Assembly: GCF_000003815.2 (NCBI RefSeq)
Contig: NC_049996.1
Span: 15,293,637 to 15,357,636, forward strand
Source: Branchiostoma floridae
Taxonomy: Eukaryota > Chordata > Leptocardii > Amphioxiformes > Branchiostomatidae
Direction: 5' to 3'
Length of the DNA: 64,000 nucleotides
Every line of letters starts with the position of its first letter. The first letter of the stretch is position 1. The translations under genes and the position numbers were made by a program. Below, piece after piece: positions 1 to 64,000 of this stretch. The notes beneath the pieces are model-generated. The model saw only the letters and a list, made by a program, of their open reading frames with translations. It did not search any database and was not told where the DNA came from.

Positions 1-880
1 TTTGTATAGTCGTTTGTTTTAGTCAATCAAAATATGAATATCAAACAATGTACAAACCCTAGCAAGTCATAGTACATACTGATAGAGGAATATTTCCAAT
101 GTAGAGTTGGAACAAAGATGTTGAAATGTTTATCATCCCTATGTATTGAGATGGAAAATAAAAGACGGTACAGGGAGTGAAATATGTGTGTAATATAAAA
201 TTGATTCAACTTGGTGATTGAGCCACTATTGTGCTTGGTGACGTCATGTTGTTTCCATATTAATATTTGGCAGACAATTTCATGTTCAAGGACACAGGGA
301 GTAGCAGGTAAAATCAAATCCAACACCGGCTCGAAGTCTATCAGTTCCCTGAACTCCTTCATCCTATATCATACTGGCCTTTGACATATCTATCCTTGCG
401 AAATTATATATCTAATGCACAGAAATAACTTTGTATAAGAATAGTTACAAGGACAGTTGATACTCTCATGTATAGAAGAATAACTTTCCAGAATAGCTGC
501 CCAGACGACTTACATATTCAGAACAAAACAAAACAAGTGTTACATGAATATCAGTTAATATGTCAGTTAAATTCATGAAGGTCATTTTCAAGATGGAACT
601 TGATAAAGTTCTCTACTTGCGCTGAAGTAAAAAATATATGTTATGGTATAGTCTTGGTGGCATGACATTATTTGCATAAAGAAGGAGCTCTAACCTTGTC
701 CAGCACATTAACACGCCCCTTGCCCCTGTTGTTGTCGCAGGTTCTAAACTTAGCTCGCCAAAATTAGGCCAAAAACAGGACAACAACTTCATAAAATGGT
801 GTCATCATCACTTACTTCCTGTTTCCTGGCGGCCCTGTGCACTATGGGTAAATTGTAGTTTAAGGTCAAAGGGGAAATAA
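1..880. other. Non-coding, no gene recognised
   Basis: AT-rich sequence. A 111-codon open frame on the - strand (27-362) begins with a true ATG, but it resembles no family I know and its later half is low in coding character. It could hold the edge of a gene outside the window. Nothing else is recognised. Confidence 0.4.
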
Positions 881-884
881 TTTC

Positions 885-945
885 TGACGTCACTTCCGAA
901 ACGCCATGGCGTCACTTCCGGTTTCCCTGACGGATGAGAACAGGT
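885..945 (+). promoter_or_regulatory. Promoter-like CRE plus two ETS motifs
   Basis: A perfect palindromic CRE (TGACGTCA, 885-892) overlaps an ETS-type ACTTCCG (892-898). A second ACTTCCGG follows at 914-921. An ATG in fair context at 906 starts a short open segment ending in AACAG then gtgttt (near 942), which could be a first exon with a weak donor. CRE and ETS clusters of this type are typical of broadly active animal promoters. Its link to the kelch gene 9 kb downstream is inference; the phase of that 906 segment does not fit the candidate exon at 3,826 in the kelch frame, so it would have to be untranslated or belong elsewhere. Confidence 0.35.
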
Positions 946-1472
946 GTTTTGGTGAAGGGGTTTGTAATTCTGTACGTGAATTATGGTTATATTTAGTGAC
1001 TTGTGGACGCACGTCGTGTACATATGATCTTGTGTTATGCTGCCCTACGCTTAACCTTACATATTTCTGCGTGTGTGGGCCATACAACGCGCCCGATCGC
1101 GCCGAATCCGATTTCTGGAAAAATGCGCGATGCTAGCAAAAATATCGTGAAACGTCAGCGTAGCGTCACCCTCTGTATTAGTAGATCAGTAGAGCATCAG
1201 TAGAAGTAGGCAGTAAGCGGCGTGCGCGCGTGTGATCCTCTCCCCTCCTTCCCTTTTCTCGTACGGGACTCAGGTGAAACTACCCAACCATGCCAGGTGT
1301 GTTGGACCGTTACATCCTCAGTTTTACCTAAATCAAGTTGAACTTAACGTTCCCTACATGACAGTTGTGTTATGTTTACTAATGAACTGTTTGCAAGGCG
1401 CATTGCGACATATTTCCTTGTCATGGTCATCTATTTGACAAATTGTCACTTTTGAACTGCAAACAGAATTGA

Positions 1473-1486
1473 GTTGCCATGGTAAC
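1473..1486. promoter_or_regulatory. Perfect X-box (RFX site)
   Basis: The 14-mer GTTGCCATGGTAAC is a fully palindromic match to the RFX-factor X-box consensus. It lies about 550 bp downstream of the CRE/ETS cluster, inside a possible first intron. RFX sites of this quality often mark cilia-related or cell-cycle genes, but no such gene is visible here. Confidence 0.45.
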
Positions 1487-2010
1487 GGCATTGATACAAT
1501 AACACTAAATATGGTTGGTCAGGTTGCCCGCCTTGTTAGCTGTAAGTTGACAAGCCACTTACTACTGCAGTGACATTGCACTGTTGGGCGTCTGTTTTCG
1601 TCTTAGTGTGTGCGAGCACGTTTTCTGATGGTCTAAAACGATCATGTTTCCTGACCGTCCAGTTAATCCTTGCCACCATTATCCCTGGAACTCAAACCTC
1701 TGCTTGAAGTTGAAGAACCAATGCAATACTGCAAAAATGTTTCAGGTCATCAAGATCTGGAATACCAACTGGCAAAGTACAGTGGGTTCTCAGCGTGCAA
1801 AATACCCACTTGCACACTTGCACATTGCAACCACTTTTTGCTTGGTGCAACCTACTTCTAAGCTCAGGTTGCACATGGTGCAACTGAGATTTTTAGCCTC
1901 AGAACTCGATTTTGTTGTCAATTTACTTGATTTTTAGTTTGAAACAAACAAGCTTATAAGTAATTGATAGTAAAAGGTTGTGTATTTTTTTCAGAAATTA
2001 GTGAATTGTA

Positions 2011-2102
2011 GGTGGTGCAACTTGAAATTCAGTTGTGCAAGTAGCAACCTAGTTTTTGCCCCAGGTTGCACAGTGTGCAACCTGGCTCAGAAAAGTATTT
2101 TG
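2011..2102. repeat. Dispersed GTGCAACCT-type repeat, copy 1
   Basis: This stretch, with CAGGTTGCACAGTGTGCAAC and a following CTGGCT..AAAAGTATTTTG, recurs in diverged form at 9,939-10,005 just before the kelch gene. Shorter related pieces occur near 1,795-1,890. It opens spurious reading frames on both strands. Confidence 0.6.
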
Positions 2103-2362
2103 TACACTGGTTCTGTACCAAAATCCTATAATAGCCACAAAGCTGAAAAATCTTACTCTGGAAAATGCTGAAACTTTTGTGTAAAATGTATTAATTTACG
2201 GCATGGACATTGAAATCATGCAGTGCCAATGTTTTGTGTGATTTGAGATTTTTTTCCTGAATTGTTGATCTGTGCCTAAAAACCCCAAACCTCTGAACCA
2301 GTCTTGTACCTGATGGTGATACAGGTGATTACTAGTAATAAGTATAAGATATGTACTGATAT

Positions 2363-2705
2363 CAGGGCTCTAGCCAGCGTCCGTTTTCCCGTCAATTGAC
2401 GGAACTTCGCTGCTTGTGACAGAAATTTTTTAAAACCAATCCGTCAACCTTGGCGGACAAAAATTCTTCGTGGTAGCTACAGGCGGCTTGGGGACGCCAT
2501 CCACGGCCGTAAAAGCAACACACTGTTTGTTTTGCCATTGTTGTTATTGTCGACGAAGTGTGTCGGCGCCCTTTAGCATACGATAATCTCATTAAAAACC
2601 CGTTTTTTCAAGGTCTCAGTTCCGTCTTTCTAACTTAATTTTTGCGGTTTTCGCGACAATGGCAATTGGCTGACGGAAAAAAATATCGAGCTGGCTAGAG
2701 CCCTG
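2363..2705. mobile_element. hAT-like MITE, copy A (343 bp)
   Basis: Ends are CAGGGCTCTAGCCAGC and its inverted counterpart GCTGG.TAGAGCCCTG. A perfect 8-bp duplication ACTGATAT flanks it (2355-2362 and 2706-2713). The CAGGG terminus and the 8-bp duplication are hallmarks of hAT transposons. No transposase is encoded. A second copy in the opposite orientation lies at 16,742-17,082, so the two bracket the kelch gene. Confidence 0.85.
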
Positions 2706-3452
2706 ACTGATATGAACCTGGTATTATATAATTTGAAGGCCACTCTGAGGTTACAGGTTAATAATGTATATAACTGTAACAGCATCTCTTCTTCTCTTAT
2801 ATAATAAATAATATAATATTGGGTTATAACTTATATACAAATGTATAAGACCATTTGTCATTTCTATTGTTTCAACAATCTCTTTTAAATGATGCAAGTA
2901 GGCCTGCCATGACTTAACTTGAATCTCGCCTGCTAGCCCAAAGAGTTTTCTAGAACCATCACACAACCATTGTGTTTATTTGTATAGCTATTGAAAAACA
3001 GGGTCATTCCAGGACACACTGTCTCGTAAAGTCTATTAAAGAGTTGGCTCTATGTCACCAATGCAACAGAAATGATTGAGATGACAGAAAAATGATGATA
3101 GAGCTATACTAGAGATGGTCACAGTCTGGTGATACTACTTTATTTACAGAATTTGATCGTATAATTATAGTTAATTATAATTATAATTTTGATAATACCA
3201 AATTCTAAAAATATATATATGTGTTTCCCTTCAATGTAGCACTAAAAAAATCCTAAATTCAGTATACCTATCTCCCTTCTTTAGCCTATTAAAGCACTTC
3301 CTTTAATTTGTATATTATTAATTTGTACATTAATTATTCAGTATTTGAAATTATTTCAATCTCTCATGAGCGACACAATAGGAAAATAGATCAGCTTTTA
3401 CTCTTTATCTGAAATCTAACATGACTGTTTATTGTTTTAAAATCTACTAACA

Positions 3453-3571
3453 AGCTGGCCTGGATGCCAGATTCCCAATCCGATCTCAATACAATTGTAA
3501 TATTTATGGTGTTTATCAGGCTGTGGAGTTGGCCTGTGTCCGCCCTGGAAACAGTCTGGCATCCAGGCTAG
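3453..3571. mobile_element. Small palindromic MITE
   Basis: Inverted termini GCCTGGATGCCAGA and TCTGGCATCCAGGC enclose about 90 bp. The flanks share TACTAAC, but the exact target-site duplication cannot be fixed. Confidence 0.6.
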
Positions 3572-3825
3572 TACTAACCAACAGGGGTCATTCATAAAGC
3601 TGTGTTCAGCTTGTTTTGACTATATCACAACCTATAAACCTACAGTAGTTCCTAGTTTCCATAGTTACCATTTGTCCCACACACATGTGAGCTCTTCGAG
3701 GAACAGATGGCAAAGACATACCCCCACTTTGTGTTCCCTATATGATAAATAGCATTCCATAAAAAGCAATCAGGGGCGTGTTAGATGATGATCGTTAATT
3801 TCTCCACCCGCTGTGTCCATTTCAG

Positions 3826-3891
3826 CCATCCGTGGGATCCGTCGGTTCTACAGTTACCTGGGACGGTGGGTGCGCCCGTACGAGAAAGATG
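3826..3891 (+). CDS. Candidate exon upstream of the kelch gene
   Basis: This is a 66-bp GC-rich island in AT-rich sequence. It has a pyrimidine-rich acceptor (ttctccacccgctgtgtccatttcag) and a strong donor (G then gtgagt). All three frames are open, so the frame is not certain. Read as CC + 21 codons + G it gives IRGIRRFYSYLGRWVRPYEK and D. That phase joins the acceptor at 10,042 and continues in frame into the kelch gene start. It may therefore be an upstream coding or 5' UTR exon of that gene, or an exon of another gene. No upstream partner exon ending in the required phase was found. Confidence 0.4.
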
Positions 3892-3975
3892 GTGAGTTTC
3901 GCCTTTTGTTCAAACTAATCATATATATTGAACAGGTTTTAACTTGAAAGTTCACATGTGTTGGTAGAAGTCATT

Positions 3976-4114
3976 CTTGAACTAGTTTAACTGCAATATC
4001 CTGCACAAAAATTGGACTATCCCACATTTTTGACTGACAAAGACTGGTAATGTTCAGTCCAAGAATTAAATGACTCCAATTTTTGTGTTGGATATTACAG
4101 TTAAACTAGTTCAT
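3976..4114. mobile_element. Palindromic MITE remnant
   Basis: Inverted repeats begin CTTGAACTAGTTTAACTG and end CAGTTAAACTAGTTCATG, with internal pairing of the AAAAATTGGA and CCAATTTTT arms. No clear target-site duplication is seen. Confidence 0.6.
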
Positions 4115-4382
4115 GCATGGAACAAGAGTTGACAACTCTTGTTCTTTTTTTGCACGATTTAGATAGTAGTTTTAAGCAATTGAAAGATGTGACATTACAA
4201 AGGTATTACTGTAGATGACTAATTGACTAAAACTGGCTGTAATTTTTAGGAAAATGCTATGTCTGCATTGATCTCATTCAGTAAGTTTGTCCACTTGATA
4301 TCTGGAACATAACTCATGAACTGACATTGCAGGTGTATGACTGGTTGGTTGGGAGAAGTTCATTTTGAATTTGAGAGCAATA

Positions 4383-4590
4383 TTGTTGTACGATTTGATC
4401 GTAGCTTCCTTGAAGTGTTGAGCTAAATATTTTGTTGCTGTACAATTTGATCGTAGCTTCCTTGAAGTGTTGAGCTAAATATTTCGTTGTTGTACAATTT
4501 GATCGTAGCTTCCTTGAAGTGTTGAGCTAAATATTTCGTTGTTGTACAATTTGATCGTAGCTTCCTTGAAGTGTTGAGCTAAATGTTTGA
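4383..4590. repeat. 52-bp tandem repeat, four copies
   Basis: The unit carrying TTTGATCGTAGCTTCCTTGA recurs at 4397, 4449, 4501 and 4553, a constant 52-bp step with only a few substitutions. Confidence 0.9.
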
Positions 4591-4910
4591 TTTATAGCAT
4601 ACTGTACTGTGGTAGTACAGTCATTATGACATACTTTTCAGGGACATGTAACGCAATTCCTCTTGTAGATAGGGCAATGACACCGGGACATAATTATAGA
4701 ACCATGTAGGAAATTGCACATAGATTAAGAGGTCAAGCTGAGTCATAAATTGCAAGGGAATGTTTTGCATACCTTGCATGATTCAGAAATGCTTTGAAGT
4801 GGAAATCTTAGCCTGGAATCTGTCCTGTTCATTCCTCTGATCGCTTTCCCGACAAATAGTCTGTTTGTTTGTGTTCCATATCCGGTAAACCACCTCATGG
4901 TGTAGCACAC

Positions 4911-5028
4911 TAGCCTGAGTACCATCCTCCGTAGTGACTGCTGGCTCACTACTTTTGCTTGCTAACTCTGTGGTTAGCAAGCGAAAGTAGTGAGCCAGCG
5001 GACACTACGGAGGATGGTACTCAGGCTA
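4911..5028. mobile_element. Palindromic MITE, 9-bp TSD (group element 1)
   Basis: A near-perfect hairpin whose ends are TAGCCTGAGTACCATCC and GGATGGTACTCAGGCTA. A perfect 9-bp duplication GTAGCACAC flanks it (4902-4910 and 5029-5037). It is the same subfamily as 14,334-14,438. Confidence 0.85.
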
Positions 5029-5089
5029 GTAGCACACAGAATGTACTGAACAGTACAAGCTGTATATCTGGTAAACCACTACCCTAGCC

Positions 5090-5241
5090 TGGATATCAGA
5101 GTACAACTTAGCCGGCTAAGGGAATTACGCCTTCACGCAGTATCTCCCGTATCGCGTATCTCCCCGGGCCGGCTAATTTATGTTGCTAGCGGCCCGGGAA
5201 AGAACCGTAGCCGCGAGCGCTGTTCTCTGGATACCAGGGTA
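5090..5241. mobile_element. Palindromic MITE, 9-bp TSD (group element 2)
   Basis: Termini are TACCCTAGCCTGGATATC and GGATACCAGGGTA. A perfect 9-bp duplication GTAAACCAC lies at 5081-5089 and 5242-5250. It contains nested GCCGGCTAA palindromes. Confidence 0.8.
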
Positions 5242-5334
5242 GTAAACCACCACATGGATTAACCATACCATCCTTGGTGTAGCACAACATGTCCCGTGTT
5301 GTACTGAACAGTACAAGCTGCATATACAGACAGA

Positions 5335-5830
5335 TTTATGTGAACCACTCACACCGGGAAGGACCCCTACTCTTTCCGATAAGTGCAGTGGGCTCTTCAA
5401 CATGCTCGAGGTGTGGCTGTCCTCAAACACGGGACTTCCATTTAACTACCCTGGGAGCCAGACAGGACCGGGTAGCTAGCGATATAGCTAGCGAGTTTTG
5501 TTCGGGGAGCCAAGGCAGCCAGCCTGCCGACCTCACATTAGCGCTCCGGGGGAGTTTAAGCCCGAAGGAGTTATCGCTACGGGGTAAAGGGCGGATGGAC
5601 CTAATCGGGCTTAAACTCCCCAGGGCGCTAATAGGAGCTTGGTGGATATGACTGTCTTGGGCTACCGATAAACTGTCCTAGCTGCCCAACCCCGGATGGC
5701 TCCCAGGGTACCATTTAACATTCTACCAGGGGGACATCCCTAACCAAAGATAGGTACTCATTTTCACCTGAGTGAAGTGAGGAAATTTGCGTCAAGTGCC
5801 TTTCCCAAGGGTACAGTGTTGAAGCATATT
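5335..5830. repeat. Dispersed repeat, interrupted by a MITE
   Basis: The text beginning GAACCACTCACACCG, then GTGTGGCTGTCCTC.AACACGGGAC, then the CAAGTGCCTTTCCCAAGGG tail, recurs with divergence at 15,345-15,610, 19,320-19,440 and 34,150-34,300. The tail alone recurs at 6,680-6,790 and 11,825-11,935. The tail ends in a tRNA-like or SINE-like sequence (GGGGCTCAAACTCATGACC). No coding sequence is present. Confidence 0.65.
5447..5710. mobile_element. MITE, 9-bp TSD, with empty site in window (element 3)
   Basis: Ends are TACCCTGGGAGCCA and TGGCTCCCAGGGTA. A perfect 9-bp duplication CCATTTAAC lies at 5438-5446 and 5711-5719. It interrupts the dispersed repeat. The corresponding copy near 19,405 reads straight through CCATTTAAC once, which is the pre-insertion site. 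An internal inverted pair GGGGAGTTTAAGCCCG and CGGGCTTAAACTCCCC is also present. Confidence 0.9.
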
Positions 5831-5897
5831 GGGGCTCAAACTCATGACCTATGGGATTTTAGCCGAACACCCCAATGTTATGTACATACATAATGCT

Positions 5898-6110
5898 GGT
5901 TCACCTATATCCGGGGGTAACCTATATTCGTTGCCTGTAAGAAAAATCGTATTTAGGGATATGAACTCGACGGAACGTAGTTTCAAATCAGAACATTTTG
6001 AAAATATTGTAAATTTGAAACCAATGTCAGCAGACTTAATACTCCTAAGTGTGCTGTTTTTAAAGACAACGGATAAAGGACCGGAGGTCGGGACTAGGCT
6101 ATTGCATATT
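5898..6110. repeat. Degenerate copy of the 8,301-8,498 element
   Basis: It shares GGTTCACCTATATCCG, GGGTAACCTATAT and TTTTGAAAATATTG with the element at 8,301-8,498. The right end is decayed. Confidence 0.55.
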
Positions 6111-6362
6111 TCACAGTACTAGTAACATGATGACGTCTGGCACACTTTTGGCCCTTATATCAATAATCATTTCCCATTTCTCAGAAGGGGTGCAACAGGA
6201 ATCCAACTTCCGAATGCCTTCTCCAACCCAGTTACAATGCCACAACAGAGGGCTGTGCAACTCAGAGTCAGTCAGAGCTCTTGTTTATATTTTAGGCAAA
6301 CATTCATTACACAAACGCCAATTGATCCTCTATTACCAGGTGCCGGACAGAGCAGGGAAGTG

Positions 6363-6499
6363 TACTCTACAAGCAGAGGTTAGGCTCTGGCTGTTTTAGC
6401 CTGCGAGACATCAAGAAAACAGTACAAAACAGAAAGCCCGATAGAAACGCCTACAAAACGTCAAAAAACAGCCAGAGCCTAACCTCTGCTTAGAGAGTA
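6363..6499. mobile_element. MITE of the CTCCAAGCAGAGG family
   Basis: Termini are TACTCTACAAGCAGAGGTTA and its inverse TAACCTCTGCTTAGAGAGTA, continuing inward as GGCTCTGGCTGTTTT. No target-site duplication was found. Relatives lie at 26,199, 48,450 and 55,480. Confidence 0.75.
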
Positions 6500-6816
6500 A
6501 TTATAATAAGCGAAGCTATCGGAGGTGCAAACAGGAGCTAGAGTAGGGTGGATTAGGGTAAATGTACTCTCATGGCCTTTTTAAGGCCAGAGAGGTAACT
6601 ACTCAGATTGTTATGTCTAAGGTCACAATATTGGAAGGCGGAGCCCATCCCTCTTCTCCTCCCACCCCAACTGAAGTCATGTACCCATTTTTACACCAGG
6701 ATGGAGTGAGGAAAGTCATGTATATAAAGTGCCTTTCCCAAAGGGCACAAGATTGGTTGGGACAGGATTCAAATCCAGAACCCAGTTTTGGGACAAACCA
6801 CACGGCCCCACAAAGA

Positions 6817-7240
6817 TAGCCTGGGTACCATCCGGATAGTAGTTCGCTCCTGTGTTCGCTTCTGCTATCCATCTGGAGATGTGCGCATTCAAAACGTTTG
6901 GCGATAACGTCAGTTAATGAGCGAATCTAGGAATAGGTTCCAGAGCGCTTGTTCGATGACAACAGGCCTCCCACGAGCGGGCGGAGGGCTTGTCCGGTGT
7001 TGGAACGTCTGTTCGAACGAGCACTTGAATCCATTCCATAATTCGCTCATATGTGGGGACCAATCAGCGCGTGCATCCACTTTTTGTACGATTCCAGACG
7101 TTTAGATGGTCGGCGTTCCCAGACGGAAACACAGTGAAGCGACTGTATATAGTGTATAATGAATGTCAGAGCTAGAAGGGACTGTATATAGTATATAATG
7201 AACGCCGGAGGGAACTACTTTCCGGATGGTACCCAGGCTA
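6817..7240. mobile_element. Larger MITE, 9-bp TSD (group element 4, 424 bp)
   Basis: Termini are TAGCCTGGGTACCATCCGGA and TCCGGATGGTACCCAGGCTA. A perfect 9-bp duplication CCACAAAGA lies at 6808-6816 and 7241-7249. The inside contains a local tandem duplication of GACTGTATATAGT.TATAATGAA (about 7,140-7,205). It is non-coding. Confidence 0.85.
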
Positions 7241-7837
7241 CCACAAAGATGGATGTGGGGTTAATATAATCAGGGCGCTCCTTAGATTAGTATGTTATTG
7301 TTGGACGAGCGAACGCACGGATCGTCACGGAGGGCTGTCAATCACAGAGCGCAGCGTGCCCGGCACTAACCCCTCCCCCTATATAGCATGCTTGTATCAA
7401 CAGGGATCAAGTCATTGCGTTCCACAATGCCACCTCCCATCTAATTATATATCAAATGTTGTGAACAACTATTGGACATGTTTTAGACATGAGATTGCGA
7501 TGTTTGCTTTTGCGTCCAAATCTCAAAATGATTTTCACAATACAGAATAAATCATTTAACAAACAATGAGAAATTATCTTTCGTAAAACATCTGTTCGAG
7601 CTATAACTCAGTGACCACAGGTTGGTATGCTGCCTATGCGCTGTCATGACTGGAAATAGAACTTATAGGAGGGGCAGGGGAGTGAACATGTATATCTGTC
7701 ACAGATGTTGTCCTTAGTTCACACATTTACAGTTGTACTGTAATATGTAATACTAGCACAGGGGGTAAAGGGCTTGCTTGCATTTCTAATTATATTCAAC
7801 AATAATAGAATCATTCAATGAACGTGTTTGCAGCAAA

Positions 7838-8048
7838 TACTGTAAATGCATTTAAGTTCGCGGGGATTTAATTTCGCGGTAGCGGGAAAATGGACTTTCG
7901 CGGTGGTTTTAATTTCGCGGTAGCACCATGCACTGTAGTCTCTTACTGTTATGAAAAAATGTTTGCGGTGGTTTTAAATTCGCGGTGCAGCGGCCGCTGC
8001 GAAAACCGCGAACATTAATCCACCACGAACATTTCTGCATTTACAGTA
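7838..8048. mobile_element. MITE with TACTGTAAATGC ends
   Basis: Inverted termini TACTGTAAATGC and GCATTTACAGTA flank a core rich in repeated AATTTCGCGGT and GTTCGCG motifs, partly palindromic around GCGGCCGC. Confidence 0.75.
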
Positions 8049-8300
8049 TTACCCTTCTCCTGTTATAGAACATCTTGCCTTCAAAGAATTATGCTTGGCT
8101 CAGGATTTTTCTGATGTTCAATAGCAGGACAACATTTCTTGTCTATTTCGCGTAAAGACATAATGCTAGACTCTACTAGTAAAACAATGGCTTAGAATGA
8201 ACAGATGAATGAATGAATGTCAGCAATTTGGTATAAAACTATTTGACTTTTGATGCTTTCATACTCATCAATTTTGGTATTTAGCTCATTTGTGTAACGT

Positions 8301-8498
8301 TAGTTCACCTTTATCCGCGGGGTAACCTATATCCATTGTGTTGCTAAACACGGTATCCAAGGATATCAAGTCGATGGACGGTAGTTTCCAATTGTACTAT
8401 TTTCAAAATATTGCAGTTTGAAACCATCTGTCGACTTTATATCCCAAGTAAATTTAAAAAGAACGGATAAAGGTTACCCTACGGATAAAGATGAACTA
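8301..8498. mobile_element. MITE with TAGTTCACCTTTATCCG ends
   Basis: Termini are TAGTTCACCTTTATCCG and CGGATAAAGATGAACTA. A second internal pair GGTAACCT and AGGTTACC and the GTTTCCA/GTTTGAAAC arms make the element largely palindromic. The target-site duplication is unclear. Confidence 0.7.
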
Positions 8499-8499
8499 G

Positions 8500-9900
8500 C
8501 GTTATGTGTCTTGAATAATCTTGCTATATAGTATTGTTGAATATGATGACAGACAATGTTGTATCTAAGTGTCGTATAAGTACATGTATTGACAGAATGT
8601 TGTCTTCTAGAAGGGACAATACAAACCCTACTATCCCCCCAGATGCCACACCACAGTTCTCTCTCAACCAAGATATTTTTACACCATAAACAGAACTCAA
8701 AGCATATCTGCTTTAGTGCAGCACTTGTCCATGGTATTGGCCCAGCGGGGTCCATCCTAAACTTGGAAACAACTCTACTTGACCTTGAACTTTCCCAGCA
8801 GGCTTCAGTCTAAAGGTCGTTCCACCCTCATTCTCACTTTGTGTGCCGTCGGAACAAGACTGGAGTGTAGAATTCGCGGTGTCACATTTTGCCCATCTTA
8901 TCCCTTATTAAAACAAGCTATTTGCTCCAAACATACTACTTTTAGTGATGTAGTTAAACCCAATCCAACATCAAACAGTAGGATTGACTTATATTTTGGT
9001 AGCATAGCCATCGCCCACTTTTACACTAGACTCAATGTTCACTGTACAGTGTTGTTCGTTTAGTACGTTTGTACGGTCGTTTGTACCTAGAGAAAATCCT
9101 GTCTGCTTTGGGTTATTGTTTCTCGTTCCTAACTCATTAGATATGGGTGGTAAGTAAACGTCTTTCTAAATTATTTTCTCTTTCAAAGTAAATGTTCTGA
9201 TCATTTATTACAAAGTAAGTTTGATCTACTATATGCCATTGAGTTGCAATATTCAGAAATTCCAAATTTGATGCTGTTGTACCATTGTACCATACGAAGG
9301 ACTTTGTTTTGGTCCAATATCAATGTACTGGATTACTTCAGCACATAAATGTATTGTTCATCTTCTGGGCTTAGATGAATACTTGCTGATAGAACTAAAA
9401 GAATTGACTAAATGGAAATGTTTGGCACAATTTTTTTCTTATTTCCAGTTTTGGCTCCAAAATCCTACAACAGGGGCCTCAGAAATAGTTCCTTCACAGC
9501 CTATTTTTTAACTGATACAAAGGATAAACACATTTCTATACCAGTATACTTAAATGATCTACCAGTGCTGGTAATACCCACTTGCAAAATTTTTTTCTCA
9601 AGGGATATTTCCAGTTTTGGCTCCAATATCCTACAACAGGGGCCTTAGAAATAGTTCCTTTACAGCTTATTATTCAACTATTCACATCTACCTGGTGCAA
9701 CTTAATTTTAAACCCGGGTAGCGAAATTTTGCAGTTGGAACACTGATTTCCCCCTACGTAGGTGCATAAGCTTTTGTATCTATTCCTTGGTAAGATAAAA
9801 CAAGTCATATTATTAAGTTAGTTACATGTAACTGGAAGAAAAGATGATGTATGATAAGTAGCTGCTTTGAAGAAAGTAATAGCTGGGAAGTGGGGAAACC
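8500..9900. other. Non-coding with a local duplication
   Basis: AT-rich. A direct duplication of the TTTCCAGTTTTGGCTCCAA segment through CAACAGGGGCCT.AGAAATAG lies at about 9,436-9,512 and 9,605-9,680. No gene was recognised; short open frames here look like chance frames. Confidence 0.5.
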
Positions 9901-10050
9901 TTGAAATGTTGATTGTGCAACCAAGGAGGTTATACTGAGGATTGGTGCAACCTAGCTTTAGACTCAGGTTGCCGCCTGAGCAACCTGGCTGAAAAAAGTA
10001 TTTTGAGCACTATTTACAATATGTTGTTTTTAATGTCCACAGCCCCAAAG

Positions 10051-11221
10051 ATGGCAGCGCCAGCAAGTCCGCACACACCCGCGGAGGTGCAGCGCCAGCC
10101 ATCACAGAAAGGGGGCGCCGCTGCTCCACCCAGTGCCCTTGCCAAGCATGCTCACAGACTTCTCACCACGCTCAACAAGCTAAGGAAGGAGGGGGTGCTG
10201 TGTGACGTAACGTTCGTGTGCGACGGCGGTGGGACAACCCCTGCCCATCGCGTCATCCTGGTGTCAGCTGGCTCCCATTTCAGGGAAATCCTCCAACAGC
10301 ATGCGTCCAGAAATGTAACGGAAAATGACAGGAGCAGTGCGCAAGATTTCCGTGGAGCTACGAAAATCGAAATCGACCTGAGAGGGTCCGGGCTTGCCGC
10401 ATCCGCTGTGGATAAAGTCGTAGAGTACACGTATCTTTCCGATATCGAGTTACTCCTAAGTGGGGATGCGGTGGAAAGAAAGGAGATCGCGAAAGTCGCA
10501 AGGTACTTCAAGTTGTCATCCGTCGAGCAGGCTGTTATGAATTTCAAAATGGAGAATCGCGTTCCCGCACTCTCCGAGCCCTCAAAGATGCTTCACATCC
10601 AGGGCATCCTCAAGCACATCAACCAGTTTCGCAGGGACGGTTTTCTGTATGACGTCACGCTGATTGTGGAAAGGAGCAGATCCCCACACACAAGATCATG
10701 CTGGCAGCGTTGAGCGACTACTTCTGGGTGGTCTAGTTAATACCTAATTAGCTCACATTGTTTTCAATCATGGCCGTTACCAACTCGCAGGTTATCGAAG
10801 TTGGCGGAATGGAGGGGAAACTTCTGCAAAAGGTCGTCGACTTCGCGTACACCTCGGATCTGGACCTCTCCACCGAAAACGTCCAAGAGATTCTCCACGT
10901 GGGCTCGTACCTCCAAAGCTCGTTAATCGTCGAACCGTGCTGCGAATTCCTGAAGAAACACATCGATACAGACAACTGCGCCGACTTCTACCCGCTCACA
11001 AGAACCTACAACCTGCTCGACCTGGAAGAAGCGGTGGACAAGTTCGTGTTGGACAACATCATCGTTCTGTCCAACCGGCCGCAGTTTCAGAAGATCGAAC
11101 TGCAGAAGCTGGTCCAGCTCCTGAGATGCAATTCGCTACGCGTGATGTCAGAGGCCGAGGTGTTCGGGATCGCTATGAAATGGTTACACCATGATGTGGC
11201 ACGTTGGGAGCATATGAACAA
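10051..11221 (+). pseudogene. Kelch gene exon 1: BTB1, broken BTB2, start of BACK
   Basis: BTB1 shows LCDVTFVCDGG, the AHRVILVSAGSHFREIL core and VVEYTYLS. BTB2 starts MLHIQGILKHINQF, then FLYDVTLIVE. The frame is then lost and resumes in the +2 frame as KEQIPTHKIMLAALSDYF. Two TAG codons follow before FSIMAVTNSQVIEVGGMEG. After that the frame stays open through VVDFAYTSDLDL and the BACK helix IAMKWLHHD. The donor is AACAA then gtatgt at 11,222. Confidence 0.85.
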
Positions 11222-14200
11222 GTATGTAGAGTTTTGTACAGTTTTGAAAATGAGAAAAGAAAAGGGGGAGTAGTGTAACAGTGGGGCTCAAGCGCTACCA
11301 AACTGACCATGCCAACAGCTGTAAGCTTTACGTACATGTAGCACGTTGGGAGCATATGAACAAGTATGTCCTTTTTTTGTGCAGTTTTGAATATGAGAAA
11401 AGAAAAGGGGGAGTAGTGTAACAGTGGTGCCAAACTGACCACGCCAACAGCTGTGAGCTTTTGGTGGTGTGGTTTGCACGTTGTTAGGTTTGTGATCTGG
11501 CTCGAATCCCCGGAGTCATGATATTGTTTCTTTCGGTTGCTACTTGCCCCTCTACTAGTAGTTGTTTCACTGTTAAACTGTTTTTTAAAAACTTTTTGAG
11601 TATGTGAGAATGTCAGTAGCATTATTCATTAAACTACATTATGTGGATTTGGAATTGCACATGTGCAATGGAAAAAAATGTACAGGTAAAGGTACATGTA
11701 GTCCCATGCTGAAAGGGCAGTGGGCTGTTATCAACTATATCTATAGCTAGGGAACATTATTTCAACGCGGACCCCATTGTTTTTATTCCACCAACTTTTA
11801 CACTCCCAAACCAAAACCAAAGTCAGGTACCCATTTTTACGCTTGGGGCACAGTGAGAAAAGTTGTGTGAAGTGCCTTCCCGAGGGCAACAACATCTGAC
11901 CCAAAAACAACAGGAATCAAACTGGTGACCTCTTTGCTATCCTAGCAACTTGCCCATTGCCACCACATGTATTAAACTAATAATAATGTACAGTCTAAGC
12001 TTAACCATAATTGTACCTCTGCCTGTTACTGCAGGATACTGGAGTGTGTGAGGTTCCCACTTCTGCCCCCACAACAGATGATGATGACTGTGGCTCGAGA
12101 GTGGGACCTTGTTAAGAAAGATTCCCGGTGCGTACAGTACCACGCTAGGCTGTGGTCTATAACCCATTGACTTTGCTTGAATTTCCCTGGTACAATGTAT
12201 TGATACTGTACAGAGCATCTGTCTTCACCCCGCCGCCCCACTATCCCCGCCGCCCCACTATCCCCGCCACCCCACTATCCCCGCCACCCCACTATCCCCA
12301 CCGCCCCACTATCCCCGCCACCCCACTATCCCCGCCACCCCACTATCTCCGCCGCCCCACTATCGCCGCGGCAACAATATCTCCGCCGCCTTACTATTTC
12401 CGCAAACTGATTATCTCCTCCGTCCCACAATCCAATTTTAACCTATATATCTATATTTCAACTATCGCCAACATTCAGAGGTTTTGACATTCGAATGTCA
12501 CATCCCAATTTTAAATCTCTATATCTTATGTCCCCAGAAACTTTAACTTTACAAAACGCTGGTCATATTTTTGCACAAAAAATTCCATTATGTATGAGAT
12601 CTAAAAGGATTACACCTGCTTTTTCAACCATCCCATNNNNNNNNNNNNNNNNNNNNNNNNNNNNNNNNNNNNNNNNNNNNNNNNNNNNNNNNNNNNNNNN
12701 NNNNNNNNNNNNNNNNNNNNNNNNNNNNNNNNNNNNTGCCCCACTATCCCTGCCGTCCCACTATCCCCACAATCCCCACGGCCCCACTATCCCAGCCGCC
12801 CCACTATCCCCGCTGCCCCACTATCCCCGCCGCCCCACTATCCCCGCTGCCCCACTATCCCCACTATCCTGCCACCCCACATATAACCTAAAGCTCTGTG
12901 TGTCTTTTCTAGTTGTGTCGCCTTGTTAAAGGAGGCCACGAGGTACCACAACATGGTGTACCGACAGCCCATCTTCGAGACGTCGCGGGTTGGCCTCCGT
13001 TCCGACTACGAGTGCGCGGTGACCTTCGGAGGGATCGTTCAGCGCGGGGAAGAGGAGGAGAGCTGCAAGGACGCGACCTTCTTCGACACCTACAGTCAAA
13101 ACTCTGCCTGGAAAGACCTGGCTGGTAGGTCATCATTGTTTATTGTTTCTTTGCACATACTGTGTACCGGTAAACTGTTCAGATACAGTGCCAGTATAGG
13201 AAGGCCACTTTGACAGATAAAATTCCTGTGAAATTGTCTTTGAGCCCCAGTGAGGGAAAAAACAATTTTGTAAGGGTCAAGGAGAAATATTTTGCAAATG
13301 GTACATACATAATTAAACAAGTCAAACGAAAGAAAAAATCAAATCATTATGGGTACTTTAAGAAATAAGGAAAACCAATGGACTAACAAACTATGAACTA
13401 ATCATATAATGTGAACCAGAATTGTGTTGAAATATGTTGAAGAAGTTTGAAAGTTTATGTGTTTGTTGAATTTTGAACTGTGTTCAGATTTTGAATTGTG
13501 TTTGAATACATTACAGTAGCTTGCCAGCTGTATTGAATGTAAATCTTTATTCAAAGAACATCTAGTTGATATTTATGTACCAAGTTGATGAAACTAATAG
13601 TATATTTTTTTATTCACGAATGTTTCCCCTTTTGTGTTTCAGAACTGGAGCAGGAAGTCAGCTACCACTGTGCTGCTGTCCTGAACAACTTTGTGTACAT
13701 CGCGGGCGGGGAGGCTCCCAGTGTCTCCAAACTCAGCAGCCACAAGTTAGCCGTCAACACTGTCTGGCGGTAAGGGGAAAAACTTCCTAAAAAAGTTCTA
13801 TGGTAGTTTTTTAATGTTGGCCTTGCTGCTTTGCAACAGAAACCCCATGCATCCAGATAGAGTGCAGAAGTTTGCACTGCTTGGGTATTGGAATTTGGGG
13901 TTGCATTAGTGATTTTAGATGGGGACACGGCTCAAAAAACCACCTGCATATGCAGATTAGTGCAGGTATTTCTGATGTCTGCGTTCACCAAACCTGCACC
14001 AGGTTATGCACTGTGCATTACTGTAAAATGGATATTACTTTGCTGTACTGGTTGTAACATTTTATTTAGTTTCTATGCAAGGTAGTATTCCCTTGCCTAC
14101 TTTGTTAGTAAACAGGTAAAGGTTGTTTTATCCAGTTTTTGGTTTATGTTTGAATGGTGCAGGTAATGTTTCTATGGTGCAGGTAATTTCAAAACTTACC

Positions 14201-16461
14201 TGCACCAGTGCAAAAAAAAAGTATTTCGATCCCTGGGACATAAAACTGGTGGCTCTGTGTATAGGACAGCTCAAGTTGTCAAGTCTCTGCCAGTTAAAAG
14301 AACCCAACACTCTTATAAAATATGGGTGACATGTAGCCTGAGTACCATCCTCCGTAGTGACCGCAGGCTCAATCCTTTTGCTTGCTAACCACGGAAGGAT
14401 TGAGCCAGTGGTCACTATGGAGGATTGTACTTAAGCTAGGTGACCTGGTGTGCTTAGCTGAAAATATGATAGCCATTTTGAAGCCTCATTGCAATACTAA
14501 ATATCAGGAAAGCAAATATAATGGCTTTGAAACTTTTTTTTCCATGTCCATTTCAGGTACGAGCCCGGGCGGAACCAGTGGCTGTCGGTCGCGTCCATGC
14601 AGGAGGCCAGGAGCGACTTTTCTCTGGTTACCGTGGGCAACCACCTGTACGCCATCTGTGGCCGGAACAAAACTGGGGAAATCTTTTCAGTAGAGAGGTG
14701 AGGAGAAGGAGAAGGAAAAACTCTTGTTCTGGACACCTGTTTTCTCTAATTAAGGCCACACCAATTTAATTTCTTGGTTCACGGATTTTTTCATGAAAAA
14801 TATGAAGCGAGAGGGCGAAATAAAAATAAAAATTGTAAAATGGTTCGGGTAAAGGTAAGGGCTAATCCAAAGCATAAAGAATAAAAAGTTTTCAGCTTGA
14901 AAAAAGTACGAAAACACTATTACTGTACAGTAACAGCACCTGTACCCACACTTTAAGGAGCTTATGATATAAAGGCCAATTTGCTACACCAGAAAGTTAT
15001 TGAATGGTTTCATTAATGGTGAAAATTTGCTGAGTGGTAATTTTTATTTTTGTTTTTTTTCTCCAAAAAAATGGAGCGAGCGAATCCGTGAACCAAGAAA
15101 TTAAATTGCCTAACATGTTGGTCGCCCACGGCTAACTTTGAGGAAACTTATTGAGTCAGAAACTGGTCTGGATGGCCTGGAACTTCTCGCAGCAATGAAT
15201 GACAGACTGTACTGGAAGTCTAACTTCACTTGCTGCTCCTCAGAGGGTGACTAATGATAATGATGATTTGTGGAAGGTCTGATATAAGAGGTGACTATCA
15301 CCTTTTTAAGATGTGAACCCAGAGAACAGACTTTAAGGTTAGATCCACTCAGGCTGGGAAGGACCCCTACTCCTTTCCATACCGTACAGCATATGTGTGG
15401 TGGGCTCTTTTACCTGCTTGAGGTCTGTCTCTCCCCAAACTTCCATTTAATGTCCTATCCGAGGGATGGTCCTAACATGAAGCTAGGTCCTCATTTACAG
15501 TGAAAGAAAGCTGTGTAAAGTAAGGCCTTTCCCCAGGGCACGAGATTTGTGGCATATCAACTGATTTCAACCCAAGACCGCTGGGTTCAGGGCCAAATAC
15601 TGTGCGGTTATGCCACATGACTCCACACTATATGGTGTATAGGGCAGTGCCCATCTCAGTTTCTGTCACCCTTGGGCAACACAGCTGTACATAACTACAG
15701 TAGGGGGCTAGTCCACTTAGTAAATGCTTATAAAAGATATAAGAAATGAAATGTTTTCTACTTTATAATCTTTCAAGGAAACTTTCAAAATGAGGAAATT
15801 TTCTAGTTTGGTGAGGTAGAGTGTTTTATTCAGATACTCATCCTTCTTGTACATGTTGTTTTACAGGTATGATCCGATGGTTGACGAGTGGAAATACGTT
15901 ACGAGAGCAACTGAGAAAGTGTTCGGCCATGCCGGGGCCGCGCTTCAGGGTAAAATCATCGTAGCTGGAGGGGGTCGGAATAAAATTTTCCACAACCGCG
16001 TACATTCCTACGATACCTCACTAGATGAATGGTCCGAGAAAGCTCCGCTACTCTCTCCGAGGGCCTTCCATCGCATGGCCACGGTCGGAGACAAGGTGTT
16101 CGCCATCGGCGGATACAAGAATCGGTCGGGACCGGGGTTCCCTGTCAACGATGTCGTGTCTGTGGAATGCTACAACATGGCAGCAAACCAATGGTCAGCG
16201 GTCGCGCCGATGTTGGAGCCGCAAACCGGCGCGGGAGTGGCCGTACTCAACGACTGCATCTACATCGTGGGAGGGCGAGCGTTCAGTTCGACTTCATCGC
16301 GGCGGTCGGTGCGCCTGAAGACTGTCACGAAGTACGACACCGCGAGGAACAGGTGGGAGAGGTGCAGTTCCCTCCGACAGCCGCTAAGGGGCGCTGCTTG
16401 CTGCACACTGAGACTGCCACAGCGACTTTTCTCCATGAGCAGACTTATAACCACAGTGTAG
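10051..16461 (+). CDS. Tandem-BTB, BACK and kelch protein (KLHL-type), BTB2 disrupted
   Basis: Six coding exons: 10051-11221, 12035-12127, 12913-13124, 13643-13769, 14557-14697 and 15867-16461. Every GT-AG junction keeps frame. The ATG at 10051 has A at -3 and follows a likely acceptor at 10042. Order: alanine/proline-rich start, BTB1 (residues about 36-166), BTB2 (from about 180), BACK, six kelch blades with a C-terminal closing strand (LRGAACCTLR). KLHL proteins normally carry one BTB and recruit substrates to cullin-3 ligases. The BACK and propeller organisation recalls KLHL9/13, but I do not assign an orthologue. BTB2 is broken: near 10,664 the frame shifts, as if 4 nt of a GGAA repeat were missing, and in-frame TAGs stand at 10,734 and 10,749 in about 30 extra bases. 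Correcting both gives roughly 770 aa. This is either a recent pseudogene or assembly error. Confidence 0.85.
11199..11466 (+). repeat. Tandem duplication copying the exon 1 splice donor
   Basis: The last 23 nt of exon 1 and its donor (GCACGTTGGGAGCATATGAA and on, from 11,199) are repeated at 11,341. Both copies are followed by the same GAGAAAAGAAAAGGGGGAGT and CCAACAGCTGT text. The step is 142 bp. The second copy carries an intact gtatgt donor, but a stop at 11,271 lies between the two, so its use would truncate the protein. Confidence 0.85.
11825..11940. repeat. Dispersed repeat tail in intron 1
   Basis: GGTACCCATTTTTACGC, then AGTGAGAAAAGTTGTG and GAAGTGCCTTCCCGAGGGCA, match the tails at 5,760, 6,680 and 15,490. 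The end GGAATCAAACTGGTGACC resembles a tRNA B-box region, suggesting SINE ancestry. Confidence 0.55.
12035..12127 (+). CDS. Kelch gene exon 2 (BACK)
   Basis: The acceptor is ttactgcag and the donor is CG then gtgcgt. It encodes ILECVRFPLLPPQQ and ends VKKDSR, the central BACK helices. It joins phase 2 from exon 1 and leaves phase 2. Confidence 0.85.
12226..12880. repeat. 17-bp GC-rich minisatellite spanning the assembly gap
   Basis: Units CCCCGCC(G/A)CCCCACTAT, 17 bp long, run from about 12,226 to 12,380 and again from 12,737 to 12,880. Between them lie a degraded stretch and the N run. The array is in intron 2 and was probably the reason assembly failed. Confidence 0.9.
12637..12736. other. 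Assembly gap, 100 N
   Basis: Exactly 100 N, the usual placeholder for a gap of unknown size, inside the intron 2 minisatellite. No coding sequence is needed across it, because exons 2 and 3 join in phase. Confidence 0.98.
12913..13124 (+). CDS. Kelch gene exon 3 (end of BACK, first kelch blade)
   Basis: The acceptor is tcttttctag and the donor is G then gtaggt. It encodes CVALLKEATRYHNMVYRQPI, the usual BACK terminus, followed by blade 1 (ECAVTFGGIVQRG, then YSQNSAWKDLA). Confidence 0.85.
13643..13769 (+). CDS. Kelch gene exon 4 (second blade)
   Basis: The acceptor is ttgtgtttcag and the donor is CG then gtaagg. It encodes YHCAAVLNNFVYIAGGEAP, with the double-glycine kelch signature, and ends NTVWR. 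Confidence 0.85.
14334..14438. mobile_element. Palindromic MITE, 9-bp TSD (group element 5)
   Basis: It lies in intron 4. Ends are TAGCCTGAGTACCATCCTCC and a decayed GGAGGATTGTACTTAAGCTA. The 9-bp flanks GGTGACATG (14325-14333) and GGTGACCTG (14439-14447) differ at one base. It is the same subfamily as 4,911-5,028. Confidence 0.8.
14557..14697 (+). CDS. Kelch gene exon 5 (second to third blade)
   Basis: The acceptor is tccatttcag and the donor is AG then gtgagg. It encodes YEPGRNQWLSVASMQEARSD, then VTVGNHLYAICGRNKTG and FSVER. The blade's usual GG is CG here, a mild deviation. Confidence 0.85.
14763..15107. mobile_element. MITE in intron 5
   Basis: Inverted ends AATTTAATTTCTTGGTTCAC and GTGAACCAAGAAATTAAATT enclose AAAAATAAAAATTG-type arms. 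The length is about 345 bp and it is non-coding. Confidence 0.75.
15345..15620. repeat. Dispersed repeat copy in intron 5
   Basis: Same family as 5,335-5,830: GGAAGGACCCCTACTC, then CTTCCATTTAATGTCCTATC, then a decayed AAGTAAGGCCTTTCCCCAGG tail. Confidence 0.6.
15867..16461 (+). CDS. Kelch gene exon 6 (blades 3-6 and stop)
   Basis: The acceptor is ttgttttacag. It encodes YDPMVDEWKYV, GAALQGKIIVAGGG, VHSYDTSLDEWSEKAPL, MATVGDKVFAIGGY, YNMAANQWSAVAPM, VLNDCIYIVGG and YDTARNRWERC. The closing strand GAACCTLR follows, and the stop is TAG at 16,459. There are four kelch repeats in this exon. Confidence 0.9.
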
Positions 16462-16514
16462 AAACTTCACATACAGCATTACATTGATAAAAGTTAGACT
16501 TCCAGGTAATAAGA

Positions 16515-17140
16515 TATACCACGTGACAGTTACTCAAGCGACTGGATAAGATTTGGAAACAAACATTTCAGACGTTGTCCTCTGTCTTTTGTCAGTGATT
16601 GGATGAACATCTGGATTTACTTCATGTAGCTTTTAAATCAAAACTCCCAGGGAACTGATATATTGATGAGGGTAAGATGTTGGTTTAAAAGATGGTAAAT
16701 CCAGATGTTCATCCAGTCACTGATGGATGCTGTCTGAAATGCAGGGCTCTAGCCAGCTCGATTTTTTTTCCGTCATCCAATTCCCATTGTCGCGAAAACA
16801 CTATTCCATGAGTTAGAGAGACTGAACTGAGACCTTGAAAAACGGGTTTTTAATGAGATTAACGTATGCAAAAGGGCACCGACACACATTGTCGGCAATC
16901 ATAACAATAGCAAAACAAACAGTGTGTGGCTTTTATGGCCTTGGACGGCGTCCCCAAGCCGCCTGTAGCTTTTACCAAGGATGTTTGTCCATCAAGGTTG
17001 ACGGATTGGTTCAAAGAATTTTCCGTCACACGCAGCAAATTTCCGTCAATTGACGGAAAAACGGATGCTAGCTAGAGCCCTGCTGAAATGTCTGTTTCCA
17101 AATTTTACCCTTGCTGAGTTGCTTGAGTAATTACAAGTAT
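16515..17140. mobile_element. Older palindromic element split by a hAT MITE
   Basis: Left arm GTTACTCAAGCGACTGGATA, then AGATTTGGAAACAAACATTT and CAGAC, pairs with the right arm GTCTG, then TTTCCAAATTTTACCC and GAGTTGCTTGAGTAA. Inner arms around GGATGAACATCTGGATTTAC also pair. The hAT MITE at 16,742-17,082 sits inside one arm, so this element is older. Confidence 0.75.
16742..17082. mobile_element. hAT-like MITE, copy B (341 bp, inverted)
   Basis: CAGGGCTCTAGCCAGC ends and a perfect 8-bp duplication CTGAAATG (16734-16741 and 17083-17090). It is homologous along its whole length, in reverse orientation, to 2,363-2,705. It contains a shared CCGTCAATTGACGG palindrome. Confidence 0.85.
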
Positions 17141-17144
17141 TACC

Positions 17145-18940
17145 TTACATACACTCCACATCTACTGAATTTTTCACACAACACAAACTGCTGTACAGAC
17201 AAATAGCTTCTACCAGGCATTCTAAGGCCAATTAAGGGTTTACGGATGCAAGAACTGGCAAAAATGCTGCTAGTAATTGGCCAGGCCCACTGTAAAGATG
17301 ATATTCATCTGTGTGGGGTTATATAAAACCCCATTGCAGCCCAAATCCCAAGCAAATTGTTGTCCTTTTACTAAAGTTTTAGCCAGCTGAGCTAGTCAGG
17401 TAGAGATATATAGACAGATCATATCATATCTGTACAATTACTACCAAAAGCTGTATCATAATGCCAGCTTAGGATTGGGTTTGACATTTTCATACTGTTT
17501 CATATCTGATCATTGTTTGAATCTTGTGTACATACATGTACATACACATTACTGGCCTACTATCATGTGTATATTATACAACAATCAAGATTAGAATGTA
17601 GATACATTTTGTACAATCATGGATCGCTGTCAGGCTACTGTAGCATTGTGAAAAAAAATTGACAAGCAATAAGAAAAACAAATCATAGACATCCTTATCT
17701 ATTGTGCTTGGCACCAATCTTAGTACCTAATGCATATAACTCAGAGTAGTGAATAAAAAAAAGTGGTATTCCACATAAAGAAAACTGAAAACATTACCAT
17801 AGTTTTAACAATCAGAAATCCTTATATTTTTGCTATGGGAGGTTTCACTTGGTTGTGATGTGTTGAAGTGCTTTAAGGCAGATCTGAAGGAGGTATGAAG
17901 ACAGTTACTGAGAATTAGCAGAAGGACCAGTGGGGAAGGTTGGAAACATCCCTCTTTTGAGAGTGGCTTGTCCTGAAATAGCTGTGATTGTATCACTACA
18001 ATCATTGGACAAGTCCATTTTAAAGTGACAGGAGTCAATTGTATCGTGTGGGAGAGTTACAGGAGGTCAAGGAGTATATGGAGAGAGCTATTGGTGGAGG
18101 AAGGAAGGAAGTTGTTAAGAACGCTGGCGTTTTTCATGTTGGCATCCAAGAATTATGAGCTTTATATTATATCCTATGAATGTGACCTGTATATCTATGC
18201 TCTTGTCGAAATCTACAAAAAGTCTGAAGTATTTAATATTAATATTAGAGGCAGAATCTCTGTATTTTGCATATATATTGATTGTAACCAAGTCAGTACC
18301 CAAGCTTTGCTGAGGAAGTTTGCGTGTAACCAGAAATAAAGAAGTAGAAGATCCGTGAACATTTTATTTTACTTCTTCTTACTAGTGACTGTCTTTGTGA
18401 GGGCAACTGATTTTTGGTCAGTTCAATGAATGGAAATATGGGAGCATAGTATCATGCTATATGACTCAAAGCTGTCTTGGTGTGCTATTTTTGGTGTGGA
18501 AACAGACAACTTTCTTGGAATGGCCAATGGTACATTTTTTTAATACCATGCTAAACACAGTTAAGTTAGCAATGGCCATGAAACTGATGCACATTTCGAC
18601 GGAACATTCTAAAGGTGCCTACATTGGTTTGCCGTAGCTTATGCTCGAAATCACCAGCAGGTCGCGTATTGGCTGTTATATGTTGGGGAGTATCGACAGG
18701 GGGCGTGTGTGCACGGTGTACATAGAAACCAGTCGTCAACCTACTGAAAGCAAAAACTTCACGGCGGGTATCAGTCTCACATACATGTAGTTATATTGGG
18801 TGGGAAAATAGTTTAAGTATTAAGCTTAAGTATACTGATAATTTTCTTGTCGAAGGCATGTTGGCCTCGAGTACAATTATAGTTTAATCTCGATTTTCGG
18901 TACAGCAAATTTATAGCCTCTATAAAAGAACCCACATGTC
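17145..18940. other. Non-coding, no gene recognised
   Basis: AT-rich. A 104-codon open frame (18,025-18,339) ends close to an AATAAA at about 18,332 and could be decayed gene or retrosequence, but no family is recognised. Confidence 0.4.
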
Positions 18941-19319
18941 GCTAGAAATAGTAGCAATTGGCCAAATGGAAAGATAACACACCAGCGGAGTTGGCCGGCC
19001 AAAACTTCACATTGTCACGATCAAGTTTGGGCTCACCAACTCCTCTGGTGTGTTATCTGTCTATTCGGCCAATTCCTAACTGCTCCGAGGAGCATATGGA
19101 GCCTGGTAAAGGCTAGTCTCTACCAGACTGTTATGTTATGTTATGTTATGTTATTGGGTGGGCCGACTACTCACTCTTTGCAACCAGGGGCTGAATTGCG
19201 AGGAGCTTACAATAGGCGGGGCTAAATCGCAAGGGTCTGGAGCGAGCTTCCATTCGGCGCCACTGAGGTGACCTCAATATGACAGTAATTGCCCCAGGTG
19301 CGGCCATGGTACTGTATGT

Positions 19320-19440
19320 TTTGAACCACTCACACCGCACCATCGCACATGTGGCGGGTTCTTTAACGTGCCCGGAGTGTGGCTCTCCCCAGACACGGGA
19401 CCTCCATTTAACGTCCTATCCGAGGGACGAAGGACTGACA
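19320..19440. repeat. Dispersed repeat copy carrying the empty target site
   Basis: It includes GGACCTCCATTTAACGTCCT, uninterrupted. In the copy at 5,335-5,830 the 264-bp MITE is inserted exactly at CCATTTAAC. Confidence 0.75.
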
Positions 19441-19612
19441 ACCATGGCTGTTATAGGATCTAGGGAGAATATTATTTACCAGGGGAGTTTTGCTACCAGA
19501 GGAGTTGGTCGACCGCGCAGATTCGGAGCTTTACCTTGACTGGCGGTCCTGGCCAATTTCTCGATTTTGTTTGCCGTATTCTATATATACCTGTACTATC
19601 CCGTATCCCTTA

Positions 19613-19855
19613 TAACCCTGTCACATTATCCACGATCTTCGGGCGTATCGAAACCGATGGAAGATCGGCCATATTTAAGATCGACAGAGGGTTGCGCGTA
19701 TTTTTCACCTGAAAATCGTCCCCGTCACATATAAGCCATACTTTGTACGTTGTATGTACAATTGTTGTGCAATAAAGTTATTACTATAAGTGAGGCTCGG
19801 GCGATCTCCGCAGAATCGTCGTCCGATCGATTTTCGCCAAATGTGACAGGGGTAT
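19613..19855. mobile_element. MITE with CCCTGTCACATT ends
   Basis: Ends are CCCTGTCACATTATCC and AAATGTGACAGGGG. Internal GATCTTCGGGCGTATCG and CGATCGATTTTCG arms pair. The interior contains AATAAA and is not coding. Confidence 0.65.
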
Positions 19856-20123
19856 TACTGCCGGGTGGAAGCTTGTTAGAGGCAAGCATGCGCAGTTTTG
19901 GTTTAGGCTAGCAAATTATAGCCTCCTCGGCAAACTCCTTTCTTCCCAAATTCTTCGGCAAACTCACTTCCTAGGCAAACTCCCTTTCCCGGCACAACAG
20001 AAACCTAGCCAGGGTTAAAAATCGAGGAGTACAGTTTGCGACCTTTTCTGTTCTATTTGGCCAATATCTACTATTTTACTGTGGACCTGTACATGTAGAG
20101 GCTAAATTGGGCCTGCACACCCA

Positions 20124-20414
20124 TGGATGAAACCTGCATACATCATAAAGGCCGCTAGATATCTCTCCTTCGCGGACCGCAGCCTGACGGCACCACAGGT
20201 GCGAAGTAAATTAGTAGAAATAGGACAAATAAGACAGAAAACACGCCAGCGTTAGATGGCCGAGGAGTACAGTTTGCGACCCTTTGGCCAATGTCTATTT
20301 TTCCAGCGCCCTGTGGAGCCTGGTAGAGGCTATGGATGAAACCTGCATACATCATCAAGGCCGCTAGATGTCTCTCCTCCGCGGACCGCAGCCTGACGGC
20401 GCCACAGGTGCGAC
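20124..20414. repeat. Direct duplication of an 82-bp segment
   Basis: The segment GGATGAAACCTGCATACATC through GCGGACCGCAGCCTGACGGC occurs at about 20,124-20,205 and again at 20,333-20,414, with about 95% identity by eye. Confidence 0.8.
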
Positions 20415-20507
20415 GTGTTCCCCCAGGTTGGCGATGCGCTCCGTGGCTGCGCACAATGCCGCCTCTGCACATATTTGCAGAATGGCGAGAAACAAGGTGA
20501 CACGCAT
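20364..20507 (-). CDS. Possible small secreted-peptide ORF (47 aa)
   Basis: A GC-rich 47-codon frame on the - strand starts at a true ATG. Its first 16 residues, MRVTLFLAILQICAEA, look like a signal peptide. It then reads ALCAATERIANLGEHVAP and ends GCGPRRRDI. The last part (20,333-20,414) is duplicated at about 20,124-20,205. The context at -3 is poor (T). It might be a first exon of an unseen gene, since a CAG|gtgagt-type donor lies just upstream on the same strand. No family is recognised. Confidence 0.25.
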   Translation of the reverse strand: MRVTLFLAILQICAEAALCAATERIANLGEHVAPVAPSGCGPRRRDI

Positions 20508-21477
20508 CCACTCCTGACATGAACTCACCTGGGCGCATATATCACCCCGGCTTGTCCAAACAACCTTATCTTGACAGGCATTGTTGTCTCGCCGGAGAAA
20601 ATGCCCACCTGTATAGCACGGCCCCAGGTAGGTAAAGGGCAGCTTCCACCAGGCTTTTCTACGGGGGTACGGGAACCGTAGAATTCGGCAAAATAATCGG
20701 AGATTGGCCAGGGCCAGGGGAGTCAGTCCACGCTTAGGTTCATGTTTACCGTCTTAAGGCCGGTCAACTTCCCTGTCAAATTTTTCTCCCTATAATATAG
20801 CCAGTGTAGTCTGTCTGGTAGAGACTACCAACTCCTCTGGTAGCAAAACGCTTGCAAAGTATTCTCCCTATAATATATAACAGCCAGCGTAGTCAGTCTG
20901 GTGGAAACTAGCCCCAGGAAGGTACGGAAGTTGGGTGGGCAGGTATCCTTCTACACGGAACTATATCAGTTTTGTCTTGACTCAGTTCAACTTGAAAATG
21001 TTGAACTTGAACTATATTTCAGTTTATATGTTCGTATTCTATTTGTATGTATATATTGCTGAACTCCAGGAAGAACAGTAATTGTATTCACTCTTAGAAA
21101 TCTGAATAAACCAGACCAATATAATTGACTGCGCCAAAAACGAAGCTATCCTGTGTGCTATTTACAAGACTTGATTGTGATATAATTCTACCTCGATGTT
21201 CTCTCCCATACGCCGGTTAGGGAGTTCGGTGTTCAAAGTAGGTCATTCTTGGGCTGACTCCACGACATGTAACGAGCCTTAGCTTGGGAGTTTCAAGAGA
21301 AAGAAAATCAGGATCCAGAATTAATGTCCTTGAACATAGACTACGGCGTCGGTACTGGCTTTATCTATAAAAGCTAGGAAGAACTTATCATATAAGAAGG
21401 AAAGTAAAAAAAAGAAAATAAACAGAAATTGTATTTCTCGCATGCGCGCTCAGTCGCATTAATTCTGGGTGTAACAG

Positions 21478-21612
21478 TTATGTGTGCGTGTATGGTCTCT
21501 GTGTATGAATGCTGGTTTGAATGTGTGTGTGTGAATGTAGTTTTCTGCTTGTGTATATGTGTGTGAGTCTGTGTGTGTGAGAGTCTCTGTGTCTGTGTGC
21601 GCGCTATCTCGG
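21478..21612. repeat. GT-rich microsatellite region
   Basis: Imperfect GTGTGT and TGTGTCTG runs. They create cysteine-free His/Thr-rich frames on the - strand that are artefacts. Confidence 0.8.
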
Positions 21613-21619
21613 CACGGTT

Positions 21620-23690
21620 TGTGACAGTGCAGAAGATACCTTTATATATACCTTTATACCACATCCAGGATAGAAGGCTTCATCTGATGCCGTAACTTTT
21701 TGACGTAAATTTATGAGTTCGACGCCGTATTGCAGCAGTGTCGGTTGTCTGAAAACATTTGTGTTTTGACGAATGATAAATGAGAGCGGTGGTGTTTTGG
21801 GAATTTTCGCTCACCTATATGTGTGTGACCTGGTGCATGTGAAGGTCCATGCCACCTGTTTCTCCTGAGCCGTGCGGTGGGAGGGGAGAGGAGGAACCTT
21901 AAGTGGCGTTTGTCATTAATCACTCCCATTGTGTCTGTCGGGTGACAGGTAAATACGCCATGATCACCAAACACGTCGGGTAAGTCAACATCCCTGAAAA
22001 CAGGCGGGTGTGCTTTCCCAAACTTCCATCAATGCCCAGCCCTGCTTTTTTTTTTAGTATTTATAACTCTTTTAAGTTCTAAAGATCACGCGTCCATTGT
22101 TCAAACAATCCTGCGAACTTTGCCCAGGAAAACCGTCCGAACTGCAGCTGGAAACCTTTTCTCCCAGCTGTATCAAACAGAGACATACGGCTTGTTCGTT
22201 CTTGACACAGGTGTGACATCTCTAGTGGAAGAAATTTAGGACAGTCTAGAAAATTATCAGACTGTATGACTAAAAAATGTCTGGAAACGTAGGCAAGCCG
22301 GCAGATATAACACTAGTAGTAGAAACAATGAGATATGGGGATTTGAGTCGCTATGGAGACGGTTATGGTAACGGGTTCGGTTGTTTCTCCATGTTGACAT
22401 GTTTAGTCACTTGTCCTTACTCTAAACTGCCTGCCATGTTTGTACGCTGTCATTCCACGGGGGACATACCGTTGCCAGCGAGGTCGAGCCCCTTTCAGTC
22501 CTGTCATGGCGCCGAGACTCTATTCTCAACGCTCTATTTAGATGGGTACACAAGACCTTTCTGTCAGGACGGCAGAGAAACACATCAAGTCGTCATCGGT
22601 TTGTGATGGCCACCATTGTTCCCAGGGGATTCTGGGAAAACCACACGACAGTGATGGTTTACGGCACATTACACCGAACTGTCGTAAATAACGACGTCGA
22701 CGACATGTCCACTTTGCTCAACGTGTACAACCTGTTCGCGCGGTTTGCACTTGATTTAGTGCATTATCTCACAAGTTGTCACAAGTAAACACGACCAAGA
22801 ACCATAAAACCTTCCTTCAATTCTCCTGCATCAATTTAGCTGTCGTAAGGAACACTTCCAACGCGATTCGGTATGCCAGTGAATGGCCAACTACGCTGTT
22901 TGTGTTCTTCCAAGTACTTTGACTTCAAATGCCAAACATCACTCGCACATTCATAAGGACACCTTTTGACATGCCTTTATATGTCGTGTTGAGAGAACAA
23001 TCTACACGAAAGGTCAAATAGGGAAGGTCGAGTTTTGTTCTTAACTCTGTTGTAGAATTATATTGTGTGGCTAGAATAGCTGAGGAATGTTTCTTGATAA
23101 GGAAAAGATCGGAAATAAAAGAGAAACGAAAGATGTGACGTTTTTTGTTGTTCTCATTTTCAACCCATCTGATGCGTTATTCAAAATGGACAATTTGTCT
23201 TTGACTGTCAAATTTCATACATAGTTTTTTATGATATGGATAACGTTATAGCCGCTGGAAAAACAGAAATTAGAGATTGAAACATAAACGCATAATCAAC
23301 ATGCCAAAGGAGTTTGCTGGTCCAGGAGCTAACTCGTCTGGTATATTATCTGTCTATATTTGTCCGATTTCTATTATATTCGTACATGTAGATGTACCTG
23401 TGGAGCCTGGTAGAGGCTAATACTACCATACGGAACCCATACGGACTTGAATATATACGTACACGTGTGAGCCCCCTCAGTAGTGGATTGCCCAACTTTT
23501 TGGATGTAGATGGGGGTGGGTGGAGGGGTTGGTGACATTATCCGGTACAGATCTTAAGAAGCTGACATGTTTCCTCCAGGTGTGACGCCGTGGCTCCACC
23601 TGCTTGTTTACCCTACTCCCCGCCGTGAGCACTTACCTGGGAACAAACAAACAGGTGTGCAACAACACAGGTGAACATTCTGTTTACTCT
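21620..23690. other. Non-coding, no gene recognised
   Basis: Moderate GC content with no frame of recognised type. A GGTTATGGTAAC half X-box sits near 22,363. A truncated MITE ending GGAGCCTGGTAGAGGCTA lies at 23,310-23,430. Confidence 0.4.
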
Positions 23691-23735
23691 CCGAGCAGAG
23701 GTTAGGCTCAGGCTCTTTTTACCTCCATGAAAAAT
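23691..23735. repeat. Fragment of the CTCCAAGCAGAGG family
   Basis: ACTCTCCGAGCAGAGGTTAG followed by GCTCAGGCTC matches only the left end of the MITEs at 6,363 and 48,450. Confidence 0.55.
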
Positions 23736-23929
23736 ATGCTAGTATGTACAGGTTCAACTTCTTCTCGCTTAAACATTAGGACATAATAATGATCATAATA
23801 AAGAAATCATTCATTCATTCATTCATGGGGTATGGACCTTGCCCTCGTCATGGATAAGAGACAGCTCGCATGAAAATGCTGGTGCATAGAAACGCTTTGT
23901 GACACCCCCCTTTCCGACCATTATACGGC

Positions 23930-24130
23930 GCTTTTTGGCCCATCATATATGTGAATTGAGAATAGAGAATGGAGGAGACGCAGAGGGAGACCATGTACCA
24001 GGTGGAGAGATAGTAACCTGCAGAAACACCTAGGCCCCTCCTGGCCACTGACTGCAAGATGCAGAAGAGTCTGGAGTAGTTCAAGGGAGGGGTTCCTCAA
24101 AGAGAGCGACAATACCCTGCCATGAGAGAG
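23930..24130 (+). repeat. Retroelement 3' end fragment
   Basis: The stretch ending CTGCAAGATGCAGAAGAGTC through GAGCGACAATACCCTGCCAT is repeated in reverse at 56,157-56,230. Broken frames in it resemble the tail of a degenerate retrotransposon ORF, but the class cannot be set. Confidence 0.45.
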
Positions 24131-24134
24131 AGCG

Positions 24135-25360
24135 ACATATGTGAATATGACAAATATAGAAAAGACAAAGCTTCATGGCATCCACACATTTTGGCATTGT
24201 CATCGTGCATTCCATGACATGATGAACTCGACCCACGCAGCTGTGATCATAGTTCACACTTTTTTCTCTCTCGCCACTTTCCTACTGATTTTCAAAAGTG
24301 ACGTCGACTGGAAAGTAATGATCGCAATGGTTTTAAAATTGTTGGATATTGATAAAAATTCTTCATACTATGTAATTGCGTCCAGGAATTTGAGTTTTGC
24401 ACCTTATTTTTGTGTGAGTCCGAGAACTTACTGACCTCTCGCAATTTATCACCCTTATCCCTTCCCCATATCAAAGTGCATCTCGTACTAAACGTCAACA
24501 CTGTTGGTCTTACATCCGTCCATATCTCATTAATTCTGCACAACATTTGTCTACCAATTAATGGACTATTCAATAATCAATTCAGTGCGTGTACTTTTCC
24601 CTTCGTGAAGACAAACATCGAACTTGCCATGATAAATGACGTTGACATTGCCTCACACAAAGACCACATTTATAAGAGCCGGACAGCGCTCTTGAGTTGC
24701 GTGTGTATCCTATTCTACTCCAAGGCCATCAGGTTTAATTGGTGTTTTCCACTTGATAATTAAGTTTTCTATTCTATACAAACCAGTTACCGTGTTGTAA
24801 TGTTCGTTTATAGATAGGTTAATGCTTTTCTGGAACAAAGAGCTTTACGTAATGTATTTGGCCATCTTTTGTTTAAAGCGTGTTTTTTGTAGTACCTTTT
24901 CGTCTGACACGTTTCGTAAACATTGTCTTCACCTTAAGATAAACCGATTTAACATCACCGCACAAAATCCCGACAAGATTTCCTGTTTGCGTCTGCTGGT
25001 AATTTATTCCCTCCCTGACGGGTTCATGATTTGAACAGCTTAGTACGTCCACGTTAATTATACAAACTGTTGACAATTCTACAATCACAGCTCAATCATA
25101 TACAGCACAAATATTGGTCCTTTCATTAGGGCAGTGTAGCCCGAACAGGACAAAGTTTGGGGAACGAAATTCCTGACCGTTCACCGCGTTGGAATTGTGT
25201 CTTTACTGTCAAATCTGTCCGCGACGACCACTCAACCTGTCTTTTATCAGAACCGATAAAATTCGTGTATGTAGACAGGTGGTCACTTAAAGTTGGACAT
25301 GATTCTTAATGCTTTTGTCAGTGGGGAAAATTATATACACATTTATAAATGTGGGTTCAC
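24135..25360. other. Non-coding, repeat-poor AT-rich stretch
   Basis: No MITE or tandem structure seen. Two overlapping ORFs of about 100 codons on + have no family resemblance. Confidence 0.4.
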
Positions 25361-25367
25361 TCGTGCG

Positions 25368-25612
25368 TAGATATTCCGTATGAGGTCCGTATGGAAGTCC
25401 TAGCCTCTAATCGGCTCCACGGGTCAGTTGAAAAATATTAGAAATTAGACAAATATAACCAGATAACACGCCAGAGGAGTTAGCTGGGTCGCAAACCATA
25501 CTCCTCAGTCATCTAACTCCTCTGGCATGTTATGTGTCTAAATTTGTCCAATTTCTGCTATTTTCCCAGCGACCTATGGAGGCTAAGAATTCCATACGGA
25601 CCTCATACGGAC
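25368..25612. mobile_element. Nested palindromic MITEs
   Basis: Outer arms CCGTATGAGGTCCGTATGGA and TCCATACGGACCTCATACGG surround an inner element with TAGCCTCTAATCGGCTCC and ATGGAGGCTA ends. A further AACTCCTCTGG palindrome lies inside. Confidence 0.7.
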
Positions 25613-25817
25613 TTAAATATATACGCACGTGTGAATCCGGCTTAGGGACCACCATTGGCCAGGTCAGGTGGTCCTTATGCCTACTTAGACAGACATAGAC
25701 TTGGAGGCTCCCACGTTATGTGACTTATGAGGCAGCTAGAGAAGTCCAACACGTTAACGATCTGTGATCGTAAAATAATAGCTTCATTGCTCAATAATTG
25801 TATACAACATAATAATG

Positions 25818-25972
25818 ACTGGATCAATCCCAAAACCCCGCGGCCCCCTGTTCGACTATGGTTCTATTTCGAACACCTCCGTCAAAAATAGTAAAAATTT
25901 CTGTCCCGGTGTCCGAAATAGAATAGGGGGTTCTATTTGTTCGATATGGCGTTCGACAGAATCGGTCCATTG
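25818..25972. repeat. GATCCCAAAACCCCG element, deleted copy
   Basis: Homologous to 29,457-29,622 (TCGAACACCTCCGTCAAAAA, then TTCTATTTGTTCGATATGGC and ATCGGTCCATTGGA) but lacking the inner return arm. Confidence 0.7.
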
Positions 25973-26198
25973 GACAACAGGCCGCAAGTATATTTTCCCG
26001 CGTATGTCAAGCTGACGGGGGTCAGACATGGTTTGTTCAACTTCATATTCGACCGTCCAAACAGGAATTTGTTACCGTAGCGACCGGTGTAACATTGTGA
26101 TTTTTACAGCTGTACGCCGTCCAAACACGGCCATCGGCGGCGCAGACAATGTGTGTGTACAGGTCAAGCTGTCAAAACTACGCTGTGGTAACATTTCT

Positions 26199-26240
26199 TA
26201 CTCTCCAAGCAGAGGTTAGGCTCCGGCTGTTTGGAGAGTA
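26199..26240. mobile_element. 42-bp minimal MITE with 8-bp TSD
   Basis: It begins TACTCTCCAAGCAGAGG and ends TTTGGAGAGTA. A perfect 8-bp duplication ACATTTCT lies at 26191-26198 and 26241-26248. It is the internally deleted form of the family at 6,363, 48,450 and 55,480. Confidence 0.75.
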
Positions 26241-26255
26241 ACATTTCTAAAGTGT

Positions 26256-26284
26256 GTGTGCGCGCGCGTGTGTGTCTGTGTGTG
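26256..26284. repeat. GT/GC microsatellite
   Basis: Short (GT)n with GCGCGC interruption. Confidence 0.8.
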
Positions 26285-26819
26285 AGGGGGGTGGGGGTGG
26301 TTCTTGCATTGAAATGTTGCAATGATACAAAAATAGGACAAGGGATAGCTTAGAGCCAGTTGTACGTTTCTGTACCATGGATACTTAATTTCCATATCGA
26401 ACCCTTTTTCCAAAAACTGTCGGTCAGTTGTACATTTCGGTACCACCTTACGGTACCATGGGAACGATTAACTAGTTGTAGATTTGTCCAAAGAGGTTAT
26501 AGATTATAATATATAGAATAACGTTATAGTTATAGATTATAACCTCCTTGATCTAATCAGCATCGCTTTATTTTCCGTAAGCGGACATTGCAGAGAATAA
26601 CACCATGACTGTTGTGTTGCAGAATCGGAGTACAGTTGGAATGAAAGCAGAGTTGAACGTCCGCTTTCTTACCACATCGTAAGTATTATTCGCCTTCGAC
26701 AAAAGGACTCGACTCTGCACCAGTAGAATCACCGTACATTGTTCGTCTGGTGGAACAGGAACATGGCGAGCGCAGTCAGCTGAGAAACCACAACATGTTT
26801 TACATGCCCACCTCGGTAC

Positions 26820-26917
26820 TTTACCTGCCACACACTCACCTGTGGTCTTAAGGGGACAAACCGCGGCTTTACCTGCCACACACTCACCTGTGGTCTTAAG
26901 GGACAAACCGCAGCACG
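26820..26917. repeat. 49-bp tandem duplication
   Basis: The unit TTTACCTGCCACACACTCAC, then CTGTGGTCTTAAGG, is present twice with a 49-bp step. Read on the - strand it gives repeated KTTGECVAGK within a cysteine-rich frame (26,568-27,005) that has no ATG start and no known family. Confidence 0.8.
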
Positions 26918-27027
26918 TTTTAGTGAAGCAGGTGTCAATATAGGTATCAAGAACATCCCCACCGACCACTTTTATCTGTTTTCGTTTTACTCCAGTCTGT
27001 CCTATCAAGTGATCGTTATATATAATA

Positions 27028-27047
27028 CCATATTTTCTTTTTCTTTT

Positions 27048-27114
<67 letters not shown>

Positions 27115-27250
27115 CTCTCTCTTTCTTTCTCTCTTTCTTTCTTTCTCTTTCTTTTTCTGTTTCTTTCTTTCTTTCTATCTTTCTTTCTATCTTTCTTTGT
27201 TTCTTTCTTTCTCTCTTTCTTTCTTTCTTTCTTTTGTTTGTTTCTTTTTT
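27028..27250. repeat. (TTTC)n microsatellite
   Basis: About 220 bp of TTTC units with TCTC and TATC interruptions. The long Ser/Phe- and Lys/Arg-rich frames over it are artefacts. Confidence 0.95.
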
Positions 27251-29450
27251 ATTTCCTTCTTCCCTTCTCTTTTCTCGTTTTTCATCTCCCATTATTCGTT
27301 CTGTCCTCTTGCTTCATAAATTTCTGCGAAGTGAGCGGTCTTTTGGACACCCTGAATGGGGTAAAATCACAACCACCAACCAGACACGCCCACCAGAAAA
27401 TATACAATACGCCCTAGTAGAGCATCATTAGTACAGCATGTGATCTCAACCTGGAGTTCAACCCTAGAGTTCAATAGAAAATGTTTCACACAATGTTATT
27501 GACTGAGGTCAATTTTTGTGGTTTATCACAGGAACCTTGTGGTTGGATATGACAATTAAAGGCATGGGCATAGAAATAACCCATACATGATACACGGGGA
27601 AAAACAAACACGTGTCTCCTGCCGTTATCCTTTTCGTTGTATGACGAGTATCATCATCATCATTCTCGCCGCATGTCAGTCTTCGCTGAGACGAGTGTAT
27701 AGTTGTATCACAATATCTGGTGCTTCAGTTTTATCACTTCAATGATACATTCGTAAAGAAATACACGTGAATTGTTTACCGTGGCTTTCGCAGGTGCAAA
27801 GTTGTATCGTTCCGTTACCCATCAGGCGCATCACCACCCCCTCCCCCCTTGTACACGCACACACACAAATCACACAAGGGAAACTACCCAGAACGCTAGA
27901 CGTCACAGGTCCCGCCACCATGACTGACTCCGCCCTTTCAGCTTCAACCATGAAGCAAGGCAACGGAAAACAATCCGCAGGAGAGAGGCTATTAGTGCTT
28001 GTATAATGGATCTGTTGAAAGCCAATCAAAGGTTTTACGGAAGGCGATACCATGTAAGAGCCACCGTTTGGCAATGTTGTTGGCACAACGGCCAATAGAG
28101 CTAACATGTAGTAAAACAAAACCCTTTTAGAAACGACAGCGGGGTTATGTTACAGGGCGATGTACGATCTTGGAGGGGCAGGTGCTCAACCATACTCGAC
28201 TCTACTCGCTGACACAACGTCGGGGTCACATCGGACAATTTCGGATGAAATCGACAAAAATCGGTCACTTTCGTGTGACGGAATTAAAGATGGCGTCACG
28301 GATTAGATTAGAAGATGACCGGTCAGGAGATCAACTTAGGATCATCTTGTTGACAGTTTTTAGTTACAGATTCCATCACTGGTGGTCTATACAGTCATGC
28401 TACTTGCTGTAGGATAATATGTATAATATGATACATATCAACAATAATATAAACAATGACATTGTTCATGAATGGTCACAACTCCTTATTCCATACAGTA
28501 GCAGTATAAGATATTGGACTATTGCGGTTCACATTGGGTCATTGGGTTCTTGTGTGAATGGCTACATCAACAAGGTATAATACGTACGTTATGTATCTAC
28601 TAGTACTGTTAGCTTGAGTGAAATACCCAATGATGAATCAATATTACATCTAGCCTCTAGAACACACTTACGGGAACGTATCCGTTCAAGGGAGAGGGCG
28701 GACAAATTAGAAGACAAATTTAAAAAAGCCTTTCTTTTACAGACATCGCCAGAAATTTTCACAGATTCACGCATCATAGCTCCATTTACGCCCATGGCAT
28801 CATAGCTGCCAACAAGAACATGACAAAGTGGAGAGAGTTGAAGAAAGACTGATTACAGCTGCAGGGTGTCCAGACCACTGCAGCAGCAGAATACAGTATA
28901 CCACTACTATAGCTGCCAACAAGGCACACCTGCAAGGCTTCAAAGTCTTGTATCTGACTGAAAAATGTTTGCAAGTTTGGCACTCAATTAGAAGATGTCT
29001 GCTGTGAAATATTAGAACACCACATCCTTACCAGAAATCATGTCTTGCTGAAATACTAGAGTCATGAGATATGATTCATAATAATCTTACATTCTGATAT
29101 TCTTCTTACAGTAATAATTATTTTCAGAAACCCTTGTAATACGAAATGCTAATTATCTAACTTGTAACTGTAGCCGAATGTTGATAGCACAAAGGCTGTG
29201 ATTGGTTGCAAGTCGATAGTACAAAGGCTGTGATTGGTTGTGAGTCAGACTGTGTCCTGGGTGCAAAGACACCTGCTCTAGGACTTACACAGCCTTAAAC
29301 AACAGTCTTAAACCCGCGGTTTAACGTCTGTCACCCCCGTAACAAAAATGTTGGCGTCCAATTTCATTGACGTCACCTCACAAGTCAAACAGACCGCTGA
29401 AAAAGCCCGAGTAGAATGTATCGCTTATTCTGCGACCGCGCCTTGCCTGA
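27250..29450. other. Mostly non-coding, one exon-like stretch
   Basis: At 28,605-28,803 an open stretch reads SEIPNDESILHLASRTHLRE, then RIRSRERADKLEDKFKKAF, a charged helical composition. It has no family match and no convincing splice sites. The rest shows no gene. A short duplication of ACAAAGGCTGTGATTGGTTG lies at about 29,190-29,240. Confidence 0.35.
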
Positions 29451-29456
29451 CTCGTA

Positions 29457-29622
29457 TGGACCGATCCCAAAACCCCGCCCCTGTTCGATCATGGTTCTAT
29501 TTCGAACACCTCCGTCAAAAATAGCCACATTTCTGTCCTGCTGTGGCAGTTTTTGACGGAGGTGTTCGAAAGAGAATAAGGGGTTCTATTTGTTCGATAT
29601 GGCGTTTGACAGGATCGGTCCA
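29457..29622. mobile_element. MITE with TGGACCGATCC ends
   Basis: Termini are TGGACCGATCC and GGATCGGTCCA. Inner arms are TTCGAACACCTCCGTCAAAA and TTTTGACGGAGGTGTTCGAA. This is the complete form of the copy at 25,818. Confidence 0.75.
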
Positions 29623-29639
29623 TTGGAGCACAGCCAACA

Positions 29640-30720
29640 CGTACCTTACATCAGTATGCGTTCTGAACAGCTGTGTGTGCTTTCTGAGATTGAATATTCC
29701 GGTTGCCTCGCGCGCCCTTTCGCCACAACAGTCATAGACCTATTGGATTGAGCTTTATACGCGTTACCTCATTTAAAATCAGGTACAGGCGTTTATTAGG
29801 CATACTTAAAACTCCTGCTTGAGTATTACGTTTCTATCAGTGAGATTTGTTACCTGGGAGGCACAGACGGCGTGTGGCGATGGCGGGATAAATATTTACT
29901 TATTTCTGACGTGATATAATTATACCAAATCAAACAAGCGAAGCGTTTGTCTTTCTGCGTTCACACAAGAAATATATTATGTGTGCAAATATCTATCATG
30001 ACAAGCGAGTGATATCATAGGATTACAACAAAATGATGTGTAACAAAATGTCTTCCTCAAATGTTCGGTAACAAGGCACGCCGTATCTCTGCCGTTTACC
30101 AAGCTGTGTTGTGGGTCTGCCTCCGAGCTGTGTGTTTTTAAAGCTCTCCGTCGAGAAAACGTAATCAGGCGGAAACGTCAAAACAAACAAGTGTCGGATC
30201 AGACTTGTTCTCGCGTGTTGTTCCGACAAACTCCGGCGTGTTGTGTGTTCCGCTAATTGGCTTGATGTTCTGTCCCACGCCAGTACGGGCGACAAACTCA
30301 CCCGGGATTTGAGTTGTGTATCTCCGTCTAGTTGAAATTCAAACGGAATATTTATCCACACATTGCATCATGTACGGAACATATTGAAGGGCGTTGGCAG
30401 ATCTCCGAGCAAATCTTGGTGTTTTTTGTGGCATTTGATATCTTTGGTAACAATACAGGAGACGATCGAGTGTTTATTCCGTACTAAAAAGACGTACTAG
30501 AAATACCTCAAAAACACATGTAAACCACAGAAATTGAGACATATATAAGCTATCTGCTTGGAGATGGGATGCCAGCAAATGCGATAAATGAACATCGTTC
30601 TACTATACTGTGGTCATGGAGAACTCGCCAAGCAGATGTTAGATAAACAGGCTCCTGTTTGTTTTGGGACGCCTTTTTATGGATTTTGTTGGCTATTCTG
30701 ATTTGTCCGATTTTTCTTTG
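29640..30720. other. Non-coding, no gene recognised
   Basis: No repeats or genes recognised. One 112-codon - strand frame (30,023-30,361) has no family resemblance. Confidence 0.4.
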
Positions 30721-30723
30721 GTG

Positions 30724-30724
<1 letters not shown>

Positions 30725-30777
<53 letters not shown>
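30725..30777. repeat. (TA)n microsatellite
   Basis: About 26 uninterrupted TA units. Confidence 0.97.
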
Positions 30778-30779
<2 letters not shown>

Positions 30780-30781
<2 letters not shown>

Positions 30782-31875
30782 CAAGAAAAAATTACTAAAA
30801 AGGCCGACAATATACTTCGAAAGACGTCGAAAACAATCATTCTCAGAAAAAAAAATCCAGAGGCTAACCTCAGCCCAAAGAGAAGTCTAAGAATTCGGAA
30901 CTGTTTAGAAAGTAAGGCCTCTAATAAATGTTTTGTCAAATATTCTACCAAATATATGACTTCGGATATGCTCAATTCAGTCGGAATGCTGCAACCCCTT
31001 CCTATACTGTTCGATATATATATATCTATGGTTTATAAACAGTTAGCATTGGACGTAAGGTCTGCCATATGTAAAGCGTACATGCACCCTCTCCTTGCCG
31101 TTTGACTTTTTCGCATTCTTACATTGCTCTACATGACTACCACTTTGATATTTCATCTAACTTTATATAAAGTACTTTGTTCGTGCACACGTCCAAAACT
31201 TTGCAAGAGAAACTTCCAGAAGTTATCTGTTCGCCCACCACGTCCACGTCATAAAACGGGGGACAAGAAGACCACATTCGTCAACGTACCGTCGGATAAC
31301 CTTCAAAGCGTTTAGTTTGAAGATGAGTAAAAAGCAGTCTCTATCTGTGCCGTACGCGCCTCTTGGAACGTCAGTCAACATCCGGGGACTTTGCGGAGTA
31401 TCTCGGAAACTCGTTTCATCTGCGACAACCACAAAGGCATCAACGCACCGCTGAGAAACGCAGAGAAATAAATTTGAGTCCGACATGAAAAGATTCGGCT
31501 CCTATCTAAGACGACGGAGAGCGTTTGAAGTGCGGCTGAAATGACCAAAGGATTTGTGTGGAACCTCATCTTGGTCACAAAGTAGAAAGGAGATAACTAC
31601 GTGCGGTTCGATGCGGTCATTAGGATATCAAACTTCAAAGTGCATTCTGCAGCTTTCAATGAGTGGAAACATGTACGTAATATGTTTTGATATTTGACGC
31701 TTTTTATCTTGATACAACACAAATAAACCTTTGAATAGCAAAGGTTCAATGGTTTTGCCCCTTCAGTTACTAGTACTTGTTGTTTGTTCATTTCTTTTGT
31801 AGTATACTAAACTTGATATAGTTGATCACTTTCGATTTTCGCTAAAGATATGGACTTTTCTATCCTAACACAATC
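30780..31875. other. Non-coding, no gene recognised
   Basis: AT-rich. A lysine-rich open frame follows the TA run, without recognised domains or supported splice sites. Confidence 0.35.
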
Positions 31876-31879
31876 ACAC

Positions 31880-32093
31880 TAGTCTCTACCAGATCCGGCC
31901 TAACCGAATTGTAATAGGAGACTATGGCCATGTTAGGAATAAAAGCCTAGTAGGAGTTAATTACCCTAGGTGTGAACTGACCGGTCGGCGGATAGCTGGA
32001 TAGACTGCAGAAGACTGAAATCCAATGGCAACTTCTTTGTCCTTTCTTTCGCTAAATTCATCTTTCATCCAGCTGACACGTCCGCTTGGAGAC
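31880..32093. repeat. Dispersed repeat, copy 1 of 2
   Basis: AGTCTCTACCAGA, then TAGGAATAAAAGCCTAGTAG, GAGTTAATT, GTGAACTGAC and CATCCAGCTGACACGT match 34,679-34,903 over the whole length. Confidence 0.75.
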
Positions 32094-32429
32094 TACAATC
32101 ACACCATCACGGCAGAAGAAAATTCTACGGGCTTTCCACGCCATAGGGAAGTACACAAGTCCCTTGTAGCTGATTGGCCCATAATCTATCATTTGTAGAT
32201 TTGAATGATAACAACAACCATATGATGTGCAGGGTTGAAAATAGAAAAAGGGTGTGGACATTTCTAGAAATAACTAAAGAAAATAAAGGCAAAAGAGTAA
32301 CCCCCAAACTTCAACTAGCTTACTTTTCGTTTTCGTTCTTAATTGCACAACTTATTCTTTGAGTTCGGAATTTATTTTGGCATTCTGTGACATTAGTAAC
32401 CGTTTTCCGATATACTTCTCAAGTTATGG

Positions 32430-32900
32430 CATATATCTGCTCATTTTACAGCTGTTTTGTACCACAATGGCCGAAAACTTTTTGTTGGAAACGGATGAAA
32501 ATTGATGCACACATGGATGGCATCCACATGATCAAACGAACACGGCCTCAGATAGACCACGTTTTCCGACATGTTTTCAAGTCACGGCAAACTAGTCTAT
32601 GTGCTCCTTTTACAGCTGCTTTAAGGCAATGGCCGAAAACTTTTTGTTGGAAACGTATGAAAATTGATGCGCGCGCGGATGTCATCCACATGATCAAACG
32701 AACACGGCCTCAGATAGACCACGTTTTCCGACATGTTTTCAAGTCACGGCAAACTAGTCTATGTGCTCCTTTTACAGCTGCTTTAAGGCAATGGCCGAAA
32801 ACTTTTTGTTGGAAACGTATGAAAATTGATGCACACATGGATGGCATCCACATGATCAAACGAACCTGGCCCCAGATAGAGTACATGATAGCCAAACTGC
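32430..32900 (+). repeat. 162-bp tandem repeat that stays open
   Basis: Units of exactly 162 bp (54 codons) repeat about 2.7 times; the CGAAC anchor is at 32,537, 32,699 and 32,861. Because the unit is a multiple of three, one frame stays open across all copies. It repeats QWPKTFCWKRMKIDA and IHMIKRTRPQIDHV in a 182-codon frame (32,387-32,935). No family is recognised and the copies are nearly identical, so recent duplication explains the open frame without selection. Confidence 0.85.
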
Positions 32901-32955
32901 CACTTGACTGTCAGCAGAATGCATCATCACTATAAGTAATCCCCCATAGCGAGCC

Positions 32956-33528
32956 GCACATTATCGTTACACGGAGCTGTCAATCATAACTTAGGCCACA
33001 GCAAGTAGATTTTATGGATGACATCCTGCGTAGAATGCAAAGGTAATGAGATAGCGCAAAAAAAAGATGGCAAGTTTTCAAAAAAGACACCATATAGTCG
33101 TCATAAGATTCGAAGTGACAAAACGTGTCATCACAACTAACAAGGCATTCATTCCTGTATAAAACAAGTGAACTAGTGTAGTAAAAGTTGGCAACTACAC
33201 TCACATTCATGGCTTCCATATTGGTTGCACTTTTACAACTATACCCAACAAGTTTCAATTCTGCAGCTATAGACATGGCTACCTCCCTAGTGTCACTTCT
33301 ACAAGTACAATTATTAGGCTACAACACAACACAACACAACACAACACAACACAACACCCATTTCGGCCTATCTGATCATCCCCGAAGAGAAAAAATCCTT
33401 TTTTGTCTGAAATCAGGCTAAAATTAATGAGCGCACGTACCAATGTCATCCATAAAATTTACTTGCTGTGGCCTAATCCTTCATACCGATCGGCACATTA
33501 TCGTTACATTGACCTGTCAATCAAACTT
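32956..33528. mobile_element. Composite: direct repeats outside, inverted repeats inside
   Basis: Outer direct repeats GCACATTATCGTTACA, then CTGTCAATCA, lie at 32,956-32,990 and 33,493-33,527. Just inside lie inverted arms GGCCACAGCAAGTAGATTTT (32,994-33,022) and the reverse at 33,445-33,473. The middle holds an (ACAAC)n run at about 33,319-33,358. No ORF of known type was found. Confidence 0.6.
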
Positions 33529-33529
33529 A

Positions 33530-34140
33530 TCCAGCCGAGGAAGATGGCTCCCGTGGGAGGGGCGCGGTCGGTGTTCTTGACTTTAATCTTGACGCGAACG
33601 CCATATTTCTTCCTTCGTACTGCAATCGTCTCGAGAATTCCCTCTTAAGGCTCCAGACGACATCAAAGGCGCGGAGGATGTGCAAATGGAGAAGGTTCCG
33701 CGCTGAGATGAGAATTTGTGTTTTCTTCCGACCCACTGGCTCCAATCTTTCCTCTCCGTTAACTCCCATTTTTGTAGGGCGAGAGAATCAGCCACAGGTA
33801 AATATATCAGGTCATGTGTGTTCATAGAAGTGTGTCGGAACTTAGTGCTGGTTGTTGCAAAGTGCATTAAACGATTGTTCAGAGAATTACAATGATTGTA
33901 ATTTTGTGATGCCTTTCTGTCCTTTCAACGTCAGATTGTATAAGTGATAAGCTACACAAAGTAAATCACCTAAGCATAGGTTTTTCGAGTTAAGAATACA
34001 TTGTATACATACAGTAAATCTCTTATATTAAAGACAGTCAGGAAATCGAGCAGATCGATCGAAAAACTGTACAAATAGCTGTCCATCTCTGAGAGATTAC
34101 TCGTTTGCAGGATTTGTAAGTTCTGGTGCATACATGCTGA
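33530..34140. other. Non-coding, no gene recognised
   Basis: A GC-richer patch at 33,540-33,770 with frames open on both strands, but no ATG-anchored family match and no convincing exon borders. Confidence 0.35.
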
Positions 34141-34149
34141 ATAGTCAAG

Positions 34150-34300
34150 TCAGTCAAAGTGCTTCCCGTGCCTGATGGCGCATGGGGCGGCGCCCATCTC
34201 CGTTTTTAGTAGCCCTGGGCCACACAGCTTTGTGCAATCACTACAGCAGGGGGCTAGTCCACTTGTAGTGGTGTGTGTTCAACTTCCATACTCTTTCCAG
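34150..34300. repeat. Dispersed repeat fragment
   Basis: GGCGCCCATCTCCGTTTTTA, then CCCTGGGCCACACAGC and CAGGGGGCTAGTCCACTT, match 15,640-15,720 in intron 5 of the kelch gene. Confidence 0.65.
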
Positions 34301-34350
34301 AATGCTGAGTGCTAAGCAGAAAAAGCAGCATGTGCTATTGTTAAAGTCTT

Positions 34351-34470
34351 TGGTATGACTCGGTTGGGGATCGAACTCACGACATACCGAAATGCAAGGC
34401 CCTTGCATTTCGTAGGTCGTGAGTTCAATCCCCGTTAGGCGAACACTCTACCCACTCGGTCATTGCACTG
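34351..34470 (-). repeat. tRNA-derived repeat with an internal inverted duplication
   Basis: Read on the - strand, an A-box-like TGACCGAGTGGGTAGAG (around 34,448-34,464) is followed by an almost perfect palindrome centred near 34,400. A B-box-like GAGTTCGATCCCC (about 34,367-34,379) comes next, and ATGAC/GTCAT ends could pair as an acceptor stem. If the palindromic return arm is ignored, the rest has tRNA length and layout. It is more likely a SINE relic than a working tRNA. Confidence 0.45.
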
Positions 34471-34678
34471 GTCTCTGATCAATCATGCTGAATGATTTAG
34501 GGATAAATCTGACAGTATGTGGATTATGTGTCCTTAATCCGTCACATGTCGCCGTTAATCTCCAAGCAGATATGGGGTTAATCCCGTGTTTAAGGGGTGT
34601 TTCTTTCTTAAGACGTCTAGACTTCTTTATAATTATAGTAGTCTGCCCTTTTCTCTCATTGCCTTCCCAATAGGAACC

Positions 34679-34903
34679 ACTAGTCTCTACCAGACTCCCG
34701 CCTGGCCGAATAGTAATATGGGGACTTTGGCCAAGTTAGGAATAAAAGTCTAGAAGGAGTTAATTGGCATAGGAGTGAACTGACTGGTCGGTGGGTAGCT
34801 GCATAGACTGCAAAGGACTGACTGAGATCCCATGGCAACTTATTTGTCCCTACTTGGCCAAATTCTTCTCTTTTTTCACCCAGCTGACATGTATGCTTGG
34901 AGC
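34679..34903. repeat. Dispersed repeat, copy 2 of 2
   Basis: Homologous to 31,880-32,093, with more intact GTCTCTACCAGACTCC and TTGGCCAAATTC segments. Confidence 0.75.
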
Positions 34904-35165
34904 CTAAGGAACAACCAGAAAGGCGTAAAAGAATCTCAAAGCTAACCTTCCTACATCTGCTTGGAGATTGTGTACTCTACCAGAAAGACGTAACAAAACT
35001 CAAATCTAACCTTTCTATAACTGCTTGGAGATTGTGTCCTTCTACCAGAATGGCGTGAAGAAAATCTCAAATCTAACCTTTCTTCATTTGCTTGGAGATT
35101 GTGTCCTCTACCAGAGAGGCGGACAAAAAAACTCAAATCTCACCTCCTTACATCTGCTTGGAAAT
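34893..35165. repeat. About 65-bp tandem repeat, four copies
   Basis: Units TGCTTGGAGATTGTGT, then CTACCAGAAAGGCG and CTCAAATCTAACCTTTC, start at about 34,893, 34,958, 35,022, 35,089 and 35,155. Confidence 0.85.
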
Positions 35166-35169
35166 TGTG

Positions 35170-36170
35170 CCCCCTTCCCGCCGCCGTGAGAGCATGTCAG
35201 ACTCCGGGACTGACCTCTGACCTTGTGGTTGACGTGAATGGGGGTACTTGAAAACTCGGGTGAACTTTGCTCGGAACACCTGTTGGGGTCACTGACCTCC
35301 AACCCCTCAAGAGGCAAAGGTAATATTGAGTAAAAATCGATCTGATAAAAACACAATGTAGCATTTACCCACAAACACCGCCACTTTTGTTCCCAACACT
35401 TTTCAAGGCTTTCATGGCGTTTTGAACAACATATCCATCAAAGATATCAACAGCATGTGACAGGTGTATCGTTAGTGCAATATTTATGATATCTATGACA
35501 AACACCATACCCTCTGCATACAAAACAAACTAGTGTATGATTAACACTTCTTATGATATTGAGGGTTACTTTAAGCACATGTAGGTGAGAGTAATACAGT
35601 ATGTGTGGTCTTACATCTACTAACGCCATGGAAAATACTTTTATATACAAATCTATAGTCATGTGGAACAGTCTGTCACAGGACATTCAGTTAGCTAGCA
35701 TGTACAAGTTTAGACATGAGCTTCCTATGTATGCAAATAAGTAATTGTATTTTAGTTTGTAAATACCCGTTGCTTAAATTCCATGTAATTTGTGCGTCTT
35801 GTATCTTTGTCTGTTTTAATGTCCCAAAGTCCAGGAAGATTTGATACCTACAAATTATGTATGATAGCTAACGGGTTGAATAAATGATACAAGTATCCAT
35901 GTCTTGGATTTGAACCTTGAATTTTATCAAAGCACTACTTTGCAACAGCCTGAATTGTGTTGGAATGTACACATTACACGTACGGCAGGGCATTAAAAGT
36001 TTCGTTATCAAAAATGACATTGTTTAAAAACTTATTACAAATATCTTAAAACCTATCTTAAAATTGTGTAATAATTTTACATTTAATAAATCCCAAGTAC
36101 AGACATTGGTGTGCAGCATTTATAATAGTTTTGAGGCAACACCGGAAAGGAGACAGGGAGGAGGAAGATC
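35170..36170. other. Non-coding, no gene recognised
   Basis: AT-rich. No repeats, motifs or gene-like frames recognised. Confidence 0.4.
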
Positions 36171-36187
36171 CTAAAGACGGTACTAAC

Positions 36188-36363
36188 TAATCTCCAAGCA
36201 GATCCTACGGTAGCATAAGATAGTATCAAAAGCTGGCAGAGGAGTGAAGCCGACTTAGGAGTGTGTTTTGCTACTGGCAAATGGACACCTCTTGGTTGAC
36301 TACACTCCTTGGCCAGTTTGGTACATACTATCGTATGTCATTGTAGGATCTGCTTGGAGATAA
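36188..36363. mobile_element. MITE with TCTCCAAGCAGATCC ends, 9-bp TSD
   Basis: Termini are TAATCTCCAAGCAGATCCTA and TAGGATCTGCTTGGAGATAA. A perfect 9-bp duplication GGTACTAAC lies at 36179-36187 and 36364-36372. Its ends resemble the CTCCAAGCAGAGG family, but its TSD length matches the TAGCCT group. Confidence 0.8.
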
Positions 36364-36752
36364 GGTACTAACCAATATTTAGCCTTACAGCTTCTGTGTA
36401 ATGACCTTGATTCATATGTATCCGTGTATTCACCATGTGTGTACTTGTATAACATGCTTTAGAAGGCTGTCTCTTCGGCTTTGTGTGCCTCACGTCTGTT
36501 CGAACGTCTGCACAAAGTCGTGACCTTGCTGTGAACTCTTCACCTTGGCATCCAGGTGTGCGAGGAGGGAGCACAATAAGTACACTGGAAAGGCTGACCC
36601 GAAGGCTAATTGCAAGTACATAACGTATATAAATACGACAATTGAAGACAATGGCAACAAAGATCATGTGGCTAATGTTGTTCTAATCACATGTATCGAA
36701 GTTGTAACGTTTTATTTTGCAACCGATGGAAGACGAAGCACCTCACCGTCTC

Positions 36753-36904
36753 TAGCCTCGACCAGGGTCCCCAGGTTGCTGGAAAAATAGGAGAAATTGT
36801 CGCAAACTGTTCTCCTCGGCCAACCAACTCTTCTGTTGTGTTTTCTGTCTATTTGTCCAATTTCTACTATTTTTCCAACGACGTAGGGAGCCTAGTAGAG
36901 GCTA
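36753..36904. mobile_element. MITE, 9-bp TSD (group element 6)
   Basis: Ends are TAGCCTCGACCAGG and CCTAGTAGAGGCTA. A perfect 9-bp duplication CACCGTCTC lies at 36744-36752 and 36905-36913. Internal AACTCTTCTG and TTGTCCAATTTCTACTAT text links it to the fragments at 18,950-20,900 and 25,400. Confidence 0.85.
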
Positions 36905-36914
36905 CACCGTCTCG

Positions 36915-38680
36915 CTGACGTGTCTGTGGTGTTAAGAGGAGAGTAGTTTTCTTTCCGTCTGGATTTTGTGGTGTTTTTTTGATAGTTCGTTCGTAATTGC
37001 CGACGGAATACTGAAAGATAAAACTATCACGCCCTCCCCACACAGATAATGTATTATGCCACCTTTCCTCTGTCTGAAGGGGGCGAGCATTTAGACTATT
37101 TTGTTTTCTAATTGCAAAATCAGCAAAGTAGACAAAAGTGTACAATTCCAAATCCAGGCACAAGTGTGAATCCCCGGGAAGCATATGTTGCTGCCAAATA
37201 AACCACAAGACCGTTTAATAATCACTTCAAATTAATTACAGCGGATTAACACCTTCTGGTGGAAAATCGGTACAAATGAGTCGGGAGGAGTCACTAATCA
37301 CCCTGGGGGATTCATCCACCCTGGGCACCCCTCCCCCGTCATTCAACAAGTCCTTACACAATGTGCTTTCCCCACTAATGCTGATAATTTGCATGTAGAT
37401 TTGGGTTCTTTTGTTGGTTTTCTGAGTGGTAAGATTGACTTCATTCAGCCCTGGGTGATTGTGGGGGGATTTGTGGATCACCCAATGCCGATAATGTCTG
37501 CTTCAGCCAGCCCTTCTAATCACTGTGCGAATGTTTTCCACGCGCTAGATGTGAGCGTTTATACAGTGGAGAGTCGGACTCTATTTGGAGAGAGAGAGAG
37601 AGAGTCGGCTCGTGAATACAGATGTAGTAGGGCGCGGTTTCAGCTAAGGACGTCAAGTTATGAGAACATCTTTGATTATTCTTAAATGAGCAAAAATAAA
37701 ATAAAATTCAGGAAAGTGTTCGTTTTTGACATATTTCTCCCACGTTTGAGTAATTCATAAGGAAACTAAAGGTACATAAGGACAACGCTCTAACATTATT
37801 CTGCAAGTGGCTTGAATGCTTCTTCTCGCCTTGTTGTCGCTGTTATCCGTTAGAATGATATATGTTGTAATCCTCAAGATATCAATTAATACTAATTACA
37901 AGCAATTATGATGGTAACCGTCCATTTCTCAACACCTGTGACTTTCTCTGAGAACCAGCTTTTTTTGGCTTATTTTGTGACATTTTCCGATCACGTAGAG
38001 CACGATGCATGCACTAGATCGAGTTCAACAAAAGCTCTGATAAGTCGACGTACTTGGTGTTATCTTAAACCTGGCCATTTTTGTAAATCTAACCAGCCAT
38101 CTGCGAGTGTTGTCGTCATTCAATAGGCAGCGCAGTTTTCGTTCCCACGAACAAAGGAACGCGGTCTCGGTTCCCATATCCGACCACAGCCTTTTCACAC
38201 GTATCCTGGTACACCTTGATTTTAAGTCGATTCTAAAGACGTGCACAATGGGCACGGCAGCATTTATTACATGTTTCAGTTCCCATTTTTTACTCCCTAA
38301 AAACGCCGTTCCCGTTCCTGGCAGCGATGAGTGTGCGAACAGATCCGTTTTCCCCAGGCGTGCCTTGGTCGCTAGAAAGCACATGAATGGCAGGTTTGCA
38401 GGCACTGGAACCTCACGGCCGTCCCACCGTTTGAGAAACAACAAAGAGGTCGAACTTTGGCTGGTTAATTGGGTTGAGCCCTGTAGGGGGTAAGCCACAT
38501 ACACGACAAAGGGTGGCGAGCGTGGAACCTTGGGCGACCTCCCGTGGAAAACACCCTTTCTTGAAAGTACCCCCTTGTTTACCCTACACGATAGTACATG
38601 TCGGAAACAAAGAGGTTGTTGTAATTACTTAAGCTAGACATCCACAACCTCCGCTCGACCACACGCCGATCGACGTCACA
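36915..38680. other. Non-coding, no gene recognised
   Basis: No recognised gene. A short (GA)n lies at about 37,588-37,603. Two opposed frames at 38,025-38,504 are of no known family and are probably chance. Confidence 0.4.
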
Positions 38681-38689
38681 AGACATAAG

Positions 38690-39530
38690 GCCTGAATCTG
38701 TTTGTATCTTAACGTGTGATGTTTTGAAAAATGTTTCACAGTTTAGGTGAAACCTATCTCTAAAATGAAAATATTTCACAGTTTAGGTCAAACCTATCTC
38801 TAAAATGAAGACCTGAATTTCTTATATTTTAACGTATGACGTTTAGGAAAAAGGTTCCACAGTTTTGGTGAAAACCTTTCTCTAAAATGAAGGCCTGAAT
38901 TTGCTTTATCTTAACGTGCGATGTTTAGGAAAACGTTCCACAGTTTCGGTGAAAACATATTTCTAAAATGAAGACCTGAATTTGCTTGTACATTAACGGG
39001 TGATGTTTAGGACAATGTTCTACAGTTTAGGTAAAAACCTATCTCTAAAATGAAGACCTGAATTTGCTTGTATCTTAACGTGTGATGTCTAGGAAAACGG
39101 TTCGCAGTTTAGGTGAAAACCTATCTCTAAAATGAAGACCTGAATTTGCTTGTATCTTAACGTGTGATGTCTAGGAAAACGGTTCGCAGTTTAGGTGAAA
39201 ACCTATCTCTAAAATGAAGACCTGAATTTGCTTGTATCTTAACGTGTGATGTCTAGGAAAACGGTTCGCAGTTTAGGTGAAAACCTATCTCTAAAATGAA
39301 GACCTGAATTTGCTTGTATCTTAACGTGTGATGTTTAGGAAAACATTTCACAGTTTATGTGAAAGCCTATCTCTAAAATGAAGTCCTGATGGCTTGTATT
39401 TTAATTGGTGATGTTTAGAAAAACGTTTCACAGTTTAGGTGAAAACCTTAAATGAAGACCTGAATTTCCTTAACTGGTGATGTTTGGGAAAACGGTTCAC
39501 AGTTTTGGTGAAAACCTATCTCTAAAACGA
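38690..39530. repeat. 82-bp tandem array, about ten copies
   Basis: The unit GTTTAGGTGAAAACCTATCT, then CTAAAATGAAGACCTGAATT and TGCTTGTATCTTAACG, recurs with an 82-bp step (39,061, 39,143, 39,225, 39,307). Central copies are nearly identical and outer copies are diverged, the usual pattern for arrays that homogenise internally. Confidence 0.9.
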
Positions 39531-39925
39531 ATCGGTGGTTTGGCGACAGCAAACAATACAAAACGCTGCACACATTCTCTAGATAAAATCTCCACAGGTG
39601 TGCAGGAGACTCTGTGCGCATGGAACAATGAGCCACGACAAACGCAGGTGCTTCCAATGTTTCACGGACTTTATTTTTACCATCCCCTCTCTCCAGACAC
39701 TCTCCCTGCAAGTTCTGTGTATTTTCTCTAGCGTAGAGAGTGGAAAACCGTTGGGCATATTTGCATTTGGACTTTTCTGAGTGGACACAAGCCTAGAGGG
39801 TCAGTCCCAAAACTTTCTAATTGGAAATAAACGAAGAAGCCTGTGCTAACTTGCAATGGACAAACATTTGGGATTTGGGTTTGAAATTACAGGCTTAGTG
39901 GCCCATGGGGCTATCGTGGGCTTTT

Positions 39926-40072
39926 TATAGTCTCTATCAGACTTCGTAGGCTTTTGGAAATATTGTCAAGTTTTGACAAACATGGTGGTAACTCGTCTAG
40001 TAAATTATTCACTTTTCGGGCCAATTTGACTACTTTTTTTTCAGGAACCCACAAAGCCTGGTAGAGACTATA
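39926..40072. mobile_element. MITE with TATAGTCTCTA ends
   Basis: Ends are TATAGTCTCTATCAGACTTC and CTGGTAGAGACTATA. Internal TTTTGGAAATATTG and GACTACTTTTTTT text recalls the TAGCCT group. No target-site duplication was found. Confidence 0.65.
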
Positions 40073-40074
40073 TT

Positions 40075-40774
40075 GTTTGTAAGAACACAAGAAGTTGGGA
40101 AGTTTCGAACAAACATGAAAGTATGAACAAATATGAATAACACTCTCCCGTTCAGGACGGCTGTATTGCAATGGTGAAATCTCTTCAACAAACTTTTAAA
40201 CAAGGAACTTGGAACAAACTATGGGAAGCTACCTGCATTAAAAACGTATTTCTTTCGAATTCTTCACAACTGATTGTCATTAATGAAGTCATACGAGTAC
40301 TAAAAGTCTCTCTAAACCTTTCCTTTTCATAAAACTAACCAGAATTTTCTCGAACTGAAAAATATTTACAAACATTTAGACGATAGAACAACGTGACATT
40401 ATTGATATATTGCATAAATATCAGGTATCATCACCCGTATATGATAATAATAATAATGATAATATTATATCACAATTTGTACAATTAGAAAATCTCTTCC
40501 GAAATTAGGTCATTCTATACAATATAAACAGGGGGTAATTATAAAACTGCTGTGGACCCAGTATCCTTGTGTGGTTACTGTCACCGTCATTACAGGCGCT
40601 GTGAAAGGTTTGATTTGCAACAAAATAACATCTTGATTGTACTGCATGGTTAATCAGTAACTGGTATGAAAACAGACCTTGGAAATACGTGTGGCAGTAC
40701 TGAACACTCGGTACACACAAGAATTGTATTTCTGTACACAGTAACACTGTTGCCCCCCTCCCCCTTGATATAAA
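40075..40774 (-). other. Downstream of frizzled, possible 3' UTR
   Basis: AT-rich with no gene. Part is expected to be the frizzled 3' UTR, but no clear AATAAA on the - strand was found close to the stop. Confidence 0.35.
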
Positions 40775-42451
40775 TCATACATGTGTGAAAGAAGTCTGTT
40801 TGGGGAGGGCTATAGTAGTAACTGCTGTGTACCTGGCTTCGGTTTGACTCTTCTTTTTGCCGCAGAGTTTTCTGTGGAACTGTTTCCAAGAGTCGATGGT
40901 TTTACCGGTCCAGACCCAGACTCCCGACGTTACTCCCACCACTAGGCACATAAAGTACTTCAACATGAACACAGTATAGTCCGGCCGAAAGTCCGGCATG
41001 CAGTCCGGGCAGGCCAGTGCCCTCTCCCAGGCAGGACGGTGCTGCTGCTCGTAGAAGTAACACGCGACCACGATGGTGGCTGGGACCGTGTACAGCACCG
41101 AGAAGATGCCGATTCTCAGCATCAGTTTCTCCAGTTTGTCCGTCTTGGTCCCGCCCTGCTTGATGACTTTCCGGATCCGGATGAGGGACACGAATCCGGC
41201 CAGAAGGAATGACGTCCCGATGATGAGGTAAACCATGAGCGGGGCCAGCACGAACCCCCGCAGATTGTCCAAGTTCTGATTGCCCACGTAGCAGATCCCG
41301 CTGACAGGGTCCCCGTCCACGGAACTTAACGCGAGCACGGCGATTGTCTTCACGCTGGGGATGAGCCAGGCAGCCAGGTGGAAGTACTGCGCGTAACTGG
41401 CGATGGCCTCCTGTCCCCACTTCATCCCCGCGGCCAGGAACCAGGTGAAGGAGAGGATGACCCACCAGATGGAACTGGCCATGCTGAAGAAGTAGATGAG
41501 CAGAAACACGATGGTGCACAGCGCCGGGCCCGTGGTGCCGTACCGGACGATCTGTAGATCCTTCTCGCAGGCGACGGCTTCATGCCCCGCGATGAGTCGG
41601 ATGATGTACCCGAGGGAGACGAAGAAGTAGCAGAGCGCGAGGAAGATGATGGGTCTCTCTGGGTACTTGAACCTGGTCATGTCTATGAGGAAGGTGGTAA
41701 CGGTCATGAAGGTTGACGCGCAGCACAATCCTGCCCACAGCGCGATCCAGAACTTCGCGAATGTCTTTTTGCTGGCGTCGAAGTAAGGATCGTAGCAGGG
41801 AACTCCGCAGTTGGGCTGGTCGCCTGCAGAAATCCCTCGGTTGTACCACGACTTGGAGCTGGGCGGGATGCTGACCAGAGGCTTGTTACAGCCGCACTTG
41901 CAGCCTCCGCTAGGCGGGGCGGGTCTAGGCTGTCCCCCGGGGACGTTACCACCGGCCGTGATGGTGGGGAGGGCGGGGGTAGACTTCTGCGTGTTGTCGC
42001 CCGACGCGTTGAGAAAGTGCATGCACAGCCGGTCGGGGTCCCCCTGCTCAGGTAGATCGTCGCACTCGAACTTGTCGGGCCAGGCGAACTGGTACTGTCT
42101 CATGATGGGGGCGCAGCCGTCCCTGGCCATCTGACAAACGTTCTTACACACCGGTAAGGGGTGATCGTAGTCCTCCAGACAAATAGGCGCGTACATGCTG
42201 CACAGGAAGAACTTAAGCGCGGGTGAACACTGGATCTCGACCAGCGGCCAGAACTGGTGCACCTCCAGCCCGGCTTCGTCTTGGTTCTGGTGGTGGAACT
42301 TGTTGGGCATGTACGTGTAGTTGTAGATACCCTTGCACATCGGAATGGTCACCTCCTCGCACACCCTGTCCTTGATGGCGACTGTTGTAGACACGCGGCC
42401 GAGCATTACGATCCACACGACGACCAGGGCACGCAGGTCTCCACGACCCAT
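40775..42451 (-). CDS. fzd5/8: Frizzled receptor, FZD5/8 class
   Basis: An intronless 558-aa seven-pass Wnt receptor of the plasma membrane. The start is the ATG at 42,451 in a perfect Kozak context (ACCACCATGG). The in-frame extension upstream has no ATG. Residues 1-25 are a signal peptide. The cysteine-rich domain runs from C31 to C143 with all ten cysteines and the signature EAGLEVHQFWPLVEIQCSP. Glycosylation sequons are at N44 and N148. A proline-rich linker with CKCGC follows, then seven membrane helices from about 235 to 515. The Dishevelled-binding KTIDSW is at 517-522 (40,886-40,903). The 36-residue tail ends THV, a class I PDZ ligand. The cysteine-rich domain is closest to FZD5/8 (MCKGI, LEDY.PLP.C, RQY.FAWPD). 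Against the vertebrate GIGYN it lacks one glycine. Length is near FZD5 and shorter than FZD8. Confidence 0.96.
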   Translation of the reverse strand: MGRGDLRALVVVWIVMLGRVSTTVAIKDRVCEEVTIPMCKGIYNYTYMPNKFHHQNQDEAGLEVHQFWPLVEIQCSPALKFFLCSMYAPICLEDYDHPLPVCKNVCQMARDGCAPIMRQYQFAWPDKFECDDLPEQGDPDRLCMHFLNASGDNTQKSTPALPTITAGGNVPGGQPRPAPPSGGCKCGCNKPLVSIPPSSKSWYNRGISAGDQPNCGVPCYDPYFDASKKTFAKFWIALWAGLCCASTFMTVTTFLIDMTRFKYPERPIIFLALCYFFVSLGYIIRLIAGHEAVACEKDLQIVRYGTTGPALCTIVFLLIYFFSMASSIWWVILSFTWFLAAGMKWGQEAIASYAQYFHLAAWLIPSVKTIAVLALSSVDGDPVSGICYVGNQNLDNLRGFVLAPLMVYLIIGTSFLLAGFVSLIRIRKVIKQGGTKTDKLEKLMLRIGIFSVLYTVPATIVVACYFYEQQHRPAWERALACPDCMPDFRPDYTVFMLKYFMCLVVGVTSGVWVWTGKTIDSWKQFHRKLCGKKKSQTEARYTAVTTIALPKQTSFTHV

Positions 42452-42824
42452 GGTGGTGTTTGGCACGTACCCGGTGTATCGGTGTAAGATACCAAGGTTG
42501 TCGGGCGCCTCCCAGGCCCGCGTAGTTACGGTAAATTCGCTCAAACAGTTCTAGATATACAGTATTTTTTCCCGACGAAAAGAAGACAACAAGAGTAGCT
42601 GTCGTCACGAACTGGAACCGCCGGGTTGAGTCGTTTTGTCCTGGTCGGAGTCACTAAGCCTCTTACAGGGCTGGCAATCCGCGAGGATTAGTCCGTGGAA
42701 TCTCTCCCGGCGGGGCCCACGGCGCGTTCGGGCATCAAATTCGGGGATTTGCGGCTCGAACACCCGTCGATTCGCGGACACCTCACCGGTCCTCTTGCAC
42801 TCCGTCCGCAGCCTGGTCCGAGCC
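42452..42824 (-). other. Frizzled 5' UTR exon with upstream acceptor
   Basis: GC-rich leader directly upstream of the start codon. A strong acceptor (ctgtttttcttcatttgtgcag on the - strand, AG at 42,826-42,825) would begin this exon at 42,824, implying one or more 5' UTR introns. Candidate upstream donors of CAG|GTAGG type lie at about 43,285-43,355. Which one is used cannot be decided here. Confidence 0.5.
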
Positions 42825-42826
42825 CT

Positions 42827-43450
42827 GCACAAATGAAGAAAAACAGTACGGTCTGAGCACACAGTTCGCTGTTAAATGTGTCAGCCTAGCGCTAACAAGA
42901 TCACACCTAAGTGACAACGTAAGCCTGTCAGTTACGTGTCAGGCCATTATGAAGACTAGCAGGTGACGGGCCCGTACCTTTCGGGTCATCGATATCCCAA
43001 TTAAACCGCGCAAATTTACGTCAACGTCGCGCAGCGTGCACGTACAGAAACGCTCGGCGAAAAACAGGTCCCACCGAAGCGGGCGTTTTGTTGTAGGTGG
43101 TGCGTTATTCCTTCTTCCCTGTCGCTTTTCTGAACAGCCATTGTGTCCCCCCGTTGTTTGTACAAGCGAGTTGTTTAAGCCCCCAATCAACAACCATTAT
43201 TTACTGGGGGAGGAGATTTTTTCTACCTGCCCCGGTTCGAAAACACTCCGAAAACGCTGCCAACAATAACCCACGGCAACACTCCCTACCTGAGTCACAA
43301 CTCCTACCTGTGCCACATCTACCCACAGGTAACGGGGGATAGCGAGCCTACCTGAAATGTCTGAAATGTCGAGTCGCACAGAGCCTCTTTTCATGGGAAC
43401 ACCGGACCTGCCACGCACCACTAACGAACTACAGGTAACATATTAGACAG
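42827..43450 (-). promoter_or_regulatory. Frizzled upstream region
   Basis: GC-richer than its surroundings, repeat-free, with several CAG|GTAGG donor-like sites on the - strand. It is probably 5' intron and promoter territory. No TATA box is obvious. Confidence 0.35.
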
Positions 43451-46400
43451 CACACACACCGAGGAACAGGCGACCTTTGACCGCGCTGATTCAACAGAAA
43501 AATAACAGCGGGCGGGAAAGAGTGACGGCCTCTACACATTCAGACTGCATCCACGAGAGAAGGGACAGAATGAACCAAAGCTTTTGTCATGCAGACCACT
43601 CATTTCTCAAGAACAGCCAACCACAATGTGAACACAACCACCCAGTAAAACCGGTTTCAAGTCGTCGACACAAAAATCAATTCTAAGACATCCAAATAAA
43701 TCGACATATTCATAATAAAAAAAATACGGATTATGAGCAATAAAGATATTCTCCTACAAAATTTAGAAAAACGCTGTTGTGTCTTTATTACATCTTTACC
43801 AAATTGGACAGGTGCATAATAAATAACGTTTTGGACAGTCAAATGAGTTACGCATCAAAGCAAGCATCATATAATGTCAATTCGTACTATATATTTACTT
43901 CCGTTGCCCAGGATATAATTATATCAGTATAACACCAGGAAATAAGCTCAGTGCGTAGCAATAATAGCAGGAAGCTCCACGCGAATGACATATAAATGAT
44001 AAAATGTACTAGTATATATATTACATAACTAACCACAATATGTTTTTCAATAACGACAAACGAAGAAATGAAGTTCTATCGTTAAATCTATACAGTTCCT
44101 ACAAATTTCGAAGATTTCAGGTATTAGCATGTCTAACATCGCTTTCCAGAACACTGCCTCAGCTAATTCCTTTGAGACGAATTTCTTAGATAATTTCTTT
44201 GAGACAACTGACCTTGGTAATGAAAGTAAAGACGCGGAGATGTGGTTTCCTGTCCTCTTCGCTGAGAATACATACACGTACTAATGGCTAAGACAACTCG
44301 TCACTCGTCTATACACATCCCCATACACATTGTCTGCTGACGCGTCCTTTTTGCGTATTTCTTAAGTGATAACGGGTTATACCACCTGTGATGTTATTAC
44401 ATTTGTACTAATATTAGGTGCAGAAGATGTAACCGTAAACCAATCAACTGTCTCATTTCCGAGTACTACAAGAATAGTCCAGTGACCACGTAAGTCCGTG
44501 TAAGAAGACGGACAATACAAACAGTCTGCGGTGCAAAGGAAAATGTGAACTGGGGCGAAGGAAGGCTTTTATTTAGATTTTGATTCTGATTCCAAGACAT
44601 TAGAAACAACCTTGGACTTATTGCACACCTCTCAATGACTGAGAAGTGTCTGTTGTGGGCCCAGTTTAAGACTGCGGAAGCCTGTGCTACGGGAAAGACA
44701 TGCGGTGTTAGTTCCCGTGTCTGCTTCAGCGCAGTGACGGAGTTTATACTCGCACAGTCACTGTGTCTGTCACAAGAACAAACACTTGTGCGGTGAAGAG
44801 CGCTGGTTTCTGGAGCGCTGGAGAGCCGGTGCCTATTGTCCTAGTAATGAACCGTTCCAGTTTCCAGCGTGTCTCGGCTAATGTACTCCTGTCACTAACG
44901 GCTGGTATAAGCAGCTTAGACCGGGGATAAATCGTTGATGTGTTACATTTCGGAACGTAACTAGTAGGGCAAACCAGGGATTGCCTGGAGTCCCGCACGA
45001 GTGTCTGTAAGCCCCTCTCCACAACTATCGGACCAGAGGTTAAACCGCTAAGGCTATCATGGAATTAATTCAAGAGACCCCGGGAGCTACCGGTTCGGGG
45101 TTCGAGTCCCGTCGAGAGGACGACATCTTGGCTCTCACCAAGATAAACTAAAACTATCTTTAAGTAAACATCAATCAATTCCAACACAAGGGGAAACTGA
45201 ACAACTGGTAGAAATTGAAGAATGTGACAGAATATCTCACTTAACCATTTCCAACGAGGAGGCAAATTGAAATACACATCCGGCTAATGTTACCAACAAA
45301 AACATTGGCGCCTGTAACGCAACGGTCTATGGTTCTAATCTCAAAGTATAACAACACGGACCGCAACAACAACACTAGAAACATGTTAGCTAGATTTGGA
45401 TCTCTGAGAGGTGGACGCTTGCACAAACCGACATATCTGTTCTTTTAGTCTCTCTATCTCTAAGGGGCGTTTTTAGGTCGCCTTTCTTAGCTAAGAACTG
45501 TGGGGCCCGACAGCTGAAATGGAACGCCAGCTCTGAGCTCGGGTTGTGGGTTTATTAATTGTCGGGGATTAAAAGCGTTAAATTTTCATGCATTTCTAAA
45601 TCCTGGCGCGGCGATTAGTCCGGCGTAGGATTACAGGAAGTTCCCACCAGGAAAGCACTGCCAGCATCTTCCTTATTCATCACACAAAGACGCCCCCTCT
45701 GCATACACAAATTATGTCCACGTATTTGTATGCTGAGTTTGTAGACGTTTATATCTCATATCCAACCACCAAATACATGTATGAAACATCCCTGGAGAAA
45801 TTTTAGAGTCTTTCCCCGTAATTTCCTTTGTCGAGGCATGTTTATGCTCCCGGCAACTATTTGCGCGGTCTATCGGAATAGAACATCGCCAAATCGTCTC
45901 ACATGCTTGCCAAAAAAAACCACACGCCTTCACGTATTTGTGATATACATGTCGTATTTCGGAAGAGTTTTTGATTGCACAGAACGTTTTGAACACCATG
46001 AAAGTCGTGTAAAACTTGTAAAGTCTAAAGTAGCAATAGTCTGATTGTGAATATGTAAAACTGGCAACAGTTGGGACGATGGTAAGACAACTCTCCTACC
46101 AAGCTTGTGCTATATTTACCCACCAAACCCAAAATAAAACGCCCCAAATCTACAGGTAACCCCTAAACCTAACTCAGTGACAAATGTACATTAAAACCTA
46201 TGGCGTAGAAAGTCTAAACGATAATGATATAGTACATAACAACACACGAAGGCAACAACGAGCCAAGCGGCGACAGGCGAAAACACTAAATCATCGGTGA
46301 CAGCCGGGGGCCCAAACTCGTAAAACAAGCCTAAAATTGTGTCCTCAACCAAACCTATCATCGTAAGACTACATCGTACACTTACCAAAAGTACAGCGTG

Positions 46401-46535
46401 CAGGTAAATCCAAGTGTGTAGAAAGATCCAATGGAAACTACGTGTGGGGTTTTACAGAGAGGTAAGTTTAGCACGTCCTTACACCCCGGAGTCTGTGGTG
46501 GTTGTGAGCACGGAGTGGCTGATGCACTCTGCATA
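43451..46535. other. Repeat-poor non-coding DNA upstream of frizzled
   Basis: No MITE or tandem arrays and no gene. A B-box-like GGGTTCGAGTCCC at about 45,095-45,111 has no convincing tRNA fold around it. Confidence 0.4.
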
Positions 46536-46539
46536 AGAT

Positions 46540-46920
46540 TTACCCCCTAACGAGGTGCTAACAATGTGATGGGGCGACACAATGGCACTTCGCACAACAC
46601 ATGGAAGTCATTATAATCATTATAATCATTAGTTCGCGCCGCTGAATGGACGACACTAATGAGGAAGGCGGGGCTAATTGTCATTACTGTACAGGACACA
46701 CCCTCTAATGACGGCAAAAACAACAGCAATATTGAGCAGTAATTTGCATCCATTGTGGAGAAATGCACGTAAGGTGGAGGGAAAATAGCAGGAGGGGAGG
46801 CAATTACTGAGAAAAACGACGAGTTATTACTTACGATTGAGGGCGAGGGAAAAATGGACCAAATGTGTGTGATCACAGTGATGTCAGTCTGAGGGAATTT
46901 CAAGGTGAGATCGCCGTGTG
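46540..46920. promoter_or_regulatory. Enhancer-like block (homeodomain, POU and SOX motifs)
   Basis: A repeat-free block with three ATAATCATT or TAATCATTA sites (46,610-46,632), CTAATTGTCATTA, and a POU octamer directly followed by a SOX-type site (ATTTGCATCCATTGTGG, about 46,745-46,761). Density and absence of repeats suggest a cis-regulatory element, possibly of frizzled 4 kb away. This is inference only. Confidence 0.35.
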
Positions 46921-47519
46921 TACTCTGGACTTGTTCTCTGAGAACAAAGCAAATAATAGGTCCGATAAGGAGAAAAAGCGGGAGACTTTATAAATTTTAG
47001 ATTAAGGTGCTTCTGGAGAAAAAAAACAGTGAAGAATTTGTTTTGTAATTCCACCCGTTGCGGTTGTTTCTATTGACGGATTTGATAAATTTTTGAAAGC
47101 TTTTGAATTTTGAAGATTTTTCGAAGGCTTTTGGAAGTTAAAGATTTTTCCAAGGTTTTTAAATTTGAAGACTTTTGCTGAATGACCTTAGCTGTCTCGC
47201 CGGCTAAGAAATGACGAATCCAAAATCACAAAGACTGGGACAGACATCATTACAAGTCTCCGTCGCCTTGTTACAATCATTCTGTGCATCAATCTGGACC
47301 GAGAATGGATGGCTTAACCATGCGTAAAATCACCCGACTCGGAAAAGATTGTTGTAACAACAGAGGCGACACCAGAAACGAGTTGTTCGGCTCATTATTC
47401 GCCAGGACCACCAAAGAATGTACAAGCAAGATGCATCCGTTTGATATTTACCAGGAACCACCGGGCAAGGGTTCCAATCCCGTTTCGTTGACGTAATGTT
47501 TCTTCAAACACAAAACAAC

Positions 47520-48300
47520 CAGACGAGACAAAAAATCTTGATAGAAAGACAACTGAGTCTGATTTCTACAACAATATTTCACAAAGTAAAGCCACCAATA
47601 TTACTCCTTCAACCATTTTGAACAAAACGAAAAGATTTTTCCGTGTAATTTTTACTAATTTTAGACACAAAAACGACCAGTCGTGACAAAAATCTTGATA
47701 GAAAGACAATTGAGTCTGATTTCTACAACGACATTCCATAAAGTAAAGCCACCAGTGCTGCTCCATCAGCTAATAGTAAAGACAACATTTTGGACAAAAC
47801 GAGAAGATTTTCCGTGTAATTTTTAAACACAAAAACGACCAGTCGTGACAAAAATCTTGATAGAAGGACAATTGAGTCTGATTTCTACAAAAACATTTCA
47901 CAAAGTAAAGCCACCAGTGCTACTCCTTCAACCAATAGTAAAGACAACATTTTTGACAAAACGAAAAGATTTTTCCGTGTAATTTTTAAACACAAAAACG
48001 ACCAGTCGTGACAAAAATCTTGATAGAAAGAAAATTGAGTCTGATTTCTACAAAAACATTTCACAAAGTAAAGCCACCAGTGCTACTCCTTCAACCAATA
48101 GTAAAAACAACATTTTGAACAAAGCAAAAAGATTTTTCCGTGTAATTTTTAAACACAAAAACGACCAGTCGTGACAAAAATCTTGATAGAAAGACAATTG
48201 AGTCTGATTCCTACAACAAAATTTAATATAGTAAAGCCACCAATGCTACTCTATCAGCTAATAGTAAAAAAAAAAGACAACATTTTGGACAAAATGAAAA
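47520..48300. repeat. About 162-bp tandem array, five copies
   Basis: The anchor TCTTGATAGAAAGACAA recurs at 47,537, 47,694, 47,856, 48,019 and 48,182 (steps 157, 162, 163, 163). The unit includes ACGACCAGTCGTGACAAAAA and AGATTTTTCCGTGTAATTTT. It is non-coding. Confidence 0.9.
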
Positions 48301-48449
48301 GATTTTTCCGTGTCATTAGAGCGATGTTCGGGGCGGATCCACGTCCGTGTAGAACATGTTCCCCTTTGTTGGGAGTCTGCCTAGCGGAAGAAGTCCATTC
48401 CCAATTACACAGCAGTCCTTACACAGGAATGTTAAAACCTTTTTGCTGG

Positions 48450-48657
48450 TACTCTCCAAGCAGAGGTCAGGCTTTTTTAACGTTTTTTAGTCGTTTTTAT
48501 CGGGCTTTCTATTTTGTCATTTTCCTTGAAGTACGCCAGTCAAACCAGTTAGGTTTTGACACAGCAAGATAAAATACAAAATACAAAGTCCGATAAAAAC
48601 GAATGAAAAACGTTTAAGTTAAAAAACAGCCGGAGCCTAACCTCTGCTTGGAGGGTA
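48450..48657. mobile_element. CTCCAAGCAGAGG-family MITE with 20-bp flanking duplication
   Basis: Ends are TACTCTCCAAGCAGAGG and CCTCTGCTTGGAGGGTA; inner arms are TAGTCGTTTTTATCGG and CCGATAAAAACG. It is flanked directly by 20-bp direct repeats, TGTTAAAACCTTTTTGCTGG (48,430-48,449) and the same with one change (48,658-48,677). Confidence 0.8.
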
Positions 48658-48679
48658 TGTTAAAACCTTTTCGCTGGCG

Positions 48680-49725
48680 CTTAACCCCGCTCGCGCAGGT
48701 GGGAAACAAAATAAATCGCTTCAAGAAAAAGTCAAAAGATAAGCAAAAAGTGTTGTGTTGATATCTTTAAAACGGTTTAAATTTTTTTCGAAGGCTAATG
48801 ACTTTTCAGAGGCTTTTGAAGATAGAGGATTTTGTCCGACCTCTAAAAATTTAAGCGTTTTATGTAGCATCACCTTGATATTGCATATGCAATGCAAAGA
48901 ACACTGGATACGAAAATTACTACATGCATATTCCACCAAATCACAGGTGCATGTTTTAGTGAGTTTGGTGGCGTCGTCATTTCCTCAGCACGCAAAATCA
49001 GCACTCGAAAAAAACGGCATCTATATACACACAAAATCATTTGTTCGAACAAACGGCAAAGAAGGTGCATAGAAATGATTTCACTGCTTTCAGTGACAAG
49101 AGTACAGGGAGCTTTAGGTATATGTGCAAGTCATGAATAAAAGTGGGCACCTGTCACCGACATGTATGAAATACACACCCCGTAGGGACGCCAACTTCAC
49201 ATGAAGACATCATTGTAACAACCTGTCAACCACCCGTTATGTTAAGAATACAATACTGAATCTCATGCATTTTGAATGATATATTTTGACAATACGTATG
49301 CTTACATTTCTTATCCTTTATCACTGATTTTTGCTGCCGTCCCAAATTCTTCAATTTATCATTTTAAGCCATGTTTTGAGTTGGGTAGTCAGGGCTTATC
49401 CCACTAGCTACACGGTGTTTAATAAAACCTACGCGTGCCTGTAAGACTACTTAATATTCACACAGAACAAAAACGACTTTGACACAAAAACAAGATCCGT
49501 ACATGACTGACACACCTGCATCTTTCACCTATAGAAAGTTGTTTTTAACGTGTGGAAGGCGCATCAACCCCGCTGTGTTTATTTACCGCTGCCATGTACA
49601 AGGCGAACACGCCTGTACCCCTACTGAGCGGCAGAGCAGTGGGGACCCCAGTATGACTTGTACATGCATCCATGTTGTAACGTTACATATAGGATAGCAG
49701 AGATGTTATTAAATCCTTCAGAATG
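48680..49725. other. Non-coding, no gene recognised
   Basis: AT-rich and repeat-poor. Overlapping frames at 48,755-49,140 are not of a known family. Confidence 0.4.
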
Positions 49726-49731
49726 TTTTGT

Positions 49732-49805
49732 AGTGTGTGCGTATGTGTGTATGCGTGCGTACATTTGTGTGTGTGTGTATGTGCATACGTGTGTGTGTTT
49801 GTGAT
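49732..49805. repeat. GT-rich microsatellite
   Basis: Imperfect GTGTGTGTATGTG runs. The His/Thr-rich frame on the - strand is an artefact. Confidence 0.85.
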
Positions 49806-49899
49806 AACTGTTATACTCTCAACAGTGATATCCCATCTCTTCTGTTTCATTTTATGATTAAGAAACAATCTTTTGAAAGCTTGCCTTATACTCTCGTAA

Positions 49900-50265
49900 C
49901 AAACACATAAGACGATGTTTTCGCTTTTATATTGTAGACAGAATTAACACCCGAAATCCCCAAATATAAGGCTTTTCCGTGACAAGATCAGAAAATAAGT
50001 AACAAGTATCCAATTTCACTTTACCCCACCGCTGACAGCCCTCTATCTATCGGCGTTATTGTGAGAGGTTTCCAATCACTTGTATCCCGTCTTCGCCTCT
50101 CTCGTACCCTCTTTGTGCGCACGGAAATTGGCAAAGGCTAATTAGAATCCCATCTTTGGACAGAAGCGGACCATAACAAGTCCAGGTCTTCTATATGTCA
50201 GGCGGAGACAAAGGTGTTTATTAGCGCATGGATTAAGGGCCACTCGTGTGTATTTCGTTAATATA
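49900..50265. promoter_or_regulatory. Repeat-free, enhancer-like block
   Basis: Balanced composition with GGCTAATTAGAATCCC and CCAATCACTTG motifs and no repeats. Possible conserved non-coding DNA. Weak evidence. Confidence 0.2.
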
Positions 50266-50859
50266 AGGAATCATAATGAAGAGGTACCGCTGACGTAACC
50301 GGACAACAAATAACGAATGCTCCTTTCGTTAAAAAAAGAGAATTCGAAGAAGATTACAAAGAAGTGTTTGTTAGTGTGGGTACGGCGGACAGTGGAAAAG
50401 ATAATCATGCTCGTTAGCATCGGAGAGAACACCAGGTATGTTTTTGAAGAGGTACCCAATTTTCCTCCGTTCAACCTGCCTCAATAGCATCAGAACAGAA
50501 AGGCCTGGAGGGTTTGTACTAATATCTGAAATACGTGTAGAATTCCCTTTTTTTTTATTCAGTTCATGCATTTCCTTTATTCTGTCGTTTGGAATTTTTT
50601 ATCAAAATTACTAGTGCAATTTTCTCACTCAATTTCGTGTATTTTTTGTAACTGAGAGGTAGACTTTGACAAATCTTAGCCGAGAAAGACATCACAATTG
50701 GCTCTACACATTTTACACACTTACAAATGTTCACCGTGATTTACTAAAGGTAAACTCGCGCAGTGACATAATGGAGTAGCACCTCCTAGTGGTCATCCGG
50801 AGTACTGCAGGCTTGTGAGGCACCGTTTCATTAACGCAACTGAAATCGAGAATCAGATA

Positions 50860-51150
50860 TAGTATTACCTACGAGGCATAAATTTCTCTCTATCAAACTG
50901 CTTCAGCGAGAATTCGCAAAGAAGCCATTACTTAGTAAATCATTAAAAACCCTAATGATAATTGCTCGCAGCCGCAAATCGGTCCCATAGGTGTCGCAAA
51001 AATTACTTTCTGACGCATTGCCTCCACTGTCGTAAATCAGAACTCTCTCTCTGTGGAATTGAGCCCCCTGAATTAATGATGACTACAGTCTGACTGAAAG
51101 ATTTATTAGAATTAAGCCCGGGCGGATTGAGCCACAGTGTATCAAAGGAT
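50860..51150. promoter_or_regulatory. Enhancer-like block rich in TAAT motifs
   Basis: CCCTAATGATAATTG, CCTGAATTAATGATGA and ATTAGAATTAAG clusters in a repeat-free stretch. Candidate conserved non-coding element, inferred from motif density only. Confidence 0.3.
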
Positions 51151-51571
51151 TAGTATATCAGGCTTAGATCGATAAAGTGTGGCCTAGGGTGTACAGAGGT
51201 CACCTCGGACAGTAGAGCTGGGATTTTGGGGATTCGGAACCAACTATGGGAAAATCGCGGCGCGAGATGGACAAAAATCCAGCAGAACCTGTTCCCATGG
51301 TAACGGAGATTAGCGCCTTAGCAATGGCGAAGACTTAAGCTGTAGTACTAGTTTTAAGACTTGGAAAAAGTCCTAGAAGTTGAAAAAAATGAAAGTACCA
51401 GGAAAAAAGCAACAAAAAGTTCATTTAAACCCGATGAAGTCAATGTTTTGGTCATTTCTTTACACAAGAAGTTCAACATACCATACAGCATTGCCTAGTA
51501 CAAAAACGTTACAGTTGTACCGTACGAAGGTGTTGAAAACCTGATTTGTTCTGGTCCTGAGTACAGGACTA

Positions 51572-51628
51572 GAAACAAACAAACAAACAAACAAACAAAC
51601 AAACAAACAAACAAACAAACAAACAAAC
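51572..51628. repeat. (AAAC)n microsatellite
   Basis: About 14 uninterrupted AAAC units. Confidence 0.97.
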
Positions 51629-52309
51629 TAGTTTAATAGTAACTACGGTACTGGCCGTCTCAGTTTGGCCGTACACACTCACTCGTCTCACATCATGCCG
51701 TACAAAAACACTAAATGTTTTAGAGGGACCAAAATATGTTAAAAAGCTGTTAGTGTTACAGGAAATTACGCAAATTATTTTTCCGACAAATCTGTCCAGT
51801 TTGGGTGCCAACTTTCTACACAATAAGAATGATAGCCTTTAGCGTTAATATCTCCAGCTGTGACACCGTGGCCTTCGCACATCTGTGTCAGGTGCAGTTA
51901 TTGTTTGACTTTGATTTCATCTCGTTTTATACATTGTTGCCTTCTTCAGTTATTGTTTAAAACTACTACTGTAAGAGGACGTTTTTTGCGTTGGCCTCTT
52001 CATCGCGAACTTACCCACCACCGCGAACTTTATTCCTTTTGCGCATTTCTTCCGTCAAGTTTCGTGGTTTTTGTCTCCCAACTCCCTCAATACCCATTTA
52101 CACCCTCATGGTATTTTCTGATAAACAAATTAACGTTTGTTGTGTTTCTTGCAATCAGCAACGTACTTAGATTTACACGTATTGTTTAGATAGTGCAATA
52201 CACAATTTAGGTTGGCACGAATCAAGTTTTAAATAAACAATGTATTGAAATGGATAATCATGTAACAAAACATCAATCTAATAAAATGTGGTCGAGTTAT
52301 TTTGTTTTC

Positions 52310-52645
52310 TTAATAATCAAGAGCATAAAAAGGAACGATAACTATTTCATCGAAAAACACACAAATAAATTGAATGTTGAATTTAAACTTAACTGGTTGT
52401 CGTGGTTTTCTTCCAATGTAAGCACAATCCTGAAACAGTTCAGTTTAAAAGCAAAGGAAAACACAAAGAAAATAGTTTGTTCTTATCAATCAAGATTATA
52501 AAAAGGAACGATGGCTATTTTATCGAAAAACACACAAATAAATTGAATGTTGAATTTAGACTGTCATGGTTTTCTCCCAATCTAGACACAATCTTGAAAA
52601 TAGTTCAGTTTAAAAGCAAAGGAAAACACAAAGAGACTAGGTTGA
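52310..52645. repeat. Tandem duplication, about 173-bp step
   Basis: The text AAAAAGGAACGAT, then CGAAAAACACACAAATAAAT, TGAATGTTGAATTTA and AAAAGCAAAGGAAAACACAA, occurs at 52,326 and again at 52,499. Confidence 0.85.
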
Positions 52646-52649
52646 GTAG

Positions 52650-54735
52650 GCCTGGGCTTGTTATCCCTATCGCGGCAACAATGTGGTGTTTTTACAAGTG
52701 TAATCCTTGCCAAAAGGCGCAATCACAGAAACACGCAGCCCAGCGCATGATCTATACCCTATGTTATCTTTTCCATTGAAAATATTTTGGGTGGAAAAAT
52801 TCACAGCTGGAAGGGATGGGACGGTACGATAGACCTACTGGCGCTGGCCTGCATTCCACGGGACAGTCAACATATACCCAACCCCACCAACTATCGTATA
52901 ACAACTGCAGGGGATGGGTGAGGGTTCTGTGGGTCACGGGGTCACATAATTTCTGAGTTAACATTTGACCCAAAATATGGGCATATCAAAACAGGAGACG
53001 AGGAACAACTGAGGCGGCAGAATTCGGTACGAGACGTCCTTGGGTGGGAGCTGGCCTTGCATGGGCTTCCGCACTGGCGCGTGAGAACATGCAACAATAC
53101 ACTAGCATATAACTTCGTTAACCTTTATTTGTTGTGTACCGATATTCGTTTCTTTGATTAAAAAAATGGTGTTTTGAGGGGATATGCTAAATGTAGCATT
53201 GGTAATACCTATGAGATTGCAAAGTTGAGAGTCTCTAGGAGCACTGTCTAAAAGCTTCCATAACATATCATTCTCAATAGCCCCACCCCTTGTTTAATTT
53301 AGGAACACAGTGAATAAATGTTATATACTATTCTATGTAGTGTATATGGTAAAAGTATGAACGGTGACTACATATACGCCGCGTATACGCCACACAGGAA
53401 GTCGGTACAAGACGTATAAATCATATGACAACGTATTTACGCAAGTCCTGTCACTTAGCATTATATACATGCGAATGGTATAGATGGTTATCAACTACAT
53501 AATTTAGTACCAGACCAAAGACACCATCGCATATCGCAGTACAAATCTAGTGGATTGTATATCTCTTCTTCTCAGTAACAAGCGCATTATTAGAGTAGAT
53601 ACATGTTTAAAAGTAGCCAAAAGCCGCTATGAATGAAGGAAACAGCCAGTACACTGCAAACTGGGGTAGAATGTGCACCAGTAACCCGATAGCGGCGCTG
53701 TGTGAGCCCTCAAGTCGCGATTCCTTCTCCGTTCTGTTGATCCGCTCAATATGTTGCAACTCAAACGGAGGTCCGAGGCCTCAACAAGACGTGAATGTGA
53801 GATGCGGACATGCTTTGCGTTTACTACAGCATTGCGTCAACGTAAGAATACCTCAGCAAGCGCTAAACGTAGTTTTCTTGGTCAATCCAACTTAAAGAAT
53901 AGATATTTTCCACATGGCAATAACGTTGTTGGTGAAATAAATCCCTTTCTTTCAGAAAATGGGCTGATAATTGGTCATACACATTATCACAATTATCGAA
54001 GACCAAAAGAACAACAAAAGCTGTAACTTTCATGAAAGAAATAAAGAAAGAGCTGTTTGCTTTAGCACATACGATACACATGCGGTTGTGTACGGGAATT
54101 GATATATAGGGCGAGCATGAAAATACACCGGGACTCAATATGCATACAAGAAAACGCAAACTTTGAAAGATATTTCAGAGTACAGCAACATGTAAAGAAA
54201 AACGGCACATCTTCTTCCTTCAGACATGTAAATTTTAGACATTCCCTTGCTTGATCGCATCACGTTGATGAAATGATGAGATAAAAGGAACTTACCGAGT
54301 GCCCGTGTGTTTCTGTGTGTGACTGTGAGAGAGAGGGACAGTGCTAGACTCTGCTTACTGACACAGCGAGTGAATGAATGTGTGTGCCACCAGCGCTTGC
54401 AGGTCAACCGGCGCTAACGAACTGACAAATCACGCAAGTCAAAACAAAACACAGCGAGTAAGACGAAAGGCAAACCTTCAACCCATGGGGCGGGGAACTA
54501 ATAAAGTTGTCTTGTAACAAGGCCGTTCTACGCCGAGGTGTCAAAACCAAATTTGACGACCAGTGGCTGTTTCTACACCCAGTTTCGCACTTCTGTGTTT
54601 GCACATGGCATCTCTGTGTGTGCTAATCAATAGAAGGGGCGGGACTGGCACTTCAGCGACAATTAGACAACATAATGGCTGCCCCTCCCAACTGCTCACT
54701 CCCCCAGTTCGTGGAAACAGTTCTGAAGTAGTCTG
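52650..54735. other. Non-coding, no gene recognised
   Basis: No repeats of note. ORFs of about 90 codons at 53,629-54,159 and 54,135-54,407 lack any recognised feature. Confidence 0.4.
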
Positions 54736-54744
54736 AAGTCTCTA

Positions 54745-54870
54745 CCAGACTGACTACGCTGGTTTTATAGGGAGAAAAATTTGCGGCAGGGGAGTTTTTC
54801 TACCAGAGGAGTTGGTCGGCCCGTCCAGGGGAAACGTGAACCTAAGCGTGGACTGACTCCCCTGGCCAAA
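54745..54870. repeat. MITE fragment, inverse of 20,700-20,890
   Basis: CTCTACCAGACTGACTACGC, then TATAGGGAGAAAAATTTG and GTGGACTGACTCCCCTGGCC, match the reverse complement of 20,700-20,830. Confidence 0.7.
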
Positions 54871-55364
54871 ATAGAAAGCAACACAAAAGTGTCTATAAGA
54901 AAAAGTCTTCCATTTCTAACATTCACACCTACTAGTTGACATTGAAAGGTAAAAGTCTGAAAAGTTGTCAAGCCCCCTTCCCGTTTCGTTAGGCCGTTTG
55001 TTGCAAGAAGAAATGAGGCTAGAAAACATTACGATTTTGCCGTCCGACAAATATCTGCTCGTTTGGGAACTACATTTTCCAAAGTTGGATTTTCACTTTA
55101 CACTAAAAAACAAAAATGAAACGAAAGCAACAGTACAAATATCTTTCCCTACAACTTTGAAACGGTCCTAATGGAAAGCTATGACAACTCTATACGTCAG
55201 TTTTACAGGATAGAACGCATCGGGACTTTACGCAGAACCATTACCTAGTTATAGTGAGTTATGAAAGTGCTTGCATAATCATAATAACATCAAAATATTG
55301 CCTTTCTTTTTATCTATATCGTATCATTCAACATACGTGCCAAATACACTAGTACATCGAAGTG

Positions 55365-55388
55365 GTCGCCATGGTTACTGTGACGTCA
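55365..55388. promoter_or_regulatory. X-box-like site next to a perfect CRE
   Basis: GTCGCCATGGTTAC (RFX-type, one mismatch in the right half) is followed two bases later by TGACGTCA. Confidence 0.4.
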
Positions 55389-55479
55389 CCCACAATCAAC
55401 CCATTGTCTGAAGAATGGTATTTTGATGCTGCGATGTCCACCAACAGATGAGCGGTGTATAATTGGAGCAAACTACTAG

Positions 55480-55634
55480 TACTCTCCAAGTAGAGGTTCA
55501 TGGGGGAAATCGTGATCTTTTTCTTTTATGTCATTTTCTGTCTGCTAATCCAACCAACATTGACAGAAAAAAGACGGCATGTAAGAAAAAGGTGACGATT
55601 TTCCCCGGGCCCCATCAACCTCTGCTTGGAGAAT
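55480..55634. mobile_element. CTCCAAG-family MITE, diverged
   Basis: Ends are TACTCTCCAAGTAGAGGTT and AACCTCTGCTTGGAGAATA. Inner arms are GGGGGAAATCG and CGATTTTCCCC. No target-site duplication. Confidence 0.7.
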
Positions 55635-55909
55635 AGAACAAATCTCATTGATGGGTATAATAAGAAAATTTTGTACTTTTGTGTAAAGCACTTAACACGC
55701 AATAAAAATGTGCCAATTGGGTAACGATTTTACTCTCTACTTAACGAGAAATGATTTCATTTTCTGTGAACACATTGATATTCTGATTCTGCCCACCCAC
55801 CCGCCAGCCTACCTGATCACACTGATAACATGCACACGTATCCCTAACAACTTTATAGCGTCATTCTGACTTCTTTTGGTTTGCTAATCTCGCAGACAAT
55901 GTGCAAGGG

Positions 55910-56089
55910 TAGCCTCCATAGCAGGCTCTCGGCCTTTTGTCGTCTTTTTTTGGCTCATAATACACTTTTGAGTGAGTGATACTCTTTTGCTGGCCATTTC
56001 CTTTTGTACTGGGTCGCTTGTACTACCGGCAAAGTGTATAATGAGCGAAAAAAGACGAAAAGGGCCCAGAGAGCCTGCTATGGAGGCTA
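55910..56089. mobile_element. MITE, 9-bp TSD (group element 7)
   Basis: Ends are TAGCCTCCATAGCAGGCTCT and AGAGCCTGCTATGGAGGCTA. The 9-bp flanks GTGCAAGGG (55901-55909) and GTGCAAGCG (56090-56098) differ at one base. Confidence 0.85.
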
Positions 56090-56156
56090 GTGCAAGCGCT
56101 CCAGAATAACCACTGATCTAGCCTTTTCTGCATAGCTACATCATCATCATCATTAT

Positions 56157-56230
56157 GGCAGGGTATTGTCGCTCTCTTTGAGGAACCCCTCCCTTGAACT
56201 GTTCCAGACTCTTCTGCATCTTGCAGTCTA
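56157..56230 (-). repeat. Retroelement 3' end fragment, reverse copy
   Basis: GCAGGGTATTGTCGCTCTCT through CTGCATCTTGCAGTC is the reverse complement of 24,050-24,120. Confidence 0.6.
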
Positions 56231-56239
56231 CATATATAT

Positions 56240-56945
56240 AGCTACATATACACGTGTAAAGGAAGGAGGTGTACCTCATGTCCTTTAGAAAAAGAGGAAG
56301 TAGCTATATCCTGCCAACAGAGGTAAAATCCTGTCATCGGTTCAAATCTGGTTGTTGCTATTGACTGAATCGTCCTGTCAACAGTAGTAAACTTTGCGCT
56401 GTTGACAGGACGATCCTGTCCACAGTAGAAAAATCGGCAAATTCTCCATATGAACGAGATATTGTCTAGTGTCCAATACGTGATTTCGGGGCGTTCCCCT
56501 GGTAGAATACACACAGGGTTGGATGTTGGGAGACTGCCCCAGAAAACTGCTGACACAAGCTGGCGCTGAGGGTCATTTTACTACATTCACACCAGTCGGA
56601 TTTTACGACAGTCTGGCCCTTGATGGCAAATTGACAGACTGAACCCAAGTCAGACTATATAAAGGTTATGTGACATTACATACACATATACATATACATT
56701 TACAAAACATTAATGTCTTCACTTGCGTGTATATAAAAAGAATATGACATTACATATACATTTACAATGGATTTACGTATTCAAGCAGAGTGCATAAAAA
56801 GGAATATGACATAAACATTTACAATACCTTTACGTTAAATTCAAGCTCATAATTCAAACTTGTGATTTCCATCACGAGACAGAGCCAAACAACTATGCAA
56901 ATTCCAGCAATATTGGACTCGATATTGCCCCATCTACAGAAGCTA
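56240..56945. other. Non-coding, no gene recognised
   Basis: A duplication of AGGACGATCCTGTC-type text at about 56,368-56,425 forms a weak hairpin. Short repeated GACATTACATA and ATTTACAA motifs lie at 56,670-56,825. Confidence 0.4.
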
Positions 56946-56949
56946 TGGT

Positions 56950-57400
56950 AATCTATATCGCTCCAGTACCCAGCGATTTTAAATCCACCAACTCCCATCC
57001 GTCAACAAGGCGCGCTCTGTTCCTCAGGAGCCCCCTCGGCATGTGTACTCTGTGATCACCTTATGAGAGAGTTGACATTTCAGAATCTCGATAACGATCT
57101 GCAGGCCCTCGGGGAATAGTGCTTAGACGCAATATTGACAGCCAAGCCAATCAAATTCGACGAATGATAATTACATTTAGTTGCAGCAGCGCGGCATAAA
57201 AATGGCTCCTACGCCACGAGGAAAGTCCGGACGTCAATTGGACGTAACGATCGAACAATTGCCGTCGACAATTACTGCCCCATTTGTCCTCTATCATGGC
57301 GCGTAGGTGTGATTACATAGCAGGTGGTAAAGTAGAGCTGACGAAATGATTGACAGCTCGATGGGACGATAAAGATAGCGAAGAGTTGAGAGAAAACAAC
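56950..57400. promoter_or_regulatory. Enhancer-like block with a perfect PBX-MEIS site
   Basis: A repeat-free stretch with the decamer TGATTGACAG (57,347-57,356), the known composite site of PBX with PREP or MEIS. Also present are GATAATTACATTT (57,166-57,178) and two CAATTGCC/ACAATTACTG sites. Candidate developmental enhancer; the target gene is unknown. Confidence 0.4.
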
Positions 57401-57759
57401 ATGGCCTTTATCGACCTTGTGCGATGGAAATGTGCGATAGGAAAGATGGCATTTCTGCTCGTTTTCGCGGCAAATGAGACCGAGGAAAAGAAGACGAAGG
57501 GTTTTTTACTGTAAATGTGTTTGTATTCACCCCAGTACGCCACCGTATGCCGAGATTCCCTGGGACCTGAACCCGCGACCTCTGGTGCGTCAAACTCTCC
57601 ACATCAAACACTAGTAACGGTAAATTATTTATGATTTCCCATCGAAGAAAGGAGCAAACTACAGTCTCTCTCTCTCCCATCCATTTCCACAATCAAGAAA
57701 ACGCACATGTATCATAAAAACATACTCACTCGGACAGAAAGTTGTACGTACACCGGCGC

Positions 57760-58110
57760 TCGTTATCAATAATTTCCGACCGCGATTTTCGCGATGGTGT
57801 ATTTGCCAAATCGTTAACACCAATCAAGAATAATACGCCGAGTTTCCCCCGCAGTAACTGCACGGTGATTGTAAATTAAGGACCTAGTTTATCCAGGCAA
57901 AGCCATGATAGTCAGCGGGGGGAAACCTTCATGACCCCGCCACCATATATTAGTCATCAGCAAATGCCTGTGTTTTATCTTCCGCAATATAATATCCCCC
58001 AAATTATCTCAGCTATTGGCAGCGCGGGAGGGGAACTCAGGAAATGTGAATTATGGATACACGATCCAGTTCTCGCCGGGCGTTATGGATCTCATCCGTC
58101 TCACGGAATA
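57760..58110. promoter_or_regulatory. Repeat-free, enhancer-like block
   Basis: Contains GTTATCAATAATTTCC, CCAATCAAGAATAATACG and GTGATTGTAAATTAAGG, all homeodomain-type sequences, with no repeats. Inference from composition only. Confidence 0.25.
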
Positions 58111-58197
58111 ACCGGGCTGGCCCTCCGGCGAGCCGACAAAGCTGGGAGTGCTGGACCGGCAAAATGGACCAACGACTCTATTTCACGCGGCTCAGAA

Positions 58198-58470
58198 CAA
58201 CATCAGGGGTGGTATACATGGACTACATCATCAGTATACACGGGCTACAACATCAGGGGTGGTATACATGGAATACATCAACCATCGGGGGTGGTGTACA
58301 CGGGCTACATCAAACTGTAGTTAAGGCAATGTTTGGAGCGACCATCAGGGTGGTAGACACGGGCTACATCAAACTGTAGTTAAGGCAATGTTTGGAGCGA
58401 CCATCAGGGGTGGTAGACACGGGCTACATCGCCAGGGGTGGTATACACGGGCTACATCAACCTGTAGTAC
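58198..58470. repeat. Short tandem array (ACATCAGGGGTGGTATACA type)
   Basis: Units of ATCAGGGGTGGTATACAC, then GGGCTACATCAA, repeat with variable spacing. A longer 62-bp unit including CTGTAGTTAAGGCAATGTTT is duplicated at about 58,315-58,435. The Gly/Tyr-rich frames are by-products. Confidence 0.8.
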
Positions 58471-58479
58471 TCTACGGTT

Positions 58480-59150
58480 TTAAAATGGATTGGCATCGCA
58501 ATAGCAGAACAGGTTTCTACGGTGCGCTGTGTTTTGTCAAACCTACTAGTAACGTTTGAAAGGGAACAGTGCCAACGGTGAAATACAGTGACTGCGAAAC
58601 TTTCACAGTGCGAAGTGTTTTGACTGTAAAACCATTTTAGTGTAAAGAGTCACAATCACACTAAACCTGCCGTGTGAAGGGGGCACCAGTAGTGTACACG
58701 CTCGCTATTCGTAAAGCGTAAGAGCATCTAGATACGTTGGTGTCTTGAAGCTAATTCAAAACCAGCAGTCTCTAAACGTCTTAGTGTGCAGGGGCACCTT
58801 CCAGAGCGAATGGGACATCTTTCAGTGTAAACAGCATCGTCTTTCCTCCCAGTTATACTTATATATGGCCAAGGCCACAAGCATCGACATCACTTTCGTG
58901 AAGGCTATAACTCCATTTTCGTAATCTTTCCTCCCACAAATAGTACAAAACAACACAATGATCTATCAATATAACCTTTGACATATCAACAACAGGTACA
59001 GGTGAACAGGCTAACCCCACCCCTTAAGGCCTTTTCTATACAACACAAAGGAAACAGAGCTTCTCTAGATTGTCACACCTCTACGTCGCACACAAAGGCG
59101 AGTCATAAACTGATCGTTTCACCTCCAAACAAACAGACGGCGTAGGTTGT
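58480..59150. other. Non-coding, no gene recognised
   Basis: No repeat, motif cluster or gene-like frame recognised. Confidence 0.4.
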
Positions 59151-59159
59151 GGGTATGGC

Positions 59160-59960
59160 GAATAATGTGATGGCACTCCTCTATCACATTCACCAGTATG
59201 AGGGAAAAAAGTTGCGTCTAATAGTGAAATAATGTGATAGCACTCCTCTATCACATTCACCAGTATGAGGGAAAAAAGTTGCGTCTAATAGTGAAATAAT
59301 GTGATAGCACCCTTGTGTATCACATTATTTCACTTTGTGTATCACATAATTTCACTAGTACGAGGAAAAGGGTTGCATTTATTAGTGAAATAATGTGATA
59401 GCACCCTTGTGTATCACATTATTTCGCTAGTATGAAGAAAAAGGGTTGTGTCTATTAGTGAAATAATGTGATAGCACTCCTCTATCACATTCAGTAGTAT
59501 GAGGCGAAAAAAGTTGCGTCTTTTAGTGAAATAATGTGATAGCACTCCTTTATCACATTATTTCACTAGTATCAGGAAAATAGGTTGTGTCTATTAGTGA
59601 AATAATGTGATAGCACTCCTCCATCACATTATTCGACTAGTATGAGGAAAAAAGGGTTGTGTCTATTAGTGAAATAATGTGATAGCACTCCTCTATCACA
59701 TTCACCAGTATGAGGGGAAAAAGTTGCGTCTATTAGTGAAATAATGTGATAGCACTCCTCTATCACATTCACCAGTATGAGGGGAAAAAGTTGCGTCTAT
59801 TAGTGAAATAATGTGATAGCACCCTTGTGTATCACATTATTTCACTAGTATGAAGAAAAAGGGTTGTGTCTATTAGTGAAATAATGTGATAGCACTCCTC
59901 TATCACATTCACCAGTATGAGGGGAAAAAGTTGCGCCTATTAGTGAAATAATGTGATAAA
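59160..59960. repeat. About 67-bp tandem array of hairpin units
   Basis: Around twelve copies of a unit starting TTAGTGAAATAATGTGATAG. Many units contain the return arm TATCACATTATTTCACTA, so each can fold back on itself. The loop region alternates between CACTCCTC and CACCCTTGTG variants. Confidence 0.9.
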
Positions 59961-59999
59961 TATAAAACGCTGATTGCGTACCTTATATCAAAACATCGT

Positions 60000-60930
60000 G
60001 GCTGTTGTGTTCACTGTTCACTACCTGGTACGTTTAAAACGAGGGGAGAGATGCTCCACACAACCGATTGCGTACTAGCACCTTATATTAAAACATCGTC
60101 GTTGTGTTCAGTACCTGGTACGTTTAAAAACCCTCCCTCTCCTTTCCTCCCGACAAGGGCACCTCACAGTACATATAATCACGCTGTCGACAGGGGAGAG
60201 ATGTAAACAAGTAAAACTTCGATATACACATGTATATATATCGTGGTTGTTGTTCTACTACCTGGTACGTTTAAAACCCTTCCCCCTCCTTTCCTCCCGA
60301 CAAGAGGACCTCACAGTCCATATAATCACGCTGTCGACAGGGGAGAGATGTAAACAAGTAAAACTTCGATATATACATGTATATATATCGTGGTTGTTGT
60401 TCACTACCTGGTACGTTTAAAACCCTTCCCCCTCCTTTGGTACGTTTAAAACCCTCTCCCCACCTTTCCTCCCTACAACAGGACCTCACAATACATAGAA
60501 TCAGGTTGTCGACAAGGGAGAGATGCTTGTTTCGTGCCTTATATCAAAACATCGTGGTTGTTCTTCACTACCTGGTACGTTCAAAACCCTGCCACCTCCT
60601 TTCCTCCCGACAAGAGGACCTGACAGTCCATATAATCACGCTGTCGACAGGGGAGAGATGTAAACAAGTAAAACTTCGATATACACATGTATATATATAG
60701 TGGTTGTTGTTCACTACCTGGTACGTTCAAAACCCTGCCACCTCCTTTCCTCCCGACAAGAGGACCTGACAGTCCATATAATCCTGCTGTCGACAGGGGA
60801 GAGATGTTACAAGCAAGTGGGTTTCGTAGTTGTTCAGTACCTGGTACGTTTAAAACCTTTTTCTCTCCTTCCCTGCCGACAAGAGGAGCTCACAGTCCAT
60901 ATAATCCTGCTGTCGACAGGGGAGAGATGT
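60000..60930. repeat. Irregular 123-175 bp tandem array, six copies
   Basis: The anchor GTCGACAGGGGAGAGATG occurs at 60,186, 60,333, 60,508, 60,643, 60,789 and 60,912. Units share CACTACCTGGTACGTTTAAA and CCTTTCCTCCCGACAAGAGG. Length varies through loss of the TTCGATATACACATGTATAT segment. ORFs here are by-products. Confidence 0.9.
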
Positions 60931-61019
60931 GGGGGATTACCCCCGCTCTCTCTGATCGGCGCCACCAGCGCTTTGAGCCGGCGGCTTGATCCCTGCTGAT
61001 CCGCCAAGACCGAGCACCC

Positions 61020-61560
61020 GTCAGCTTCGGCTTTGGGCGGGAGAGCGAGGAGTAATCAAGACAAGGCTGGGACTGAGCGCTAGCTCTGCGGGAAAAAGAG
61101 GTTGGGCGGGAGAGTAGGAGTGATCAAGACAAGGCTAGGGCTGAGAACTCTCCAAGCAGAGGTTGGGCGGGAGAGGACGGAGTAATCAAGACAAGGCCGG
61201 GACTGAGCTCCGCTGGCACGAGACGGGAAAAATCACAGGGAAAAACAGGCAGAAACTTAGCGCTTATTCCTGTAAACAATCGGTACTCTCCAAGCAGAGG
61301 TAGGGCGGGAGAGGAAGGAGTAATCAAGACAAGGCTGGGGCTGAGCTCCGCTGGCACGAGACGGGAAAAATCACAGGGAAAAACAGGCAGAAACTTAGGG
61401 CTTATTCCTGTAAACAATCGGTACTCTCCAAGCAGAGGTTGGGCGGGAGAGGACGGAGTAATCAAGACAAGGCTGGGACTGCGCTTTGCTGGCACGGACG
61501 GGAAAATCACAGGGAAAACAGTCAGAAACTTAGCGCTTATTCCTGTAAACAACCGGTACT
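61020..61560. repeat. 138-bp tandem array that includes a MITE end
   Basis: The unit carries GGAGTAATCAAGACAAGGCT, GAAAAATCACAGGGAAAAAC and TTATTCCTGTAAACAATCGG, then TACTCTCCAAGCAGAGGT. TCCAAG anchors lie at 61,151, 61,289 and 61,427, exactly 138 bp apart. The MITE end sequence has been taken up into the unit. Shorter units precede at 61,020-61,140. Confidence 0.9.
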
Positions 61561-61566
61561 CCATAG

Positions 61567-61722
61567 GTCTACGTCACATTTCCAAACCGGGGCCCGGCCG
61601 GGCACCTTTCCTGGAGCGACAAGCATGATATAAAAGGCAGCACCAAACTAAACAAGGCGTATATTTTTACGCATAAATTTTTTATTTTTCAGCTGGGCGC
61701 CGGCTTGGAAATGTGACCTAAG
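61567..61722. mobile_element. MITE with GTCACATTTCCAAACCGG ends, copy 1
   Basis: GTCACATTTCCAAACCGGGG at the left and CCGGCTTGGAAATGTGACCT at the right. Homologous to 62,672-62,868. Confidence 0.75.
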
Positions 61723-61724
61723 CG

Positions 61725-62235
61725 CAATATAAGCATTGTGCTTTTGGGGGGTTTATTACTTGCCGTGTTTCTAATTGTATGTCAGCTCCGAATGTAACCT
61801 GGTTCTTGTAGTCAGCTAAGAAGAACTAGCGCTCCGAAACAAAGTCAAGGTTTTCAGAACGTTCGTACGGCACAACAGCATCGGTTTTTAGAGTACTGGT
61901 ATCACTAGGTAATGTGATAAGGTAGATTCAACTTATTAGGTAAAATAAGTACCTACCAGATTGACCTTTTTATCTTTCCGAATTTTCGTCCCTACAAATA
62001 GCGCTTAAAATGAGACAGCTCTGACAGTAATAGTAGAAATACTTCATTTTGTATCAATAATTTGTAGATTACATGTACATGAAAGAAAAGTGTATAACAT
62101 ATATCATAAAATAATAACGATAATGAGCCTGACCAGTAATAACAATAATGATAACCTTATTACCCGATAATGACAAATTGTCCCAAAATCGATATAGATA
62201 ATCACCCCCTATAGACTACGGTGGTCACGATAACG
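61725..62235. other. Non-coding, no gene recognised
   Basis: AT-rich, no structure seen. Confidence 0.4.
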
Positions 62236-62237
62236 TC

Positions 62238-62579
62238 ACATTGTATCATCATTACGGTAGTATTGTGCACGAAGGCTTTCGGAAAGGAGGTCAGGTTTTC
62301 AGCGGCCGCCTTTCTTCAGCCAAATTATCACACATGGGGGGGTGGGGGGTGGGGCATTATATTTCATCGTAACCAATACAGTTAGTAGCAGTAGTGGTAG
62401 AAGGAGAGACATACGATGTTTACATACAGAATAATTGTCACGTTGTATCATCATTAAGGCAGTATTGTGCACGAAGGCTTTTGGAAAGGAGGTCAGTTTT
62501 TCAGGTCGTCTTTCTTCAGCCAAACTATCACACAGGGGGCTGAGGGGGAAACATGAGTTTTTATAGTAAATAATACAGT

Positions 62580-62624
<45 letters not shown>

Positions 62625-62625
62625 A
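62238..62625. repeat. About 200-bp tandem duplication ending in (AGT)n
   Basis: TTGTATCATCATTA, then AGTATTGTGCACGAAGGCTT and AAAGGAGGTCAG, occurs at 62,240 and 62,442. The (AGT)n run of about 15 units is at 62,578-62,624. Confidence 0.85.
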
Positions 62626-62671
62626 AGAGGCATACGGCGTTAATTATGTTATAGAGTTACAGACTAAGGCT

Positions 62672-62868
62672 TAGGTCACATTTCCAAATCGGGGCCCGGT
62701 CGGGATCTTTTAAGAAGCGAAAAATTAAAATGTATACCTATAAATATGAAAAAATCGTGCCCATGAATCTTATTTTGACATTTTGTGTATTTTGATGTCT
62801 TTTATATCATTCTTTTCGCTCCCGAAAGCTGCCCGGCCGGGCCCCGGTTTGTAAATGTGACCTAAGCC
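62672..62868. mobile_element. MITE with GTCACATTTCC ends, copy 2
   Basis: Ends are CTTAGGTCACATTTCC and AAATGTGACCTAAG. Inner arms are GGGGCCCGGTCGGG and CCGGCCGGGCCCC. Confidence 0.8.
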
Positions 62869-63367
62869 TAAGAAAGTTTACAGATTAAATATAGAGAAAA
62901 TCGTGTTCGCGTGTGGTTGTATGGCTTCGGTGCGAATACCTGTTCCCAGTGGTGACTTCGCTTTACACATGTATGTCAGATACGCCAACAAGTAGGGATT
63001 TCAAAGCAAAGGACAAAGCGTGTGATTTTTGCCCTACTTAGATCTACATGGAGAACTACTGTTCATAATCAATCCTGTGTTAGTAAGCTTCAACGGTTGT
63101 GACAGGCACCCCATTCAAAATCGGTACTATTCCATTAGTTACAGTATGTTTGATTTCATATCTTAACATGGTTAAGGAGACTAAATGACTGTAATTCGAT
63201 AACAACAAAACGCCATACTTTTTTGGAAAAAGGAATAAAAGTACTAAGATTAGCTTCGACGTATACGTAGTTGCTTATGGCCACTGACTGTAGCAGTAAC
63301 AGATTCTTGGCAGGGTTTGACATTTCAGACAAGCCCGCCCCACCCACTTCTATATAGGCGCAGACAA

Positions 63368-64000
63368 TACATACCCCTGTCTGCTAATTCAATTCCAACT
63401 GCTGCACATACATGAATCATGTACGCACGGACTGTCACTAGTGAGTTATATACGATGTTGACACAACAAAAGCACAGCGACTTTCGTACGTTCTTCTACA
63501 ACTATATATACTAACAAACAATACATACCCCTGTCCGCTAATTCAATTCCAACTGCTGCACATACACGAATCATGTACGCTCGGACTGTCACTAGTGAGT
63601 TATATACGATGTTGACACAACAAAAGCACAGCGACTTTCGTACGTTCTTCTACAACTATTAAACATACTAACATACAATACATACCTATGTCCGCTAATT
63701 CAATTCCAACTATTGCACACACACGAATCATGTACGCTCTGACTGTCACTAGTGAGTTATAAATGGTGTAACCTATGTTGACACAACAAAAGCACAGCGA
63801 CTTTCGTAGGCTCATCTACAACTATACATACTAACACATAATACATACCCCTGTCCACTAATTCAACTCCAACTATTGCACATACACGAATCATGTACGC
63901 TCGGACTGTCACTAGTGAGTTATAAATGGTGTAATCTCCGTTGACACAACAAAAGCACAGCGACTTTCGTGCGCTCTTCTACAACTATTACACATACTAA
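63368..64000. repeat. About 157-bp tandem array running off the window
   Basis: Four or more units of AATACATACCCCTGTC, CTAATTCAATTCCAACTGCT, GAATCATGTACGC, CACTAGTGAGTTATA and CAACAAAAGCACAGCGACTT start at about 63,367, 63,521, 63,679 and 63,839. Confidence 0.9.

What the first reader, a model, noticed from the sequence alone, without database searches (positions are those of the whole stretch)
4902..56098. Seven MITEs sharing TAGCCT/TACCCT ends and 9-bp target-site duplications
Elements at 4911-5028, 5090-5241, 5447-5710, 6817-7240, 14334-14438, 36753-36904 and 55910-56089 all end TAGCCT..AGGCTA or TACCCT..AGGGTA. Each has a 9-bp TSD: five perfect, two with one mismatch. Their interiors differ. 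Different interiors with common ends and a constant TSD length suggest one transposase mobilising many unrelated palindromic cargoes. A 9-bp TSD is typical of Mutator-like transposons, while the short TAGCCT core is not a standard Mutator end.
Basis: partly seen in the sequence, partly recalled or inferred. Interest (0 to 1): 0.7.

Follow-up and report, generated by a model that had tools for sequence, protein, structure and literature searches.

The report
Small transposons with 9-bp target duplications
This stretch of an animal genome carries a set of small, gene-less jumping DNA elements that share the same short end signature and leave a 9-base duplication where they land; they look like ordinary passengers of a transposase encoded elsewhere.

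Summary
Pairing every TA[GC][CT]CT with every matching reverse complement within 3 kb gives 253 pairs. Seven carry flanking direct repeats, all exactly 9 bp. Of 400 random degenerate hexamers, 382 gave none and the maximum was 3. Element 2 starts at 5080, not 5090. Two members were missed: 31880-32095 (perfect duplication CAATCACAC) and 34681-34906 (8 of 9). That makes nine elements, six with perfect duplications and three with one mismatch. Element 3, and less firmly element 2, sit in repeats whose unoccupied relatives lie in the window. Against uniformity, three further elements with the same ends have no duplication.

"Unrelated palindromic cargoes" is only partly right. Elements 1 and 5 are one family, as are 8 and 9. 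Six of the eight ends of elements 1, 3, 4 and 5 fit one 17-bp motif, and elements 8 and 9 are not palindromic. The best reading is non-autonomous cut-and-paste DNA transposons of one lineage with a 9-bp stagger. MULE is the likeliest superfamily but untested: no transposase was found in the window and the host genome could not be searched. Families with shared ends and varied interiors are a known kind.

The parts
4911..5028 (.). E1, 118 bp, near-complete palindrome, ends TAGCCTGAGTACCATCC; duplication GTAGCACAC (perfect)
   Evidence: arms 47 of 50 identical; same family as E5
5080..5241 (.). E2, 162 bp (reader gave 5090), ends TACCCT; duplication GTAAACCAC (perfect); short terminal inverted repeat
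   Evidence: short (23-bp) related empty site in the neighbouring repeat copy at 4878-4900
5447..5710 (.). E3, 264 bp, ends TACCCTGGGAGCCA; duplication CCATTTAAC (perfect)
   Evidence: related empty sites at 19356-19428 (79%) and 15342-15557 (68%) carry CCATTTAA(C/T) once
6817..7240 (.). E4, 424 bp, ends TAGCCTGGGTACCATCCGGA; duplication CCACAAAGA (perfect, boundary ambiguous by 1 bp)
14334..14438 (.). E5, 105 bp, ends TAGCCT / TAGCTT; duplication GGTGACATG/GGTGACCTG (8 of 9)
   Evidence: 78% identical to E1
36753..36904 (.). E6, 152 bp, ends TAGCCTCNACYAGG; duplication CACCGTCTC (perfect)
   Evidence: relatives at five other window positions
55910..56089 (.). E7, 180 bp, ends TAGCCTCCATAGCAGGCTCTC; duplication GTGCAAGGG/GTGCAAGCG (8 of 9)
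31880..32095 (.). E8, 216 bp, NEW member, ends TAGTCT..AGACTA, not palindromic; duplication CAATCACAC (perfect, boundary ambiguous by 1 bp)
34681..34906 (.). E9, 226 bp, NEW member, ends TAGTCT..AGCCTA, not palindromic; duplication AGGAACCAC/AGGAACAAC (8 of 9)
   Evidence: same family as E8 (about 81%)
18914..19115 (.). E6-family copy with both ends (TAGCCTC..AAGGCTA) but no 9-bp duplication
   Evidence: 2 of 9 flank bases match
25401..25585 (.). E6-family copy with both ends but no 9-bp duplication; lies inside longer inverted arms
   Evidence: 3 of 9
39928..40070 (.). Element with TAGTCT..AGACTA ends but no 9-bp duplication
   Evidence: 4 of 9
20207..20332 (-). Partial E6-family copy, one intact end (TAGCCTCTACCAGGCTCC)
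20023..20104 (.). Partial E6-family copy ending GAGGCTA at 20104
   Evidence: end read by eye
23249..23419 (.). Partial E6-family copy, intact right end, left end damaged
   Evidence: (left edge read by eye)

Best explanation
These are non-autonomous DNA transposons (MITE-like) of one lineage in an animal genome. A transposase encoded elsewhere recognises ends beginning TA[GC][CT]CT and joins both ends to target strands cut 9 bp apart. Gap repair then leaves the 9-bp duplications. Because only the ends are needed, interiors drift and differ, and full palindromy is optional. Shown: common ends, a fixed 9-bp duplication beyond chance, and insertion into a pre-existing repeat for E3 (less firmly E2). 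Inferred: trans-mobilisation, a single transposase, and a MULE (IS256-like) enzyme as its likeliest kind (I put MULE alone at about 0.5 and the MITE reading at about 0.95).
For: Seven of 253 exact-core pairs up to 3 kb have duplications, all 9 bp, with two more elements when one end may differ by one base. Motif-blind scans converge on the same ends. Unoccupied related sites exist for E3 (73 bp at 79% and 232 bp at 68%, both across the junction) and, over only 23 bp, E2. Two families have more than one copy with sharp boundaries: E1/E5 and E8/E9. The outermost bases of the duplications are G or C in 16 of 18, P 6.6e-5, post hoc, which fits a weak target preference. MULE fit: duplications of 8-11 bp, 9 bp in several animal groups (PMC6446971, passages). 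The mosquito MULE Muta1 has an imperfect palindromic terminal motif and over 300 derivatives, most with variable internal sequences (PMC5225508, passages).
Against: No transposase: 40 of 55 stop-to-stop frames of 110 aa or more were scanned with Pfam and none matched a transposase. Three two-ended elements lack duplications. The E1 'empty' copy is not clean: an 8-base difference lies at the junction. MULEs typically have long inverted repeats (over 100 bp; PMC5225508); E8 and E9 have only about 7-8 bp and E2's arms match poorly. Beyond base 6 the ends fall into two classes (TASCCTG.. and TAGYCTC..), so two related transposases are possible.
Confidence: 0.6

Rival explanations
1. Same mobile elements, but the enzyme is not a MULE: a different or undescribed DDE/D lineage with 9-bp stagger, very short inverted ends and TA..TA termini.
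For: E8 and E9 carry only about 7-8 bp of inverted end. No transposase was found among the scanned frames. Dupeyron et al. report limited evidence of MULEs in chordates and could not detect MULE transposases for the Florida lancelet (PMC6446971, passage), which matters only if the host is a chordate; the host is not established here.
Against: 9-bp duplications are common in MULEs, and some MULE groups have short or no inverted repeats (PMC6446971 table, passages). Absence from 64 kb says little.
Confidence: 0.25
2. Two separate transposase lineages (TASCCTG class: E1-E5; TAGYCTC class: E6-E9) that both give 9-bp duplications and look alike in the first six bases by descent or convergence.
For: Ends split into two classes after base 6. 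The three two-ended elements without duplication all belong to the TAGYCTC class, although I looked for relatives mainly in that class.
Against: Both classes share TA[GC][CT]CT and the 9-bp length, and both emerged from motif-blind scans.
Confidence: 0.2
3. Merlin superfamily MITEs (8-9-bp duplications).
For: Duplication length allowed: 8 or 9 bp (PMC8101967, passage).
Against: Merlin ends conserve terminal 5'-GG (same passage); all 18 ends here start TA.
Confidence: 0.03
4. Chance palindromes next to chance direct repeats, or assembly artefact.
For: The window has many other palindromes (131 inverted pairs, 25 listed) and 100 N bases.
Against: Random-hexamer, block-shuffle and swapped-flank controls and unoccupied sites for E3 and E2.
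Confidence: 0.01

Closest known systems
MULE-derived non-autonomous elements (e.g. derivatives of Muta1, Aedes aegypti; PMC5225508, passages read)
   Same: 8-9-bp duplications, shared ends with heterogeneous interiors, palindromic terminal motif, foldback-like arms
   Different: Muta1 gives both 8 and 9 bp and has 145-bp inverted repeats with subterminal tandem repeats; here only 9 bp was seen and inverted ends run from about 7 bp to whole-arm palindromes; no transposase known
Amphioxus MITEs of the LanceleTn series (recalled; one mention, spelled LanceletTn-2, seen in a passage of PMC5802833; the paper I recall as the original is not held)
   Same: Small non-autonomous DNA elements of an invertebrate chordate (recalled)
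   Different: Their ends and duplication lengths could not be compared; the host of this window is not established
hAT-type MITEs (in-window pair 2363-2705 and 16742-17082; hAT label recalled from ends and duplication length)
   Same: Short inverted ends with a fixed target duplication
   Different: 8-bp duplication and CAGGGCTCTAGCC ends
Merlin superfamily (PMC8101967, passages read)
   Same: Duplication length 8-9 bp
   Different: Terminal 5'-GG conserved; here TA

Membership tests
MITE / non-autonomous TIR DNA transposon | Short, non-coding, terminal inverted repeats, constant-length target duplication | tested here: met
   9 elements of 105-424 bp, all 9-bp duplications; no Pfam family in the frames of 110 aa or more that overlap E3, E4, E5 and E6; other elements overlap no such scanned frame
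MITE / non-autonomous TIR DNA transposon | Multi-copy with sharp ends | tested here: met
   E1/E5, E8/E9 and E6 relatives; E2, E3, E4 and E7 have no second copy in the window; genome-wide copy number not testable here
MULE (Mutator-like) | Target duplication of 8-11 bp | tested here: met
   9 of 9 members with a duplication show 9 bp; range from PMC6446971
MULE (Mutator-like) | MULE transposase in an autonomous relative with the same ends | tested here: inconclusive
   None in 40 of 55 frames of 110 aa or more in the window; host genome search unanswered seven times
MULE (Mutator-like) | Long terminal inverted repeats (typical, not universal) | tested here: inconclusive
   First 50 arm bases, ungapped: E1 47, E5 and E6 39, E4 38, E7 36, E3 31, E9 18, E2 and E8 16
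Merlin | Terminal 5'-GG | tested here: not met
   18 of 18 ends start TA; rule from PMC8101967
hAT | 8-bp duplication (recalled) | tested here: not met
   No 8-bp case among the 253 exact-core pairs

The most novel reading that the evidence does not exclude
The ends belong to an undescribed transposase lineage, or to the elusive MULE of a chordate, that recognises only about seven terminal bases (TA[GC][CT]CT plus one), always cuts 9 bp apart, and so mobilises structurally unrelated passengers, palindromic and non-palindromic alike.
Probability: 0.12. Interest if true: 0.5.

Novelty: new member of a known kind. Interest (0 to 1): 0.25.

Why it matters
If the host is a chordate, these elements give a sequence handle (TA[GC][CT]CT ends, 9-bp duplication) to look for the transposase that a published MULE survey could not find for the Florida lancelet (PMC6446971, passage). 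They also suggest how little end sequence a passenger element may need. Otherwise they are ordinary genome residents.

Tried and rejected
Rejected: Merlin (ends start TA, not GG); hAT (8-bp duplications, seen here with CAGGG ends); chance (controls). Also rejected: reading TA as a mariner-type TA duplication. The order is N9-TA...TA-N9, so TA lies inside the 9-bp repeats and belongs to the element.

Led nowhere: exact E1-type palindrome pattern in viral contigs (0) and prokaryote genome contigs (0), both expected for an animal element. Full-text search for end sequences listed three papers with unrelated titles, not opened. No held paper contains 'LanceleTn'; one mentions LanceletTn-2. Searches for amphioxus/lancelet/Branchiostoma MITE, MuDR and 9-bp duplication papers (listings, with passages opened only from PMC6446971, PMC8101967, PMC5802833, PMC5225508 and PMC10045372) showed no description of these elements. 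The library is partial, so I do not claim they are unpublished.

Counts against and rows dropped: scanning for the two longer end motifs with loose mismatches gave 20 hits (shuffles 10-15) for the first class and 22 (shuffles 7-13) for the second, so most weak single ends are noise; first-class ends at 3570 and 17637 have no partner that I found. In one search's scan allowing one mismatch in the end hexamer, rows with left position 7 are artefacts (no full left flank; this could only inflate the random control). The remaining rows at 8 bp or more are the nine elements, two further 9-bp rows (39678-40032, low complexity; 49731-51713), seven 8-bp rows and two 12-bp rows among 11701 pairs. By my arithmetic, with equal base use, about 1 and 4-5 chance rows are expected at 9 and 8 bp. 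In one search, five of the 11 rows at 9 bp have other ends and were not counted.

Full report
Setting. The window is animal DNA: a single 589-aa frame at 40775-42544 (-) matches Frizzled, with a Frizzled-5 chain as the best match among solved structures, and BTB, BACK and Kelch domains lie in frames between 9.9 and 16.5 kb. The species is not established; amphioxus is my guess from recall only. The host genome could not be reached (seven unanswered requests), so the sequence evidence below rests on 64 kb.

Observation. All seven reported elements are there. Element 2 begins at 5080, not 5090. Of 30 TA[GC]CCT and 34 AGG[GC]TA sites, 31 pairs lie 60-1000 bp apart. Six have flanking direct repeats, each 9 bp, with no hit at 4-8 or 10-12 bp. 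E5 is the seventh; its right end is AAGCTA, one mismatch from the core. Motif-blind scans for inverted ends plus direct repeats recovered E1, E3, E4 and E6 (strict) and also E5 and E7 (looser); E2, whose arms do not match without a gap, was not recovered. Widening the core to TA[GC][CT]CT gave 253 pairs within 3 kb and 7 hits, all 9 bp; allowing one mismatch in the end hexamer added E5 and E9. Of 400 random degenerate hexamers (88631 pairs in all), 382 gave none and the best gave 3.

New members. Aligning two related copies beginning TAGTCTCTACCAG led to right ends at 32095 and 34906. E8 (31880-32095) is flanked by CAATCACAC on both sides. E9 (34681-34906) is flanked by AGGAACCAC and AGGAACAAC. 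They are about 81% identical and not palindromic (16 and 18 of 50 arm bases match). The nine-element set has six perfect duplications and three with one mismatch. Swapping flanks among elements gives 2.71 matches on average (maximum 6, n = 72) against 8-9 for own flanks.

Insertion evidence. E3 sits in a dispersed repeat. Two related copies without the element match across the junction, at 19356-19428 (79%) and 15342-15557 (68%), with CCATTTAAC or CCATTTAAT present once. E1 and E2 sit in two copies of a short tandem repeat. For E2 the other copy reads GGTAAACCACCTCATGG without the element, a match of only 23 bp. For E1 the other copy has GTAGCACAA (8 of 9) followed by an 8-base difference right at the junction, so I do not count it as a clean empty site. 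All this is paralogous, not orthologous, evidence. No match across the junction was found for E4-E7; E8 and E9 were not tested.

Ends. In all 18 ends of the nine elements, bases 1, 2 and 6 are T, A and T. Base 3 is G (14) or C (4), base 4 C (14), T (3) or G (1), and base 5 C in 17. After that there are two classes. E1, E3, E4 and E5 fit TA[GC]CCTGRG[TA][AG]CCATCC exactly in 6 of 8 ends; E3's left end has 2 mismatches and E5's right end 3. E2 is a looser match. E6-E9 begin TAG[CTG]CTC. In several ends of the second class a small inverted repeat sits at the tip, AGCCT-N5-AGGCT in some and AGTCT-N5-AGACT in others, so both arms differ in step (read by eye, whose search pattern allowed both). It is imperfect or absent in others, such as 20827, 25401, 31880 and 40070 and the right ends of E8 and E9. 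Muta1 also has an imperfect palindromic terminal motif (PMC5225508, passage).

Results against. E6-family copies at 18914-19115 and 25401-25585, and the element at 39928-40070, have both ends but no 9-bp duplication. Age, rearrangement or recombination could explain this, but it was not tested. Five motif-blind 9-bp rows have other ends, one of them a perfect CAGTTTAGG repeat around 38748-39430. The G/C bias at the outer duplication bases (16 of 18) was noticed after the fact.

Enzyme. No complete intronless transposase is likely in the window: apart from the 591-aa Frizzled stop-to-stop frame, no stop-to-stop frame exceeds 266 aa. Of 55 such frames of 110 aa or more I scanned 40 with Pfam. 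None matched a transposase; two weak matches were below the curated cut-offs. Fifteen were left out, mostly overlapping the genes or repeats, and shorter frames were not scanned. MULE duplications are 8-11 bp (PMC6446971, passages). Merlin conserves 5'-GG ends (PMC8101967, passages), which is not met. MULE is the best available guess, not a finding.

Verdict. This is a real, well-bounded set of MITE-like elements with common ends and a 9-bp stagger. Shared ends with heterogeneous interiors are the known habit of such families, stated for the mosquito MULE derivatives. The finding is a sound observation of an ordinary kind of thing, with modest added interest if the host is a chordate, where evidence for MULEs is reported to be limited.

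Noticed in passing
2363-2705 and 16742-17082: Pair of hAT-like MITEs (label recalled) with CAGGGCTCTAGCC ends and perfect 8-bp duplications ACTGATAT and CTGAAATG.
   Followed up: partly
38748-39430: 683-bp stretch flanked by perfect 9-bp repeats CAGTTTAGG with TGAAAC..GTTTCA ends: a possible 9-bp-duplication element with different ends.
   Followed up: no
25353-25660 and 23249-23470: E6-type elements lie next to longer shared arms (CGTGCGTATATATT..AAGTCCGTATG); at 25 kb the arms are inverted on both sides with no 9-bp duplication at the inner element.
   Followed up: partly
20124-20204 and 20333-20413: Segment of about 81 bp (TGGATGAAACCTGCATACATCAT...) duplicated on either side of a truncated E6-type copy (read by eye).
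   Followed up: no
19114-40070, TAGYCTCTACCAGRCT sites: Several ends of the second class carry a tip inverted repeat AGYCT-N5-AGRCT in which both arms change together (C/G to T/A) between copies (read by eye).
   Followed up: no
20827, 20910 (-) and 54736 (+): Further family starting near (T/A)AGTCTCTACCAGACTGACTACGCTGG; other ends and duplications not resolved.
   Followed up: partly
59318-59892: Repeated units with TATCACATTATTTCAC-like ends and 11-bp (GCACCCTTGTG) or 7-bp (CACTCCT) direct repeats, probably a local repeat array.
   Followed up: no
56155-56228 and 24050-24123: 74-bp stretch repeated in inverted orientation at 97% identity, downstream of E7.
   Followed up: no
40775-42544 (-): Frizzled gene with extracellular and membrane domains in one uninterrupted frame; best match among solved structures is a Frizzled-5 chain.
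   Followed up: partly
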